In this document: one piece after another, positions 1-64,000 of the stretch
Layout of the letters: each line of letters opens with the position of its first letter
How positions within the stretch are numbered: position 1 is the stretch's first letter
DNA from: Isoetes taiwanensis
Lineage: Eukaryota; Streptophyta; Lycopodiopsida; Isoetales; Isoetaceae
Reading direction: 5' to 3'
DNA length: 64,000 nucleotides
NCBI GenBank assembly: GCA_021234155.1
Contig: JAJEKV010000005.1
Location: forward strand, 26,568,620-26,632,619
Notes under the pieces: model-generated
Databases searched by the model: none
Told to the model about the DNA's origin: nothing
Seen by the model: only the letters and a program-made list of their open reading frames with translations
Program-made: the position numbers and the translations under genes

Positions 1-1560
1 CTGTTTGGGCCTTGTTTATTTTGTCAAGTTGTTTTTGTGGAGTGCATTTTTCTGCTTGTACATCTTGCTTTGAGCCATACTTGGTTGTTAGAGATGTCTT
101 TAGATGCTTTGTTGGTCTAGGGTTGTTTCTGTACCTTCTTAGTTTCGTCCATCCAGGTATAGTTATGTTTACCCATGCTTGCACAACTCTAGTACATACT
201 TTTTATGTTGTAAACATTTGAACACCTCAACTCTTATGTCTTGAAGTGGTCGGTCGGGGTCTATGCCCATCAATCTCTTGTTTTTTGGAGATCGTGTATT
301 GGTCAGGTTGAAATGTGTGCCCCCTTTTATTAGATACATTTCGATGACAATTTTCGATGACAATTTTCTTGTTTGATGGTTCTCCTTTGTTCAGTTGTCA
401 TTGATGTGCATGAGCTTGGAGTCTAGGATTAGTCTTGGGTCTTACACCATCAATTCCTTGGATGCCTAGTGCTTGCCTGGGTTATGTGAATATATGTTGC
501 TTAGGCTTGTTTGTAGTTGGTAGTTAAGAGATGGGTCTTTTATAACATAGTGCTTTTTGGTTGCTCTTCTTGTTTTATGCTCGTAGGGTTGGCATGTTGG
601 CCTAAGGTCTTGTTCCGTCAATCCCTTGTTTTTGTTGGATCTTCATAGGTTGGGGTGCGTGTCCCTTAATTTCGTGTTTTAAACATGTCATCTTGTTTTG
701 TTGGAAAGGAGTTCTTGCTTTCAGTTTGTCCTTTAAGTTAGATAAGGTTGGATTCTAAGGTATTGGGTCTTATGTTCCTAGATTAAAAGCATAGTATAGA
801 TGCTTTAGGTGTCCCTTGGATTGTGTTGTTTGGTTTGGTTTTATAAGGCTTTGTTGGTTTTTGAGGCGTTCTATGTCTATGGTCTGTTGTCATGCTTCCT
901 GGGTCCAGTACAACATAGCCTAGATGCTTTTTTATATTTTTTATGAACAATCGATCCTTGTTCGTATACCATGTTTTCCTGTTTTTTTCAGTTTGTTGCA
1001 TAGGTTGGTTTGTTTAGACACGGTTTCATGAATCTTGTCGAGTTGTTACATCATAAAGGTTAGGCTTTTTTGGTGTGGGAAGCATTTTGGTTTGCTTGTG
1101 TTTCACTTTGAGGCAGGCTTGGTTTGAGGTATTTCCATAAAGGTTGTTGGTTAAGGGTTTTTTTGGATGCTGGTATCCCACCCAATTTTTACATGTTGTA
1201 TGGTTCACTTAATGGTTTGCTTGGTTATTTTCCACTGAATATGGTTGTTCCAGCTCTGGCTTGTCCCTTCACACGAGGTTTCTTAAGGCCCAGGCATTAA
1301 CATGCTCGATGTTTATTGAAGAACGAGATATGACTTTTAATTCATCTTGGATTAGGCAAGTATGTTTTACATAGTGTTTGGTGCTCATATTATCGACCCA
1401 ACCACATCAGGCTTTATTTGTCGTAAGTTTTTATATTTTTAATATTTCGTTGTTGTTTGACATCTTAGTCTTGGTCCGGCGGCTAACACACATAGAGTGC
1501 CTCGACCGCTTGTACAGGTTCAAGCTTTTTTGCTATTGAATGCCCTAAATTGAGCTCATA
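1..1560. repeat. T/G-rich degenerate repeat region, no gene
   Basis: No convincing coding region. The plus strand is strongly T- and G-rich. A similar phrase recurs about every 160-180 bases (near 255, 440 and 605): 'ggtct' followed by 'CAATCTCTTG', 'CAATTCCTTG' or 'CAATCCCTTG'. The block near 20-110 (ttgtcaagttg, gcttgt, ctttgag) resembles the block near 1,035-1,130. I read this as an old, diverged tandem or dispersed repeat; family unknown. Confidence 0.4.
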
Positions 1561-1643
1561 TTGAGAGTCAGGGTGGCAAATTATGGACAGGGGCAAGAAG
1601 GTCATGGAAATACAGCGCCGCATACAGACTTAGGATTAAGGAA

Positions 1644-2108
1644 GTGGCCAAGATCGGGAAATCCAGGAACCTCACGGTTCCTTGGAACCCGAAACTGGAA
1701 GATGCGGGGCCGTGGTGCATATGTAAGGAGGATTGCCTTTGCCTGGAGAAGAGACTCTCATCTTGCTTGAATTGTGGCTGGGTTCACTGCCTATTCTGTG
1801 ATAGGATCCACCATGTGCAAATGATGAAAGACATGGGCCACGGGGTATTGGCAGATAAGAACAATTCTGTTAGAAGAGCGGATAAGGAATGGGTAATGAG
1901 CTGCTTCAGCTGGCTGCAAATGAACGCCAGAATATAGAAATCTGATAGCTACCAGCACGACCTATTGATAGGCGACTTCGAAAAAATCTGTGTGAATTGC
2001 TGCGAAAAGAATCCTACTGAGTGTATATGCAGAGCTTTGCTGGCTAGAAATGTGGAAAAGAAGAAGAAAATCGGGGAGACCTCGGCGGGTAAGAAGGCGG
2101 GCAAGTAA
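1644..2108 (+). pseudogene. Cysteine-rich small ORF at the 5' end of LINE-A, one in-frame stop
   Basis: A frame of 154 codons with one TAG (1,935-1,937) in the middle; the same frame continues to a TAA at 2,106. The first half has a dense Cys/His cluster (WCICKEDCLCLEKRL, then CLNCGWVHCLFCDRIHH), as expected of a zinc-binding fold with a RING- or PHD-like spacing. The second half adds CVNCCEKNPTECIC and ends in a lysine-rich tail (EKKKKIGE). It lies upstream of ORF1 of the same LINE, so it may be an extra nucleic-acid-binding ORF of the element. I do not recognise a named family. It could instead be a captured host fragment; the first ATG is assumed. Confidence 0.5.
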
Positions 2109-3303
2109 AAGAATAAGAAATGGATAAGCACAGTACATGCCGGAAGGCCGACTCTGTTTTTGTTTTGGTTTTGTTTTTTATTTTGTTTGTTAGGTTTTTG
2201 CTTTTAAAGTTACAAATCCTTGCTTCATATCAGATCATTTGATCCTGTTCTCCCAAGCACTAAGACTCAAAAAAATGTATACTATCTGATCTTAAATTAT
2301 CTGAATTACATAAGTTCTCATAACACGAGAATTAGACGAGATTTTGTAGAAATACCGTGTGAAATAGGTAAAAATTTAAGTGTCACAGTGCGAAAGGGAA
2401 GCAATGAATTTATAGTCCCACTGACACTATTCATAGACGAAAATACGAATCTGGTTGCAGACTAAAGGGAAACCATGAAAGGAAGATTGTAGCTAGCGGA
2501 TACAAGGGGGAGACAAATCGTCAAAATCTGGAGGCCGAGAGATGTCAGAACGAACAGGGTGACAGCAAAGAGAAAAAACCAACATTTGAATAAATACGGA
2601 TAAGATAGGATAATAACATAAATAAAATAATCAAATGACGAAGGCCCGTATTCAACAGACACCCGAGGGAACAAAGATCCAAGTATTTTGACAAGGAACA
2701 CAGAAAGGTACATCTGAATGAGAATGGTCAAAATGATATATATAAATGAGTAAAAGGTGGACGGAGCAATATACGGGACAGAGAGGCCCAGCCTTCGCCG
2801 CACACCAGGATAGCGAGGGCTAGACCCACCAACTGGTAAACTGGACCACTATAAGCTCGACCTCTGACTGGCAGAGTGACTATGGGGGACCTAGATCACA
2901 AGTCAGGAGAAATAATACAATACAACTGGGATATCATCAAAAAGGGGACTGGGCTATCTTACGGACTGAGGAGTACTCCCGCCGTAGACCAGGATAGCGA
3001 GGGCTCGACTCTCCAACTAGCAAATGGATCACCAAAATGACAAGAATAAATAAATATCTTGATGTTTGTGTTTAAACTACCAGAAAATCTAGATTGATAC
3101 AGAGAGGATCACCCCCGTCCAATCAACCGGAACGGTAAGGTAAAACCTACCATCCTTACTCTCAAAAAAGAAAAAAAGAGATTAAGGACGAGATTATAAA
3201 CAACAAATCGAATCATGCAGAGAGATGGGTAGAATAATTATGATTAATTTAAATTCTGCATCAGATTTTTTCAAATAAGGTACCTTTTGGGAGGTGGCAT
3301 ATA
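2109..3303. other. LINE-A internal non-coding stretch with a 184-bp-spaced direct repeat
   Basis: No supported gene. An 18-base phrase (ACCAGGATAGCGAGGGCT) occurs at 2,804-2,821 and again at 2,988-3,005, each within a longer similar context (about 50 bases: 'ccaact.g.aaa.tggacca'), so this is an imperfect direct repeat inside the element, perhaps part of its promoter or inter-ORF region. Confidence 0.4.
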
Positions 3304-4035
3304 TTGTATGAAGGAAATGCAGTATACCAAGAGGAAAGCTTTATCACAGCCAGCCGGAGAAAATCGCTGCTGAAATTGTGTCCAAGGCCCAATGGCGGAT
3401 CACATCAGTCTCAGCCAACAGAAAAGGGGGGATGCAGCAAGAGCAACGGTAAGCCACAGGACCTCAAGGACTTCTTAGCTCAGATGAATAGGCAACTGGA
3501 AGCCAGGATCCCAAGCATAGGCGCACCTAATACGCTGGTAGAAACGTCTAATCGCAACAAGATAGCCATATCCAACATGGATACCAGGGTGCAAGGGATC
3601 GAGAAGACAAGTGAGGAGATGCAACGAAGGATAGATGAAACCGAAGAAGAGAAGACCAAGATCATGCAGAGGTTGGTTGATCTAGAAAAGATGAATGTTG
3701 AGTTAGATGTATGGGAGTCCTTTGATAGAATAAAACCGCACATCATGGAATTTGAAGAGCAGAATAGGATTAAACATGACGTTAGTTTGATAGGAGTAAC
3801 AGAGAAACCTAACGAAGACACGTATCGAGTTACTGCAGAGGTAATAGAGGCAATTTTCAAAGAGCATCGAAGCATAATTGTCAAAGCAGTATGCTGGGGC
3901 CAATGGAGGGGACGAGCAAGACACATAAATCTGACACTCAGGGACATGGCAGCCAAGGAACAGATACTGCGCATAGGGTCTAGACTGAGGAATGGGATCA
4001 AGGTGCAAGAGGCCTTAACAGTCATGCAGCGGTAA
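3304..4035 (+). CDS. LINE-A ORF1: coiled-coil plus RRM-like nucleic-acid-binding protein
   Basis: A 243-codon frame. Residues about 85-140 form a heptad-like coiled coil (EEMQRRIDETEEEKTKIM and flanks). Residues about 150-235 resemble the RRM core of L1 ORF1p: NRIKHDVSLIGVTEKPNED, then a helix, then RARHINLTLRDMAAKEQIL. In animal L1 elements this protein trimerises and coats the RNA. The expected C-terminal domain seems to continue after the stop in another frame (HAAVRAYRELAKSRELNQAG near 4,025-4,085), so the protein is probably truncated by a frameshift near 4,010. This ORF1 type differs from the DUF4283 type in LINE-C. The start ATG at 3,304 is the first in frame and is not otherwise supported. 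Confidence 0.65.
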   Translation: MYEGNAVYQEESFITASRRKSLLKLCPRPNGGSHQSQPTEKGGCSKSNGKPQDLKDFLAQMNRQLEARIPSIGAPNTLVETSNRNKIAISNMDTRVQGIEKTSEEMQRRIDETEEEKTKIMQRLVDLEKMNVELDVWESFDRIKPHIMEFEEQNRIKHDVSLIGVTEKPNEDTYRVTAEVIEAIFKEHRSIIVKAVCWGQWRGRARHINLTLRDMAAKEQILRIGSRLRNGIKVQEALTVMQR

Positions 4036-4457
4036 GGGCTTACAGAGAACTGGCCAAATCCAGGGAGTTGAATCAAGCAGGAATACATGGGGGAGGAGGG
4101 GGGTCAGAAATGGGAAAGTATACCTGCACAAACGGATCAGGGACCAGCCACCCTTAGGACAGGAGCAGAACCTGGGGAGACTGGAGGCCATAAGGTCGAA
4201 AGAACCAGAGGGAGATGAAACCAACCCCCTGACACCGACGATGCAGGGATCGGATGGAGGAGCATCAGTGGAGAGAGCTCTCGCTCTGATACAGCCCTCA
4301 TCAGGAGGGGGAAAGCAGAAACGGGCCCGGCAAAAAACGGGCATATGGGCCCAGTTTCGATCGCAAAGACCAGGGGACGACCGAGAAGGATAACTAGCGG
4401 GTCAAAAAATACGGAGAACCCAAAGGACCAGCCCAGGGGGAAAAAGCGTTGACCATA

Positions 4458-4923
4458 TGGTACTGGAATTGCACCGGGTACCCGTGGGATGATGGAGAGA
4501 GGCTCAAGGAAGCCCACAATTGCAATATAATATGTCTGGTAGAGACATAGGAACACAATACTAAGCGACTGCCAGAGGAAGAGGCATGTTGGAAAGATAA
4601 AGATTTTAAGATATACAGAGGACAAGGCGGAAATCAATGCCAAGGGCGAGTTACTGATAGAGATGTGCACGACAGCAGGGATCATTATAGCCAACGGGGT
4701 ACAGAAATGGAGTGGATCAGGGGAATTCAAGAGCCAGAATACACATGGAAAAAGCATAATCGATTATGTAATCTTCAACGACAAAGCACCGGCAGACATT
4801 TTGAGCTTCGTGCTGGCAGGTTGGCCGACTGGGAAGAGGGAAAGCCATAGACCCATCCAATTGACAATCAAACAGGAGGAACAAGTACAGATGGAGACAT
4901 CAGACAAGGAAACACGAACATGA
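4458..4923 (+). pseudogene. LINE-A ORF2 endonuclease remnant (exonuclease-endonuclease-phosphatase fold)
   Basis: The start of the fold is seen at 4,458 (WYWNCTGYPWDDGERLKEA, then IICLVET followed by a stop), where the family has W-N-x-x-G and the catalytic 'vqET'. The end of the fold is seen at 4,741-4,860 in another frame (SIIDYVIFND, then SHRPI), matching the family's 'iDyil' and 'SDHrp' motifs. The whole domain spans only about 155 codons against a usual 220 or so, so a middle portion is missing, and frames differ between halves. It would nick target DNA for priming if intact; here it cannot be. Confidence 0.7.
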
Positions 4924-5258
4924 AAATACACTTCCAGAATAAACATGCAGAAACCTTCACAGAAAATGTCAGATCAGAAATGGAGAAGTGAGTGTGGGAG
5001 AAGCATGGAGCATACGAGAATGGAAACAGGCTGAACGACATAATAGTGAAGGTGGCGATAGATATCTTCGGAAAATGAAAAAGACCCAGGAAGAACCAGG
5101 CATTCAGTGCCTTAGTATGGTACGATGAGGAGTGCAGGGAACAGAAAAGGAGAGTCAGAGATCACAAAGGTACGAAAATATATGAAATAGAAAAGGCAGC
5201 ATACCTAAGACTGCTGAAATCAAAACAAAACAAAAACTTATTACAGCACCAATGGGGA

Positions 5259-6493
5259 TTGGCAGACATGTTAAAAAAGCAACCCAGGAGGTTCTGGAAG
5301 GGACTGAAAGTAAAGGGAGGGGGGAACAGAAAGCCAGAGAATACACAGCGTGCTGCCCGAGGGATCGAATGGGAAAAATACCTTGAGAAATTATATAAGA
5401 CAGGGGCCACACCGATGCCAATACCCACTCCACCAGAGACAAATAAGTCGTGCTTTAGTATACAGGAAGTGATAGTGGCGCTACAGAAAATGTCCAATAA
5501 CAAAGCCCCAGATCTATATAGACTGACTGTGGAACTACTGAAATGTGTAGACACAGTAATTGGGAGCCAAGTCACCGAGATATTCAATGGCATAATCAAC
5601 ACAAGGCTGTCGTATAGATGGACATACAACAGGGTAATGCCCCTACACAAGGGTGGTAGCAGAGAGGAACCAGGGAACTACAGGACGATAATGTTGAGCT
5701 CTATCTTTGCCAAGTGGTTCGGGAAGGTACTGAATAGTAAATTGAATCATTGGGCAGAAACAAAAAAGCTAAGAGCACAAGGGCAAGCAGGCTTCAAACC
5801 TGAACACTCGACTACAGACCACTTGGTAACCCTTCGAATACTAATAGAGCAAAGCAAATCACAGGGAAAGAAGATAATATGCGGCTTCGTAAAGCATTTA
5901 ACATTGTCCCAAGGGAAAAGCTGTTACAAAGATTAGTAGATATCCGGGCCCCGAAGATATGGCAGGGTCGATCGCACGGTTATATCAGAGAGTGTATGCT
6001 AAAATGGAACATGAAGGACAGACGATAGATTGTGACACGGGAGTTAAACGGGGATGCCCATTGTCCCCGACACTATTTGGTATTTACATAGATGCACTAC
6101 AGGGCTTCATCGCAGAAAGGCAAGGGGATGTGGACGCCCCCACCCTGGGGTATACTAGGGTACCTATCATGCTATATGCTGATGACTTAAGCATGATGGC
6201 TACAAAGAACAAGGGTATGCATATATAGGTTATTAGGGCTACTGGAGTCCTTCTGCAATAGGATAGGGCTGACAATGAACCTGGCGAAGACCAAAATAGT
6301 CATGTTCGTCACCAAGAGTAGACACAGACCCTTCAAGTATATGGGGACAGAACTGCAAGAATCGGTAGAATACAAATACCTAGGATACGATGCACACGAC
6401 ACGAGCAAATGGTCTAAGGGAGCGGATGCCAGATTCCATTCAGCCATAGGAAGCTACTTCAATATGAAAACTTCGGCAACAAGAGCAGAATAA
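5259..6493 (+). pseudogene. LINE-A ORF2 reverse transcriptase, broken into three frames
   Basis: Segment 5,259-5,936 carries the fingers: IVALQKMSNNKAPD, then NRVMPLHKGG, NYRTIMLSSIFAK and QGQAGFKPEHSTTDHLVTL. A frame change follows near 5,890, where the catalytic motif A should be (ICGFVKHLTLSQ; no clear aspartate). Segment 5,959-6,228 carries motif B (GVKRGCPLSPTLFGIYIDAL) and motif C (MLYADDLSMMA). Segment 6,275-6,493 carries the thumb (LAKTKIVMFVTKS, then YKYLGYDAH). These are standard non-LTR RT blocks. Stops and shifts near 5,936 and 6,228 inactivate it as read. Confidence 0.85.
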
Positions 6494-6814
6494 TCGACTG
6501 GGAAATCAAATGCTACTTGTTTAATACAGTGGTTGCGTCGACACAACTATATGGATCAGAGGCATGGGGGGCTGGTCTATCAAACAAGAAATGGGAAAGC
6601 AAGAAGGGATTTTCAGGCAATGGCACAGACAGGAATTCAGAGTGCAGTCAAATACACCATGACAGTCATGGTATATGAGACAGGTCAGAGAGCAATGGAG
6701 GTAAGAGCTTGGAAAGGGGCCATCGAATACTTATTGAAGGACAACATGGGAGGCCACACTGGGAAGCTATCAACAATCGCAATCCCTAAACCAAAAAAAG
6801 AGAACATTCAGTAA
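6494..6814 (+). pseudogene. LINE-A ORF2 C-terminal segment
   Basis: Frame reading TVVASTQLYGSEAWGAG near 6,521-6,575 is the common LINE block after the thumb ('LlYGsE.W'). Downstream the frame is broken by stops; an alternative open frame (6,533-6,814) mostly overlaps it in the wrong frame and ends IPKPKKENIQ. No Cys-His zinc knuckle is visible before sequence similarity fades near 6,815. Confidence 0.6.
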
Positions 6815-8569
6815 AATTAATACCACCTAATAGACAGACTTGAATTTTGATTCAATTCCAATTTAGAAGGATGCTCAAGCCATTAAATTATCTACATCCA
6901 AAAGTCAGTTGCCAAAGAACACATAAAAGCCTGTTAGATTTACAGCCCTAGCCAAGTCAAAACTTGGTCAATATCCCTGGCAGTAAGCTAGATTTTGCAG
7001 ATGGAGTCCTGGACTTTCTTTTTTTGTTTTGACACCTGGGCGTGTCTCTGATAGGTCTGCACAACAGGTGCAGCTGGTTGGTTTCAGGTGAGATCAACAA
7101 CTGTGTCTAGAAGAGCAACTTGAGTAGCTATAGACTGTAATGCTTAATAAAACAGAAAGTGGAATTCTGTGAGTGTAAATTTGGAATCTTTTTGAGCTTA
7201 AATTGGACACACCCATATCAAGTGATTTTCATATACCTTGTTGCCATTCCCTCAAAATGTGCACCCTTTGGCTGTAAGAATTTTGAGAACTGTGAAGCAC
7301 TGAATTAGCTTTAAGATTGATGATTGCGCTTGCTGGATAAGGGGTATAATATGGACTGATTCTAAATGAGCTACCTAAATATCTTAATGCCTTTAAACCA
7401 TATTTTAGGGATTTTTCCTCAGAACATACATGAATTGCACACTTTAGTTTGCTTAAATTACCTTGAGGATGCAAAGGACACAAATACTTTCTTACCAAGC
7501 TCAGACTTTATATTGACTGAACATACACTTTTTGCAGATTTTTCCAAACTATGTTGTCTTGGGCACAAGCTCAAAATTTTCTGTCACAGTCAGTAATACT
7601 TCATTTTACTAGCAAATCCATCGATTTTGACAGCAAGGTATCTGGATGCAAGAGAACATGAATCCGACATCCAAGAATGGTGTGCCGATCACTTCTTCAC
7701 GCAAAGGCCTTCAAAATTTCTTTGATACAAATTCCCCCTTTTGTATCCTCTGTTGCGATCAGTTTTTGGCAAATCCATGATCAATTCTTGTCTTTTAGCT
7801 TCGGAAATGTTTTCTTGGCATTCAGGAAAGCAAATCGGGACAAATTGGCCATGATTGATCCTGTAAATCTGGCTCTAAATTCGTTTCTTGGCATGTCTCT
7901 ATTTTTAGAGTTCTTGGAAAAATAAGAAACAATATCGCACATGCATAAATCAAATGGGAAGCTCGGGTATAAATAGCACAGTCCAGCTCAGCTTATAATA
8001 AAATGTGCTATGCTCACGTGGGATTCGGCCCGCTGCCGCCCCACGCGCCTACCACGTGGCTGGGGGGAATTGGCTGGAAGGAATGACTAGGCGCCCGCGG
8101 GGGGGGGGAGCATAGATAAGAAATTTTTTTGCTACACTTGACCATGGGCACGAATCCCAAGAAATGGATTTTTAGGATTGAAACTTGCTCTTTTTGGAAA
8201 ATTTTAAAAACCATATGGCATATTTTTTCATGCCCTACCAGATGGAAAAAACATTTCTTGGAATCTGAGCACTTTTATTTTTTGTCAACGATATGGCCTA
8301 AGTTGATGGAATGACAAAATGGAATATGAGTTGGCATTCTTGTGATGACATGGCAGACATGTTGAGCTGATGTGGTGGAAAATTTTATGAAATGAAAATT
8401 GAGGTGGATGACATGAGTGTGGTGACATGGATGTATTGTAGTGATGTGGCAACTTTGTGTGTTGAGGTGGACAATGGTGCATGGAGATCGCAAGTGCATT
8501 TTTTAGTCCCCTGAGTTCAAATCATGCTTTAGGCCCACTTTGGCCTTTGTCAACTTTTGCTTGGACACC

Positions 8570-8571
<2 letters not shown>
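6815..8571. other. Intergenic, no supported gene
   Basis: No recognised coding region or RNA gene. It holds a small GC-rich promoter-like patch (7,968-8,105, listed separately) and, at 8,310-8,480, a run of loosely repeated 'TGATG.CATGG' words that open a histidine-rich frame on the minus strand, which I take as a by-product of the repeat. Confidence 0.5.
7968..8105 (+). promoter_or_regulatory. Possible promoter remnant: TATA box followed by two G-boxes
   Basis: TATAAATAG at 7,968-7,976 is a good plant TATA match. About 40 and 80 bases later come CACGTG hexamers (near 8,016 and 8,053) in a GC-rich patch that ends with a run of G at about 8,099. Both signals are short and no gene follows in a reasonable place, so this may be a promoter left behind by a lost gene or chance. 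Confidence 0.25.
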
Positions 8572-8600
<29 letters not shown>

Positions 8601-8726
8601 CTTCTTCTTCTTCTTCTTCTTCTTCTTCTTCTTCTTCTTCTTCTTCTTCTTCTTCTTCTTCTTCTTCTTCTTCTTCTTCTTCTTCTTCTTCTTCTTCTTC
8701 TTCTTCTTCTTCTTCTTCTTCTTCTT
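8572..8726. repeat. (TTC)n microsatellite, about 51 units
   Basis: Uninterrupted TTC for about 155 bases. All six frames through it are open (Ser, Phe, Leu / Glu, Lys, Arg runs); these are not genes. It marks the left edge of array unit A0. Confidence 0.97.
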
Positions 8727-9457
8727 TTCTAAGAAGGTCAAAAATATCCATCCTTGCCATCATTATATTGGGTCCATATTTCTTCCTTTCAATCCTCTTG
8801 GATAAACACCCTTCGGCATCCTTTGACATTTTACAAATCATATTTTACCCTCAAGTTTTGCATATGAAGGAGTTCCTTCCATTATCCAAGAACGCCCTTG
8901 AGCGAGTTTGATCATATAAAAATTCCGATATAATGCTTCATGTAGATAAAGGCACATATGAGTCACGTGATCCCCAATGCCATATTAAAGAGCAGCGACC
9001 AAATCAATCTTGGCTGCCACCAATATTTGCTCAATTCATTTATTCCCGCGCAATCAATCAAATCACTGATTTTCTCTTGAAGAATCTTTTGGGAATGTGA
9101 GCTGAGGCTCCATATGGAAAACCTAGCAGTTCCTGTTAGCTCAGTTCGCCCCGTAATTTGTTACATGGTTATCATATATTATTAGTAAAAATTATAATTA
9201 AACAATACTTTACAACCAAAAAAGGAATTTAATAGACTTAGAGTCATGCCATCCTTTGTTTTGAAAAACACTATACATCAAGTTTTAGAATTGTTCAGGA
9301 GTGCACAAGCTGTTTCAGTCTGGAATACTGAAGCATGATTGTTAGACAATCATACTTCGTGACTATATTGGAATTTTTTAAGGAAATATACAACAGAAAG
9401 TATGCCATAGAAAATATACCATATAAAAGGCTATTAGTTCAAGCCGTTAGTTGTTCA
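8727..9457. repeat. Array unit A0 (partial)
   Basis: Following the microsatellite, the sequence shares blocks in order with unit A: 'aaaaatatccatcct', 'tttgacattttacaaatcat', 'ctcaagttttgcatat', 'ttccattatccaa', 'aaaaattcc.gatata'. It ends at the next (TTC)n. It lacks the exon-bearing central part of the other units, so it is a truncated or diverged copy. Confidence 0.6.
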
Positions 9458-9603
9458 TTCTTCTTCTTCTTCTTCTTCTTCTTCTTCTTCTTCTTCTTCT
9501 TCTTCTTCTTCTTCTTCTTCTTCTTCTTCTTCTTCTTCTTCTTCTTCTTCTTCTTCTTCTTCTTCTTCTTCTTCTTCTTCTTCTTCTTCTTCTTCTTCTT
9601 CTT
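9458..9603. repeat. (TTC)n microsatellite, about 48 units
   Basis: Uninterrupted TTC. It separates units A0 and A. Open frames through it are artefacts of the repeat. Confidence 0.97.
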
Positions 9604-12081
9604 GTTAATGTTTACGTCAAAATTTTACTGTTATATGAACCAGTCATAAAAACAGCTCCATCTAAGAAGTAAACTGTCTAAAAATATCCATCCTAGTGAA
9701 TCTAGGCCACAGCATAAAGCTACCCTCAATATATTGGTCAAAAACATATATTACTAGCTTTCAATATCTAATTTTCAGAAATTTCCATTTACGTTATCCC
9801 TTTGACATTTTACAAATCATATTTTACCACCTCAAGTTTTGCATATCCTTTTTACTCTTAAACTACTATAACCATTCCATTATCCAACTTACAATCTGAT
9901 AGTTTGATCTCAAATAAAAATTCCAGATATATTCCTTGTTAAATTATGTTATATTATATCCGTTCATCTTCACCCTGTTTTAAATACTCAATCATTTCAG
10001 CTTATATTATTTAAAATTTCATTTATTCCAACAATCATACACTGCCGACACTGCAGTGGTTATTAACTAATAGAGATTCCATAAATTTGAGTAGCTTTTT
10101 TTAAAAAAACTCACAAAGTATTGAGCTACGCAGTATTCTAGCATTATAGAACGATCTCACCATGTCCATAATCAGTATGACATAGTGTCTTTTGGTAATA
10201 ACTCTTCGTATCCTCATTGTGTAACCCGAAAGCCTTAAAAAGAACTTGTAGGAGGAGATGTTTAGGTTACCTGCATCCAACCAATACACTAGTTAGCAAT
10301 AATTTGGTAAAAGTGCAAGGGACGTCAGGTAAGCAATTAAACATCTCGGCTCTTCGCCCTTCACCTAATCTTCAGTAAGTATTACGGGCCAGATTTACTA
10401 GACTTAGATAGTCATGCAAATATACCAGCATCCAAACGATTTCAAATGGAATATGTTTATCTCTTAGCTGCTTACCCCAGCTACTTCATAGAGAGGTTTC
10501 ATCTGGTATTTCATACAGCATAATATTTATTTCATATTAAGCTTCCACAAGCAGCCTATAGGTTAGGATACAGCAATTATCATTTATGTTCCATGCCTAG
10601 GTAGATGTATCCCTGTATTATGAAGATATTAAGGCATATTACCAGCAATTAGGCTTTTCTCCTAAGCATGCATATGCATTTTCTAGTCTACGTTACCTGA
10701 CCAGAAGATATGGAGCACATGCAAATAACTGGTCTGGGGCTCACAAAGCATTTATCCAGTTCTATTTCATCACTTCAAACTTGTAACTTTATGATATTAA
10801 CATCCTGAAAAATTCGTATAATATTGCAGATAGATAATAAGGGCCACAAGCATATTATTTTAAAGTACAATGTCAGTCCATCGATTTTTGCCTCCCTATC
10901 AGCCCATGCAACTGTTATATTATTTTCTTAGCTGAGCAGATACTATAGCAGCCCGCCATTCGTGACAATTATTATTCAAGCTTCAGAATATTTAAGAACT
11001 GAGCATATAGTTAGTAACCAAACAGACCGTTATCCTATGCTATCCTTATACAATATCTGAGATTTCAAAAGGAAAGACAGAAAAAGATGTTTTTGAGCCA
11101 AACGAAACCTGTTTTGGTTCGCTCCTTTCACTAGCTCCAGCTCGCACATCTTTTATAACATTAGCTTGCCTCGCACCATTATTTGGCCCTCGAAATCTTC
11201 TGTATGGGAAGTTCCCAGCTTGCTGGGCTCTGCTCCTGTTGCCTGGCTGCCTTGTGTATACACCTTTCGGCATTTTTCTCAGAGTTACGATGAATGGCAG
11301 TATCACTAGGAGGTTTTAGAACGGTAGAGCATATAGCAGAGAGCAAAGTAGGCGCAGGTGACTTATCCTTCCCGCCGGACTTATGATATAATGAAATACT
11401 TAAGTCATATCACTTATACGAAAATGAAATTCTGGTCTTACCTTATAAATTCGGCCAGCGCAATAACTACAGAATATTTGGTATCCATCTCGATTTCGAG
11501 TTCTCCACCAAGGTCAGGTCTCGAGCCACTCGACATTAAATGAGGTCTGGCTGAATAAATTGGGTCCAATATTAATCATACCCATTACATTTATTTAAAT
11601 AAACATATATCAATAATTATGAGACCATGGTTTTTATTTTTCTTAGATATTGGTGTACATCCATCAAAATACAACTCCACCATAATATTTTACACCAACA
11701 AATGTGCTCCAGGAAACCCAACCACATAGGCCCTGAAGCTAACCTTACCGAATTCACCTTGTCATAATAGTTATATGGCATTATACATATGATTCTGCAA
11801 ACCCAACTTAATGCACCTGCCAAAGGTCCAACATTTTTGCTTTTAAGCATCCCCAGCTTTAAGACATTTGAGCAGCACCTTGAACTTCATGTACTCAATC
11901 CCATACTGAGCATCTATATGTCCCATAATCTTTATCGTATAGTGTAGTTACCCTTTATGAACACTAATACATGATATCCTTGACATCCATTAATAGTGGT
12001 GCCATGTGTCTCTCAACAAAACCACTTGGTACATTATTACACATATCATACAGATTTATTTCTTTTTCTTCTTCTTCTTCT
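9604..12081. repeat. Array unit A (most diverged full-length copy)
   Basis: Starts after (TTC)n with a diverged version of the unit head (acagctccatctaagaagta, then aaaatatccatc, then ggccacagc), passes through the conserved exon-2 block (10,161-10,270) and exon-1 block (11,109-11,273), and ends at a short (TTC)n at 12,063-12,081. Similarity to units B and C is clear only in blocks, so this is an old copy. Confidence 0.6.
10161..11273 (-). pseudogene. Array gene family, copy A: exon 1 (11,109-11,273) and exon 2 (10,161-10,270)
   Basis: On the minus strand, exon 1 reads from an ATG as MPKGVYTRQPGNRSRAQQAG and ends after 55 codons in SEPKQ at a donor CAG/GTTTCG. An intron of about 840 bases ends with a branch-like TTGCTAAC and acceptor TTGGATGCAG. 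Exon 2 (110 bases) ends at the donor ATG/GTGAGATCG. The same acceptor and donor are kept in all five copies. In the frame used by copies C and D (phase 0), copy A meets a TAA at the second codon of exon 2 after VT's position, so the copy is broken. I do not recognise the protein. No downstream exon was identified. Splicing is inferred, not shown. Confidence 0.5.
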
Positions 12082-12853
12082 GCTTCAGCTTTTAAATCTG
12101 TTTTTCTTCATCAAAAAGGTCGTCCATATTTGTACAGCATGTAGATGCTTATTCATGAACATAAATGCCAAGTTATTCCTTGCATAGCTTATACCACTAA
12201 TAAATAGATCCAACCTGAGTAAGAAGGCCACATAGTTCCTCCAGCTCCATTCGTATTTCTAAGATTGAGGTCTGATCTTTGCATGCAATCACTCAATAGG
12301 CACAGCCGCATGCCAGGGATTCACGCTTTTTTCATTGTCATCATGTCTCCATGTCAAGCTTCGCGCATGAACACCGCTGCCAGGCAAAGAACCATTGTAA
12401 TACCAAAACCATTTAGTGTTTTCCTGAGAGAAGATGTATCACACATATAATTTCTGACCAGGATTAAGATGCGGACGACAAAAGCATCCCGCTCAATGCA
12501 TTGCACATATTAGCGGAGCTCTATTTTGGCGCCAAGAGCAAATCGTGCTACAACTTGTATAGGAAAATGAGACACAAAATATCTTTCTAAAGTCGTGTAT
12601 GCAAAAAGATTTGTACCTAGATATTTATGAAAGATCATGCCGTAGGGTCCTCTAATGTCATGTCGTAGCACCTTTAACCTGGCAATCCACCTTTTTCTCA
12701 AAAAAGCATTCACAACCTATCCTAACATATATAAAGCAGCTTCCTTTTTTGTTTGATGGAATATTTTCGCCTCAAGAAAAAAACTGAGAGCACCACGTGT
12801 ACTTCAAAAATATAGCTAAAAAAAATTAAAAGGAGTGACTGAATGACAATGAT
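12082..12853. other. Array flank, no supported gene
   Basis: No gene recognised. A minus-strand open frame (12,510-12,713) is unremarkable. Toward the right end a CACGTG occurs near 12,795 and base composition becomes richer in G and C, leading into the hypothetical ORF that follows. Confidence 0.4.
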
Positions 12854-13312
12854 GTGACCTTTTCTTGCTCTGCAAGCAAGTCCGTTCTTGCTCTGCGAAC
12901 TTCACGGTATTGCGCCGATGGGAAAATTGGCAGGAGAATGCCTTTGCAGAACCGTGCTGCAGCGGCAGACAATGGTTCGAAGAGATCGTCAAGTGGGGAT
13001 TTTAGCTGCTTGCAGGAATCGGATCAGAAGGGTTGGCTGCAGCTGGGGTTGGCTGGATCTAATGAAAAAAGAGGAAGGTCGGATTCGGCGGAAGAACACG
13101 ATCAAGCGTACGAGTATCAGAGAAATCTGATTCAGGGGGGAGCCCAACAAGGGCTTCCAATTCTGAGGCTGTTTCCGGTTGAATCCGCGCAGCAGTATAT
13201 AAATCCGTCCGTTCCGGCAGCGGTTCAATGGGCAGGAGCTTCAGGCGAAGCTTTTATGTCCGGAGCTGGAGCCTGTGATCGCCTAACAGGATCTACCCAG
13301 GAGGCTTCGTAG
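12854..13312 (+). CDS. Hypothetical protein, 152 codons, higher GC than surroundings
   Basis: The frame stands out from its AT-rich neighbourhood by higher GC and balanced amino-acid use. It contains KGWLQLGLAGSNEKR around residues 59-73; LQLGL matches the LxLxL pattern of plant EAR repression motifs, but one short motif is weak evidence. There is no signal peptide or membrane segment. An overlapping frame (12,888-13,130) is shorter. It may be an exon of a larger gene: a Maf-like fragment follows on the same strand 290 bases on. Start ATG assumed. Function not assigned. A 22-base near-repeat (ggcttcttagttttagaag) lies just beyond the stop. Confidence 0.35.
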   Translation: MTFSCSASKSVLALRTSRYCADGKIGRRMPLQNRAAAADNGSKRSSSGDFSCLQESDQKGWLQLGLAGSNEKRGRSDSAEEHDQAYEYQRNLIQGGAQQGLPILRLFPVESAQQYINPSVPAAVQWAGASGEAFMSGAGACDRLTGSTQEAS

Positions 13313-13604
13313 TTTTAGAAGAAGGCTTCTTAGTTTTAGAAGCTTCGCCATTTAACAAAGAAGTATGAATTTTCCCCTTTATGCCATGGGATGGCAGAAG
13401 AATCGCTTTAAACAGAGCATTTCCTTCCGGCAGAGAAAAAATTAAAGCTCCGGCTATGCTCCTACATTCCGCTTAAGTTTCTACCCCATGCAATCTGCAT
13501 TTCCGATGTCCCTGCATGTCGAGCATCCACATAAATCCGACTTCATTTCTGGCTGTGATTTTTCTTCACTTTTCAAAGAACATCTCCAAAAAAACAGGGC
13601 AAAG

Positions 13605-14445
13605 ATGTTGATACAGCACCTGAGTTCGCTTTCTGGCAAACACATTGTGCTTGCTTCGGCATCACCTCGCCGAGCTCAGCTTCTTCGTGGCCTCGTATGA
13701 ACACGTTCTCCAGCTTTTTCATTTGGATTTCAAAGTTTATTGAGATGATTTTGCAGGGCAAGCTTGCAAATCGAAGTCATTCCCTCTGCCTTCGACGAGA
13801 ATTTGGATAAATCCGTATTTTGTAATCCAAAGGTGAGTGAGTTGAATTGCCGAATATTGAGTCAGATCTTTATCCCGCATGTTTTGAAGAAATCGCAATC
13901 GGGTCACAAAATCATTCAACGTCTTGGCTAAAGTATGAGATTTTTTAGCTAAACTTTCTACAATACCCTACAAGCATGTTTTGAAGAAATCAATTGTTGC
14001 TATTAACCTATTCAGTCTGATAGATTATGATGTCAAGAATCCAAATTTTACACTTTCTTGATAGATCCGTATAAATCCGCATAAAGGATCACCGATAGAT
14101 TATCTTCTTTTTTCCATGAATATTGGCCGCAAAACACAAGACCATTGAGGTATCTCTAATCGCAGAAACGTTTTTTTTAGAGGTTAGTTATTCATTATTG
14201 TAATGCGAGCATATTCTCCATGGGGTCCTCATGCAAATACTACTTTGGATTTCCCTAATTATTTCTCTGCCCACATATCCGCCGTGATCTCCTCGCTTTA
14301 CGACTATCGATAGATGAGTTAGCATTTTTTTTTGCTTTGTTTCAATTATAGTGGTGCAAACGCATGATTTGTTATTGCATACAGGAAAATGCTTGCAAAA
14401 GAGGCGATCTGATTATTGAGCCGAGCATCGTTGTTGAACTTGGAC
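13605..14445 (+). pseudogene. Maf-like nucleotide pyrophosphatase, 5' exons only
   Basis: From ATG 13,605 the frame reads LSGKHIVLASASPRRAQLL, the N-terminal signature of the Maf/HAM1-like family (SxSPRR, phosphate binding), which hydrolyses non-canonical nucleoside triphosphates. A donor at 13,695 (CTC/GTATGA) and acceptor TTTTGCAG at 13,756 frame exon 2 (13,757-13,832), which reads LQIEVIPSAFDENLDKSVF as the family does, ending at AAG/GTGAG. Exon 2 is one base out of frame with exon 1 as I join them. A possible exon 3 (14,385-14,445) reads ACKRGDLIIEPSIVVELG, where the family has DLIIGADTVV; the catalytic aspartate is lost. Later exons were not found. The upstream ATG at 13,488 would add 39 residues. 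Confidence 0.6.
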
Positions 14446-14783
14446 GTAAGATGCTAGTTTAGGTTGCTTACAACTTGCAAAATAGGTAATCGATGTTGAA
14501 TATGGTTCTTAGTTCCATTGCGTGGGAGCAATAGTAGAGAAACCATGCAAAGACGCAGGATGCATTTAACATGCTTTCCAAAACGAGTGGTAATGAAATT
14601 GTTTGTTTCTTAGCGGTCATTTCCCAGCTCAGTCTTTGTCTCAAATGCTAATTGTAGCGGTCAAGAGCAATGATTCATTGAATGCCTTAAGGACATTGTG
14701 GATCATTTGTTTGTATAACTCCTCCAACAAAGGCGTAAAGCATACATTCTAACAATTGATAGATGTAATGAAAAAGAGCCGAA

Positions 14784-14952
14784 CCTCTGGGTCCCAGTAT
14801 CAACAATGACACATACTATAAGTATAACATTGTAGCTTCCTGCGATGGAGCATGGCGATGGCGATGAGATCTCTGGGTCTGATCAACAATGACACATACT
14901 ATAAGTATAACATTGTAGCTTCTACGATGGAGCATGGCGATGGCGTATGAGA
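14784..14952. repeat. Two-copy tandem duplication, unit about 83 bp
   Basis: The phrase starting 'caacaatgacacatactata' occurs at 14,801 and 14,884 and both copies run on through 'gatggagcatggcgatggcg' with few differences. Confidence 0.9.
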
Positions 14953-15637
14953 TTATATTAGGCTTATGTCCGCTTTATCATTACCGTATTTGATGTTTGC
15001 TAACTTATGTTTTTTCGTATGTAGGATCTTTGATCAATTTTTGCTAGCAAACAAAGGTGTTATGCGCTGAGTGGTGTTATGCGCGATTGATCGCCCTTGA
15101 AAAACAAAATCAGAAAAATACATTCTGTGAGGCTTTAGTGATCTTCTGGACGTGTTCAGAAACCATCAAAATCATCAAAATCTATTATACGTGGTGGTAT
15201 CCACATTCTTGGAAGTGCTAAGTAACACTTCATTTTCATGCACTCTGTATCAACAAATACATAGTTGCAATAGGCAAGATGTGGAATAGAGGACTAAAGA
15301 AAGATTGTAGCGATGTAAAGGAGCATAAACGATGTGAAAAATTTTAGAAATGCATATTTCTTCTTACAACATATGCAAGATTTTTTGCTAACACCGAGTG
15401 TGTCTTCAGGCCTCGAATTTAGTTTTTGCACTAACCAGCAAAAATGCCGCCCTTCATCTATACTAATCGGATTTTTGAGAAAAACACCCCTAATTTGCCG
15501 GATTTTACACTAATTTTATAAAATTTCGACCGGAAATTTGCCTGCATCTACTTTATCAAATCGGATATTTCTAACTTTAATCGGAAATTCTGGGGAGGAA
15601 CCCCCCTAATTTCGACCCTTGTGTGTCTTGCCTGTTC

Positions 15638-15765
15638 TGAATAAGTAAAACTCTACTACTAAAAGGTAATTGTAGTATCAAAAGTTGAGTTAATACCACT
15701 GTTATGAATAAGTAAAACTCTACTATTAAAAGGTAATTGTAGTATCAAAAGTTGAGTTAATACCA
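15638..15765. repeat. Two-copy tandem duplication, unit 67 bp
   Basis: 'tgaataagtaaaactctact' starts at 15,638 and at 15,705; both copies run to 'gagttaatacca' with one visible base change (ctact/ctatt). Confidence 0.9.
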
Positions 15766-15791
15766 GGTCTAGTCTGACAGGTGTAGAACCA

Positions 15792-15834
15792 AAGAAATGT
15801 TCGCGGCGGCCTTGGCCGCCGCGATAAATTTCTT
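15792..15834. repeat. GC-rich hairpin with about 20-bp arms
   Basis: GCGGCGGCC-TT-GGCCGCCGC is a perfect inverted repeat, and the pairing extends outward through AAGAAAT / ATTTCTT with two mismatches. It is an isolated GC island in AT-rich DNA, about 230 bases before unit B. Confidence 0.85.
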
Positions 15835-16068
15835 GTAAATATAAATATATAGGTCCACTTTTTACTCAAGCCTTAAATAATAAATCCATAAAGGAGCAAC
15901 TTGCAATCAATGCAAAAGATTAAGACGAATGGTTGCTCTTTAGCAACCATTTTACATTTGAGCCCATCTACATGTTCTTTCCAACCCCTAGGGTCCACAC
16001 ATGCATGTTATTGGAAAACAAGTGTATAACATCAAAAAGCATATTAGAAGCATATTAGAAGCATCCTC

Positions 16069-18822
16069 CAGTAAAAACATTTTTTTACACACCGCTTCAA
16101 GACGAAGAATACCCAACACATATCCATCCTCATGGCGTTAATACCACAAATGGAAGGCACAATACCTAAAACATCATTTCCATAATATTTCCATAATACT
16201 GTAACATCAATTCCACATTAGCATTTTAATACGTATATAGAGTTTTAGAATTCTACCAATGTAACGTACAAAGTATAGAGTGTAAAGTATTTTACATCCT
16301 TTTAGAAAGCATATCAATGTTCCTATTTCAAATCTCATATGAGCATTTAATTTTCAGAATTTCAGAAAATATAGTATTCACAAAGTAAACATTAGTCATA
16401 TAATTTCTAAATATCTGCATCATATTTTATTATATCATATGTCAACATACAATTTCCAGCATATTAATTTCCCAATATATATTATATCATAGTTTAAAAC
16501 ATGTAGACCATTATCATAAACTATCTCTACATCTCAAAGTTTTTAAATCTAATAGCCATGCATTAATTTATGTAACAAAGTTTCATGAAGGAATCTAACT
16601 TATATCTTTCTTTTTTCATTATGACAGCCTACAATCTCTCATCATATGTCGCCAATATTCTTAGTACCCCTCAGATTTAGTTAGATCTCACCAAATGTGG
16701 TAGGAGATATGGATTTGTTGAGCGTTTTATCCTTGTTACATCTTCCATTGTGGTTGCCTTTGTGCTGCAACCTCATAACTTTGAAAGAACAGGAGATAGA
16801 GTCTCGGTTACCTGCACCCAAACAGACCAATATTAGCATGAAAATGGTAATAAGGAAAGGGGCGTCAGGTAAGCAATGAGACACTATGGCTCTTCGCTTC
16901 TTCACCTATTCTTTTCAAAGAAGAATGGTGTATTATAAGCAAAATGAGCTCTAGAACTTACCATAAATCTTAGAAAAGCAATAAATTATCTAAAAGTCAA
17001 GCACACCAGCTTTTTAGTCTGGCATATTAGCATAAAATCAGCCAAATGGAAAGCATACAAGTCTTAACCTTGCAGCCATTAACCCAGCCAATAGCAAATC
17101 TCAAATGCAAGAGTGCTGGTTTCAGTAAAATAGAAAAATGTGTTCAAATGCAATAAATATTAGTGTATGGTCAACAATACCAATACATATCTTATGTGAA
17201 TCAACAATTAATAAAAATAAGGTACATTATTCTAGGGCAATGTATCATCCTAAACCTGCCTAAAATGATCTGCCAACAAAACTTGTGAGCAAAATACTTG
17301 GTCACATTAGTTTATTTCCTACATTAGTTTATCCGATCTCATTAGATTCTACTCAAACACTTAGATAAGCATGTACAGCCGCCTTAAATAAGCAGATGTC
17401 CTAAACCATCTGGCCTTATGGCAAAAACCGGATGTATGCAGGCCATATAAAGCTCAGATATTTCAACAAAATCGTCATCCAAAACTATGTATCGATGCAA
17501 GTTTCTCAGAAGCATGTTTCGTAAATATTTCTAGATAGACTTTTCAATTAAAAAATCATTTGTTTTATCATGAATCATTACCAAAAGTGGACTACAAATT
17601 CGTGATAAGCTATCCCTCAAGCATAGTATGTATTCTAGAGCAAATATCGAGCAAATCGGCAAGATCTTACCATAAGAATAGCATCAAACCTATTCTTAGC
17701 CCATACAGGCATCATTTTTATCTCTCGCTTTTTGCATGAGTCATTACTAAACGTAGACTACAAAAACAGATAAGCTATAGGAACCTGGTTTTGGTCGCTC
17801 CTCTTCCTGGCCTCTTGCTTCGTTCGTTCTTCATCATTATCATTCCATGCTTGTCTCATTGGAGGAGGGTTCACAAACTGTTGTACCACCGCCACCGAAA
17901 TATAAACACCTTTAGGCATTTCGATCTTCCACAAACGCATGTATATGGTGCAAATACGAGTAGCCGCTTCGAAGTTGTATTTAGGGTATGCCCTAAACCT
18001 AAATATCCAAAACGAATTTTTTGTCCTCAAAAAGCCACATTTGTGCCATTACGCATCTACTTGGTTATGTGAGAGACAATCAAAGCCATTCAAATTGCCA
18101 TAATCAGATAATTTCTCGACACTTTGGCTTTGCCCAAAATATTCTAAGGCATTTACCATATATCGATGCATTTAAACGCATTTAATGCCACCGTCCATCT
18201 TAATTATGTGGCATGGCAAAATATCCCATCATATTTGAACAATATTTTGGAAGCCCTATAAGGTCCCGTAATTAAAAGCAACTTCGGCATCTTCAAATGG
18301 TGTTCCATTATCGTGAGTACTTTGGACCAACTTACAAGGTACATTGACGCCCATCTTTCAAATAATAAAGGTGCATGCATGCATAAGTTCTTACTATAGG
18401 AAAAGTTTATTGTAATACCTCTTTATAAAAATTATGATCCATAAAGTCAATGAATATATTATAGGACTTAGAAGAAATATGCAACTTTTAAGAAATTAGA
18501 GTATTAGCATATCATGAAAAAAGCTTGTAGAAATTTTTGCATCGATCAAATAATAACCTATTAACCATATGTTTATACCATTCTTGTGTGGCTCAAATTT
18601 ATCCAACGAACCACTAAAGAACAACTTTTGGCAACTTCATTCTATAGTTGGCCCATGTGGACTATGTTTACACCATGTGAACCATGTGACATGGCATACA
18701 TTAGACTAAAAAATTCATATAAAAGAGCACCCTTTGCACACCTTCCATAGGCATATCTAAATCATTGGAGCATTATCAAAAGATGAAGAATCTTCTTCTT
18801 CTTCTTCTTCTTCTTCTTCTTC
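16069..18822. repeat. Array unit B
   Basis: Starts at 'agtaaaaacattttttt' and ends at a (TTC)n of about 32 bases (18,791-18,822). Unit C repeats it at an offset of about 3,297 bases with roughly 95% identity by eye. Differences are clustered in short patches rather than spread evenly. Within it, the words 'ctgcttacaccagc' and 'gcttaccccagc' recur in the intron portion of several units. Confidence 0.85.
16692..17919 (-). pseudogene. Array gene family, copy B: exon 1 (17,785-17,919) and exon 2 (16,692-16,811)
   Basis: Exon 1 on the minus strand starts MPKGVYISVAVVQQFV and ends ERTKQEARKRSDQNQ at donor CAG/GTTCCT (45 codons). The intron of about 970 bases ends with TGCTAAT and acceptor TTTGGGTGCAG. 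Exon 2 is 120 bases (40 codons, phase 0 at both ends) and ends TTG/GTGAGATCT. Joined in phase 0 it reads VTETLSPVLSKL then a stop, so this copy is broken in exon 2. A different frame is open across the intron end (MKKRRAIVSHCLPDAPFLIT... to a stop at 16,681) and looks like a secretory leader, but it is not kept in copies D and E, so I prefer the spliced reading. Function unknown. Confidence 0.5.
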
Positions 18823-19367
18823 TCCCACAATCCCTCCCTCAGGATGTAGGATACCTCTTTTTATAAGGAAAGCAGGACCCCCCTTATAAAAAGAGGGGTC
18901 CTACTTCCTTACACCAGAAGAAAAAGGATTTATAGAATCCATTCAATTTGCAGTAATAGTAACGTTTGTATTTAGGTAGTATGAGGTGCAATGGACCAAA
19001 TACCATATCCGCTGTAGCAGATAAATCAAAAACTAGCACAATAGACTAGTTCAAGACTTGACAAATTGTCAAGGTTTCATATTTGTGAGGTACATGGGGC
19101 ACAATGGGCCCTAGGCACCAAAGACAACCTGGCTTGCATAAGAGATTCATTTAGCAGATAACTCCATCATGATATCAAAAAAGATTCTATTGCAGGATAA
19201 CTCCATCAAGATATCAGAAGAGATAACTTCATCAATACATCAAAAAATAGAGCTATCTAAAACTTACCTAGGTACGACCAACCAATTGTGGATGCCAGAT
19301 ATCTCCAGCAAATGGAAGTCCCGATTTCTTCTTCGATACATCTTCATCAGGACTACTAACAGATTAT
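18823..19367. repeat. Inter-unit segment between B and C, with fold-back hairpin 18,842-18,908
   Basis: Begins right after the microsatellite with 'cccacaatccctccctca'. Arms at 18,842-18,868 and 18,882-18,908 pair over 24 of 27 positions (loop AAAGCAGGACCCC). The rest has scattered similarity to the matching segment after unit D (33,747-34,434), for example 'ggcacaatgggcc' against 'ggcacattgggcc'. No coding frame recognised. Confidence 0.75.
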
Positions 19368-22073
19368 AGTAAAAACATTTTACTACACCGCTTTCGTTCA
19401 AGACGAAGAATACCCAACACATATCCATCCTGGCGTTACCCAGGCCACAAATGGAAGGCACAATACCTAAAACATCATTTCCATAATATTTCCATAATAC
19501 TGTAACATCAATTCCACATTAGCATTTTAATACGTATATAGAGTTTTAGAATTCTACCAGTGTAACGTACAAAGTATAGAGTGTAAAGTATTTTACATCC
19601 TTTTAGAAAGCATATCAATGTTCCTATTTCAAATCTCATATGAGCATTTAATTTTCAGAATTTCAGAAAATATATTGTTCACAAAGTAATTACTGTTCAT
19701 ATAATTTCTAAATAGCAGCATCTTATTTTATTATATCATATGTCAACATACAAATTCCAGCACATTAATTTCCCAATATATATTATATCATAGTTTAAAA
19801 CATGTAGACCATTATCATAAACTATCTCTACATCTCAAAGTTTTTAACGAATAGCCATGCATTAATTTATGTAACAAAGTTTCATGAAGGAATCTAACTT
19901 ATATCTTTCTTTCAATTATGACAGCTACAATCTCTCATCATATGCTGCCAATATTCTTAGTACCCCTCAGGATTTAGTTAGATCTCACCAAATGAAGTAT
20001 GAGATCTGGATTTGTTGATCGTTTTTCCGTTGTATCATCTTCCCTTGTGGTAGCTTTTGTGTTGCCACCTTGTAAATTTGAAAGAACAGGAGATGGTGTC
20101 TCGGTTACCTGCACCCAAACAGACCAATATTAGCATGAAAATGGTAATAAGGAAAGGGGCGTCAGGTAAGCAATGAGACACTATGGCTCTTCGCCCTTCA
20201 CCTATTCTTTTCAAAGAAGAATGGTGTATTATAAGCAAAATGAGCTCTAGAACTTACCATAAATCTTAGAAAAAGCACAAATTATCTAAAAGCTGCTTAC
20301 ACCAGCTTTTTAGTCTGGCATATTAGCATAAAATCAGCCAAATGGAAAGCATACAAGTCTTAACCTTGCAGCCATTAACCCAGCCAATAGCAAATCTCAA
20401 ATGCAAGAGTGCTGGTTTCAGTAAAATAGAAAAATGTGTTCAAATGCAATAAATATTAGTGTATGGGGTCGCTACCTGATCCATATCTTATGTGAATCAA
20501 CAATTAATAAAATAAGGTACATTATTCTAGGGCAATGTATCATCCTAAACCTGCCTAAAATGATCTGCCAACAAAACTTGTGAGCAAAATACTTGGTCAC
20601 ATTAGTTTATTTCCTACATTAGTTTATCCGATCTCATTAGATTCTACTCAAACACTTAGATAAGCATGTACAGCCGCCTTAAATAAGCAGATGTCATAAA
20701 CCATCCGGCTTTATGGCAAAACCCGATGTATGCACCGCCATGTAAAGCTCGGATATTTCAACAAAATCGTCATCCAAAAACTATGTATCGATGCAAGTTT
20801 CTCAGCATGTTTGAAAATATTTCTAGATAGACTTTTCACGAAAAAATCATTTGTTTTATCATGAATCATTACCAAAAGTGGACTACAAATTGGATAAGCT
20901 ATCCCCGGTTATTATAGTATGTATTCTAGAGCAAATATCGAGCAAATCGGCATCTTACCATAAGAATAGCATCAAACCTATTCTTAGCCCATACAAGGCA
21001 TCATTTTTTATCTCTGCTTTTGCATGAGTCATTACTAAACGTAGACTACAAAACGGATAAGCTATAGGAACCCGGTTTTGGTCGCCCTCTTCCGGCCTCT
21101 TGCTTCGTTCGTTCTTCATCATTATCATTCCATGCTTGTCTCATTGGAGGAGGGTTCACAGCTCGTTGTACCCTGCTACCGCAAATATAAACACCTTTAG
21201 GCATTTCGGATCTTCCACAAAAGACATATGCACGGCAAATACAGAGTAGCCGCTTGAAGTTGTATTTAGGGTATGCCCTAAACCTAAATATCCAAAACGA
21301 ATTTTTGTCCTCAAAAGCCACATTTGTGCCATTTACGCATCTACTTGGTTATGTGAGAGACAATCAAAGCCATTCAAATTGCCATAATCGATAATTTTAA
21401 TACACTTTTGGCTTTGCCCAAAATATTCTAAGGCATTTACCATATATCGATGCATTTAAACGCATTTAATGCCACCGTCCATCTTAATTATGTGGCATGG
21501 CAAAATATCCCATCATATTTGAACAATATTTTGGAAGCCCTATAAGGTCCCGTAATTAAAAGCAACTTCGGCATCTTCAAATGGTGTTCCATTATCGTGA
21601 GTACTTTGGACCAACTTACAAGGTACATTGACGCCCATCTTCAAATAATAAAGGTGCATGCATGCATAAGTTCTTACTATAGGAAAAGTTTATTGTAATA
21701 CCTCTTTATAAAAATTATGATCCATAAAGTCAATGAATATATTATAGGACTTAGAAGAAATATGCAACTTTTAAGAAATTAGAGTATTAGCATATCATGA
21801 AAAAGCTTGTAGAAATTTTGCATCGATCAAATAATAACCTATTAACCATATGTTTATACCATTCTTGTGTGGCTCAAATTTATCCAACGAACCACTAAAG
21901 AACAACTTTTGGCAACTTCATTCTATAGTTGGCCCATGTGGACTATGTTTACACCATGTGAACCATGTGACATGGCATACATTAGACTAAAAATTCATAT
22001 AAAGAGCACCCTTTGCACACCTTCCATAGGCATATCTAAATCATTGGAGCATTATCAAAAGATGAAGAATCTT

Positions 22074-22103
<30 letters not shown>
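19368..22103. repeat. Array unit C, ending in (TTC)n at 22,070-22,103
   Basis: Near-copy of unit B from 'agtaaaaacattttacta' through to the microsatellite. Colinear throughout; insertions and deletions of one to a few bases are concentrated in GC-containing words. Confidence 0.85.
19989..21204 (-). pseudogene. Array gene family, copy C: exon 1 (21,072-21,204) and exon 2 (19,989-20,108)
   Basis: Exon 1 begins MPKGVYICGSRVQRAVNPPP on the minus strand but is 133 bases long, so it has lost frame relative to copy B (135 bases); its donor reads CCGG/GTTCC. Exon 2 is exactly 120 bases between acceptor TTTGGGTGCAG and donor TTG/GTGAGATCT. Read in phase 0 it is open throughout: VTETPSPVLSNLQGGNTKAT and on to PDLILHL. 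That copies C and D keep this frame open, with the same exon length, argues that the block was once coding. No functional assignment. Confidence 0.5.
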
Positions 22104-22104
<1 letters not shown>

Positions 22105-22449
22105 TTCACATTTACATCTAGACTTACACTACAAATGCATAAATACAAACTTATAGCTCCGTTCAAGATGTAAATCTTTCCCATAAATATCCATCAAGGG
22201 TAAAACCCAAGCCACAGCTGAAAGGTAACCTTTACATGGTTGGAAATATGAATATGTCTAGCAAAATTATAAAGTTAGTATAGCATTTGCCTTTCAACGT
22301 GATGCAAAAAATCAGACCATCATTTTAGAACACAGTTTTCAGAATTTCAGAAAATACGAGGTTTACAAGTTAAGCATGTGGCCATATAATTTCCAAATAA
22401 ATGCATCACATATCATTATCTCATGTAATATCATTAAAATTTCAGCATA
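22104..22449. repeat. Left part of unit D, cut by the Helitron; identical to 34,435-34,780
   Basis: 346 bases that match 34,435-34,780 with no difference I could see, from 'attcacatttacatctagac' to 'aaaatttcagcata'. The match stops precisely where the Helitron begins. Confidence 0.95.
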
Positions 22450-22527
22450 TCTTCTTTTTTATTTTGGTAGGGGGTTGGGGAATGTGCCCGCTGTGGATGG
22501 AACGCCGCATGGCTGTTCCTTCCCGCG

Positions 22528-23500
22528 ATGCATTCCCCTTCCTGGTTTGCCAAAGATTTAATGAAGCTTTGGCTGCCTGAGCCGACGATATTGAATGACT
22601 ACGAATTTTCAAAATTCTCTCCTTCGGGTGCATTTGGACCAGCTCTCTTTCGTTTTGGCGCCTCCGTCTTTGGGTCAGCTCTTCCCGCTGGGCGACATCA
22701 TCTTCATCTTCTGCTGTGGAGCTGTGGAGCTGGCCGACATCATCAGGTCAGCAAGAGACGAAGCTTATGTGCCTCAGCCAGTGCAAATAAAAAAGAAGAT
22801 GTGGTGCATCGGCGGTGCATTTTTTGCATTGCTAATGATTTCTTTTTTTTATGTATCGGTTTCTTTACAGACCTTGCATGAAGCTTCGGACATCTTTCAG
22901 CATCTCAAAAAGCAAGTGGTTTTCAAGTTTCGAACATCTGGAAGCATCTCACAAAGCAAGTGGTTTTCTGATGATGCTCATGGTTTTTATAGCAATGTGC
23001 TTAGTTGTTATGTGCTTGAAGTATATGTTCCATCTGGAAGCTTATGTGCCTCAGCAAGAGACGATGGCAGTGCCTTTGTCTTCCATGGCTCCTGCTCCCA
23101 TGGTTGGTACCCCTTCTTCTCATATCAGGCCTGCAAGCCCTGCTAATCACGTACTTACGCCAGACGTTTCAATCTCATGATCTTTGCTCACCCAATCGAA
23201 GCTCTCAAGCATTGAGGTCGGAGGCGGTGCTTCTAGCCTTTCTCTTGGGCTCCCAGATTCTCTTGCATTCACATTTTCCGGATCTGCTCTAAATCAACAC
23301 TCCTCGGTTGTTACCCCAAAGCCCTTATCCGCCTGGCTCCACCTTGAGAGAATGGATCATGACTTTTGAAAGTGAAACTAATAGACATAATGCCGGAGGA
23401 TGGTGCACCATCTCCTGCAGAGATACCGAGCTTCGACCAGTGCTTATGTGCCTCGGCCAAACATTTTTCTTTTCCCTAAAAAGATATGTCGCCATTTGTA
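22528..23500 (+). other. Helitron 5' region: possible captured exon sequence
   Basis: Several short frames look protein-like rather than random: AYVPQQETMAVPLSSMAPAP and SSHIRPASPANHVLTPDVSI (to 23,180), then KLSSIEVGGGASSLSLGLPD and further Pro/Ser-rich sequence (23,190-23,370) after one stop. The phrase 'gcttatgtgcctcagc' recurs at about 22,764, 23,041 and 23,443 (with one change), and a 45-base near-repeat ('catctcaaaaagcaagtggt') occurs at about 22,900 and 22,950. Helitrons often carry host exons here. No parent gene recognised; the frame assignments are tentative. Confidence 0.35.
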
Positions 23501-24213
23501 TAGTATACATTGTTTTATCTTTGGGTAGTGTCCATCACATTTAGTCCCCGTGTTTTTTCGTGTTCAAAACCATGGGAGAGTATAAGACCGGGCCGATCTT
23601 CTTTTTCACGTCCGCTGTCTTCTTTTACAGGGAGTTGACACAAGGATTGGGCCATTTCCTACATCCGTGACACGTTTGTTTGCTGGAGCTCAATCAGCTG
23701 TAAGTTGCCCTAGAAAAAAAAAGCACCAGCAGCATGTTTTTTGTCCACTTTTCCGCTGTTTTTACAACAATAGACATTATAGCATGCACATTGTGTTCAG
23801 GGTAGATGGCTGTTTTCTTAAGAGTAATTTATGCACTAGGAATGATTTGCTGGTGTAGCATAGCAGTCAGACAATTGTTTCGTAGGCTGGACCTGTTATG
23901 TTGATTGTCTTCCTTTATGTTGATTGTCTTCCTTTATAAAATGCCTCGAACTTGCATTTGCATTTCCAAGGACTGAAAATCAGCATTTGCACAGTTTTGT
24001 TATATCAATCTTGATCATGGGCAGCAGCCAGATTCTAATTCTTTCTTTCAGCGGCTTTCCGGGCGTTGATTCCCTTGCTTAGACAAAACCAGCAGTTCAT
24101 TCAAGAGCTTTTGCAAGGTTAGTACTTTTTTAAATGCTTTCGGATTAGTTTAGTTTAATTTTGCAAAGGATTGTCTTTTAGCTATGCTTCTGATTTATAG
24201 CTATGTTTTTTGA

Positions 24214-24636
24214 ATGAGATATTTAATTAACGTCTTCTTTAGACTGTCCTCTACTATACACATGTCCATGCCAGTCCTTGCTGAAACTTGGTCTAATTCA
24301 TTTTCCTATTTGCATGTAGATGGTACAAATTTTGGTGCCATGGTATGCTTTTGGCGGCCATGTTGTCGAATAAACCGATTCGAAAGGAGGTGCATGTTAG
24401 TCGATCTCCTTTGTTGTCAAAGCCTTGGGGTCGGGTATGAGTGGCGTACCTTTGGCCCATGTCCAAAATGTGTAGATGAGATGACATTGGTTGACATTGA
24501 TAAGCTGCTGGTCAAGCTTGAGAACTTCTACAACGAAAGTACTTTCGTGGAAGTAAGGAATGTCAAAGAAGTCATTGACGATATGCTTTTTGCATTGAAG
24601 AATGGGGAAGATGGGGGGTTTAACCATAATAGTTGA
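24214..24636 (+). CDS. Hypothetical Cys-containing protein inside the Helitron
   Basis: 140 codons. The second half looks coding: RRCMLVDLLCCQSLGVGYEW, then FGPCPKCVDEMTLVDIDKLL and an acidic/helical stretch ending in NGEDGGFNHNS. CPKC and other cysteines could bind zinc. It sits between the 5' terminus and the Rep gene, on the same strand, where plant Helitrons may hold captured fragments or accessory genes. Sequence before about 24,320 is less convincing and may belong to an intron. No family recognised. Confidence 0.35.
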   Translation: MRYLINVFFRLSSTIHMSMPVLAETWSNSFSYLHVDGTNFGAMVCFWRPCCRINRFERRCMLVDLLCCQSLGVGYEWRTFGPCPKCVDEMTLVDIDKLLVKLENFYNESTFVEVRNVKEVIDDMLFALKNGEDGGFNHNS

Positions 24637-25214
24637 GTTCTTAGGAAGCTGTATATGGTAGGTTGCTTTGTGAGCAGCCCATTTTGAGCAAGTTATATAG
24701 TCCTTTTATTTTGATAAAAGAGTATTGAATCTCAAATACTCTTCTATTGTATTTCATCAAAATTAATCAAGTACATGCCTTATGTACCTTTTTGATGTAA
24801 CTCAATCATTTTGGTTAGTGGATAAAACAACTTATCTATCTATTTCACTCCATTATTTTATTGTCATTTAAGATCTTGCACCTCCTCCTTATTCATGTCA
24901 CTTACATGAATTTGAAAGTTAATATTGTTGTTTCTTGGAAAGAAAAACAATAACTCTTTGATTTCATACCACATAAATGTGTTTAAGATGTACTCATTAG
25001 GGTGCCAATGGCAACAAACTTTTTTTTCTTTTTTTGCCTTATGCCCTTAATATGGCTACTTCTTCAACTTTTTTTTACTATCCAATGGTCCCTTTAGGGT
25101 GGCATGGGCATGTGTTGTGTTTGAGGTCAACCCCTAGCTCACACTCTCTAAGATGATTTTTTAGCTTCTACACTTTGACCTTATGTAAAGTATAAATGTC
25201 TTCATGTAAGATGC
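24637..25214. other. Helitron spacer, AT-rich, no gene seen
   Basis: No coding frame or repeat recognised. This is the likely promoter/leader region for the Rep/helicase gene. Confidence 0.4.
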
Positions 25215-27404
25215 TTGCTTCATGTAAGATGTAATTTTGCACACTTAGGATGTTGTTGTAAGCCTTTAATAAACTCCCCATTGGATCCATATGCTTATGT
25301 TCATAATCAGGTTATGGTGACATCAATAAGTATGAGTCGTAGAACGAATGGAAAGGATATGAATGTCACACCAGAACAAGAATCAAAGTCAGCTAGAAAG
25401 AGGCGTCTGGCTCGCAAACGTAAGTTAACATGGAGGGCACGAGCGCGTGGAAAGGGAGAAGATGATGATGTGAATGATTGTGCGTGCAAGGGAGATGGAA
25501 CTACCTATGGAAGTATTGTCAGAAGCTTGCAACATGAATTGAATGAGTGTGGATCAATTGATGCATCGACAAGTACGGGTGCCATTAGTTTGTTGCCAAG
25601 TGAGATTGGAGATGATGAACGTGCTGGGGCTTTACCACGTGACGTAACTATGTGGGGCACTTCAGTGAACCTTGGAGTGACCCCAGATGTTACACCAGAA
25701 CAAGAATCAAAGTCAGCTAGAAAGAGGCGTCTGGCTCGCAAACGTAAGTTAACATGGAGGGCACGAGCGCGTGGAAAGGGAGAAGATGATGTTGTGAATG
25801 ATCGTGCATGCAAGGGAGATGGAACTACCTATGGAAGTATTGTCAGAAGCTTGCAACATGAATTGAATGAGTGTTTATCAATTGATGCATCGACAAGTAG
25901 TGGTGCCATTAGTTTGTTGCCAAGTGAGATTGGAGATGATGAACGTGCTGGGGGTTTACCACGTGACGTAACTATGTGGGGCACTTCAGTGAACCTTGGA
26001 GTGACCCCAGATGTTATACGACAAAATTTGATCTATCAAACACCTGAGCAAGGAGAGACTATGGAGGAGAAGATACGCACAGAAGAATCAAGACGATGGC
26101 CAAGGCTAGAGCATTAGCTAGAGAATTTGCTTAACGCCATCTTAACGCCCAGGAGCACACCAATAGCTTCGTGTTTGACAGATGAGTGTGGGGATGCAAT
26201 GAATGGAGATAATATTGGAGCAGCATCGGGTGAATACTCTGAACTTAGGGACGTACAGCATGCCACCATTGCCTCAATGCAGAGTGACAGTATTGTTGTG
26301 GAGGGTGATGCAGTGGAAGCAGTATTGCATCTAAATTCTTCTGCAAGTGTGCCGCATGAAGAGCCAAGTAGCATCGGTGCACGCGTTAGCATGAGGAGGA
26401 TGAACTTAAGGCGTTTAGAGGCAGCACAAGATAATGATGGGGACCCGCCACCAACCGAGGTAATAATAAGGAGAAGGGTTGGATTTTGGAAAATAGCTTG
26501 GAGTGACGCAACTCCACAGTATTGTGATGCGGGGAGGATGAGCAAAAAATGCAAGGACTGTGGGGCTTTGTTGTGGAAGGATGAGCTTGACACATTTTGT
26601 TGCTCTAATGGGAAGGTTTCATTGCCACCCTTCCCAGCCCCCCCACCAACTCTCATGGATCTATACACACGGACGGATGAGATTGGAAAGGACTTCCGGT
26701 CGGGTATTAGAAAATATAACAACGCCCTTGCATTTGCATCATTGGCTGTCAAACTCGATGCCTCCTTGGCAAACTCTATTGGAGGTGCATACACTTTCAG
26801 AGTCAATGGCCGGATGTGTCACATGATGGGAACGTTGCTGCCTGATAGCCAGGACGATAGCCCGTGCTTTGCACAAATATATATCATGGATGGGGATGAA
26901 ATGCAGCTGGATCGTCGTACATCATTCAGTGGAGGTACACGGCGTGATACAATGGCATGCCTTCAACACATGATGGCAGATGTAAACCCTTTCGTTCATA
27001 TATTTCTCTCAGCTGCTGAGGTCATGCGAGCAAATCCAGCTATTGACATGCGTCTTCGGATACCAAGTGCAAACCTACGGGATCCACGTAGGCGACAATA
27101 TAGTTCCCCGACTGCAAATGAGATAGCAATATTAATGCCAATTGACTCTGGCCCAGAAGACAACCTCAGAGACATTGTAGTACATTCTAAAGAAGGAGGA
27201 ATCAGGCATATTGACTCGCTACATTCATCATATGATGCTCTACAGTATGCACTCCTCTTTCCCTATGGAACCGATGGTTGGCATACAGGGATCCAACAGG
27301 TGAACAAACCAAAGGGCGTAACTATCTTGCAGTTCTATAAATATCATCTACGTGCACGCAGGGCATGGATGGACCATTGCATATCGCAGGAGATTGTTCC
27401 ATGA
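25215..27404 (+). pseudogene. Helitron Rep/helicase, N-terminal part
   Basis: One reading frame across 25,215-27,404 with a single TAG at 26,115-26,117. The first 300 codons contain a duplicated 108-residue block rich in basic residues (SARKRRLARKRKL), likely a nuclear-localisation or DNA-binding region. After the stop, near 26,540-26,620, comes the zinc-finger-like block CKDCGALLWKDE...FCC followed by GKVSLPPFPAPPPTL, and then FRVNGRMCHMMGTLLPDSQD and FAQIYIMDGDEMQLDRRTSF, all standard in the region before the HUH Rep domain of plant Helitrons. The frame ends at 27,404 in MDHCISQEIVP, where intact relatives continue into the Rep domain. The start is uncertain; an ATG at 25,332 or 25,362 is also possible. 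Confidence 0.85.
25368..26015 (+). repeat. In-frame tandem duplication in the Rep N-terminus, unit 324 bp
   Basis: 'ccagaacaagaatcaaagtc' occurs at 25,371 and 25,695. The two 324-base units (108 codons) differ at only a few positions and the duplication keeps the reading frame. Confidence 0.95.
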
Positions 27405-27482
27405 GTACATCCGTGACATGTTTGCTAAGATGTGGCGCATAAGGTTGGGGTGGGTACAATTAAATCGGGCTCAACTACGTGA

Positions 27483-28482
27483 GTGAGTCAGATAGTGGTA
27501 TTGTGGATTCCACCGGGGCACGATGGAAATTCCATTGGGCGACGGTCATTCTACCAAAGAACATTTCTTGGGAGCACACGCTACATGACTCAACTTTACC
27601 AAGATGCGATGGCAATTGTTCGTGAGCTAGGCCGACCGGATTTGTTCATCACTATGACTGCCAACCCAAAGTGGCCGAAATTACCGGGAGCTCATAAATG
27701 GCCAAGATCCTTCCGGCAGCACTGATTTAGTAGCCCGTGTCTTCCACTTAAAGTTGAAGGAGCTGTTAGAGATCGTGGTCGCACCATGGCATATTTGGCC
27801 GCATTTCGCTAGGATTCATGTCATTGAGTTTCGTAAGAGGGGCTTCCTCATGTGCATCTCCTTAACATATTGTTTCAGAGGACAAGCCGACAAATCGAGG
27901 ATATAGATAAATTGATTTCTGCAGATTCCGATAAGGAGTCCAATCCTCGAAATGATGATGTGGTGACACGTCCGATGATGCATGGGCCCCGTGGGCCCTA
28001 CATATCCCAATGCCCCATGTATGGTTGATGGAGTTTAGTAGAAGGGGTACCCAAAGCAATTTCTCGAGCGACCATGATTAGCAACGGGTACCCAATCGTA
28101 TAGACGTAGAAATGATGGGAGAACCGGCTTCATCGAAATGGCATGAACATGGACAATAGATGGGTTGTACCTTACAATCCATGGTTGTCGTGGCTATTTT
28201 AGATGCCATATCAATGTTGAGATATGTGCTCATATTAAAGGAGTCAAATATCTATACAAGTATATTTACAAAGGCCCGCATATGATATCGCTGAACTTAG
28301 GGCGTGGTTCCGAGAGAGTGTCACCACGACGAAGCGCTATAAGTGATGACCATGACGAAGTCCAAAAATATGTCAATGCCAAATACTATTCTCGCCTCCG
28401 AGGGCGGCGCATGGCGGTTGTTCAAGTTTGGACCGCAAGAACAAAATCCTCATGTTGTGCGATTGGCGCTTCACCTTCCTAA
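27483..28482 (+). pseudogene. Helitron Rep domain (HUH endonuclease), frameshifted
   Basis: 27,483-27,725 reads FLGSTRYMTQLYQDAMAIV and LFITMTANPKWP, both Rep signatures. The HUH motif itself is present as LPHVHLL (HVH codons at 27,849-27,857), but a one-base deletion in the preceding AGGGG run throws the frame, so the longer frame reads through it as FLMCISL. 28,165-28,482 resumes with HINVEICAHIKGVKYLYKYI, containing the two-tyrosine region that makes the covalent DNA link. Several stops lie between (27,726-28,165). The enzyme would nick and join single strands at the termini; this copy cannot be translated intact as the sequence stands. Confidence 0.85.
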
Positions 28483-28803
28483 CGAGCAACCAAACTTTTT
28501 CACCTAAAATGCGGACTTAGACGATGTGGTTAACAATGCACATGACACCACTCTCATGGGTTGGTTTAAGGTGAATGCTGCAAATGAACACCCGTGTCCC
28601 AACTTTGTTGTACCATGACTTTCCCAAGAGCTTCACTTGGAGCAAAGCGACATACACATGGACAATACGTCAACGATTCGTGTCTTGCCATCCGTGGGTA
28701 GAATGTACTTTGTGACTCCGGCCCCGTATGCGGCGATTTTATTTTATGAATGTTGCTAAGCAATGTACCAGAGCTACATGTTTTGAAGATTTGAGAACCG
28801 TAG

Positions 28804-30675
28804 ATGGTCATTTGTGCGAGACGCTCAAGCATGCATGTATTAGGCTTAATGATTGTGAATGATAATTCAGAATGGGTCGAATCGCCACGAAGCATCATCT
28901 TGGGGTATGCCGCCAATTCGCGACAATTATTTGCTTCGATTCTGCTGGAATGTAACCCATTGTATCCAGCTGATATTTGGAAGGAGTTGGAATATTGGAT
29001 GGTTGAGGATTTTCTAGACCAAACTGCTTATGCTGCTTATTCTGAGACAGGTCAGTTGAGTCAGTATGCTATTGATATGGGACTAATGGATGTGGAGGAT
29101 CACATGCAATCAGCTGGAAGGAGCCTAGCAGAAATGGGCTTCAACTTACCAGAAACTGTGCTAGACACATCCACACTATTCCAGGAGGAGATGTTCTATG
29201 TGAGTATGGATAAAGTCATATCCGATTCCGAGAAGTTGAACATTGATCAACGAGCAGTTTATGATGTTGTTCTCAATCATGTGATCGATAAGACTAATGG
29301 TGGAGTATTCTTTGTGAATGGCCCTGGGGGAACCGGAAAAACATATCTATATAACACTCTCCTAGGATATGTGCGTGCAAGGGGTTGGATTGCTCTAGCA
29401 GTTGCATCTTCTGGCATTGCGTCAGTGCTATTGCAAGGCGGAAGAACGGCTCATTCACGTTTTAAAATACCCATAGGGGCACACGAATCATCTACCTGCA
29501 ACATTCCAAGGCAGTCAGAATTGGCAAGACTCATTCGAGCATGTCGGTTGATCGTATGGGATGAGGCACCAATGATGCACAAGTGGATATTTGAGGCAGT
29601 GGATAGGACACTAAGAGATGTGATGGGCAATGAGCAGACACCATTTGGTGGGATTCCAGTGCTATTGGGAGGGGACTTTCGACAGATACTACCAGTGGTT
29701 CCTAAAGGTTCACGTGCACAAATTGTAGAAGCTTCTCTAAAGCGTTCGTATCTCTGGGATAGTGTGAGAGAGTACAAACTAACAATCAACATGCGTGTCA
29801 TGAATGCACTGGGTTTGGATGCGCTTGAACAACAAGCATTTGCTGATTATTTATTACGTATAGGGGATGGGCGAGAACCAACCTTTCCGGAGAAGGGGGT
29901 CGATATGGTGCATTTGCCACAGGATATGTGTCTTGGATCGGATGATGTGGATGATTTAATTCAAGACATATTTCCTGATATCCAACAAAACTGGAAAGAG
30001 GTGATTTTTTGGACACACCGTGCTATACTATCACCTTTGAACCATTTTGTGGATGAGATCAATAGGAAGGTGGCGTCACTTATCCCTGGAGAGACGACAG
30101 ACTACTTCAGTGCTGATCGAATCATAGACACAGACGGTCAGCAAGCAGGTCTATACCCCATTGAGTTTCTAAATGCACAAACTCCAAGTGGTGTACCGCC
30201 CCACGAGCTAAATCTGAAGGTGGGAATGATTGTCATGTTGTTGAGGTCTACGTCATTCAAGAAGGGCCTGTGCAATGGAACACGATTGATTATACGAAAG
30301 CTAGGAAGACGTGTCATTGAGGCCGAGATAGTAACTGGAACCCATGTTGGTAACACGGTTCTTCTATCTCGCATTCCAATTGTGCCTAATGATTCAGGGT
30401 TGCCTTTCCAGTTTGAAAGGGTTCAATTCCCTTTGCGGCCGGCCTTTGCCATGACGATAAACAAGTCTCGTACCAGACAATGCATAAGGTGGGGTTATAT
30501 CTTCCAAAGCCTGTCTTTACGCATGGACAATTATATGTGGCATTCTCAAGGGTACAAAACCGACAAGGAATTCGGGTCGCTATCAAGGACCCACCATCCA
30601 TGCCTCAAGAAGATGCCAATACAATTTCAAGGTTTACGAGGAATGTCGCTTTATCTGAGATGCTTTGTGATGGAG
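28804..30675 (+). pseudogene. Helitron helicase (PIF1-like SF1B), nearly complete, one late frameshift
   Basis: Long frame to about 30,470 with Walker A GPGGTGKTYLYN (29,320-29,355), Walker B VWDEAPMMHK (about 29,553), LLGGDFRQILPVV, NMRV, and HELNLKVGMIVMLLR ... GLCNGTRL, then FAMTINKS. The last helicase block continues one frame over from 30,480 (VGLYLPKPVFTHGQLYVAFS), so there is a small indel near 30,465-30,475. The segment 28,483-28,803 also belongs to the same gene in other frames (RATCFEDLRTVDG near 28,767), where relatives link Rep to helicase. Following 30,675 there is a canonical donor (GAG/GTAAGT). Role: 5'-3' unwinding during rolling-circle transfer. Confidence 0.9.
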
Positions 30676-30792
30676 GTAAGTGTCATGTCTTCGACTAAAG
30701 CTTTGACAACCATATAGTGCATGTATATATGTGTTTCTTCTCAAAGACTCTCATGTTTCTTTGGCACTTATTGACCTTCAGAATTTGTGCAG

Positions 30793-31292
30793 ATGATGAA
30801 GCCCTACACACCCTTAGCACCTCTGAACTTGGAAATCCTAAGCCAAGGGCTTATAGTTCACGTGCATCGTAGGGATGGTGAGTGTAAGATATGTTAGTTC
30901 TAACAATAACTATTTTCTTTTATCTTACTTTGGAATGATATCTTATTATTGTAGGGAGTTATGTGGTTGTTGATAACACCCGTTGGCGCGTTGCTGTGTT
31001 AGAGTCAAAAAAGTTCCCCTCGAAGTACACATGCAAGGGAACTTGCTTCAGGGCAGGAGGCATCACACACATTGGCGTTTGCGATGGGAGACGGTTCAAG
31101 GCCTGGGCATCGATCCCACATGATGCAGTTGGTGACTATGAGCTTCCCGAGTTTCTAACCAAGTATAACATTGTTGTTGGTAGACCTGAGTCACGCGTGT
31201 GGGACATGGTATCAGAGCATGTTTACACATTCATGTTCGCCACCATAGGTACGACGGGAGGAGTTTCTATTCCTATATCGGCCGCAAAATGA
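30793..31292 (+). CDS. Two-exon ORF 3' of the Helitron helicase, function unknown
   Basis: After a candidate intron (30,676-30,792, GTAAGT...TTGTGCAG), an ATG at 30,793 opens MMKPYTPLAPLNLEILSQGL and IVHVHRRD, ending at donor GATG/GTGAGT (30,878). A 77-base intron ends TTATTGTAG (30,954). The frame continues GSYVVVDNTRWRVAVLESKK, then YTCKGTCFRAGGITHIGVCD and FKAWASIPHDAVGDYELPEF, to a TAA at 31,292. Both splice sites are textbook and the frame is intact across intron 2 (about 140 residues in all). Beta-strand-rich pattern with three cysteines. It could be a C-terminal module of the Rep/helicase, an accessory Helitron protein or a captured gene. Not recognised. Confidence 0.55.
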
Positions 31293-31583
31293 GCTTCACA
31301 TTGAGCCAACAGACGTTCCTAGAGTTGTTTGGGACAGGTTCTTCATGATGTGGATCCATTGAGCCGACGGACATAACCTCTATTTGCGCCAAAAATATTT
31401 TGTATATTTGTATTTATTTTTGTTTATGAACTTCATATTATGTTTACACTTTAAAGGTAAAGTTTGTTTCCTTTCAATATGTGTCTATTGCACCTAAACA
31501 TATATTGCCTTAAGCGCATTGCGCACCTTCGCGACACGACAATGACTAACGCACATAAATGCCAACACACGTCCACGACTAAT

Positions 31584-31612
31584 GCCCGGCATCGCCGGGC
31601 ACACGTTTCTAG
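31584..31612 (+). other. Helitron 3' terminal hairpin and CTAG end
   Basis: GCCCGGC-ATC-GCCGGGC (31,584-31,600), an A-T pair extending the stem by one, then 'cacgttt' and CTAG. This is the family's transposition stop signal. Confidence 0.95.
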
Positions 31613-31836
31613 TTGTTTTTCATCTTATAGTACATCAGAATTCTAAATATATAAACCTTCATAATAAGCTCTCTTCAAATTTCAGATTATTGCTGAATAC
31701 TAAAGTCTTGATCCATTTGCATTATTTCATGAAGGAATCTCAGTCCAACTAGTCTTCTTCCAACAATAATAGCAATGTTATCATGTCTTTTGCTGACCAT
31801 ATTCTTTGTACACATCAAAATTTAGGAAGATCTCAC

Positions 31837-31956
31837 CCTATTGAGTCGTGGATCTGAATTTGTTGCACATATTTTACCAATTATATCTTCCATTGTAGTT
31901 GCCTTCATGCTGCAACTATGTAACTTTGAAAGAACAGGAGATAGAGTCTCGGTTAC
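31837..31956 (-). pseudogene. Array gene family, copy D: exon 2
   Basis: 120 bases between acceptor TTGTTTGGGTGCAG (branch-like TGCTAAC upstream) and donor AGG/GTGAGATCT. Phase-0 reading is open throughout: VTETLSPVLSKLHSCSMKAT, then MEDIIGKICATNSDPRLNR. The exon-1 block (MPKGVY...) found in copies A-C is not recognisable in D; only the stretch further upstream on the minus strand (AAAATTCGTTTTTGACATTT) aligns. So D is also incomplete as a gene. Confidence 0.45.
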
Positions 31957-33707
31957 CTGCACCCAAACAATGCCAATGTTAGCAAATCATGGTAACAAGA
32001 CAAGGGGCGTCAGGTAAGCTATGAGACACTATGGCTCTTCGCCCTTCACCCATTCATATACAAAGTAGAATGGTGTTATATAAGCAAATTGAGCTCTAAT
32101 CTTTAGTGCAAAAATGCAGATGTATTAAATAACATTATATTCAAGTGAATGGCTGCCTACCTCAGCCATATATCTATGTTCAAACAGTCAAAATTCTGTA
32201 GGCATATGTCCATGATACCATAAAGCAAACAAAACCAAAGTGCATGCTTCAGTCTACTGATATATGCACACATATCCAGCATATATACTCATATTTAACA
32301 TGCATTTTGTCTGCTTACACCAGCCATACTTCAATGCATATCTGTCTAAAAACATCAGGTAAATGAAACCTTTAGATTTTGTGCATGACAGCAAGTATGT
32401 TCCATTATTTTATTGTTTCAACATCTACTTCTAAGAATCGCTTCATCTATATTTGGACATGCCTAAGCATGTCGCTGGATCATAAATATAGATTAGAAAG
32501 CTAAAAAACATTGAAAAAACACGGATATATATACTCCTAGCATCCCCGCCGATCACGTCAAGTATTGGGAGGAAAGTCTCCAACCTTTAGCTTCAGAAAT
32601 ATGCTCCATCCATGACAGTGAGCAATATAGTAAGCATAAAAGGATCATTCCTTATGTAAAACGGCAGTGCAGCCAGCTATGCAGAAGATAAAATCTCAAG
32701 TATTCCGCACTAGTATTATGTCCCCGGATATATGAGATCATGCTCAAATGGGCGATTCGGCGCTCTACTAGCTGGATTAGGCGCCAAGCTTCGCCAAAGA
32801 CCTTTTCCCGCACATCCTCTCATGAAATACAGACCCTAAATGTCAAAAACGAATTTTAAATGTCAAAAACGAATTTTTACCGTCATGAATTATGTCGTCC
32901 ATATTGGAGATAATCTGAGCCATTCAACTAAGCCATATTGGAGGTAATCTTAATATAAGAGACTATAACTTGGATTTTTCCTCCAAGACCATGGAAATTT
33001 GCTCATAAATCTTAGCAACACACCTTTTGGTCCTTTTCGATTTCTGGAGCCACCGGTATTTAATGCGCCACAACCATTTTCTATAAAGATGGTCGCTTGT
33101 AGGCCATAGACGATATGCCAAATGCATATTAGTCACCAAATGCATGTAAAAACCATGCTATCCATAAAGACTAGGCTTTATAGTTGCCATCTCATAAATA
33201 TCTCACGCTTTTTCTTCATAAAGGAATGGTCCCACCAAAATATCAAGTATATATGTTATTTTTTATTAAGCCATCGTACCTCCATATATATCAATTATGT
33301 TTACATCCATGCACCACAAGTCAACAAAATAACATTACACTTAAAATTTTTCTTTTCTATCTTGGAGATTCAAAACCCAAATATAATAAATCGTATGAAC
33401 ATTATATTCCTTAACTTATTAGCAAATTTTCTAGTTTATGTCGTGTAACTTCCCAAACCACTTGTTCATAATCCTTATGTCTAGAAAGCATGTAACTCAA
33501 TAAATGTTCCATGATTGGCTATTGTAGACTAGAAAGCATGATTCTAAATAGCTATTGTTATTCAAATTGCAAATACTAATGTCATAGACATACCTCATCG
33601 GCCCAAATTGCCATGATCATTATTGCATGAGCCGCATGCATCATGTGTACAACATCATAGTTTCCTTGTTGCCTTTGAAAATACTTTGAAATACGAAGAA
33701 AAATATA

Positions 33708-33739
<32 letters not shown>

Positions 33740-33764
33740 CTTCTTCGCCCACAACCCTCCCTCG

Positions 33765-33838
33765 GGTAGTAGGGCGCTTCTTCTCATGGAATATAAGGAG
33801 TAGGACCCCCCTTCCATGGGAAGAAGGGCCCTACTACC
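33765..33838. repeat. Fold-back hairpin after unit D, 27-bp arms
   Basis: Arms at 33,765-33,791 and 33,812-33,838 pair at 25 of 27 positions. It lies in the same place, after (TTC)n and 'cccacaaccctccctcggg', as the hairpin at 18,842-18,908, yet most stem bases differ between the two while pairing is kept. Loop contains 'gtaggaccccc', close to 'gcaggaccccc' in the other. Confidence 0.85.
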
Positions 33839-34434
33839 TTACTACCAAGAACAATTATTTTTTGATTTGCTTTAGTTCAACAGATTATCATGATGTATTG
33901 GATAAGGCAGAGTAAGCCAATCCAAGCATATTTTCAAGTAAGATAAGGCACATTGGGCCAATATCCAAATTATGCATTGACGAGAGCTAGAGGCGCAATG
34001 GACCTTCCACCAAATGGTGGTAGCTCTCATATCATCCAAAGGCATAATATACAAGCTAACCTGATTTGGAGAAGAGAAGCACTTGCCACCAGCTATCTCC
34101 AGCATGTAGAAGTGATAGACCATGTTATTTCCATAGTTTGGGGATCAGCATTTTCTCTGTATCCCACCAGCACAGTAAAGTAAATTAAGGCTGATAACAT
34201 CTTGGACAACATAGGACAAGGTCCTGTTTTCCCCATAGCCTGCATCTAGGAGATGTATCATCCACATGAGAGAGATTAGTTCCCAAAACATCATTGATAA
34301 AATACCAAGCAAGGAATTCTTTAACATATCACAACCCTTTAAAAGGCATAGTGATCAATAACGAGAATCAACCAAGTAAAGTGTAGCTGTGCTAGTTAGA
34401 TGACTCTAACTAATGGAAGTCACATTTTCTTCTT

Positions 34435-36883
34435 ATTCACATTTACATCTAGACTTACACTACAAATGCATAAATACAAACTTATAGCTCCGTTCAAGAT
34501 GTAAATCTTTCCCATAAATATCCATCAAGGGTAAAACCCAAGCCACAGCTGAAAGGTAACCTTTACATGGTTGGAAATATGAATATGTCTAGCAAAATTA
34601 TAAAGTTAGTATAGCATTTGCCTTTCAACGTGATGCAAAAAATCAGACCATCATTTTAGAACACAGTTTTCAGAATTTCAGAAAATACGAGGTTTACAAG
34701 TTAAGCATGTGGCCATATAATTTCCAAATAAATGCATCACATATCATTATCTCATGTAATATCATTAAAATTTCAGCATATTGTTTTTCATCTTATAGTA
34801 CATCAGAATTCTAAATATATAAACCTTCATAATAAGCTCTCTTCAAATTTCAGATTATTGCTGAATACTAAAGTCTTGATCCATTTGCATTATTTCATGA
34901 AGGAATCTCAGTCCAACTAGTCTTCTTCCAACAATAATAGCAATGTTATCATGTCTTTTGCTGACCATATTCTTTGTACACATCAAAATTTAGGAAGATC
35001 TCACCCTATTGAGTCGTGGATCTGAATTTGTTGCACATATTTTACCAATTATATCTTCCATTGTAGTTGCCTTCATGCTGCAACTATGTAACTTTCAAAG
35101 AACAGGAGATAGAGTCTCGGTTACCTGCACCCAAACAATGCCAATGTTAGCAAATCATGGTAACAAGACAAGGGGCGTCAGGTAAGCTATGAGACACTAT
35201 GGCTCTTCGCCCTTCACCCATTCATATACAAAGTAGAATGGTGTTATATAAGCAAATTGAGCTCTAATCTTTATTGCAAAAATGCAGATGTATTAAATAA
35301 CATAATATTCAAGTGAATGGCTGCCTACCTCAGCCATATATCTATGTTCAAACAGTCAATATTCTGTAGGCATATGTCCATGATACCATAAAGCAAACAA
35401 AACCAAAGTGCATGCTTCAGTCTACTGGTATATGCACACATATCCAGCATATATACTCATATTTAACATGCATTTTGTCTGCTTACACCAGCCATACTTC
35501 AATGCATATCTGTCTAAAAACATCAGGTAAATGAAACCTTTAGATTTTGTGCATGACAGCAAGTATGTTCCATTATTTTATTGTTTCAACATCTACTTCT
35601 AAGAATCGCTTCATCTATATTTGGACATGCCTAAGCATGTCGCTGGATCATAAATATAGATTAGAAAGCTAAAAAACATTGAAAAAACCTGGATATATGC
35701 GCTCCTAGCATCCTGCCTGGATCACGTCAAGTATTGGGAGGAAAGTCTCCAACCTTTAGCTTCAGAAATATGCTCCATCCATGACAGTGAGCAATATAGT
35801 AAGCATAAAAGGATCATTCCTTATGTAAAACGGCAGTGCAGCCAGCTATGCAGAAGATAAAATCTCAAGTATTCCGCACTAGTATTCCGCACTGGATATA
35901 CAGTATCATGCTCAAATGGGCAGATTCGGCGCTCTACTAGCTGGATTAGGCGCCAAGCTTCTGCCAAAGACCTTTTCCGGGCACATCCTCTCATGAAATA
36001 CAGACCCTAAATGTCAAAAACGAATTTTAAATGTCAAAAACGAATTTTTACCGTCATGAATTATGTCGTCCATATTGGAGATAATCTGAGCCATTCAACT
36101 AAGCCATATTGGAGGTAATCTTAATATAAGAGACTATAACTTGGATTTTTCCTCCAAGACCATGGAAATTTGCTCATAAATCTTAGCAACACACCTTTTG
36201 GTCCTTTTCGATTTCTGGAGCCACCGGTATTTAATGCGCCACAACCATTTTCTATAAAGATGGTCGCTTGTAGGCCATAGACGATATGCCAAATGCATAT
36301 TAGTCACCAAATGCATGTAAAAACCATGCTATCCATAAAGACTAGGCTTTATAGTTGCCATCTCATAAATATCTCACGCTTTTTCTTCATAAAGGAATGG
36401 TCCCACCAAAATATCAAGTATATATGTTATTTTTTATTAAGCCATCGTACCTCCATATATATCAATTATGTTTACATCCATGCACCACAAGTCAACAAAA
36501 TAACATTACACTTAAAATTTTTCTTTTCTATCTTGGAGATTCAAAAACCAAATATAATAAATAGTATGAACATTATATTCCTTAACTTATTAGCAAATTT
36601 TCTAGTTTATGTCGTGTAACTTCCCAAACCACTTGTTCATAATCCTTATGTCTAGAAAGCATGTAACTCAATAAATGTTCCATGATTGGCTATTGTAGAC
36701 TAGAAAGCATGATTCTAAATAGCTATTGTTATTCAAATTGCAAATACTAATGTCATAGACATACCTCATCGGCCCAAATTGCCATGATCATTATTGCATG
36801 AGCCGCATGCATCATGTGTACAACATCATAGTTTCCTTGTTGCCTTTGAAAATACTTTGAAATACGAAGAAAAATATATACTT
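34435..36883. repeat. Array unit E, holding the Helitron empty site at 34,780/34,781
   Basis: Duplicate of unit D at an offset of 3,168 bases. It reads straight through the Helitron insertion point ('tttcagcata' joined to 'ttgtttttca'). The match to D ends at the microsatellite: D has 'atatac' then (TTC)12, E has 'atatacttct' then (CTC)30 and unrelated sequence. Confidence 0.95.
35005..35124 (-). pseudogene. Array gene family, copy E: exon 2
   Basis: Same 120-base block, acceptor and donor as copy D. One base change turns TCA into TGA in the phase-0 frame (VTETLSPVL then stop), so this copy is broken while its twin D is open. Confidence 0.45.
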
Positions 36884-36973
36884 CTCCTCCTCCTCCTCCT
36901 CCTCCTCCTCCTCCTCCTCCTCCTCCTCCTCCTCCTCCTCCTCCTCCTCCTCCTCCTCCTCCTCCTCCTCCTC
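36884..36973. repeat. (CTC)30 microsatellite at the end of unit E
   Basis: Thirty perfect CTC units at the position where the twin unit D has (TTC)12. Long Leu and Glu frames through it are artefacts. Confidence 0.97.
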
Positions 36974-37408
36974 TAATTTTCTTTCAGGAGAGAGAATGTG
37001 GTTGGGACCTTGTTTATTTTGATGAATCTCTTGGTATTTTCTTGATGAGTGATGGATGAAGGATGAAGTATGTGGCATTTTGACTAGGAAAAATATTTTG
37101 GCCAACTTTTGGGATTTGGAGCATGGTGATGGCACATGACAAATTGAGAGGAAAGATGTATGGAAGATGTGGTTGTGATAATGGGGCTTAGATAAGTAAG
37201 CATTATGCCAAATGAACATGGAGATAGCCAAGTACCATTAAAAGTTAAGGAATCTTCCAAACTTTGACTCTAGTGTGACTTGAGTGGTCTTCCAAACTTT
37301 GACTTTGAGTTTCATCAAGAGTATTCCATTTGCACACCACCCTTCCTCATAATGCCAATGTGATGCTCATTCAAAAGTCTTTGCTTGGGTCTTCATGCTT
37401 GATAGGCT

Positions 37409-37438
37409 CCAAAGGTCTCCAATGTTGGAGACCTTTGG
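37409..37438. repeat. Near-perfect palindrome, 14-bp arms
   Basis: CCAAAGGTCTCCAA-TG-TTGGAGACCTTTGG. Every position outside the central two bases pairs. Confidence 0.95.
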
Positions 37439-38423
37439 ATCCCTAGTTCATGCACAAGTGAGTAAAGTCAAACATCATCTTTGAAGGATCAAACATGTGC
37501 TGAACTCTTCTATGCTGCCATAGCATGGCAGCATCATGCCAAACAGAAAAGATAGGTTGGTCTTCCAGCCTCTTAAACTTAACATATAGATTTTTGAGCT
37601 CAAAATAGTTGCCAATGTGGAGGGATGGTTGGCAACATGGGTCCTATATGATGAGTTGATGCAAGGTTTTGATGGAAGGCAGGCCATAAGTGATCCAAAT
37701 GATCATGGAGATACAAATCTGATGATCCTACATGACAAGTGAGTATGTAGTTAGTAAAGTTAGGTTGCCATATGGAAATGTGGAGGCAACCTGATGGATG
37801 TGTGTAGGAATGACGAGACAGGAGGGGTTCATATGGATTATGGACAACTCTTGAGCAGATCATAATGTAGTGGATGTATGAAAGGATGTTCCTGCACGTG
37901 ACATGATATTAATTAGTAAACCAGGCTGTTGTTATGATGGGAATGGAAGCAACATTCCATGATGGTATGAATGGGATGGAAGAATGATGTGTGAATGGAT
38001 TTGAAACATGAAGATGAATGTGGTAGATGCTCCTGCATGGAAACAATCCCATCGATCCGAGACATCGGATCGCCATTCTAGAATGGGACGAGCATGCATG
38101 TTTTGCATGCATGCGGGCGGCGCATGTTTGTTCTGGTTGGGACTTGGCTATTTTAGGCGCGTTTCTGCTTCGACTTCTCATCGGCGCTTCCTCTTCTCTC
38201 TCAGCAGTACCTTATTCTCTTTGAACCCACCCTCCCCCCCTTCTTTGTTATTGTATTTTTATCGCATGGCACGCGCGTAATCAGCCCCTCCACTCTGGGA
38301 GGTTTGGTTTGTCTTGTTGTTTTGTTGGTGATGTGCAGGTACCGGTTAGCGAGCGACATCTGTTTCGACTTTTCCATTCGTGGGTTTTGGGAGCGATTTT
38401 TATGCCTTACGTTTGTCCAAGCC

Positions 38424-38509
38424 CCTTGCCGAAGGCTTATCACTAGGGTTTTTCCTCGAAAACCCGAAAGGGCGGGGTTTTTTAATCCCGGTGATAAGCT
38501 TTCGGCAGG
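38424..38509. repeat. Hairpin with about 24-bp arms around a C/G-run core
   Basis: CCTTGCCGAAGGCTTATCAC (from 38,424) pairs with GTGATAAGCTTTCGGCAGG (to 38,509) with few mismatches. The core reads 'gggtttttcctcgaaaaccc' and is similar to the sequence just after the LINE fragment at 47,050-47,080 ('ggtttttccctcgaaaaccc'), so it may be the 3' untranslated end of a related element. Confidence 0.8.
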
Positions 38510-39314
38510 TACATCAGCCACACATCTATTAGCATTGTATTTTTTGGGGTCCAAATGATATAATTGGATTTTCCCTTTATTTTTCGTGGGTAGTTCGCAT
38601 GTGTGCGGCTACCCACTGTCCACCATTGTAGAAAATCTGCTGAGATGAATGAGAAGCCTATCTATATCGGGCGGTTTGTTGGTTTCATGCGAGTCCTCTA
38701 GAATGAACTTTAGCACAATAAACTCAAGCTTGAGACCTTGCATTTGCTGTCACCTGCATTCTCTTAGTTTTTCATTAGTCAATGTAGTAGTAAACGTTTC
38801 AAGATGCATGAGAGACTCTAGAACTTTAAAGATAAAGGCTGATCTACTATAATAACTCAAGGCAAACCTTTAATCATTACTAAACTTGATTCTTTGTTTT
38901 TTATTTTTCTCCCTTTCTTTTTTTTTTTATTTTTTTTTTTATTTTACTTTTTGATGATAGCAATTTAAATCCTAATCTAATGTGTTTTACCTACCAAAAC
39001 AAATTCAACCTATTCAAACAAAGTTAAGACAACATGTTGCTGTTAGTACCTTTTCAAATGTAATACGTTGATGGGATTTGAGAGCTCCCTATCTTCAACA
39101 ACAAATTTTAGCCAATAAGAATCTATCTTTGCCTGCCATTCCAATCACTTCAAATGGTCCTTCCCACAGGTTCTCAAATTTAAATGCATTATCTTCCCTT
39201 GCATTGTTCCATTTCAGCACCAATTACCCTTCTTTGAGTGTTCCCTATAATTTATGAGCAGCTTTGAAAGCTGCTACATCCTTGGCTTTTTTTATTAGTA
39301 TAGCATTTTCAGCT

Positions 39315-40948
39315 TTAAATCTGTATTCTTCTAACTGCATCAACCTCACACATCTTTTTGAGTGCCTCTTCCATTTCCAAGTTACGTTTATATGCTAATC
39401 TCAAAGAGGGCAACTCCAGTTCCACTGGCACAACAGACTCAATTTCATAAACCAGGCTAAAGGGAGTGTGCTTGGTAGCTGCCTTGATAGTGGTTTTGTA
39501 TGCCCATAGAGCATCATGAAGCTTCACATGCCAATCTTTCTTGCAAATGCTAATACTCTTCTTTAGAATAGTTTTGAGCACTTTGTTTGTAGACTCAACT
39601 TGGCCATTCCCTTGACGAGAATAGGCAGAACTCTTTGTGTGCTTCACTTTAAGAGTAGAAAGCGGGGCAGTAATGACCTCATTCATAAATTGGCTCCCTC
39701 TGTCTGACATGAGTTTGAGAAGAATGCCAAACCTAGCACAGATATTCTCATGTATGAATTTTGCAGTAGTTAAAGCATTGGCTTGTCTAAGAGGAATTGC
39801 TTTAGCCCATTTGGTGAAATAATCAGTAGCAACAAGTATATGTTGATGTTGTGCAGATGATGGAGGATCTATGAGGCCTATAAAGTCAAGTCCCTGCAAT
39901 TGGAAGGGTCCTGGAGATGTGATGGCAGTGAGGGGTGCTGGCTGCAATACTTCTTACCAAAGATTTGACACTTATGGCAGCACTTGATCACATTATAACA
40001 GTCTTTGAATAATGTAGGCCAATAAACCCTGAACTTAGAATTTCCTTGGTTGTTGTGTCAGCAGCAAAGTGTCCACCACATACAGCTTCATGACAAGCCT
40101 CGATTACCAGCTTGGCCTCCACCTTATCAACACACCTTAGCATTACTCCCTCCTTGTCAATTCTGCACAAAACATCCCCAATTAGTCTAAACTTATTGCA
40201 TTTATCTTTGAACCTTCTTCGCTGGTTTGCATTCAAGTCTTTTGGCAGCTCACCATGCTTCAGGTACCTCCTCATTTCTTCTTGCCAATCTGTTCCTTCC
40301 ACATGAGCCACCACAAGGTTAGTTTTAATATTTGGGTTTTCATCTACCAATCCTTCCTCATCCTCATGCTCAAAAAGCATATATGGTAGATAAGCACTTG
40401 GATTCTTGATAATGTGGACCACTTTGACATTAATATCATAAGCTTGCACTTTACATGCCCATCTACATATTTTGGCCTTGGGTTGATTTTTGGCAAATAG
40501 AAGAGACATAGAATTTTGTTTCATGAAAACTTAAGTGTGGCTGTTTTGAATAAGATGTCCTTGCCTATTAATTAAGAACATAAGAGCTGCTGCACTCTTC
40601 TCGAGCCTGGGATATTTCAGTGTCAGACCAGATTTTACTTGCAAATGTGGCAATTTTATCTTCATGGAGCAATGCTAATCCTATAGCTTTCTTGGTTACA
40701 CTTATGTAGGCTTGGAAAGGCTTTTGAAGATCAGGAGGTTTTAGCAAAGTGGAGCTGGATTCTATAATTGTCTCATATGCTTCTTGACAAATTTCATTCC
40801 ATTTTATCAATATATGCTTACTCTCATTCTTTGAGAATTTCCCAACCTTGGTAAGTTCAGAGATAGGGTTGATAGTATGTGAGGAATGTGGTACATACAA
40901 TCTAAGAAAACTCACAATTGCTAAGAAGCTCTTTACTATGATACACAT
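39315..40948 (-). pseudogene. Ty3/gypsy retrotransposon pol remnant (RT thumb, RNase H, integrase)
   Basis: Reading leftwards on the minus strand: 40,948-40,568 carries the end of RT and start of RNase H (SFLRLYVPHSS, KWNEICQEAYETI, then LLKPPDLQKPFQAYISVTKK and IGLALLHED); 40,524-39,988 carries the RNase H/integrase linker and an H-H-C-C-like zone (MLRCVDKVEAKLVIEACHEA, VCGGHF); 39,947-39,315 carries the integrase core with GLDFIG (first Asp), SDRGSQF (second Asp) and GQVESTNK (Glu). The catalytic triad is present, but frames change near 40,550 and 39,960. No LTRs, primer site or gag recognised, so this is a truncated or decayed copy. Confidence 0.9.
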
Positions 40949-42200
40949 AGGTCATGGGTTCTCTTTTTAATGTGTATGATCTAGCATAAGAAGCCAACTT
41001 GGGTCTGCCAATAATTACTTCAAAAGTTGCACCAATGGCTTTATTGTCTGCGCATTGCATAACATTTATGCTTCCAGATTATCTAGACTGTTGTGGAGGT
41101 TGCATTGAAGATGTAAGTCACAAATTTTTCCACGTATAGATTTTTTCTCATATTGTCTGTTTGATATGGTGGAAATTCTGAAAATCTGAATATATAAGTG
41201 GGGGGAAATTATCTGATAAACAATTTCTTTTCTATAGTGTTGTCGTATGAGTCTTTTCATATGGAGTTTCCTAGCTATATTCTTTTTTAATATATTGTGG
41301 ATCAATGTACATCTGTCGTAAGGCATGTGCATCTGGATGTGATGGATCTAGTGTGTTCCTTTTTAAACTGATGATTTTGCTGCCAGATTTGAAATGCTCC
41401 ATGTGATATCCTCCGTTGTTATTGATGGCTTTGTTTGGGAGGATGTTAGACATAGTATCTATTATGATCCCATTATCTCTTCTGTTAATGATGTCAATGT
41501 ACTGAATTGCTCACGCGTAGATTTAGCATGTACAAGGGTGCTACTCATGCACGGAAAGATGGAAGAATATTAACAATATTGTATATTTCTAATATAGGAT
41601 TGGGGGTGCATAAATAATATTTCTACTCTATGATCTTTTGAACTTCCAAGTCTGTTTGTCACTAGAATAGCATCAGCTCTCCATAAACTATTTTAACATT
41701 TTCAATACGTATATGATACACATAGGTCATAGGTTCTCTTTTTAATGTCTATGATTTAGCATAGGCAGCCAACTTGGGCCTGCCAATAATTACTTCAAAA
41801 GTTGCACGAATTGGTTTATTGTCTGCACATTGCATAACATTTGTGCTTCCATATTATCTAGACTGTTGTGGAGGTTGGATTGAAGATGTAAATCATAAAT
41901 TTTTCCACGTACAAATTCTTTCTCATATTATCTGTTCTTCAAGAATTCTGATATGGTGGAACTTTTGAAAATTTGAATATATAAGTCAGGGGGAATTATC
42001 TGATAAACAATTTCTTTTCTATAGTGTTGTCGCATGAGTATTTTCATATGGAGTTTCCTAGCTATATTCCTTTTTAATATATTGTGGATTAATGTACATC
42101 TGTCTGAAGGCATGTGCATCTGGATGTGATGGATCTGGTATGTTTCTTTTTAAACTAATGATTTCGCTGCTAGGTTTAAAATGCTCCATGTGATATCCTC
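40938..42200. repeat. Direct duplication of about 480 bp (40,938-41,413 and 41,713-42,200)
   Basis: Both copies begin 'atgatacacataggtcat' and end 'gctccatgtgatatcctc' with roughly 90% identity by eye. Read on the minus strand, the first copy has a short open stretch (ATFEVIIGRPKLASYARSY) just upstream of the gypsy RT remnant, and the second has the same with a stop, so the duplicated block likely belongs to the retroelement or its flank. Confidence 0.9.
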
Positions 42201-43619
42201 TGTGGTTGCAACTTCTACATCACCATCTTGCGCGTGAAGCTATAGTGCGTCCATTGACAAGAAGAGATTGAATATGCTGGTTGGTTGATGAAGGCATGTA
42301 TGAGAAACCTTTAAGTTATGCAATTTCTCCTCTATCACCTGTCTCCTCCATAGGAAAGTGGGTTGTTGTTGGTAATTATGGTAGTCCAGTGCAGTACAGC
42401 AATGCATTGTAGGCACGTTTCGATTTTTCCTCAGGTTCAATCATTTTATCGTGATGTGAAGCGTATATTAGTTTATTCTTCTTTGGCGTTCACTTTTCTT
42501 GCTTAATTTATTAGTTCAATCATTTAATATTCTTTAAAGTTCTGAAATGCAGGGTTCTACGGTCTATAGTCTGGTAATCCAATCTTGGAATGGAGATGCC
42601 TAGGTAGATCTTTATGTGCAACATGTCTGTCAATATTCAATAGTCAGGTGGAAATTTTATGTTATTCAAATCATGTTTTTGCAAGTTGCAGGTTGCAGAT
42701 TGAGCTATAGCATAGGTGCATTGCAATTTGGCGTCTCTTTGTGTCTTGGGTATGAAAAAGTAATCATACAACCTCTTCATCCAGCCACGCAATTTGTTTG
42801 GAAATTTATAACATGCGTGTTGCGTCTTCAAAAGACATTTGAGACACAGCTATGGGTGTTTCGGAAGATCAATCTGGCCAGGTAGTTCCAAATGAGTTAT
42901 CTGGCCAGACTGATCTTCCAAAACACTCATGACTGTACCTATTCCATTCAACTCAGCAATTCAATCTACAGGTAATGTCTGATACAATTTCCATGCTTCA
43001 TGATCATCTTGGAGGATTTTGAAGTGTTTGTAAGCTCATTGAGGAGAATTTCGGTCTTAAATCATGATACATCACTGTTCGAGCTCATTGAGGCAAAAGT
43101 AAAATCATGAAACAAAGTCCAGAGCATCTAGACCAGTATGTTTTCCTTGATGGGTTTAGTCCTAGCACATCAAATATGAAGACACATTGACTGCAAAAAT
43201 GATCTGTAAGAAATGGCATGCAAGAGGGCCCAAGAAGCTATTTACAGGGAACTTGCTTCATATAGCCAACCCAATTTTTTAAAAGCTTCAATGGATCTGT
43301 CTTCTCAATGTTGTATGTGCCATATGGGATGACACTTCAGTTACAAATGCAGTTCCGTAGAGGTATGTTTTCTCAACTTAAGGAACCTCTCAAGATGGAT
43401 GCTTCAAGCTTTTGCACTTTGAATGAAGGGCTTCTCATGTAATTTCCTTCTTAATGTTCGATCATATGCAAGGTGACAAAACATTGTTGCTTGATTGTTC
43501 CTCTGTGTCTGCACGCACAGGTTCTTTCACAGACAACTCAACCTCCTTTCTTTTACTATTCAGGATTGATGAGGAAATGCAACATAGGAGAAGAGGATGG
43601 ACTTATGATATTCACATGG
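42201..43619. other. Intergenic, with a hairpin at 42,853-42,928
   Basis: No gene recognised. The hairpin is described separately. Confidence 0.45.
42853..42928. repeat. Hairpin, 28-bp arms, about 20-base loop
   Basis: Left arm TGGGTGTTTCGGAAGATCAA (continuing TCTGGCCA) pairs with right arm TGGCCAGACTGATCTTCCAA (continuing AACACTCA) with three or four mismatches. Size and near-perfect pairing resemble a young plant microRNA precursor or a tiny fold-back transposon; no expression evidence is available. Confidence 0.85.
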
Positions 43620-43890
43620 CATTCTAAAATGAGAATCTTGCAGCTTAATGACCAGAACTTGGTAGATACCATTCTAACAGGTGAGCAAATTGTCTTAGCA
43701 ATTTGGTCCTCAATTACAGTAAATTTATCTATGTACTCTACTCGAGTAATAACAACTTATCTGGTAGCATTATAGATTGTTTTTAAATAGCCCTACTCTT
43801 GCAGTCCTAGAAATTAGCAGGTGATATTCCCTCCGAATTTGCTAGCCTTTATATTCTACTTAGAACTGCCAAAACAAGATAAGTGGATGG
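43620..43890 (+). pseudogene. Decayed leucine-rich-repeat fragment (receptor-kinase-like)
   Basis: Scattered over three frames are phrases that fit plant LRR repeats: MRILQLNDQNLVDTILTG (43,629 on), SNNNLSGSIID (about 43,745), GDIPSEFASLYILL (about 43,822) and NCQNKISGW (about 43,866). Spacing is close to the 24-residue repeat. Stops and shifts between them mean this is a relic. No kinase or membrane segment found nearby. Confidence 0.45.
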
Positions 43891-46373
43891 CATTGATTTC
43901 TACTATGTATATTACTTTCCAAGCTTTACGAGTAAGAATGATCTTTTCTAAAATTATTGTCTTGCTTTGAGATGGAAGTTAACCAAACTGCGATACATCG
44001 ATGTATATGCTAAGTGGTAGTTACAAATATTTTCTCATCCACACAGTCATTGAATAAAGTCTGTACAACATATTGAATATTATAGATGGCATGAAGCTCA
44101 TTTCGTAAAACCTGCTAGATTTACAGCCAGCAACATCATAGCCTATTCTTGAAGCCTTTTCATCCCACTATCAAATTTTAGAGCCACATGATTTTCTTCT
44201 TTTTACCATTTACATCAAATTGCAAGGTCTCTGGTATTGTATGAATAATAGCATCTACATTGATTTTTCCAGTTACATGCCTACACAGTATATGGAAGTT
44301 TTCATGGCACCTAGGCATCCACGGACTTTTCAACAGTTTATTCTTCACCTTATCAATTCATGCACTTATAGATATGGGAACGAAACCTGAAGAAGCATAT
44401 TAACAATAAAATATCAACATGGTTTATTATCTTATATCTATCTGGTGTATATAGATTACAAGTATCTGATATAAAGTTCACAAAATATATTTTTAGATAG
44501 CTTTTTAAAAGGTAAGAGGAAAATATTAATATTTTGCACTTGGCATTTAGGTACAAATGTGATTTTACGCTTATGGGAGTAGTTGTGTTTGTTGCGTCTT
44601 TTGTCGTCTTTTGTCTTCTGTACCCTTCTTCCAGATTGAAATTTGGCTGCTCCCCTTCTCGGATCGCATGTTCTTATTCTAAATGACATTCCATGTGATA
44701 TCATTTATGTGATTATCCTAAAAATATATCTTGATGTTTGCAAGCCTTATAAACACGTGTCTTTTTTAAAATCCCTTTGAACAATTTCCATGCACTTTTC
44801 CAGTTATATGCCTACACAGTATATGGAAGTTTTCCGTTTTGTTGTGTCTTTTGTAGTCTTTTGTCTTCTGTACCATTCTTCCATATTCAGATTTAGTTGC
44901 TCCCCTTCTCGGCTCGCATGTTCTTATTCTGAAGCAAGCATGTGAGGGTGCTTCTCCCACATTGACCGAAGTTCAACTCCTCCAATGGTCAACCAAATAA
45001 AAGAGAAAAGATAAGCACATGTACATAAGGATACAAAAGCACTTAGATTTAGCATATGCAACTATTTGCTAAAACGATGTCTTTCTGTCCAATATAATAA
45101 AATGATTCATGGCCCATTTCTTCACAACTACCTATCGTGTCATAGATAAAACTACATGTATGATGAGGGAACTTTATAGCCATCATCTTTGGACGCAATC
45201 TTTGGAAGAATTAGTGTGTTCCCATGCCTAGGATATGCAACCATAATTTGTATGAGATCTAGGAAGTAAGAAAAAAAAAATCATCACTAAGATGGTAGCA
45301 TGAGATGTAGTCCTAAATTACCTCTTATAAATATGAGGCATCACGATGAGGGGGGCGATTTTTATCAAGCTGTAAAGAGTTTTGCAATTTAGATGCATTG
45401 AAGTCCAGGCAATAGGCATTTGAGCGCAAGAGTATGTTATGGCCTACCGTGGCTCTCTTTTCATCTTATCTTATCTTATCTTATCTTATCTTTTAATTTA
45501 TTTTCTATCCCTCATTAATTTACTTTGCAAGATCAGGCCACTCCCTCCTACAAATAGTTAATACGAAAAAATAGTCTTGAACATGCATTTGACATCACCC
45601 ATAAGGTAAATGATTAGCAGTGGATTAGTTGAGTAATGAAGCTTACAGGAATGTATCCATCGTTAAGGCATTATTTCAATTTCCGAAAATCATTGTGACT
45701 GAAAGCCATAGATTCACATCAAAAATCTACATGGTAGCCATATCAATCTAAGATATATGAACCCAGTACTGCAACTTCTCTTAGAAATAGGATACACAAT
45801 GAGATAGGCATTCAAATTCTTCTTAACTCAAAATGCTGAGCATACTCAAGAAATCTGACATCAATCAACTTCTGCTCTGCGGAACATAGAGAATGTAATA
45901 GTTGTGCATCATGTAAATCATAAAGACTTGTTAGCTGTGAACATGATGCAACTACCTATAGTAGAAACAATCAAGATTTGCAAGAATGGAAAAACGTGTT
46001 TTGATGCAGCCCATTTTCTGGCAGATCATTTGGAATACCATCATCACATTCTCGCATAAATCTAATCTAAAGAGACACATGTGAGTTTTTAAATATCTAC
46101 CAAAGCTGCAGAACATGATACTCCCCACATTCGGTATTGGTATAAGCTTTGTCGAAATGCAAATAATACATGTACAAAACATGATACAATCGACGGTTTT
46201 ACTATACCCACAAAACATTTCACAAGATTCAGGTCAATTGTCGGAGAATTCTATCATGGAGTGTTGTTAGAAGCTATTTTGAATGGAAAAAATAATGGTC
46301 GAGATCGTTGCATGGTGGCATATCCAACCATTGTGCATTGAAAGAGCAACATTTCTATTATCTATTTTAAATG
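43891..46373. other. Intergenic with local duplication and a (TTATC)5 tract
   Basis: No supported gene. A block near 44,262-44,304 ('atgcctacacagtatatgga') recurs at 44,800, and a block at 44,588-44,680 ('cttttgtcttctgtaccctt', 'tgctccccttctcgg') recurs at 44,841-44,932. On the minus strand both second blocks are open and similar (FRIRTCDPRRGA and FRIRTCEPRRGA), but they are short. (TTATC)5 lies at 45,466-45,490. Confidence 0.5.
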
Positions 46374-46517
46374 TGCCACGTGGCATCCATCTACCAGATC
46401 ATGCCACGTGGCACAATGTGGGCCATCAGTCATGATGGAGGGATCGGGGTGCCAATGCTTCCTTTTCTATTATTATAGGAACGTGTTCCTTTTCTATTAT
46501 TATGGGGACGTGTTCCT
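46374..46517. repeat. Two 12-bp G-box palindromes and a 27-bp tandem repeat
   Basis: TGCCACGTGGCA is found at 46,374-46,385 and 46,402-46,413, each a perfect palindrome with a CACGTG core. Following it, 'ttccttttctattattat' is repeated at 46,459 and 46,486, each copy ending near 'gg.acgtgttcc'. Confidence 0.9.
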
Positions 46518-46565
46518 TAGTCACTGATTGGGAATACCATACTCTTTTCTCTTTTTGCTTCTATA

Positions 46566-47178
46566 TTGGCATTCTTCCTTCGCAAGCTCTGGGATGCAGA
46601 TGCTCTGACGCGCGATAAGCTGGCACGCTATCAGCAGCAAGTCAATCCTAGGCTCACGAAAGGCCCACACCAGTACTTGTACACCCAGTTGCCCATGAAG
46701 AAGTGCACACTTATAGCTTCCATTCGCACGGGTGCACATCGTCTCCGCATTGAGACAGGACGTTGGGCTCGGGAAGCACGGGAGCAAAGGCTTTGCCAGT
46801 GTTGCCACCAGGGCGCCATTGAGGCTGAATGTCATGCCCTCCAGATCTGCCAAGCGTTTGCCCATATCCGAGTATGTTCGATTACTAGTGCCTGGTCAAC
46901 CGTCGCATGAGTTATTAAATACGGCGTCAGTGGGTCTGTTGGGGTCATATCTCCAGGAGGTTATGGATGCACGGACTCAGTTGTGTCCTCCGGGACGGTA
47001 TTGAGCTATCCTGTACAATTGTACAGCGTGGCAGCATACTTATTACTGCTAAGGTTTTTCCCTCGAAAACCCTTCCGGGTTAATCCTCACGAGAATAAAC
47101 TTGTCGCTCTCTTTTTGTTTGGGTCCCATAGGCCAATCGGTCTCCGTGGACGCTAAAAAATCTATTCTATTCTATTCT
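46566..47178 (+). mobile_element. LINE 3' fragment (ORF2 C-terminus, tail)
   Basis: 46,566-46,910 reads HRLRIETGRWAREAREQRLC, then CCHQGAIEAECHALQICQAF; the R-x-E-x-GRW ... C-x-x-C ... E-x-H ... C arrangement is the Cys-His block at the C-terminus of many LINE ORF2 proteins. The reading continues one frame over to 47,004 (QPSHELLNTASVGLLGSYLQ, ending PPGRY). A non-coding tail follows and ends in 'tctattctattctattcttc' near 47,160-47,178, likely the element's short-repeat 3' tail. 5'-truncated, as is usual for LINE insertions. Confidence 0.75.
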
Positions 47179-48388
47179 TCACTTAAGGCATTTGTGTCAT
47201 TGTTCATCATGCACATTTCGTAAAATATACATCTCATTGAAGAGGTAAATCTCATTGAAGAGGTAATGAAGATGTATATTTTTGCATATAGAATCGCAGA
47301 TATTGTATAATCAATTTGAACTTCAGTTTATAATAAAATTGTGTCAAAATGCAATCTTCAGCTTACAATAAACTTATGTCAAAATGCAAGTTATATTATC
47401 TATCAAGTTTTTGACACAACATCTATGTTATCTACATTCGCTAGTTGAGGTGATAAGATTCTTGGATGTGGACGATATAAAAATCACAAACTTGAGACAA
47501 AGATTTTGATCAACATTATGAATCATTGAGAGCCAGCTTTATAAGTTAACCAGCACGTTCCTAACTTTTAATCTGCATATCTCCCATCCCAAAAAATCCC
47601 TTAGTTTAATTTTTTTATATCAGGAACTCCAGCGTGATCTTATATGCTAGTTAAAAAAATTCTGCTGCTAACCCCAGCATTCTGCAACCCAATATAACCG
47701 GAAATTTTTTATTCCATGTATTATTAATCAGACCATGTATTTTAGTAGTAGCCTAAATGCACCTTAAATCTTCAGTCCCATGGCTATATAGCTGCTATAT
47801 TCAAGCAGTCGGGAATAAGATCTTCTATTAAAGTATATCTGGAGCAACTGACAGAGCTAATTACTTAGAATCTAAACATCTATAAACCAAGTTGGCCAAA
47901 ACTATACTGCTGCAAACATGTCGGCATAATGTTCTTAAGTTTCCAACCAACCCATTATCTTAAAGAGCCCATCATCATTATCTTATTTCTACTACCTCCC
48001 TTTACTTCAGAATCAACATGTACAGTAGAAAATTATAGTCTAACTATTTCATCCAATAATACTGGAGTTATAGTAATAACAAAGTATAAATGTCTGCCTT
48101 TATTTCATTATTTCAACTTTGTTAAGGTTTATAACCACTACCTTATTCACACATATATGATTGCTTGCCGTGTCTTACTTCAGATGCACACTGCATGGTA
48201 GTTGCATAACCACTATTTTTTCAGATAGAGATGCATAGTTGGGACTGGCCATATTGTTTTGGAATTTGCTGGCGTTTTTAATGGGTCCAGGAGGAAGTGC
48301 ATGTCTTTCTTCCTGAACATCTAGCCCTGGTTTTTGAAGTGCAGTTATCATGTAATAAACATGGTCACTCTGAAGAAGAATCATTCCA
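47179..48388. other. Intergenic, no gene seen
   Basis: AT-rich. The right end (from about 48,330) is the 3' flank of the minus-strand gene that follows and is included in the 1.03-kb duplication. Confidence 0.45.
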
Positions 48389-49278
48389 CTATGGCAATCC
48401 TATCTCTCTGCAAAATTCAAATGCAAATATAATTAGTAAATATTTCAAGGTTTGAAAATATGCGTCTAGCCAAATACATACTGCCAAAAAAAAGGGCTTA
48501 TTGATAGAAATAAATAAGACTGGGCTTGCTATTGCCTGGCAATAGGTTATGCACAGATAGAGTAGTGAAATGAAGAATTGATTTAAGTATCACCTTTGAT
48601 TGTCGAATTTCAGGAATTGCCAAATCATTGCAGCTCTGAAGAAAACCTCTTCAATTAAATATTGAGCATGTTCTTCATCCAAGAACTTCTCCATGAACCA
48701 CTTCACATCGAGTACTTTCTGCAAACATTTGAAAACCACGTTCAGCACTTGAGGATATGATTATATACCTCGTTTGCATTGAGGCCATGTCTGTAGCATA
48801 GATCCTCCCCTAGATAATAGACCTATCAATCCAAAAATAGAAAGGAGGTCATTACCAAGGATTAAAATTTGCTTGAGAATTCCCACATATTTTTGCACAC
48901 TCTGTGCTTGCAAAATTATATACTCTTTGCTTCAAAACCCTTCATATTCTAATTCGTGCTGCTGAGTATGTTCCCAATTTTGTTTCTGACTTCTACACAG
49001 AGACCACTTAATAACCTTTGCAAAGCATATTTGTGCGAAAAGAAGTTAGAAAGGATTTAGTACTAACCTGGTGTATACATAAGAAATTGAAGCAAACGTG
49101 TCTTTAGGAAAACGACACCAATCAAGCATTGACCATTCCCAAATCCCACGAGGGCAGCCTTACCAACTAAGTCTGCATGTAAACAATTCGAAATCCTGTC
49201 TTGGCCAGTGCACACAACATTGCACATTCTTAACCGAAAAAATATAGGCTTTAAAAGATTGGCCATCTGCTGCGCTAT
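48389..49278 (-). CDS. 3' exons of an unrecognised intron-containing gene
   Basis: Minus strand. Exon at 48,769-48,822 reads VYYLGEDLCYRHGLNANE (acceptor GATTGATAG, donor GAG/GTATAT). A 50-base intron follows. Exon at 48,594-48,718 reads KVLDVKWFMEKFLDEEHAQY and LIEEVFFRAAMIWQFLKFDN (acceptor ATGTTTGCAG, donor AAAG/GTGATA). A terminal exon (48,389-48,407) gives the last residues and TAG. The two main exons join in phase 0 and look strongly coding. A further candidate exon upstream (49,068-49,278 or a shorter form ending at GTAAGG, reading AYIFSVKNVQCCVHWPRQDF) does not join in phase as I read it. The helical, aromatic-rich protein is not one I recognise. 5' exons are absent from the window or lost. 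May be a fragment. Confidence 0.5.
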
Positions 49279-49359
49279 CTGCAAAGCCCACCGAACATTG
49301 ACTAAAGAATAAAGAATGTTCCATGTTAGTTCTGCCTGAAGCCTCTGCTCATCTAACCC

Positions 49360-50080
49360 CTGGTTTTTGAAGTGCAGTTATCATGTAACAAACATGGTCA
49401 CTCCGAAGAAGAATCATTCCACTATGGCAATCTATCTCTCTTCAAAATTCAAATGGAAATATAATTGGTATCTAGCCGTCTAGCCAAATACATACTGCAA
49501 AAAAAAGGCTTATTGGTAGAAGCGAATAAGACTGGGCTTGCTATTTCCTGGTAATAGGTTTATGCACAGATAGAGCAGTGAAATGAAGAATTGATTTAAG
49601 TATTACCTTGATTGTCGAATTTCAGGAATTGCCAAATCATTGCAGCTCTGAAGAAAACCTCTTCAATTAAATATTGAGCATGTTCTTCATCCAAGAACTT
49701 CTCCATGAACCACTTCACATCGAGTGATTTCTGCAAACATTTGAAAACCACGTTCAGAACTTGAGGATATGATTATATACCACGTTTGCATTGAGGCCCT
49801 GTCTGCAGCATAAATCCTCCCCTATATAGTAGACCTATCAATCCAAAAACAGAAAGGAGGTCATTACCAAGGATTAAAATTTGCCCCTTGAGAATTCCCC
49901 CATATTTTTGCACACTCTGTGCTTGCAAAATTATATACTCTTTGCTTCAAAACCCTTCATATTCTAATCTGTGCTGATGAGTATGTTCCCAATTTTGTTT
50001 CTGACTTCTGCACAAAGACCACCTAATAAGCTTTGCAAAGCATATTTGTGCAAAAAAAAGTTAGAAAGGATTTAGTACGT
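49360..50080 (-). pseudogene. Truncated duplicate of the 3' gene segment
   Basis: The block 48,327-49,075 is repeated here at an offset of about 1,034 bases ('ctggtttttgaagtgcagtt' at both starts). Exons correspond at 49,781-49,834 (VYYIGEDLCCRQGLNANV) and 49,607-49,730 (KSLDVKWFMEKFLDEEHAQY and on). The second exon has lost one base before its donor, and cysteine and glutamine replace Tyr and His in the first. The copy stops exactly where the inverted-repeat element begins (50,081), so it lacks the upstream exon. Confidence 0.8.
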
Positions 50081-50713
50081 GTTTCCGAGATATCTTATGA
50101 ATGTAGATTACGTGCTGGACTATACCTGTCCTCTAAACAAGACTACAAGAATGCCATGCTGCTATAAGGTCCTTAACACTTGACTCATAAGGACATTAGA
50201 AACTTGGTTGGATTGTAGCGTCCTTTCTAGCATATATTTACACAAATATGCCAACTACTATATCATGTTTCTTTTGTCCAACTACTATATCACAACATGA
50301 CACTCAAATATATCATTGACAAAAAGGAATCTGAATCTAGTCCAGCCTACACCAAATGTGCTCGCTATTACACATTCCTCGTGCATTGTTTTGCGATTTT
50401 AAGAATATTTCCTTTCATCTGTTGACAATCGCATTTATTTGAGTGATAACCAAGCACGTAAAGAACAGTTAGGTGCTGTTCTGCCCCCTCGTCCAACCGT
50501 ATCCCGCCACGTGGCCATTTTTTGGCACACTTTCATTTCCAGAAAGTACACTAACAAAATGTTCAATCTTTTTGTGGAAATTCTCTGCTCCAGCCAATAG
50601 ACTGTTGACACGTGGCGCGCAGAACATCACCTAACTCTCCTCCACGTTATAGGGAAGCCCATTTAGTGGGCTTTCCTATATACGTAATCTACATTCATAG
50701 GATGTCTCGGAAA
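50081..50713. mobile_element. Non-autonomous DNA element with about 32-bp terminal inverted repeats
   Basis: Left end GTTTCCGAGATATCTTATGA (to 50,113, ...TAGATTACGT) matches the reverse complement of the right end (50,682-50,713) with two differences. Length about 633 bp; no transposase. Inside are a direct repeat ('ccaactactatatca' near 50,258 and 50,278), CACGTG near 50,510 and 50,611, and a small hairpin (GCCCATTTAGTGGGC, 50,657-50,671). A target duplication could not be settled; 'acgtg/gcgtg' flanks are possible. Confidence 0.8.
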
Positions 50714-50782
50714 AAATAGCGTGTGTAGAAAGAATGCTTCATGACGTGATATAGAAACACAATAGTATAATCAACATCTGCC

Positions 50783-50854
50783 ATCAGAGTGGCGCAGCGG
50801 AAGCGTGGTGGGCCCATAACCCACAGGTCCCAGGATCGAAACCTGGCTCTGATA
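50783..50854 (+). tRNA. Initiator tRNA-Met (CAT)
   Basis: 72-base cloverleaf: acceptor ATCAGAG pairs with CTCTGAT, anticodon loop CCCATAA with CAT in the middle, and the T-arm loop ATCGAAA, with A in place of T54 as in eukaryotic initiators. GGG/CCC pairs flank the anticodon loop as expected. No intron. A TTTTT terminator for RNA polymerase III follows at about 50,874. It looks intact. Confidence 0.97.
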
Positions 50855-50913
50855 TCAGGGTGCAAGCTTCCCCTTTTTAAAAAATGTTGCACTTATATTT
50901 GTTATTGTCAAAG

Positions 50914-51208
50914 GTAGACATCCCAGCAGAAGACCGATTACAAAGCTTATATTCTTCTGTTAAACGTATTGAAAAGATTTTGCACAGTCGTCTTGCCTTA
51001 GAAGCAAAATGGAGTGCCCTGGCCATCATATAGTTTTATGTTTCCAACCCGGATATCTTTCCAGAGAGGCCAGGTTGCTCTAAATTTGGCATCCCAGTCT
51101 TTTAATATGTATCAGTTGCTTCTTGAATTGTTCATCACTGAACAAAAAGATGTTATTTCTCCCATCGAAGCTGAATACGAAATCGATGAGGCAAAAGAAA
51201 GAGAGTAG
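50914..51208 (+). pseudogene. Unrecognised coding-like fragment, one frameshift
   Basis: 50,914-51,033 reads VDIPAEDRLQSLYSSVKRIE and KILHSRLALEAKWSALAII, then stop. One frame over, 51,041-51,208 continues with SFQRGQVALNLASQSFNMYQ and ends PIEAEYEIDEAKERE before TAG. The two parts look like one helical protein broken by a one-base shift near 51,020-51,040. Possibly one exon of a relic gene. No family recognised. Confidence 0.35.
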
Positions 51209-51320
51209 CATATCAGATGTGATCTTTCTATACAGTAGAAAAATTAGGGGCGTTCTTTGATAATTAAGTAAAATACAGGGGCATTTTCACAAATAATGCA
51301 ATTACGTCTTTTTGTTATTG

Positions 51321-51600
51321 GCCTGATATCAGGGTGCAAGCTTCCCTCCTTTTATTATGCCTTTTGTAATAAAATGGCCCGATTGGGTTTATAAACTTTG
51401 CCCAACTCTGTTTGGGCTGGAATCGGCTCCTTTTACTATGCATTTTCCCTCATTTTACTATGCCTGTTGTTTTTAAGCCATTCTTACCAAAGAATTTCTG
51501 GGGAATCGGCTCTGTTTCCACTTTTGTTTTTTTGCCACTTTTGTTTTTCTGGGCAATTCTTACCAAAGAATTTGTGAGGAATCGGCTCTGTTTCCATTAC
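51321..51600. repeat. Copy of the tRNA 3' flank, then a 75-bp direct repeat
   Basis: 'ctgatatcagggtgcaagct' (51,323 on) repeats the last bases of the initiator tRNA and its 3' flank (50,848-50,871). Then 'attcttaccaaagaatttct' (51,481) recurs at 51,556 with 'ggaatcggctctgtttcca' following in both. Confidence 0.9.
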
Positions 51601-51836
51601 GAAACCAATCCTTTTACCACGGTGTTTGTGTGTTTGGCAATTTTAAACAGAACTTTACTAGAATTTCATAAGCATAACCTTAAAGAACGCTGTATGTACA
51701 TAAAGGGGCCGACCAACTGCAATGCAAATCATTGTAATCTCATAGCCTGGAGCAGAAAAACCCCATAAAATCTTCTTTTTGTTGGTTTCTTTGAATTCCC
51801 TCTTAAAGTCGGTGTAACGAAACAAACAAAAGAAAC

Positions 51837-51909
51837 GCCGACCGTGGGACTCGAACCCACGACCACGTGGTTAAAAGCCACGCGCTCTACCAAACTGAGC
51901 TAGGTCGGC
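51837..51909 (-). tRNA. tRNA-Lys (TTT)
   Basis: 73-base cloverleaf on the minus strand: GCCGACC acceptor pairs with GGTCGGC, D-arm TAGCTCAGTTTGGTAGAGC (A box), anticodon loop CTTTTAA with TTT, T-arm GGTTCGAGTCC (B box). No intron. The 3' side has TTTT (complement of AAAA at about 51,829), a polymerase III stop. Intact by eye. Confidence 0.97.
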
Positions 51910-53937
51910 TTGTTAAAATTTGTAACTTAATAATTAATATGCATGCTAAATCAGATAAGGCGCTATTTTTTAATAAAGCATGCAATATCGAGACACATCT
52001 AGAATATTTTATGTCCAGGGTCCGAAGCAATCCCAACTAGGCAATTCAAGTGTTTGCTCTTCATGGAATACTGCAAGCTTTTTCTTTGAGAAACGATCTT
52101 CACATGCCAACACTCTTATTTATTGATAAGGTTCCATAGTTCCTAAAACATCTAGTATGAGCATTATGTAACAAGCCTAAGTAGGGTTTGAAGAATATAG
52201 ATAGTATACAATTCACATTTATCTAACGTTAATTAGTATCATACATTTATCAGGCATGAACATGAATATTCATATACTATTACCGTCATCATCTAGAATC
52301 GATCAATTGAAGTCATGCCTCCTCTAGAACATTGTGTTGAACTCGGCATGGAACTGAACCCCAACTGAACAAATCATTATTTGTTCTACTGTATAAGATC
52401 TATCTACCTACCTACCTACCTACCTACCCATCCATCTATTAATCGTTGTTATTAATGTCAGAACCACGTCTAAAAGATGCCATTCTACATTTATATAATG
52501 CAACAATCTTAAATACAATTTTGGCCATGGGTTTTTTATAATATAAACAGGAATAAGACTACGATAAAAGTTGGGTCGAAATTTTTGACATCGATGAATC
52601 TAGTATTGGCATGTGGCATCGCCTCCATCGCAGAATGAAATTTGGGTCTGCCATTCCAGACTTCCCGTTTCTAGCCAGTTGAACTTTGTTCCCTTCTTTT
52701 TGAGTTGCCCGTAGGGAATACCATAGGTATAGGAATAGTAGTGAGGAAGCAGGAATATCTGTATAATATCTTAAATAGACAATGGAGATAGCGAGACAAG
52801 CTAGAATATCTACAGAATATCTTAAATAGATGTTCTGAAATAAGACTTAAAATAAAGATTCCAAAGCCCCACTTACTTTCTAAATTGAGTTTCAAACGGA
52901 TATTCCTTGAAAAGCAATTTGCATGGCTTGCATGTATTTGAAATTGCATAAAGAATAGATTGTGGTAGATAGATGGTAGATCAAGAAGAATTCGATAACG
53001 AAGCAATTGGGATTCAGACTAGAAGATCCAAGGTTCATCAATCCATTATTTTCTTTGGTAGATAGTCTTCATCCAGATCATGGGATCATGCAAGGTGCTC
53101 AGAGCCCTCAAACTGATCAGGCTATAAATTTGTTTGGATAATCCAATCTTCTATGCATGATAACTTACTTTGCTTCTGCAACAAGTTTTTTGCCACCGCC
53201 TGCCAGGATCCGTCATTCTTGATGCATCTTCTCTTATTTCAGACGAAAAAATCGAGTTCTTTATGACTAGATCCTTTTTTCTGATTCTGCAAATCCAAAA
53301 TTGTTTTTTCTTCCTTTGTTTTCTTTTCTTTTTTCTCCTTTCATGCGGACAATTTTTGATGCGACACCACCCTTTTTTCTTTCTTTCTTTATTTGTACAT
53401 CGATTATAACGAACTTGGGCACATCTGGAGTTACCTACCTTCGGGATCTTGTTTGCTATCCAGAAATGACCTTTTTGTATGAGTCATGATCATGCATCCA
53501 TTTTTTACTGTCTTGTTGATCACTACAGAAACGTCCATTCCATAACTTTAAGACCAGTATATGGATTCTTTATGGTTTAGACTTCAATAAGACTTTTTGC
53601 ACAACCATAATGCCATAACGTAAAAGGATAGCAGTAGAGCAACAAGCTGCATTACTTTCTCGGCTAAAAATCTTAAGAACTAATATATTGTAGTTATAAC
53701 ATGGAGAAATTTGGAAGTGGATGGCAACCCTCCATGCACAACACCTTGTTTTTGAAGAATGTCTGTGGGGTATACCTTGTTTTGAAATTTTTAAACTAAC
53801 CTAATAGAAAGTGAGAGCTCTAATGGTTGGAAAGCTGTCTCGTTGAGCTTTCCATTGGTGTATGGCATCAGCTATTTCAGCACCTCTAGCTATTCCGGAT
53901 TGCAGCACTTCTCTTTCGGTCTCCATGACAAACCCTG
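51910..53937. other. Intergenic, with (TACC)6
   Basis: No supported gene. (TACC)6 lies at 52,405-52,428. 53,280-53,400 is T-rich and opens meaningless Phe/Leu frames. The last few hundred bases may be the 5' leader of LINE-C. Confidence 0.5.
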
Positions 53938-55680
53938 GTGTGTTTTCTTCATTTTGAGGTAAGCTCTCTTATTTTGAATAGCTCCAACTTTGCTGCATCC
54001 GGGGTCTCTTCTATTCCTATTAATGCCTCAATTGGCCTCCAATTGCCAGCAAACTCTCGGATTAATCCTTTAGCTCTTGATGGTGTATCTTCTGCCTCAC
54101 TTTCTACAACGATTTCCTCCTCTTCCTTCATCTCAGTTTGTTCATGCTTCTCCCAAACCACCCCCCCCCCCTGCATCCTGGTTCTGGAACCCCTAGTGGT
54201 GTAGCTCCACTGCGTGCTACTTCTTCTGTGCCAGCAAGTGCTTCTACTACTCCTGCTATTGGGACATCAACTAATCTCGACTTTCATGCTCCTCATACAC
54301 GCTTCAGTGATTGGATTAAGCGGGATATGTCTTCCAGTGTTAGAAGTGCCCGGGTCTCTGCCGCTATAAATATTTTGGTTGCAAATAACAAACGCGATGT
54401 CTCGACATATTTGAAGGACTTGCAATCTATGGCTGATCATATGGATGTTCAGTTGCCTTTTGAGGATGTTTTTTATGAGCCAGATCATTGTGCTAGTATG
54501 TTTGCTAATGCTGGTGAACCTGTGATTGCAATTGATCACAACTCGCATTTGCAGTGTGTTCAGAATTTGGTTTCGCATGCGGTTGTATGTCATTTCACGG
54601 GCCAGTTCCTTGATCTCCATAGGATGGGTTTTTGGTTTAAGCAGCATCTTCAAAGACTAAAGTTGCCTACTTTTGAATCCTTGAAAGTTCTTGACAAAAA
54701 GAATAAATTTTTTCATGATCATGTTTGATTCTTCTGTTCCTGTGGATAAGCTTGTAGAGCATGGAGTAGAGCCCTTATGGGGAAACTATCTGCTATATCA
54801 AGCTTACACACCTGGTTTTGCACCTAATAAGTCAAGTGCTCTCTGCATACCTTGTTGGTTTGCTTTGGAAGACTTTCCAATTGAAATGCAAGCCCCTGAG
54901 TTCATAGTGGCTATTGCTAACGGTCTGGGGTTGCATCTTGCCCATCTATTGTCAATGGTCCTCGCATTTGTGTATTTCTGCCTATTTCTGCTTCATTACC
55001 AAAGTCTATTATGGTTAGGCGTGGCCCTCTTCTTTAGATATCATCTATCTTTGCTCAATGGTCCTGAATTAGGTAAGATGTTCCCTGATATTGATACTTT
55101 TGCTGCTTACCGCCATGCTTCTCCCTTGAAGCCTGTTCTTTCCTCTATTGCCGCACCTGCCACTTTCACCTCTACTGTGACCACACATCCTACTGTTGCT
55201 CATGTGCCTTCATGTCTTCCTGTTGTGTCCTCCACGCCTACTCAATCAATCCCTTCACCTCCTGTCCAACATCAGCCATTTGATGACGAGGTACGTCGTA
55301 GATTGCAAGTCATTCAAGAGACACAAGAAAGGCGGGAAATGATGAATGAGGGATGGCAGCGAGTCAGTTTAAAGAAGGCGGCACGAAATAAGCATGCACA
55401 TGTCACACCGCGCTCTTCTGAAGGCACACATGGAAGGGTTGAGCGGAGCGGAGGCTCTCCCTTACCACCTGCGGGTCAGCATACGGAGGGAGCTGATCTA
55501 GAGTGTTCTTCTATTGGGAGGGATGAGCAGAGCGGAGGCTCTCCTTTGCCAGGTAATTTACATAATGGAAGGGTGGAACAGAGAGGAGGCTCCCCCTTAC
55601 CAATTTCCAAAACACAATGGGCAGATCTCCCACTTGATGATGCTGCTGAGATGGATGTAGAACATCATCATACATCTTGA
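53938..55680 (+). pseudogene. LINE-C ORF1 (DUF4283-type RNA-binding protein)
   Basis: Three frames in series. The first (from about 53,938) shifts in a C-run at 54,162-54,171. The second (54,138-54,728) is Ser/Thr/Pro-rich, then reads VVCHFTGQFLDLHRMGFWFK. The third (54,691-55,680) continues with FDSSVPVDKLVEHGVEPLWG, then CIPCWFALEDFPIEMQAPEF and IVAIANGLG. These match the DUF4283 pattern (fFxvrF ... gPW ... pxWvrLpxLPxex...IaxxLG). The C-terminus has three copies of a GGSPLP motif and no CCHC knuckle that I can see. The stop TGA (55,678) shares its A with the ATG of ORF2. Confidence 0.75.
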
Positions 55681-56870
55681 TGAACATACTATCTTGGAAC
55701 GTGAGAGGTGTGGCTTCTTCCCCATGTAAAAGGAGCAGTTTATCTAATTATTTGTCTAAGTTTTCGATGGATTTTTGCTGCCTTCAGGAGCACAAGTGTT
55801 GTAAAGGTGGGGTGCAGAAGCTGGCTGCAATTGTGGGTCCTCATTACAATGTCTTGGTTGCTGCTTCTAACTCAGCTAAGGCTAGAGTCCTCACTGTCTG
55901 GAAACCTTCCCTTAAACTTTTACTCAGGTAGACAGATTTGGACAGTGGACAATAGTCAAATGGATGGATAAGGGGCAAGAGTGGGGAATTGTGAATGTGT
56001 ATGCACCTAATCAGCCACGTCAGCGAGGCTCTCTGTGGGCCACTTTACGGACTAAGATTATGCGGCTTGGTCATAATGTAGCATGGCTACTAGTTGGTGA
56101 TTTTAATATGGTTGAGTTTGAAGCGGATAGGTGTGGTGGGGTACACAGGTTGTTCAGGAATTTGAACGTGAGCAGTGGAGGCAGCTTGTGCTGGACTGCA
56201 GAATGGTAGAAGTTGACGGAGACCAGTCTTTTACATGGTGTAATGGCTGGACTGGACCAGGTAGAGCTTACGCTCGGCATGATCGTGGGTATTATAATGT
56301 AATAGCTGCTGGCTTACTGGGTAACTTGCAAAGGACAAATATGTTGGATAGTTCCATATCTGATCACAATCCACAATGGCTTTCGATTACAGCGCCAGTG
56401 CATAGACGAGCTACAAGAACCTATTTCAAGCTTAACACTCGATATTTGTCAGACCCAGAGTTTACTGATGGCTGCATGCATGCCTGGTCCTCTACATTTT
56501 CTCGTCTTCGAGGTATGTCTAGAGTTGTTGACGCTTTGGCAGCAGTTAAATCCTTTGCTAAGCAGTGGGAACGTAGGAAGGCGCAGGAAACTAGAGGCCA
56601 GTTACTAGCTTTGTATATGGAGCTTCAAATGTGTCGTTCACAAGCCCCTTCATCAGGTATTTGAGAGAAAGAGTTATTGGCAGAAATAAGAAACATTGAG
56701 TTTATACAGGCAACTCAAGCTCGCGTTAAGGCCGGTTTGGATTGGTTTAAATTGGGAGATATAGGTGCTCTCACTTCTTCTTTAGGGCGGCAAAGAGAAG
56801 ACGCGTGTCAAGCTCCATATCTTCGCTACTTCTACCTGATGGCTCTGAAATTTCTAATGCTGCACAGTTA
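55680..56870 (+). pseudogene. LINE-C ORF2 endonuclease domain, frameshifted
   Basis: From ATG 55,680: MNILSWNVRGVASSPCKR, then DFCCLQEHKC, the usual start of plant L1 endonucleases (NxRG, catalytic 'lqEtK' here QEH). A shift near 55,925 moves the frame to WGIVNVYAPNQPRQRG and WLLVGDFNMVE (catalytic D-x-N), a second shift near 56,150 leads to SFTWCNGWTG and LDSSISDHNPQWLSI (SDH motif). An in-frame TGA lies at 56,662-56,664, and the linker towards the RT continues to 56,870. The family's key residues are mostly present despite the breaks. Confidence 0.85.
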
Positions 56871-56996
56871 AAGCAGTTTCTTTTTGATCATTTTCTGCTT
56901 TTTTTGCTGATTTAGTCTCTGCCCTTCCAAGAGGACATGCAAGAGGCAGTTTTATCTAAGATCCATCCTATTATTTCCCCATAGTAGCGTCTTCAG

Positions 56997-59154
56997 TTGG
57001 AATCAACTATTACTGTCGATGATTTGTATTCTGTTGTAGACTCTTTAAATAATAAGTGCCCAGACTTGGATGGTTTTCCTGTAGAGTTTTTCCAAGCTTA
57101 TTGGAATTGGCTGGTGATGACGTCTTCAATGCTTTCTCTGAGTTTCGCCAGTTCAGGAGCTTGGATAAGATCATCAACACTAGTTTCATTTCCCTTATTC
57201 CTAAGTGCAAAGAGCCTAAAACTATCTCGGATTGGCACCCTATAACTTTGTTATCTACGGTGTACAAGATCTTTGCTAAGGCTTTGGCAGAGAAAGTGAG
57301 GGATATCTTTGCAGAGTCTATCTCCTTCACGCAATCAGGTTTTTTACCTAAGCGCTGTATTCTTGATAATGTGTCCGCCGCTTATGAGGGGATGTATTGG
57401 GCACATCTTAAGGGTCAGCACATTGTATATCTCAAATTGAATTTTGCTAAAGCCTATGACAGTATAGATTGGAATTTCCTACAAAAATGCCTTTTGACAT
57501 TGGGATTTGGAGAGTTGTTTACTAGAGATGTTATGAAGCTCCATCTTTCTGCTCGGGGTAAAAGCATGTTAGGGTGTACCACTTTTGGAACCTGCAAAAG
57601 TACATACACTAGGTACTTCTGAACTGGGTACTTTCTCATTTTTCTTTTCATTAAAACTAATACAAAAATCCAAAATAAAAGTCAAGGACATGGTAATATT
57701 CAAAGTTAAGGTAAAGATAATGCTATCGGAGACCAATATATATAAAAAAAGTTCTAAAACATACCTTATATTGAGATATTATATAGGTACCCAGTACCCA
57801 TTCCTGGCTACCTTTTTAGGTACCTTTTTAGTCACTAAATAATACTTTTTAAGGGACACCCTAACATGCTTTTACCCCTCGGTCTACTGTGCTTTTTCAG
57901 GGAGAACCATCGACTGTGTTTCCTATTGGTAGAGGAGTTCGACAAGGATGTCCCCTTGCCCCGTTATTGTTCACTATTGTGGCAGAGGTATTGTCCCAGC
58001 TATTCTCTTCGGCTACTCAAGATGGCGTAATTCAAAGATTGACTATGGAGAATGGTTCTCAAGAAGCATGTAATCAGTATGACGATGATACATTTCTCTT
58101 TCTAGTGGATGAGGATGATAATCTTCAGAATGCTGAGCTTTTGCTGGACTCTTTCTCCCTGGCATCAGAGGTTCTTGTTGGGTGGCTAAAATGCTCTGCT
58201 TTATGGACTTTGGATGTGGATGTTCCTCCCCGTGTTAACGAGTATCCGTGGAAAGTGCTTCCTCAAGGGAAGGCCACTAAACTCTTGGGCATTCCTGTAG
58301 GTATACATATCTCTACTTCAGATGCATGGGATGTTATAGTGGAAGGTATGCGTAAGCATCTTTTTTGGTGGAATACAGCTAAGCTTTCTCTGGCAGGGCG
58401 GATAGTAGTTGCTAAGCAGGTTCTCGGCAACACTCATGTGTATATGGCATCTGCTGTACTTGCCTCACAAACAAAGTTTCAAGAGGTTGTCGCAATTGTC
58501 CGTAACTTCATTTGGACAGGTACTGAGACATGTGTAGTTGTGAAGGTCGCTTGGTCCACATATACCAAACCAAAATTTACTGGAGGTCTAGGTATGATTG
58601 ACTTTCATTTACAGAGTAAAATTATGATATCTAAGTTAATTTGTCGCTACTTGGTGGGTATGGTACATTCGCCTGGAATGAGATTGGTTGCGCAAGCACT
58701 TGGGCAGTGTATTCCTTTTGGGAAACTGGCACTTAGGGTAGTTCTTCCTTGGTGTCTCTTTTATCAGCTTCGTCCATATCCGAATGCTTCTCCCTTCTTG
58801 AAGGGACTGCTTGATTCTTGGGAGACATTTCGTGTGCTATTTAAGATTAATCCAGGTGTGTGTCCACAGGTGGGTTCTCTGTGTTGGTGGATTCCTCTGG
58901 ATAATCACATGCCTCTGTGTGCTACTGTACATCCATTGACTCAGCGGCGTTGGAGGCGTGCTGGTATTCTCACAGTTGGTGCTTGGTATGAGGCAGGACA
59001 CTTGTTGACTTGGGATGCTTTTCAGACTAAGTTTATACTATCTCGATGGGACAGAGCTCTGTGGCAAAAGCTGGCTGACATTCTGCCAGACGCTCCTTCA
59101 CAATCAGTTGATGTGCCTATTTGGACTGGCCCCCAAATTGTTAATGCACAATGA
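56997..59154 (+). pseudogene. LINE-C ORF2 reverse transcriptase, split by a MITE
   Basis: VDDLYSVVDSLNNKCPDLDG opens the domain; after a shift near 57,100 come FISLIPKCKEP and SDWHPITLLSTVYKI, then FTQSGFLPKRCILDN. Motif A reads YLKLNFAKAYDSIDW, with Asn where the catalytic Asp of LDF is expected. The frame is cut at 57,556 by a MITE and resumes at 57,882 with FPIGRGVRQGCPLAPLLFTI (motif B). Motif C reads NQYDDDTFLFL in place of YADD, keeping two aspartates. The frame then stays open to 59,154 with the thumb and connection (SLAGRIVVAKQVLGNTHVYM). Not functional as read. Confidence 0.9.
57556..57877. mobile_element. 322-bp MITE inserted in LINE-C
   Basis: Ends GGGTAAAAGCATGTTAGGGT and its exact inverse, giving 22-bp perfect terminal inverted repeats. 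Flanked by CTCG on both sides (57,552-57,555 and 57,878-57,881), or CTCGG if the TIR is taken one base shorter. Removing it and one duplicate restores the LINE frame (LHLSAR then STVLFQGEPS). No coding capacity; AT-rich inside. Superfamily not assigned. Confidence 0.95.
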
Positions 59155-59157
59155 CTT

Positions 59158-59749
59158 GTGCATTCGTTATATCAAAAGCTGGTTCATGTTGACATTGTTC
59201 CCCCTGGGCTGGTTGGCTGCTCCGCATTCCTCCTCCTCAGTGGAAGCGTATGTAGTCCTGGGTCTGGAATAAATTGCTGCATCCCAAAGTTTCTATCTTA
59301 TGGTGGCAACTCCTTCACAGATGCCTGCGGGTTAATGTGCTGGTTCATAAGTTTTATCCCCGCATTTCAGAACTCTGCCCATGTGGAAGCGGCAAGTTGA
59401 GAGTATCGCGCACTGCTTCTTTCTATGTGACCAAGTTCAACCAGTTTGGTCATGGTTACTATCTCTCTTCCATGTGGTCTTGACTAGCCAGCAGGTGCTT
59501 CTCGTCATTTATCCTTCCACTTGGAACAACTTGCAGCAACAAGCTTTCCACTTAGCTTCAGGCTGGTTGTTGTGGTCTACTTGGAAAAGAAGGCGAATGT
59601 GTATCTTCAAAGGCTTATCAATTAGTGTCGACCAACTTCTTCACGAGGCGCAAAATAGATTGGTAAAGGCATACCTATATTCTCAGCTTGCTCCTGAGAA
59701 AAAACGTTTGATTTTTGAGGAATATTTGGGTATCTTATCTTATGCATAG
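59158..59749 (+). pseudogene. LINE-C ORF2 C-terminal zinc-finger segment (zf-RVT-like)
   Basis: Over two frames: LHPKVSILWWQLLHRCLRVN, then ISELCPCGSGK (59,274-59,400), then after a shift VESIAHCFFLCDQVQPVWSW and GWLLWSTWKRRRMCIFKGL. The W-x-x-LxxxL ... C-x-C ... E-S-x-x-H-x-F-x-x-C ... W ... WxxWxxR pattern is typical of plant LINE tails. The final frame ends at 59,749. Confidence 0.85.
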
Positions 59750-59868
59750 ACAGGTGGCTGCACTCAGCGGATTATCTTTGTCTGCTGAGATTTTATCCTG
59801 TCTCTGCATCTATGTGTGTTCTTCTTCTGGAATATTGAATAAGAGTTTGTCGTCCTTCAAAAAAAAAA

Positions 59869-61099
59869 GGGGACAAAGGTCAAGAATAGCCTTCCCTGCG
59901 GATTGGCAGCCAAATCCTGTCTGTTGCATCCTAAGACAAGCTAAAATCCAAATAATATTCATACAATCATGCAAAATAAAAAACAAATATTTGTTAGGGA
60001 CGAGTTCATTTGTGATTTTCAAAGTCCCAAGAACAAGGAAGGCTGGATAACGTCTGCAAATGCCTTTTTCAAACTTTTTTGTAAAAGTTTTGTGGCACCA
60101 TTGTAAGAAGAAAAAATATCCAAGTCATTTAAAGATAATGGACAAAACGTGGACGAAGCCCTTTCGTTTTTTAAAAGGCCATCACAACATTTCTTTATAA
60201 GCAAGTAAAATGTGCAATCTAAAATAGGCACAACCTTCTATTTTTTGAAAGGCCAACAAAAGTTTGAATAAAACAAGAGAGTTTTGTTGCAAACTATTGT
60301 TAGAACAAAAAAATCCAAGTCACACAGTCTACGCTCCTCCTACATTTTTGGATGTTGCCATCTCTCTCTTTCTATCCAGAGCTTGTGGTTCCTTGTTCTA
60401 AATTTGCACAATATTATTCTGGCCATCTTGAATTGGCTAATGTCTGTGTATATTGCTTGCCCAAAACTTCCTTCTAGGTTCATGGTTTGTAGGATCCGGC
60501 CATAGTTGCTAGTGTGGTCGTTCCTTTTTCGATGTCCTAATCGATGCTCTAAAAGTTCGAAGATCTTGTTTTTGCTTGCAAGCCTGTAAAAACTCGAGCT
60601 CAATAACCTTAGCAAATTTTAAGGTTGAGTTTATTCTTTATTTCAACCACTAGTTGGACAATATTTTGTGATAATGGATCTCTAAAAGAAGTTAAAAGGA
60701 ATAGTGGTCTAAAGCTTTTGCTAGATCTAGGTAGTAGAACAGGGGCAAAGAACAAGTATTCCCACCTTGAACTATTAGTTTGAAAACCTTAAAACTTTGT
60801 ATAGATTATCATGGGATTGAACCTATGCTAGATATAATGAGTTGATTAGTCATTGGAATGACTCAAGTGTAGATAATGGCACAAGTTAGCAAACAAGAGA
60901 AGTCATAGCAATTTGGCTGGATTGCTAGTCTAACGTTGTTCATTGAGTTTTGCAGGACATTGAAACAATTTTGCAGCAATCCAATTTAAAAATCCTTCCT
61001 ACCTTTTAAAGATGCATGGAGCAACCTAAAGATTTAGGAGCATGTTAATCATGAAGATATATAGAAAAAGAGATGAGAATGGTCACAAGTAAATTTTTG
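59869..61099. other. Intergenic, no gene seen
   Basis: AT-rich with scattered purine runs. The open frames on both strands are short and unremarkable. Confidence 0.5.
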
Positions 61100-61459
61100 G
61101 ACAAATTACCAAAATACCATTAAAGTTTGCCAAAATTACCAAAATGCCACTAAACCCAGTGGTATTTTGGGAAAATTGGAAGTAACGTCTTCTTAATGAT
61201 CTGAATGCAAATGTGCCCTTCAGGTGAATTGTAGATTAACCTGAGATTCTGTCGAACGGGCATAAGATTGTTTTGATTGGAAATGAAAATTTTAAGTTAT
61301 AAGCTCTTGAGTTCTTCAGAATTTTACAATTCATCTGAAGGGCATATTTGCATTCAGATCATTGGGAAAACGTTATTGCCAATTTTCCCAAAATACCACT
61401 GGGTTTAGTGGCATTTTGATAATTTTGGCAAACTTTAATGGTATTTTGGTAATTTTCCC
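61100..61459. repeat. Fold-back element with arms of about 130 bp
   Basis: 'aaattaccaaaataccatta' at the left is matched by the inverse at the right (to 61,456), and pairing continues inward through 'ccactaaacccagtggtatt' and 'gatctgaatgcaaatgtgcc' with occasional mismatches. Flanks 'aaattttt' (left) and 'aattttttt' (right) may be a target duplication. About 360 bp overall; no coding capacity. Confidence 0.9.
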
Positions 61460-61721
61460 TAATTTTTTTGAGAGAAAGTGTCCCCCCAAGTATCTTTTGG
61501 GCTAGGGAACGCCAGAGATAAGGCAAGAGAAACCTGAAATTGGTTACAAATTTTACGGTTTGGTAAAACATGCTATGCTCGAGGTGTTTTTGAGTGTTTG
61601 GAGTGTTGGAGCATCTTGATTATTTGCTAGAATGAAAATGATATCCGTTTATATCTGATGTATATCCTCATCAACTAGGAATTCTATGTCTGCAATGTGA
61701 TAGTAGACCCCGTATTAGAAA

Positions 61722-61924
61722 CCTCAGACTATACTTGAGGTCAGTTCTAATTGTTCTTGAACTATATGGAAATTCTCAAACTGTAATTGAGGTCAATTCT
61801 AAGTGTAATTGAGTTGTTTAGAAAGCTCACTGTAAGTGAGGTCAATTCTAAGTGTAATTGAATTGTATAGAAAGCCTCATATTGTAATTGAGGTCATCTG
61901 TAATGTAAATGAGATGAAAGGCAC
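61722..61924. repeat. Four-copy degenerate tandem repeat, about 50 bp
   Basis: 'tgtaattgaggtcaattcta' recurs at about 61,785, 61,834 (tgtaagtgagg...) and with more changes at 61,730 and 61,888; each unit ends near 'agaaagc.tca'. Confidence 0.85.
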
Positions 61925-63129
61925 ATCTTTCTTTATATAGAAATGATCGAGGGCGATTAACGAAGGGAGCAATGGTTATAGTACAAGCTCAATAGGAGTG
62001 GCCAGGATGGTATTCAGAAGGAAACTTGGAAGGCCCTTAAGACTAAAGCAAAGTAAAAGGCAAAGGTTGAATATCAAATAAGGCATAGTGATTATTATGG
62101 AAAAAGGGAGATCAATATAAACAGAGGGGATTCTAATGTTCAAGGACATCCTTTGGCCGTTGGCATTGATGGGAGGTGATATGGTACAAGCTCAGGGGTG
62201 CGGTCGCAAGGCATTTTGGTCAAGTGAAGTGATGATAATATCATAATTAGGCTTATGATAATAATATACCATGATTAAAACCCATTTTTCAATGATATTA
62301 AAAGATAGGACCTTTTAGCTAAATTTAGACTTTTACCTTTCAGAAGAATGAAAAGTTATAAGTAGATGAGAAGATCTCGAATTTACACAATTTTTACTTC
62401 CCTGGAACAATCTCGGAGTCCAGTTTTCTTAGCTTCATTTGTCCTTAGATTCCTTACCATTTGCGGAGATATGGCTAAAAGTGCGACAATGGATCAAAGG
62501 CGACAACATAACTATCTTTATATACTTTGTCAATTTAAAGGGTTTGCCTCTATAGTTCATCTCTAATGGATGGAGTTATCCTTTAGATTTATTAAGTAGC
62601 TTTTGGATGCTCCTGAAGTGGTGTTATTAATCTAAGCTAATGTTGACCAATTCCCTTGACTTGTATAGAGTTAGGAATCATGTTGGGGGTGGTGAGTTCT
62701 AGCCACGGCGGCTAATTTTAATAATAATTGTTCTTGCGTTGACTGCTTAGAGTGGCAAAGTAACTGATTACCCTTGTTTTGCCCTGCCAAGCTTTCCCGT
62801 TGCGAATAAAGCATGGTTGGGTGGACGAGTTTATGCCAAGAGATTCCACTCAAGTGATTATATTTGTTTTTATGTAATTGAGTTTATCCGTAGGACCTGT
62901 ATTTGTATAAGTAATTGCCAAAACGTATGGTAAAGATCTCAGAATGAAGAGCATAATATGTAGATGCAAGTGAAAATGTCAAAAGTGGCATCACAAACAA
63001 CTAGAATAGGAATGCAAAATTTTTGGTCGACATCCCGGGCTAAGATATTTTCAATAATCTATCATGTGTGTGCTTGCAAACAAAAAAGGAAGGAAATCAT
63101 GTGATGGTGGAGAAAATCACGACACCCTC
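61925..63129. other. Intergenic, no gene seen
   Basis: No recognisable coding region, RNA gene or strong repeat. Confidence 0.45.
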
Positions 63130-64000
63130 GCCCTAAAATGCCTTCTATTAAAATATTATGTTGGGTATTTGCTTATGCACTGCCACCGGCTATTCTATTT
63201 TTGGGTTGCCCCAAGGGCATACCCTATAGGGATGGAGGTTGCGGATTTGGCATATGCTACAAACTTTGCGGCTTGGATGGTGGATACATGGTATGTTTGC
63301 GATTTGAACGATGGAGATTGGCCGAGCTAAGACACTTAGTTAAAAAATGAGGATTTTTCTATTTCCAGGTTTTTTTCTATTATGTGCTTGGAACTGGAAG
63401 TGTTGACAAGCTAGTATATGTGATGACCATATGCATACAATGTATATGGCCATCATACGAGTACAATGTATATATGGTTGTCATCCGCTCTTGTCCTTAT
63501 TCTTTTCAATTACATAATTTGTTTCCAGTCTATTTGTATAAAATGTTTCGATTATTACTTTTAGCAATGCTTCTTGAACCCTCATGAGGGCAACCCATCA
63601 TGCGACAACAACCTTGTTACAATGGGTTGCCTTCATGTGGGCAATCCATCGAGGGTTCAAGAATCATTGCTAAAAGTAACCATCATCACCTCAAGAACCC
63701 CAGCCCAAAGTTAAAAAAAAAATGGAAACAGAAAAATCCTCCGTTTTCTACTAAGTGTCTTAGATCTAGGTCAATGTCCACTGTTCAAATCGCAAACATG
63801 ACACATATCCACACACTCTTAGCTCTAGATCAATCTCCACCATTCAAATAACAAACATGTCACATATCCCCCCAAGTAATTCCCATAGTTTCTAGCATAT
63901 ATGCTAAATTCTCAACCTCTGTCCCTAGTGTATGCCATTGGGGCAACCCCAAAATACATAAGCAAATACGAAGGAAGTTTAATAGAAGAGAAATATCCAA
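63130..64000. repeat. Long inverted repeat, arms at least 240 bp, running off the window
   Basis: Left arm about 63,130-63,370, right arm about 63,720-64,000. For example 'gtttgcgatttgaac' (63,295) and 'gttcaaatcgcaaac' (63,785); 'ggatttttctatttcc' (63,353) and 'ggaaacagaaaaatcc' (63,724); 'gggttgccccaagggcat' (63,203) and 'atgccattggggcaaccc' (63,934). The right arm holds an extra tandem copy of about 65 bases ('ttcaaat..caaacatg.cacatatcc' near 63,785 and 63,845). The spacer holds a second hairpin. Confidence 0.9.
63555..63679. repeat. Inner hairpin within the long inverted repeat
   Basis: TTACTTTTAGCAATGCTTCT at the left pairs with the inverse at the right end (AGAATCATTGCTAAAAGTAA), and pairing continues through 'tgaaccctc' and 'ggcaaccca'. 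Arms about 30 bp clean, longer with mismatches. Confidence 0.9.

Follow-up and report, generated by a model that had tools for sequence, protein, structure and literature searches.

A conserved structured RNA in a probable intron-containing Penelope-like retroelement family of Isoetes taiwanensis

Five repeated units, A to E, in a 64,000-nucleotide stretch of Isoetes taiwanensis DNA (the window) are pseudo-long-terminal-repeat (pLTR) blocks of a large intron-bearing retroelement family. From its sequence, the element most likely belongs to an intron-containing Penelope-like (PLE) family, and it contains an RNA that matched nothing in Rfam. Covariation among copies shows a structured RNA of ~120 nt with a long arm, whose fold runs across what had been taken for a splice site. 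This RNA most likely acts as a cis signal inside intron 1 that is recognised by the reverse transcriptase (RT), a function that we infer.

Little is known about the way PLEs select their RNA and target, and a PLE with activity in vitro was first described in 2024 (PMC11167929). As reported there, the protein depends on part of its own RNA, inside which it begins reverse transcription.

Results

Units A to E form two ORF-deleted elements and a solo pLTR

The first-pass annotation had described a tandem array of units sharing an exon with splice signals, here called "exon 2". Read directly, the five blocks sit where it placed them and have the lengths it gave; all five carry TGCTAAY and TTGG(G/A)TGCAG upstream and GTGAGATC downstream.

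10270-10161, minus strand: "exon 2" block, copy A, 110 nt
16811-16692, minus strand: "exon 2" block, copy B, 120 nt
20108-19989, minus strand: "exon 2" block, copy C, 120 nt
31956-31837, minus strand: "exon 2" block, copy D, 120 nt
35124-35005, minus strand: "exon 2" block, copy E, 120 nt

The repeated units are real, but they do not make up a single uninterrupted array over the 28 kb, a Helitron having split D. Unit letters follow coordinate, with A at ~10 kb, B at 16.1-18.8 kb, C at 19.3-22.1 kb, then D and E. In self-comparison a core is common to all five, B and C being 94.6% identical and D and E 98.7%. Unit C is 94.5% identical to B over the length that B has, and D, rejoined across the Helitron, is 98.8% identical to E over 2,452 nt. 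E with D and C with B make up two pLTR/deleted-ORF/pLTR pairs, and A is a solo pLTR.

36884..36973, minus strand: (GGA)30 tract, 5' edge of element 1
34427..36883, minus strand: unit E, 5' pLTR of element 1, between the (GGA)30 tract and internal 3' site (i)
33747..34426, minus strand: element 1 remnant between pLTRs, ending in 3' terminal hairpins (site ii)
33710..33746, minus strand: (GAA)n joint E/D
31613..33709, minus strand: first part of unit D, the 3' pLTR of element 1, from self-comparison
22450..31612, plus strand: Helitron inserted in D, 9,163 bp
22096..22449, minus strand: last ~355 bp of unit D, displaced by the Helitron, ending at site (i) and (GAA)n
22070..22107, minus strand: (GAA)n joint D/C
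19334..22069, minus strand: unit C, 5' pLTR of element 2, reaching about site (i), placed by eye
18824..19333, minus strand: element 2 remnant between pLTRs, ending in 3' terminal hairpins and (GAA)n
18791..18823, minus strand: (GAA)n joint C/B
16070..18790, minus strand: unit B, 3' pLTR of element 2, truncated just short of site (i)
9604..12061, minus strand: unit A, solo pLTR ending at site (i), limits set by eye against the full-length copy L036
9458..9603, minus strand: (GAA)49 tract, 3' edge of A

The element 1 remnant is missing ORF1 and RT, and its 3' fold (z -6.35) is followed directly by (GAA)n; the 3' fold of the element 2 remnant has a z of -6.96. No RT or ORF1 match was found in the window at E <= 1e-5. 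Unit A is flanked by (GAA) tracts on both sides, of 6 units 5' and 49 units 3'. The displaced end of D is 100% identical to the end of E, and the joined flanks of D match E. The insert itself is a Helitron: it lies between A and T, its TC...CTAG ends fit A|TC...CTRR|T, it has a 3' hairpin at 31584-31600, and it carries a PIF1-type helicase frame at 28804-30714. A domain scan found no Rep domain in two frames neighbouring the PIF1 frame.

Full copies encode a probable Penelope-like RT

Full copies are 7.4 kb long and run in the order (GAA)n, 5' region, exon 1 (MPKGVY), intron 1 with the structured RNA, an ORF1 of ~500 aa, an RT of ~700 aa, 3' hairpins and (GAA)n. In one full-length unit an exon 1 that is 91% identical adjoins the RT. 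The RVT_1 domain was detected in all four full RT frames (best E 2.5e-6), and a genome search with the RT matched at each of the 108 places scored out of 3,528 first-look candidates, 90 of them without stops. Values of 0.76-0.86 for pS and 0.11-0.43 for pN indicate that the RT is under coding constraint. By a motif order that is presumably of PLE type and the lack of another strong family match, the RT looks Penelope-like. NCBIfam and PADLOC returned weak generic RT matches only, and IMG/VR searched with the RT yielded no relatives. The PDB gave no RT match, and for protein P0001 chance-level matches only and none by profile.

No GIY-YIG domain was found in the scanned ORF1 and RT frames, and among 121 GIY-YIG and 108 RT places listed, the nearest GIY-YIG to any RT lay 73.8 kb away. 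The Rfam hammerhead was not found in the window or in copies L036, L037, L038, L042 and L043. The pLTR-ORF-pLTR or partial tandem layout of PLEs is present in the E/D and C/B pairs and in the tandem layout of L036.

Exon 1 is coding, and the supposed exon 2 is not

11109..11273, minus strand: exon 1, copy A, 55 codons, MPKGVY...EPKQ
17785..17919, minus strand: exon 1, copy B
21072..21204, minus strand: exon 1, copy C, 133 nt, frame damaged

Searching the genome with exon 1 of copy A gave 150 scored matches, 144 of them without stops, and dN/dS between A and L036 was 0.14. Most exon-1 frames end in ..QV, with CAG|GT in the four read as DNA (A, B, L036 and L037). These comparisons make exon 1 a coding exon with a likely splice donor, and probably the N-terminal exon of ORF1. 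The phase-0 donor ascribed to A, B and C alike stands for A and B, but in C the exon ends at CGG|GT and its length is not divisible by 3.

Among the 150 scored matches, none with E < 1e-5 crosses the joint between exon 1 and ORF1; five weak matches (E 0.017-0.094) do cross it. At the intron near the end of ORF1, three copies read through a 79-aa probe (78-79 aa) without a stop, and dozens stop at 66-69, where the intron begins. Of 104 matches only 3 lack that intron cleanly, and many of the others do not have the length needed to judge. Because its clean loss is confined to one small lineage, the retention of intron 1 may be chance.

As first annotated, phase 0 of the "exon 2" block is open in two copies, C and D, and interrupted in the other three (C was read through its matching copy, L026_2844-). 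In A, L036 and L037 it stops at codon 3. Past the first 24 nt of the block, pN/pS over 12 copies was 0.82 in phase 0 versus 0.87 and 0.92 in the other frames. The refuting test proposed with the first-pass annotation, on rates of change, turned out against that annotation, the exon changing no more slowly than the intron: mean pairwise identity over 18 divergent copies was 0.81 in the "intron" half of the core versus 0.77 in the opening 20 nt of the "exon" and 0.49 in the rest of it, and 0.43 in each outer flank. By these measures "exon 2" is not a protein exon in full copies; it is mostly one arm of a folded RNA.

A local gene family, now mostly pseudogenes, that encodes a spliced two-exon protein is consequently very improbable and largely refuted. 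In its favour, exon 1 is coding and has a donor, and among 35 "exon 2" blocks 14 are open and have a length divisible by 3. However, the pN/pS of the block differs little from frame to frame, full-length copies have the codon-3 stop, and the members are genome-wide and RT-linked. The first-pass alternative of a repeat that spread a gene fragment was borne out by this genome-wide family with its coding exon 1, and the guess of a spliced non-coding RNA came closest in spirit; the conserved feature is an RNA fold.

The conserved block is a structured RNA

10244..10367, minus strand: structured RNA, copy A, R1 131.7 bits, fold z -3.78, in alignment A2
16785..16908, minus strand: structured RNA, copy B, R1 142.3 bits
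20082..20204, minus strand: structured RNA, copy C, R1 151.1 bits, z -2.72, row "B" of alignment A2
31930..32052, minus strand: structured RNA, copy D, R1 135.1 bits, fold z -2.48
35098..35220, minus strand: structured RNA, copy E, R1 135.1 bits, fold z -2.48

The "exon 2" signals TGCTAAY and TTTGGGTGCAG|GTAAC and the start of the block are strands of this RNA. A 17-base core anchor, GTGAAGGGCGAWRAGCC, occurs 1,607 times in the genome versus once for its reversed control, and the D core was matched at 40 of 40 scored places (1,053 first-look candidates). Families with an RT that shares 42% and 40% identity with that of L038 also keep the structured RNA, again upstream of ORF1.

In alignment A2 (19 copies), 97.5% of cells pair versus 87.4% when shuffled, and 62 cells show double changes versus 18.3 shuffled and no more than 11 when slid. 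Such cell counts overstate the number of independent events, as many of the copies are related. A2 holds 19 of 27 distinct cores from a text filter that demanded GCTTACC and TGCAGGTAA, so that the invariance of P7 in it is partly built in. Counts from alignment A4, which was fitted to the model, lean towards it.

A later set comprised 40 of 100 places listed for GTGAAGGGCGAWRAGCC, thinned of near neighbours; the anchor was their selection pattern, and the mini-hairpin inside it hence lies outside their covariation tests. Tests of P4, P6 and P8 on this set were alignment-free. The long helix P4 scored 278 versus a permutation maximum of 212 (0 of 20,000; 34 usable copies), the inner hairpin P6 gave 0 of 10,000 permutations (39 usable), and P8 formed 122 of 125 pairs versus a permutation maximum of 109 (25 usable). 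The end pair of P7 was T-A in 21 and G-C in 4 of 25 usable copies. Lack of a fixed text anchor left out 6 of 40 copies from the P4 test, 1 of 40 and 4 of 21 of the older set from the P6 test, and 15 of 40 from the P8/P7 tests; some of these fit the helices by eye (e.g. L074, L075), and L071 looks damaged. P4 and P1 had been proposed before the later copies were seen. P6, P7 and P8 emerged from a reading of the two sets, and for these three the 40 copies are not a blind test; their permutation controls stand, although the choice of helix was not blind.

Rfam 15, at gathering and relaxed thresholds, gave no credible match in the element, weak snoRNA matches falling outside the core, and phage records searched with the core DNA yielded no relatives.

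The splice-like strings are strands of the fold

The claim that the signals of a spliced gene are kept was partly right: the strings are real and the exon 1 donor is likely, but in the fold the branch-like and acceptor-like strings form paired strands. They could act as splice sites too. A role in splicing control, with the fold hiding or showing the branch-like TGCTAAY and the TGCAG|GTAAC acceptor and "exon 2" serving as a cassette or poison exon, is unlikely. TGCTAAY and TGCAG are kept in most copies, a donor-like string, GTGAGATCT, lies downstream, and a loosely defined donor-like CTGnnGTARGCAG lies upstream in 23 of 35 rows (2 rows being without upstream sequence); inclusion of the block would bring in the codon-3 stop of A, L036 and L037. 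However, pairing in the covarying helices P6, P8 and P7 accounts for the strings. Moreover, L043 retains the fold without TGCTAA, and in some copies GGGTG has changed together with its pairing partner. A U1 mimic (GCUUACCUG against an upstream GGTAAGC motif) was set aside, since the GCUUACC strands pair inside the fold.

(GAA)n tracts mark the joints

Joints are mostly (GAA)n, and the sense strand is purine-rich at every joint seen. The sense strand carries a GA-type tract in 37 of 46 cases on the 5' side and in 40 of 48 on the 3' side, and a pyrimidine tract in none; within the range searched, the GA tract is absent from 9 5' sides and 8 3' sides. No GA tract was found in the 33 kb of the window outside 7-38 kb, nor in the stretches fetched for two distant families, which stop short of the element ends.

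Measured from the structured RNA, the tracts at unit ends are roughly 1.3-2.3 kb away on the upstream side and 0.6-1.7 kb away on the downstream side, so no insertion end marks a cleavage site there. Such a site would be expected of a self-cleaving ribozyme that took the place of the hammerhead of other PLEs and trimmed array transcripts to unit length. The RNA does lie in the pLTR, where the anole PLE has its hammerhead (as described in PMC11167929), and its large invariant unpaired stretches would fit a catalytic core. With the tracts so far from it and no ribozyme match in Rfam, we regard this function as quite unlikely.

L036 and L037 have a short AACAAGAAGAAATTG run at site (i), and in short units this run is found expanded. 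This would suit joints that are made by the element, through slippage on an AAGAAG template, and are not its target, with arrays arising via unequal exchange between GAA tracts. That origin is conceivable but doubtful: GA tracts also stand 5' of first units, beside DNA that by eye seems unrelated (L016, L023).

Discussion

We think it reasonably probable that this intron-bearing family, in whose scanned frames no GIY-YIG was found, is a PLE family with an RT-recognised intronic RNA and (GAA)n priming. The RT would recognise the structured RNA, which, being intronic, would mark unspliced element RNA as the template. Element RNA ending in (GAA)n would anneal at GAA/TTC tracts to free 3' ends of (TTC)n that nicks or breaks made by the host would provide. 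The internal AAGAAG run at site (i) might also prime, giving short units, and new copies landing in the tails of old ones would produce head-to-tail arrays.

Canonical PLEs (Penelope/Poseidon, e.g. PAc of Anolis), as PMC11167929 describes them, have the same pLTR-ORF-pLTR and tandem or partial-tandem layout, the same 3' ends at an internal element site, and a cis RNA region near the RT start. In contrast, the Isoetes element has two ORFs, no GIY-YIG or hammerhead that we could find, a different and larger structured RNA, and (GAA)n joints.

Endonuclease-deficient PLEs include Athena and the Terminons of bdelloid rotifers and are reported in Selaginella too. Like the Isoetes element, Athena and the Terminons are described as having an RT without GIY-YIG, a second ORF, head-to-tail arrays, and a 3' terminal fold with a short repeat directly after it (PMC6431247, PMC12477314). 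Introns are kept in PLEs according to PMC3846280, as they are here. Unlike the Terminons, the Isoetes element has (GAA)n and not telomeric repeats at the joints seen, in a window that lies 3.3 Mb from the nearer contig end and not at a telomere; its 3' fold consists of plain hairpins, with no hammerhead found, and it has the extra structured RNA.

RNA recognition and target priming are directly testable in this family: the anchor of its RNA is present more than 1,600 times in the genome, uninterrupted RT frames number in the dozens, RT-less derivatives come built in, and most joints have the same repeat. It also carries a caution: strings that resemble splice signals, in a block that is conserved, can belong to the strands of an RNA fold.

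PLE RTs group with TERT (PMC12632851), and in telomerase as in this element a structured RNA would accompany the RT. We speculate, as a distinctly unlikely extension, that the structured RNA is a dedicated cis partner of a TERT-like RT, selecting the unspliced template and positioning the RT, with the (GAA)n end replacing an endonuclease at fragile GAA/TTC tracts. If so, the family would show, at interstitial sites, the counterpart of telomere-end priming, and it might serve as a model of an element RNA becoming telomerase RNA. Unlike telomerase RNA, the Isoetes RNA is in cis, inside an intron, and by eye it contains no GAA-repeat template. A crossing pseudoknot stem was likewise unsupported. 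The first 19 copies had suggested a GGGCG/CGCCC stem crossing the long helix, with TTACC/GGTAA in another register, and this model looked strong on the whole set. In the 40 later copies, however, the mean best run was 5.43 versus 5.46 shuffled, and 33 copies had a run of 5 or more versus 32.8 shuffled; the strands fit the nested model, and the crossing stem was dropped.

As a separate observation on the later set, CCCTT, for which we offer no explanation, occurs in 21 of the 40 copies versus 2.8 expected.

Tandem units and their layout

On reading the sequence, the blocks and strings that the first-pass annotation had listed in five minus-strand units, A to E, were all present as described. 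The units are repeat blocks (pLTRs) of a retroelement family. The genome searched comprised 1,658,258,908 bases in 1,110 contigs, with the window at G000:C1056:26568620-26632619. The following features mark out the pair formed by E and D.

Unit E, minus strand: (GGA)30 tract to an internal 3' end, site (i), at 34427, then a remnant running to the 3' hairpins
33746-33710, minus strand: (GAA)n joint after the E remnant and 3' hairpins, with unit D next
22450-31612: Helitron in D, 9,163 bp, ends A/TC...CTAG/T, hairpin GCCCGGCATCGCCGGGC near the 3' end, PIF1 helicase frame

When rejoined across 22450-31612, D aligned with E over the whole 2,452 nt at 98.8% identity. C and B are paired in the same way (94.5% identity), and A stands alone, flanked on each side by GAA tracts. 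Both pairs, E+D and C+B, thus follow the Penelope plan of pLTR / deleted ORF / pLTR; tandem arrangement and 3' ends at internal sites are described for such elements in PMC11167929. The Helitron contains an internal 324-bp tandem duplication (25363-26016), and two frames (312 and 428 aa) neighbouring its helicase frame had no Pfam match. At 8730-8865 lies a rearranged remnant, in which a second exon 1 fragment (MPKGVYPRGLKG...) is joined to part of the unit A tail and a (GAA)53 tract.

Full-length relatives and coding capacity

For the 55-aa exon 1 of copy A (starting MPKGVY), 236 first-look candidates in the genome yielded 150 scored matches, of which 144 had no stop; identity went down to 40%. 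Its nearest relatives lie on contig C1059 in a tandem of 7.38-kb units (locus L036), which also encode a 495-aa ORF and a reverse transcriptase (RT), the latter split into two frame pieces at this locus. A second full-length copy (L037) is ~75% identical to L036 in DNA, and the RT frame is uninterrupted (704-736 aa) in four other copies (L038-L041), all four matching Pfam RVT_1 (best E 2.5e-6). A genome search with the RT matched at 108/108 scored places (3,528 first-look candidates), 90 of them without stops. Pairwise pN was 0.11-0.43 and pS 0.76-0.86, which shows strong selection on the RT. Judged from the order of its motifs, namely K.HK..R, D...CYENIP, GIPMGFACSP..N.YL..E, RYMDD, FLN, YDKR..L.F, the family's RT looks Penelope-like.

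Scans of ORF1 and RT frames detected no GIY-YIG domain, and between the best 121 GIY-YIG and best 108 RT candidates the closest approach was 73.8 kb. Genome-wide, 121 of 150 scored candidates matched GIY-YIG, mostly as short frames of ~70-200 aa, scattered away from the listed RT places. None of the titles and abstracts retrieved on Isoetes Penelope elements, on Penelope-like elements with GAA repeats, RNA structure or introns, or on Chlamys/Naiad describes this element, and the word "Penelope" is absent from the main text of the Isoetes taiwanensis genome paper (PMC8566536).

A conserved structured RNA

The units share a conserved RNA part of ~120 nt, from AGGTGA to CTCCT, that spans the supposed acceptor of "exon 2". 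In A2, an alignment of 19 copies (its rows B and C are swapped relative to the coordinate-based letters), a nested model of 29 pairs left 97.5% of cells paired versus 87.4% after shuffling, with 62 double-change cells versus 18.3 shuffled and at most 11 when slid. On four of five measures 0/500 shuffles reached the observed value; for the remaining measure, a count of further pair types, 24/500 did. Helix P4 (10 bp) changes freely in sequence, its strands being GAGATGTTTA/TAAACATCTC in copy A versus ATAGTGTCTC/GAGACTCTAT in copy E, and A2 has double changes at 9/10 of its pairs. P7 is invariant in A2, partly since the text filter for copies demanded its strands.

A further 40 copies were fetched via a 17-base anchor; P4 and P1 were proposed before these copies, and P6, P7 and P8 were noticed while reading both sets. 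In alignment-free tests on them, P4 gave 278 versus a permutation maximum of 212 (34/40 copies usable; 0/20,000 permutations). The mean energy of P6 was -3.42, where permutations averaged -1.34 and got no lower than -2.40 (39/40 usable; 0/10,000), and P8 formed 122/125 pairs, where permutations averaged 92.3 and peaked at 109 (25/40 usable; 0/20,000). The P7 end pair was T-A in 21/25 and G-C in 4/25 of the later copies. Model R2, used to score RNA copies, matched every one of the 42 later sequences (the 40 fetched copies together with L042 and L043) at 37.5-135.4 bits; in the alignment fitted to it, 94.2% of cells pair versus 73.4% shuffled, double-change cells number 259 versus 79.0 shuffled and at most 54 slid, and the P1 outer pair is AU 24, UA 8, GC 4, GU 3 and other 2.

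When folded by minimum energy, the 19 copies for the most part reproduce the long arm, which is the well-supported part of the fold. Eight pair the 5' end differently, and the rest add a mini-hairpin, GGC-GANRA-GCC, next to P1 (variants: CAGC-GAAGA-GCUG in L042, GG-GAUGA-CC in L043, CAGT-GATAA-ACTG in the L034 copy); with it, the modelled RNA would be a three-way junction carrying the long arm.

The RNA also occurs in more distant families. L042 and L043, whose RTs are 40% and 42% identical to that of L038, carry it upstream of ORF1 (60.7 and 51.2 bits with an earlier model, R1; 70.9 and 62.4 with R2), and neither the MPKGVY exon nor a GAA tract was seen in the stretches fetched from these families. 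The structured RNA appears to predate the present exon 1. Its 17-base anchor on its own was counted at 1,607 places in the genome, against one for a control.

A loose motif, CTGnnGTARGCAG, stands 80-275 nt upstream of the RNA, sometimes twice, in 23/35 rows (L024, L012, the window and others); its GGTAAGC is complementary to the RNA's GCTTACC and resembles a splice donor. About 100 nt past the RNA, at the end of "exon 2", the string GTGAGATCT is well kept (e.g. window 16691-16683), and the sequence between is poorly conserved.

Splice-like signals and introns

The first-pass annotation had read the borders of "exon 2" as splice signals. The strings are there, but they are explained as paired RNA strands, since each supplies the 3' strand of a helix: TGCTAAY for P6, GGGTG for P8, GGTAA for P7 and, for P4, the first bases of "exon 2". 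These strings may still act as splice sites. That the RNA itself acts in splicing control we consider unlikely, and that it is a ribozyme slightly less likely.

In most copies translated, exon 1 ends in ..QV, and in L036 and L037 its junction with the ORF1 exon is in phase 0 and follows a ..GTAG string. For a probe across this joint (junction at 15/16), 150 matches were scored out of 818 candidates. Among these no clear copy lacking intron 1 was found, all matches with E below 1e-5 starting at 13 or later; five weak matches (E 0.017-0.094) start at 6-10. A second intron, at the ORF1 end, is present or absent between related copies.

L037 5480-5548: ORF1-end region compared for the intron
L036 6540-6700: ORF1-end region compared for the intron

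It is cleanly missing in three copies (two on C1038, one on C1048), which match over 78-79 of 79 aa with no stop. Dozens of the 104 ORF1-end matches stop at 66-69, the point at which the L036 intron starts, and some of the remaining matches do not extend far enough to judge. Such clean presence and absence is evidence of an RNA intermediate. The intron that holds the structured RNA appears to be retained, in an element that has shed its other intron on at least one occasion, presumably by way of RNA.

Proposed role of the RNA and of the GAA joints

Given its strict conservation, and by analogy with an anole element, we propose that the RT binds the structured RNA; we give recognition by the RT an even chance of being its role. 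The anole protein, according to PMC11167929, depends on RNA lying in the first 172 nt of its ORF and initiates reverse transcription within that stretch. Being intronic, the Isoetes RNA would be carried by unspliced transcripts alone, which would lead to intron retention, and copies without an RT could move while they kept it.

Among 52 distinct units from the window and fetched loci, counted where the flank sufficed, a GA-type tract stood on the sense strand at 37/46 5' sides and 40/48 3' sides; pyrimidine tracts on that strand numbered 0 at these 46 and 48 sides, and the 33 kb of the window outside 7-38 kb held no GA tract. Ahead of the tract the 3' end forms a strong fold (three copies, z -5.48 to -6.96). 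A second, internal end point is used by many short units, at a position where full copies carry a short AACAAGAAGAAATTG run. In bdelloid Terminons, according to PMC6431247, reverse-complement telomeric repeats come after a 3' fold and are proposed to pair with the end of the chromosome; in the Isoetes element a GAA tract follows the fold. By analogy, (GAA)n at the end of the element RNA would anneal to free (TTC)n ends, and copying would begin where the two meet, either at the 3' terminus proper or at the internal site (i).

Elsewhere in the window are remnants of other retroelements, namely an RVT_1 frame of 429 aa (57865-59151, plus strand) and an integrase core of 212 aa (39318-39953, minus strand), together with genes for tRNA-Met(CAT) (50783-50854, plus strand) and tRNA-Lys(TTT) (51836-51909, minus strand).
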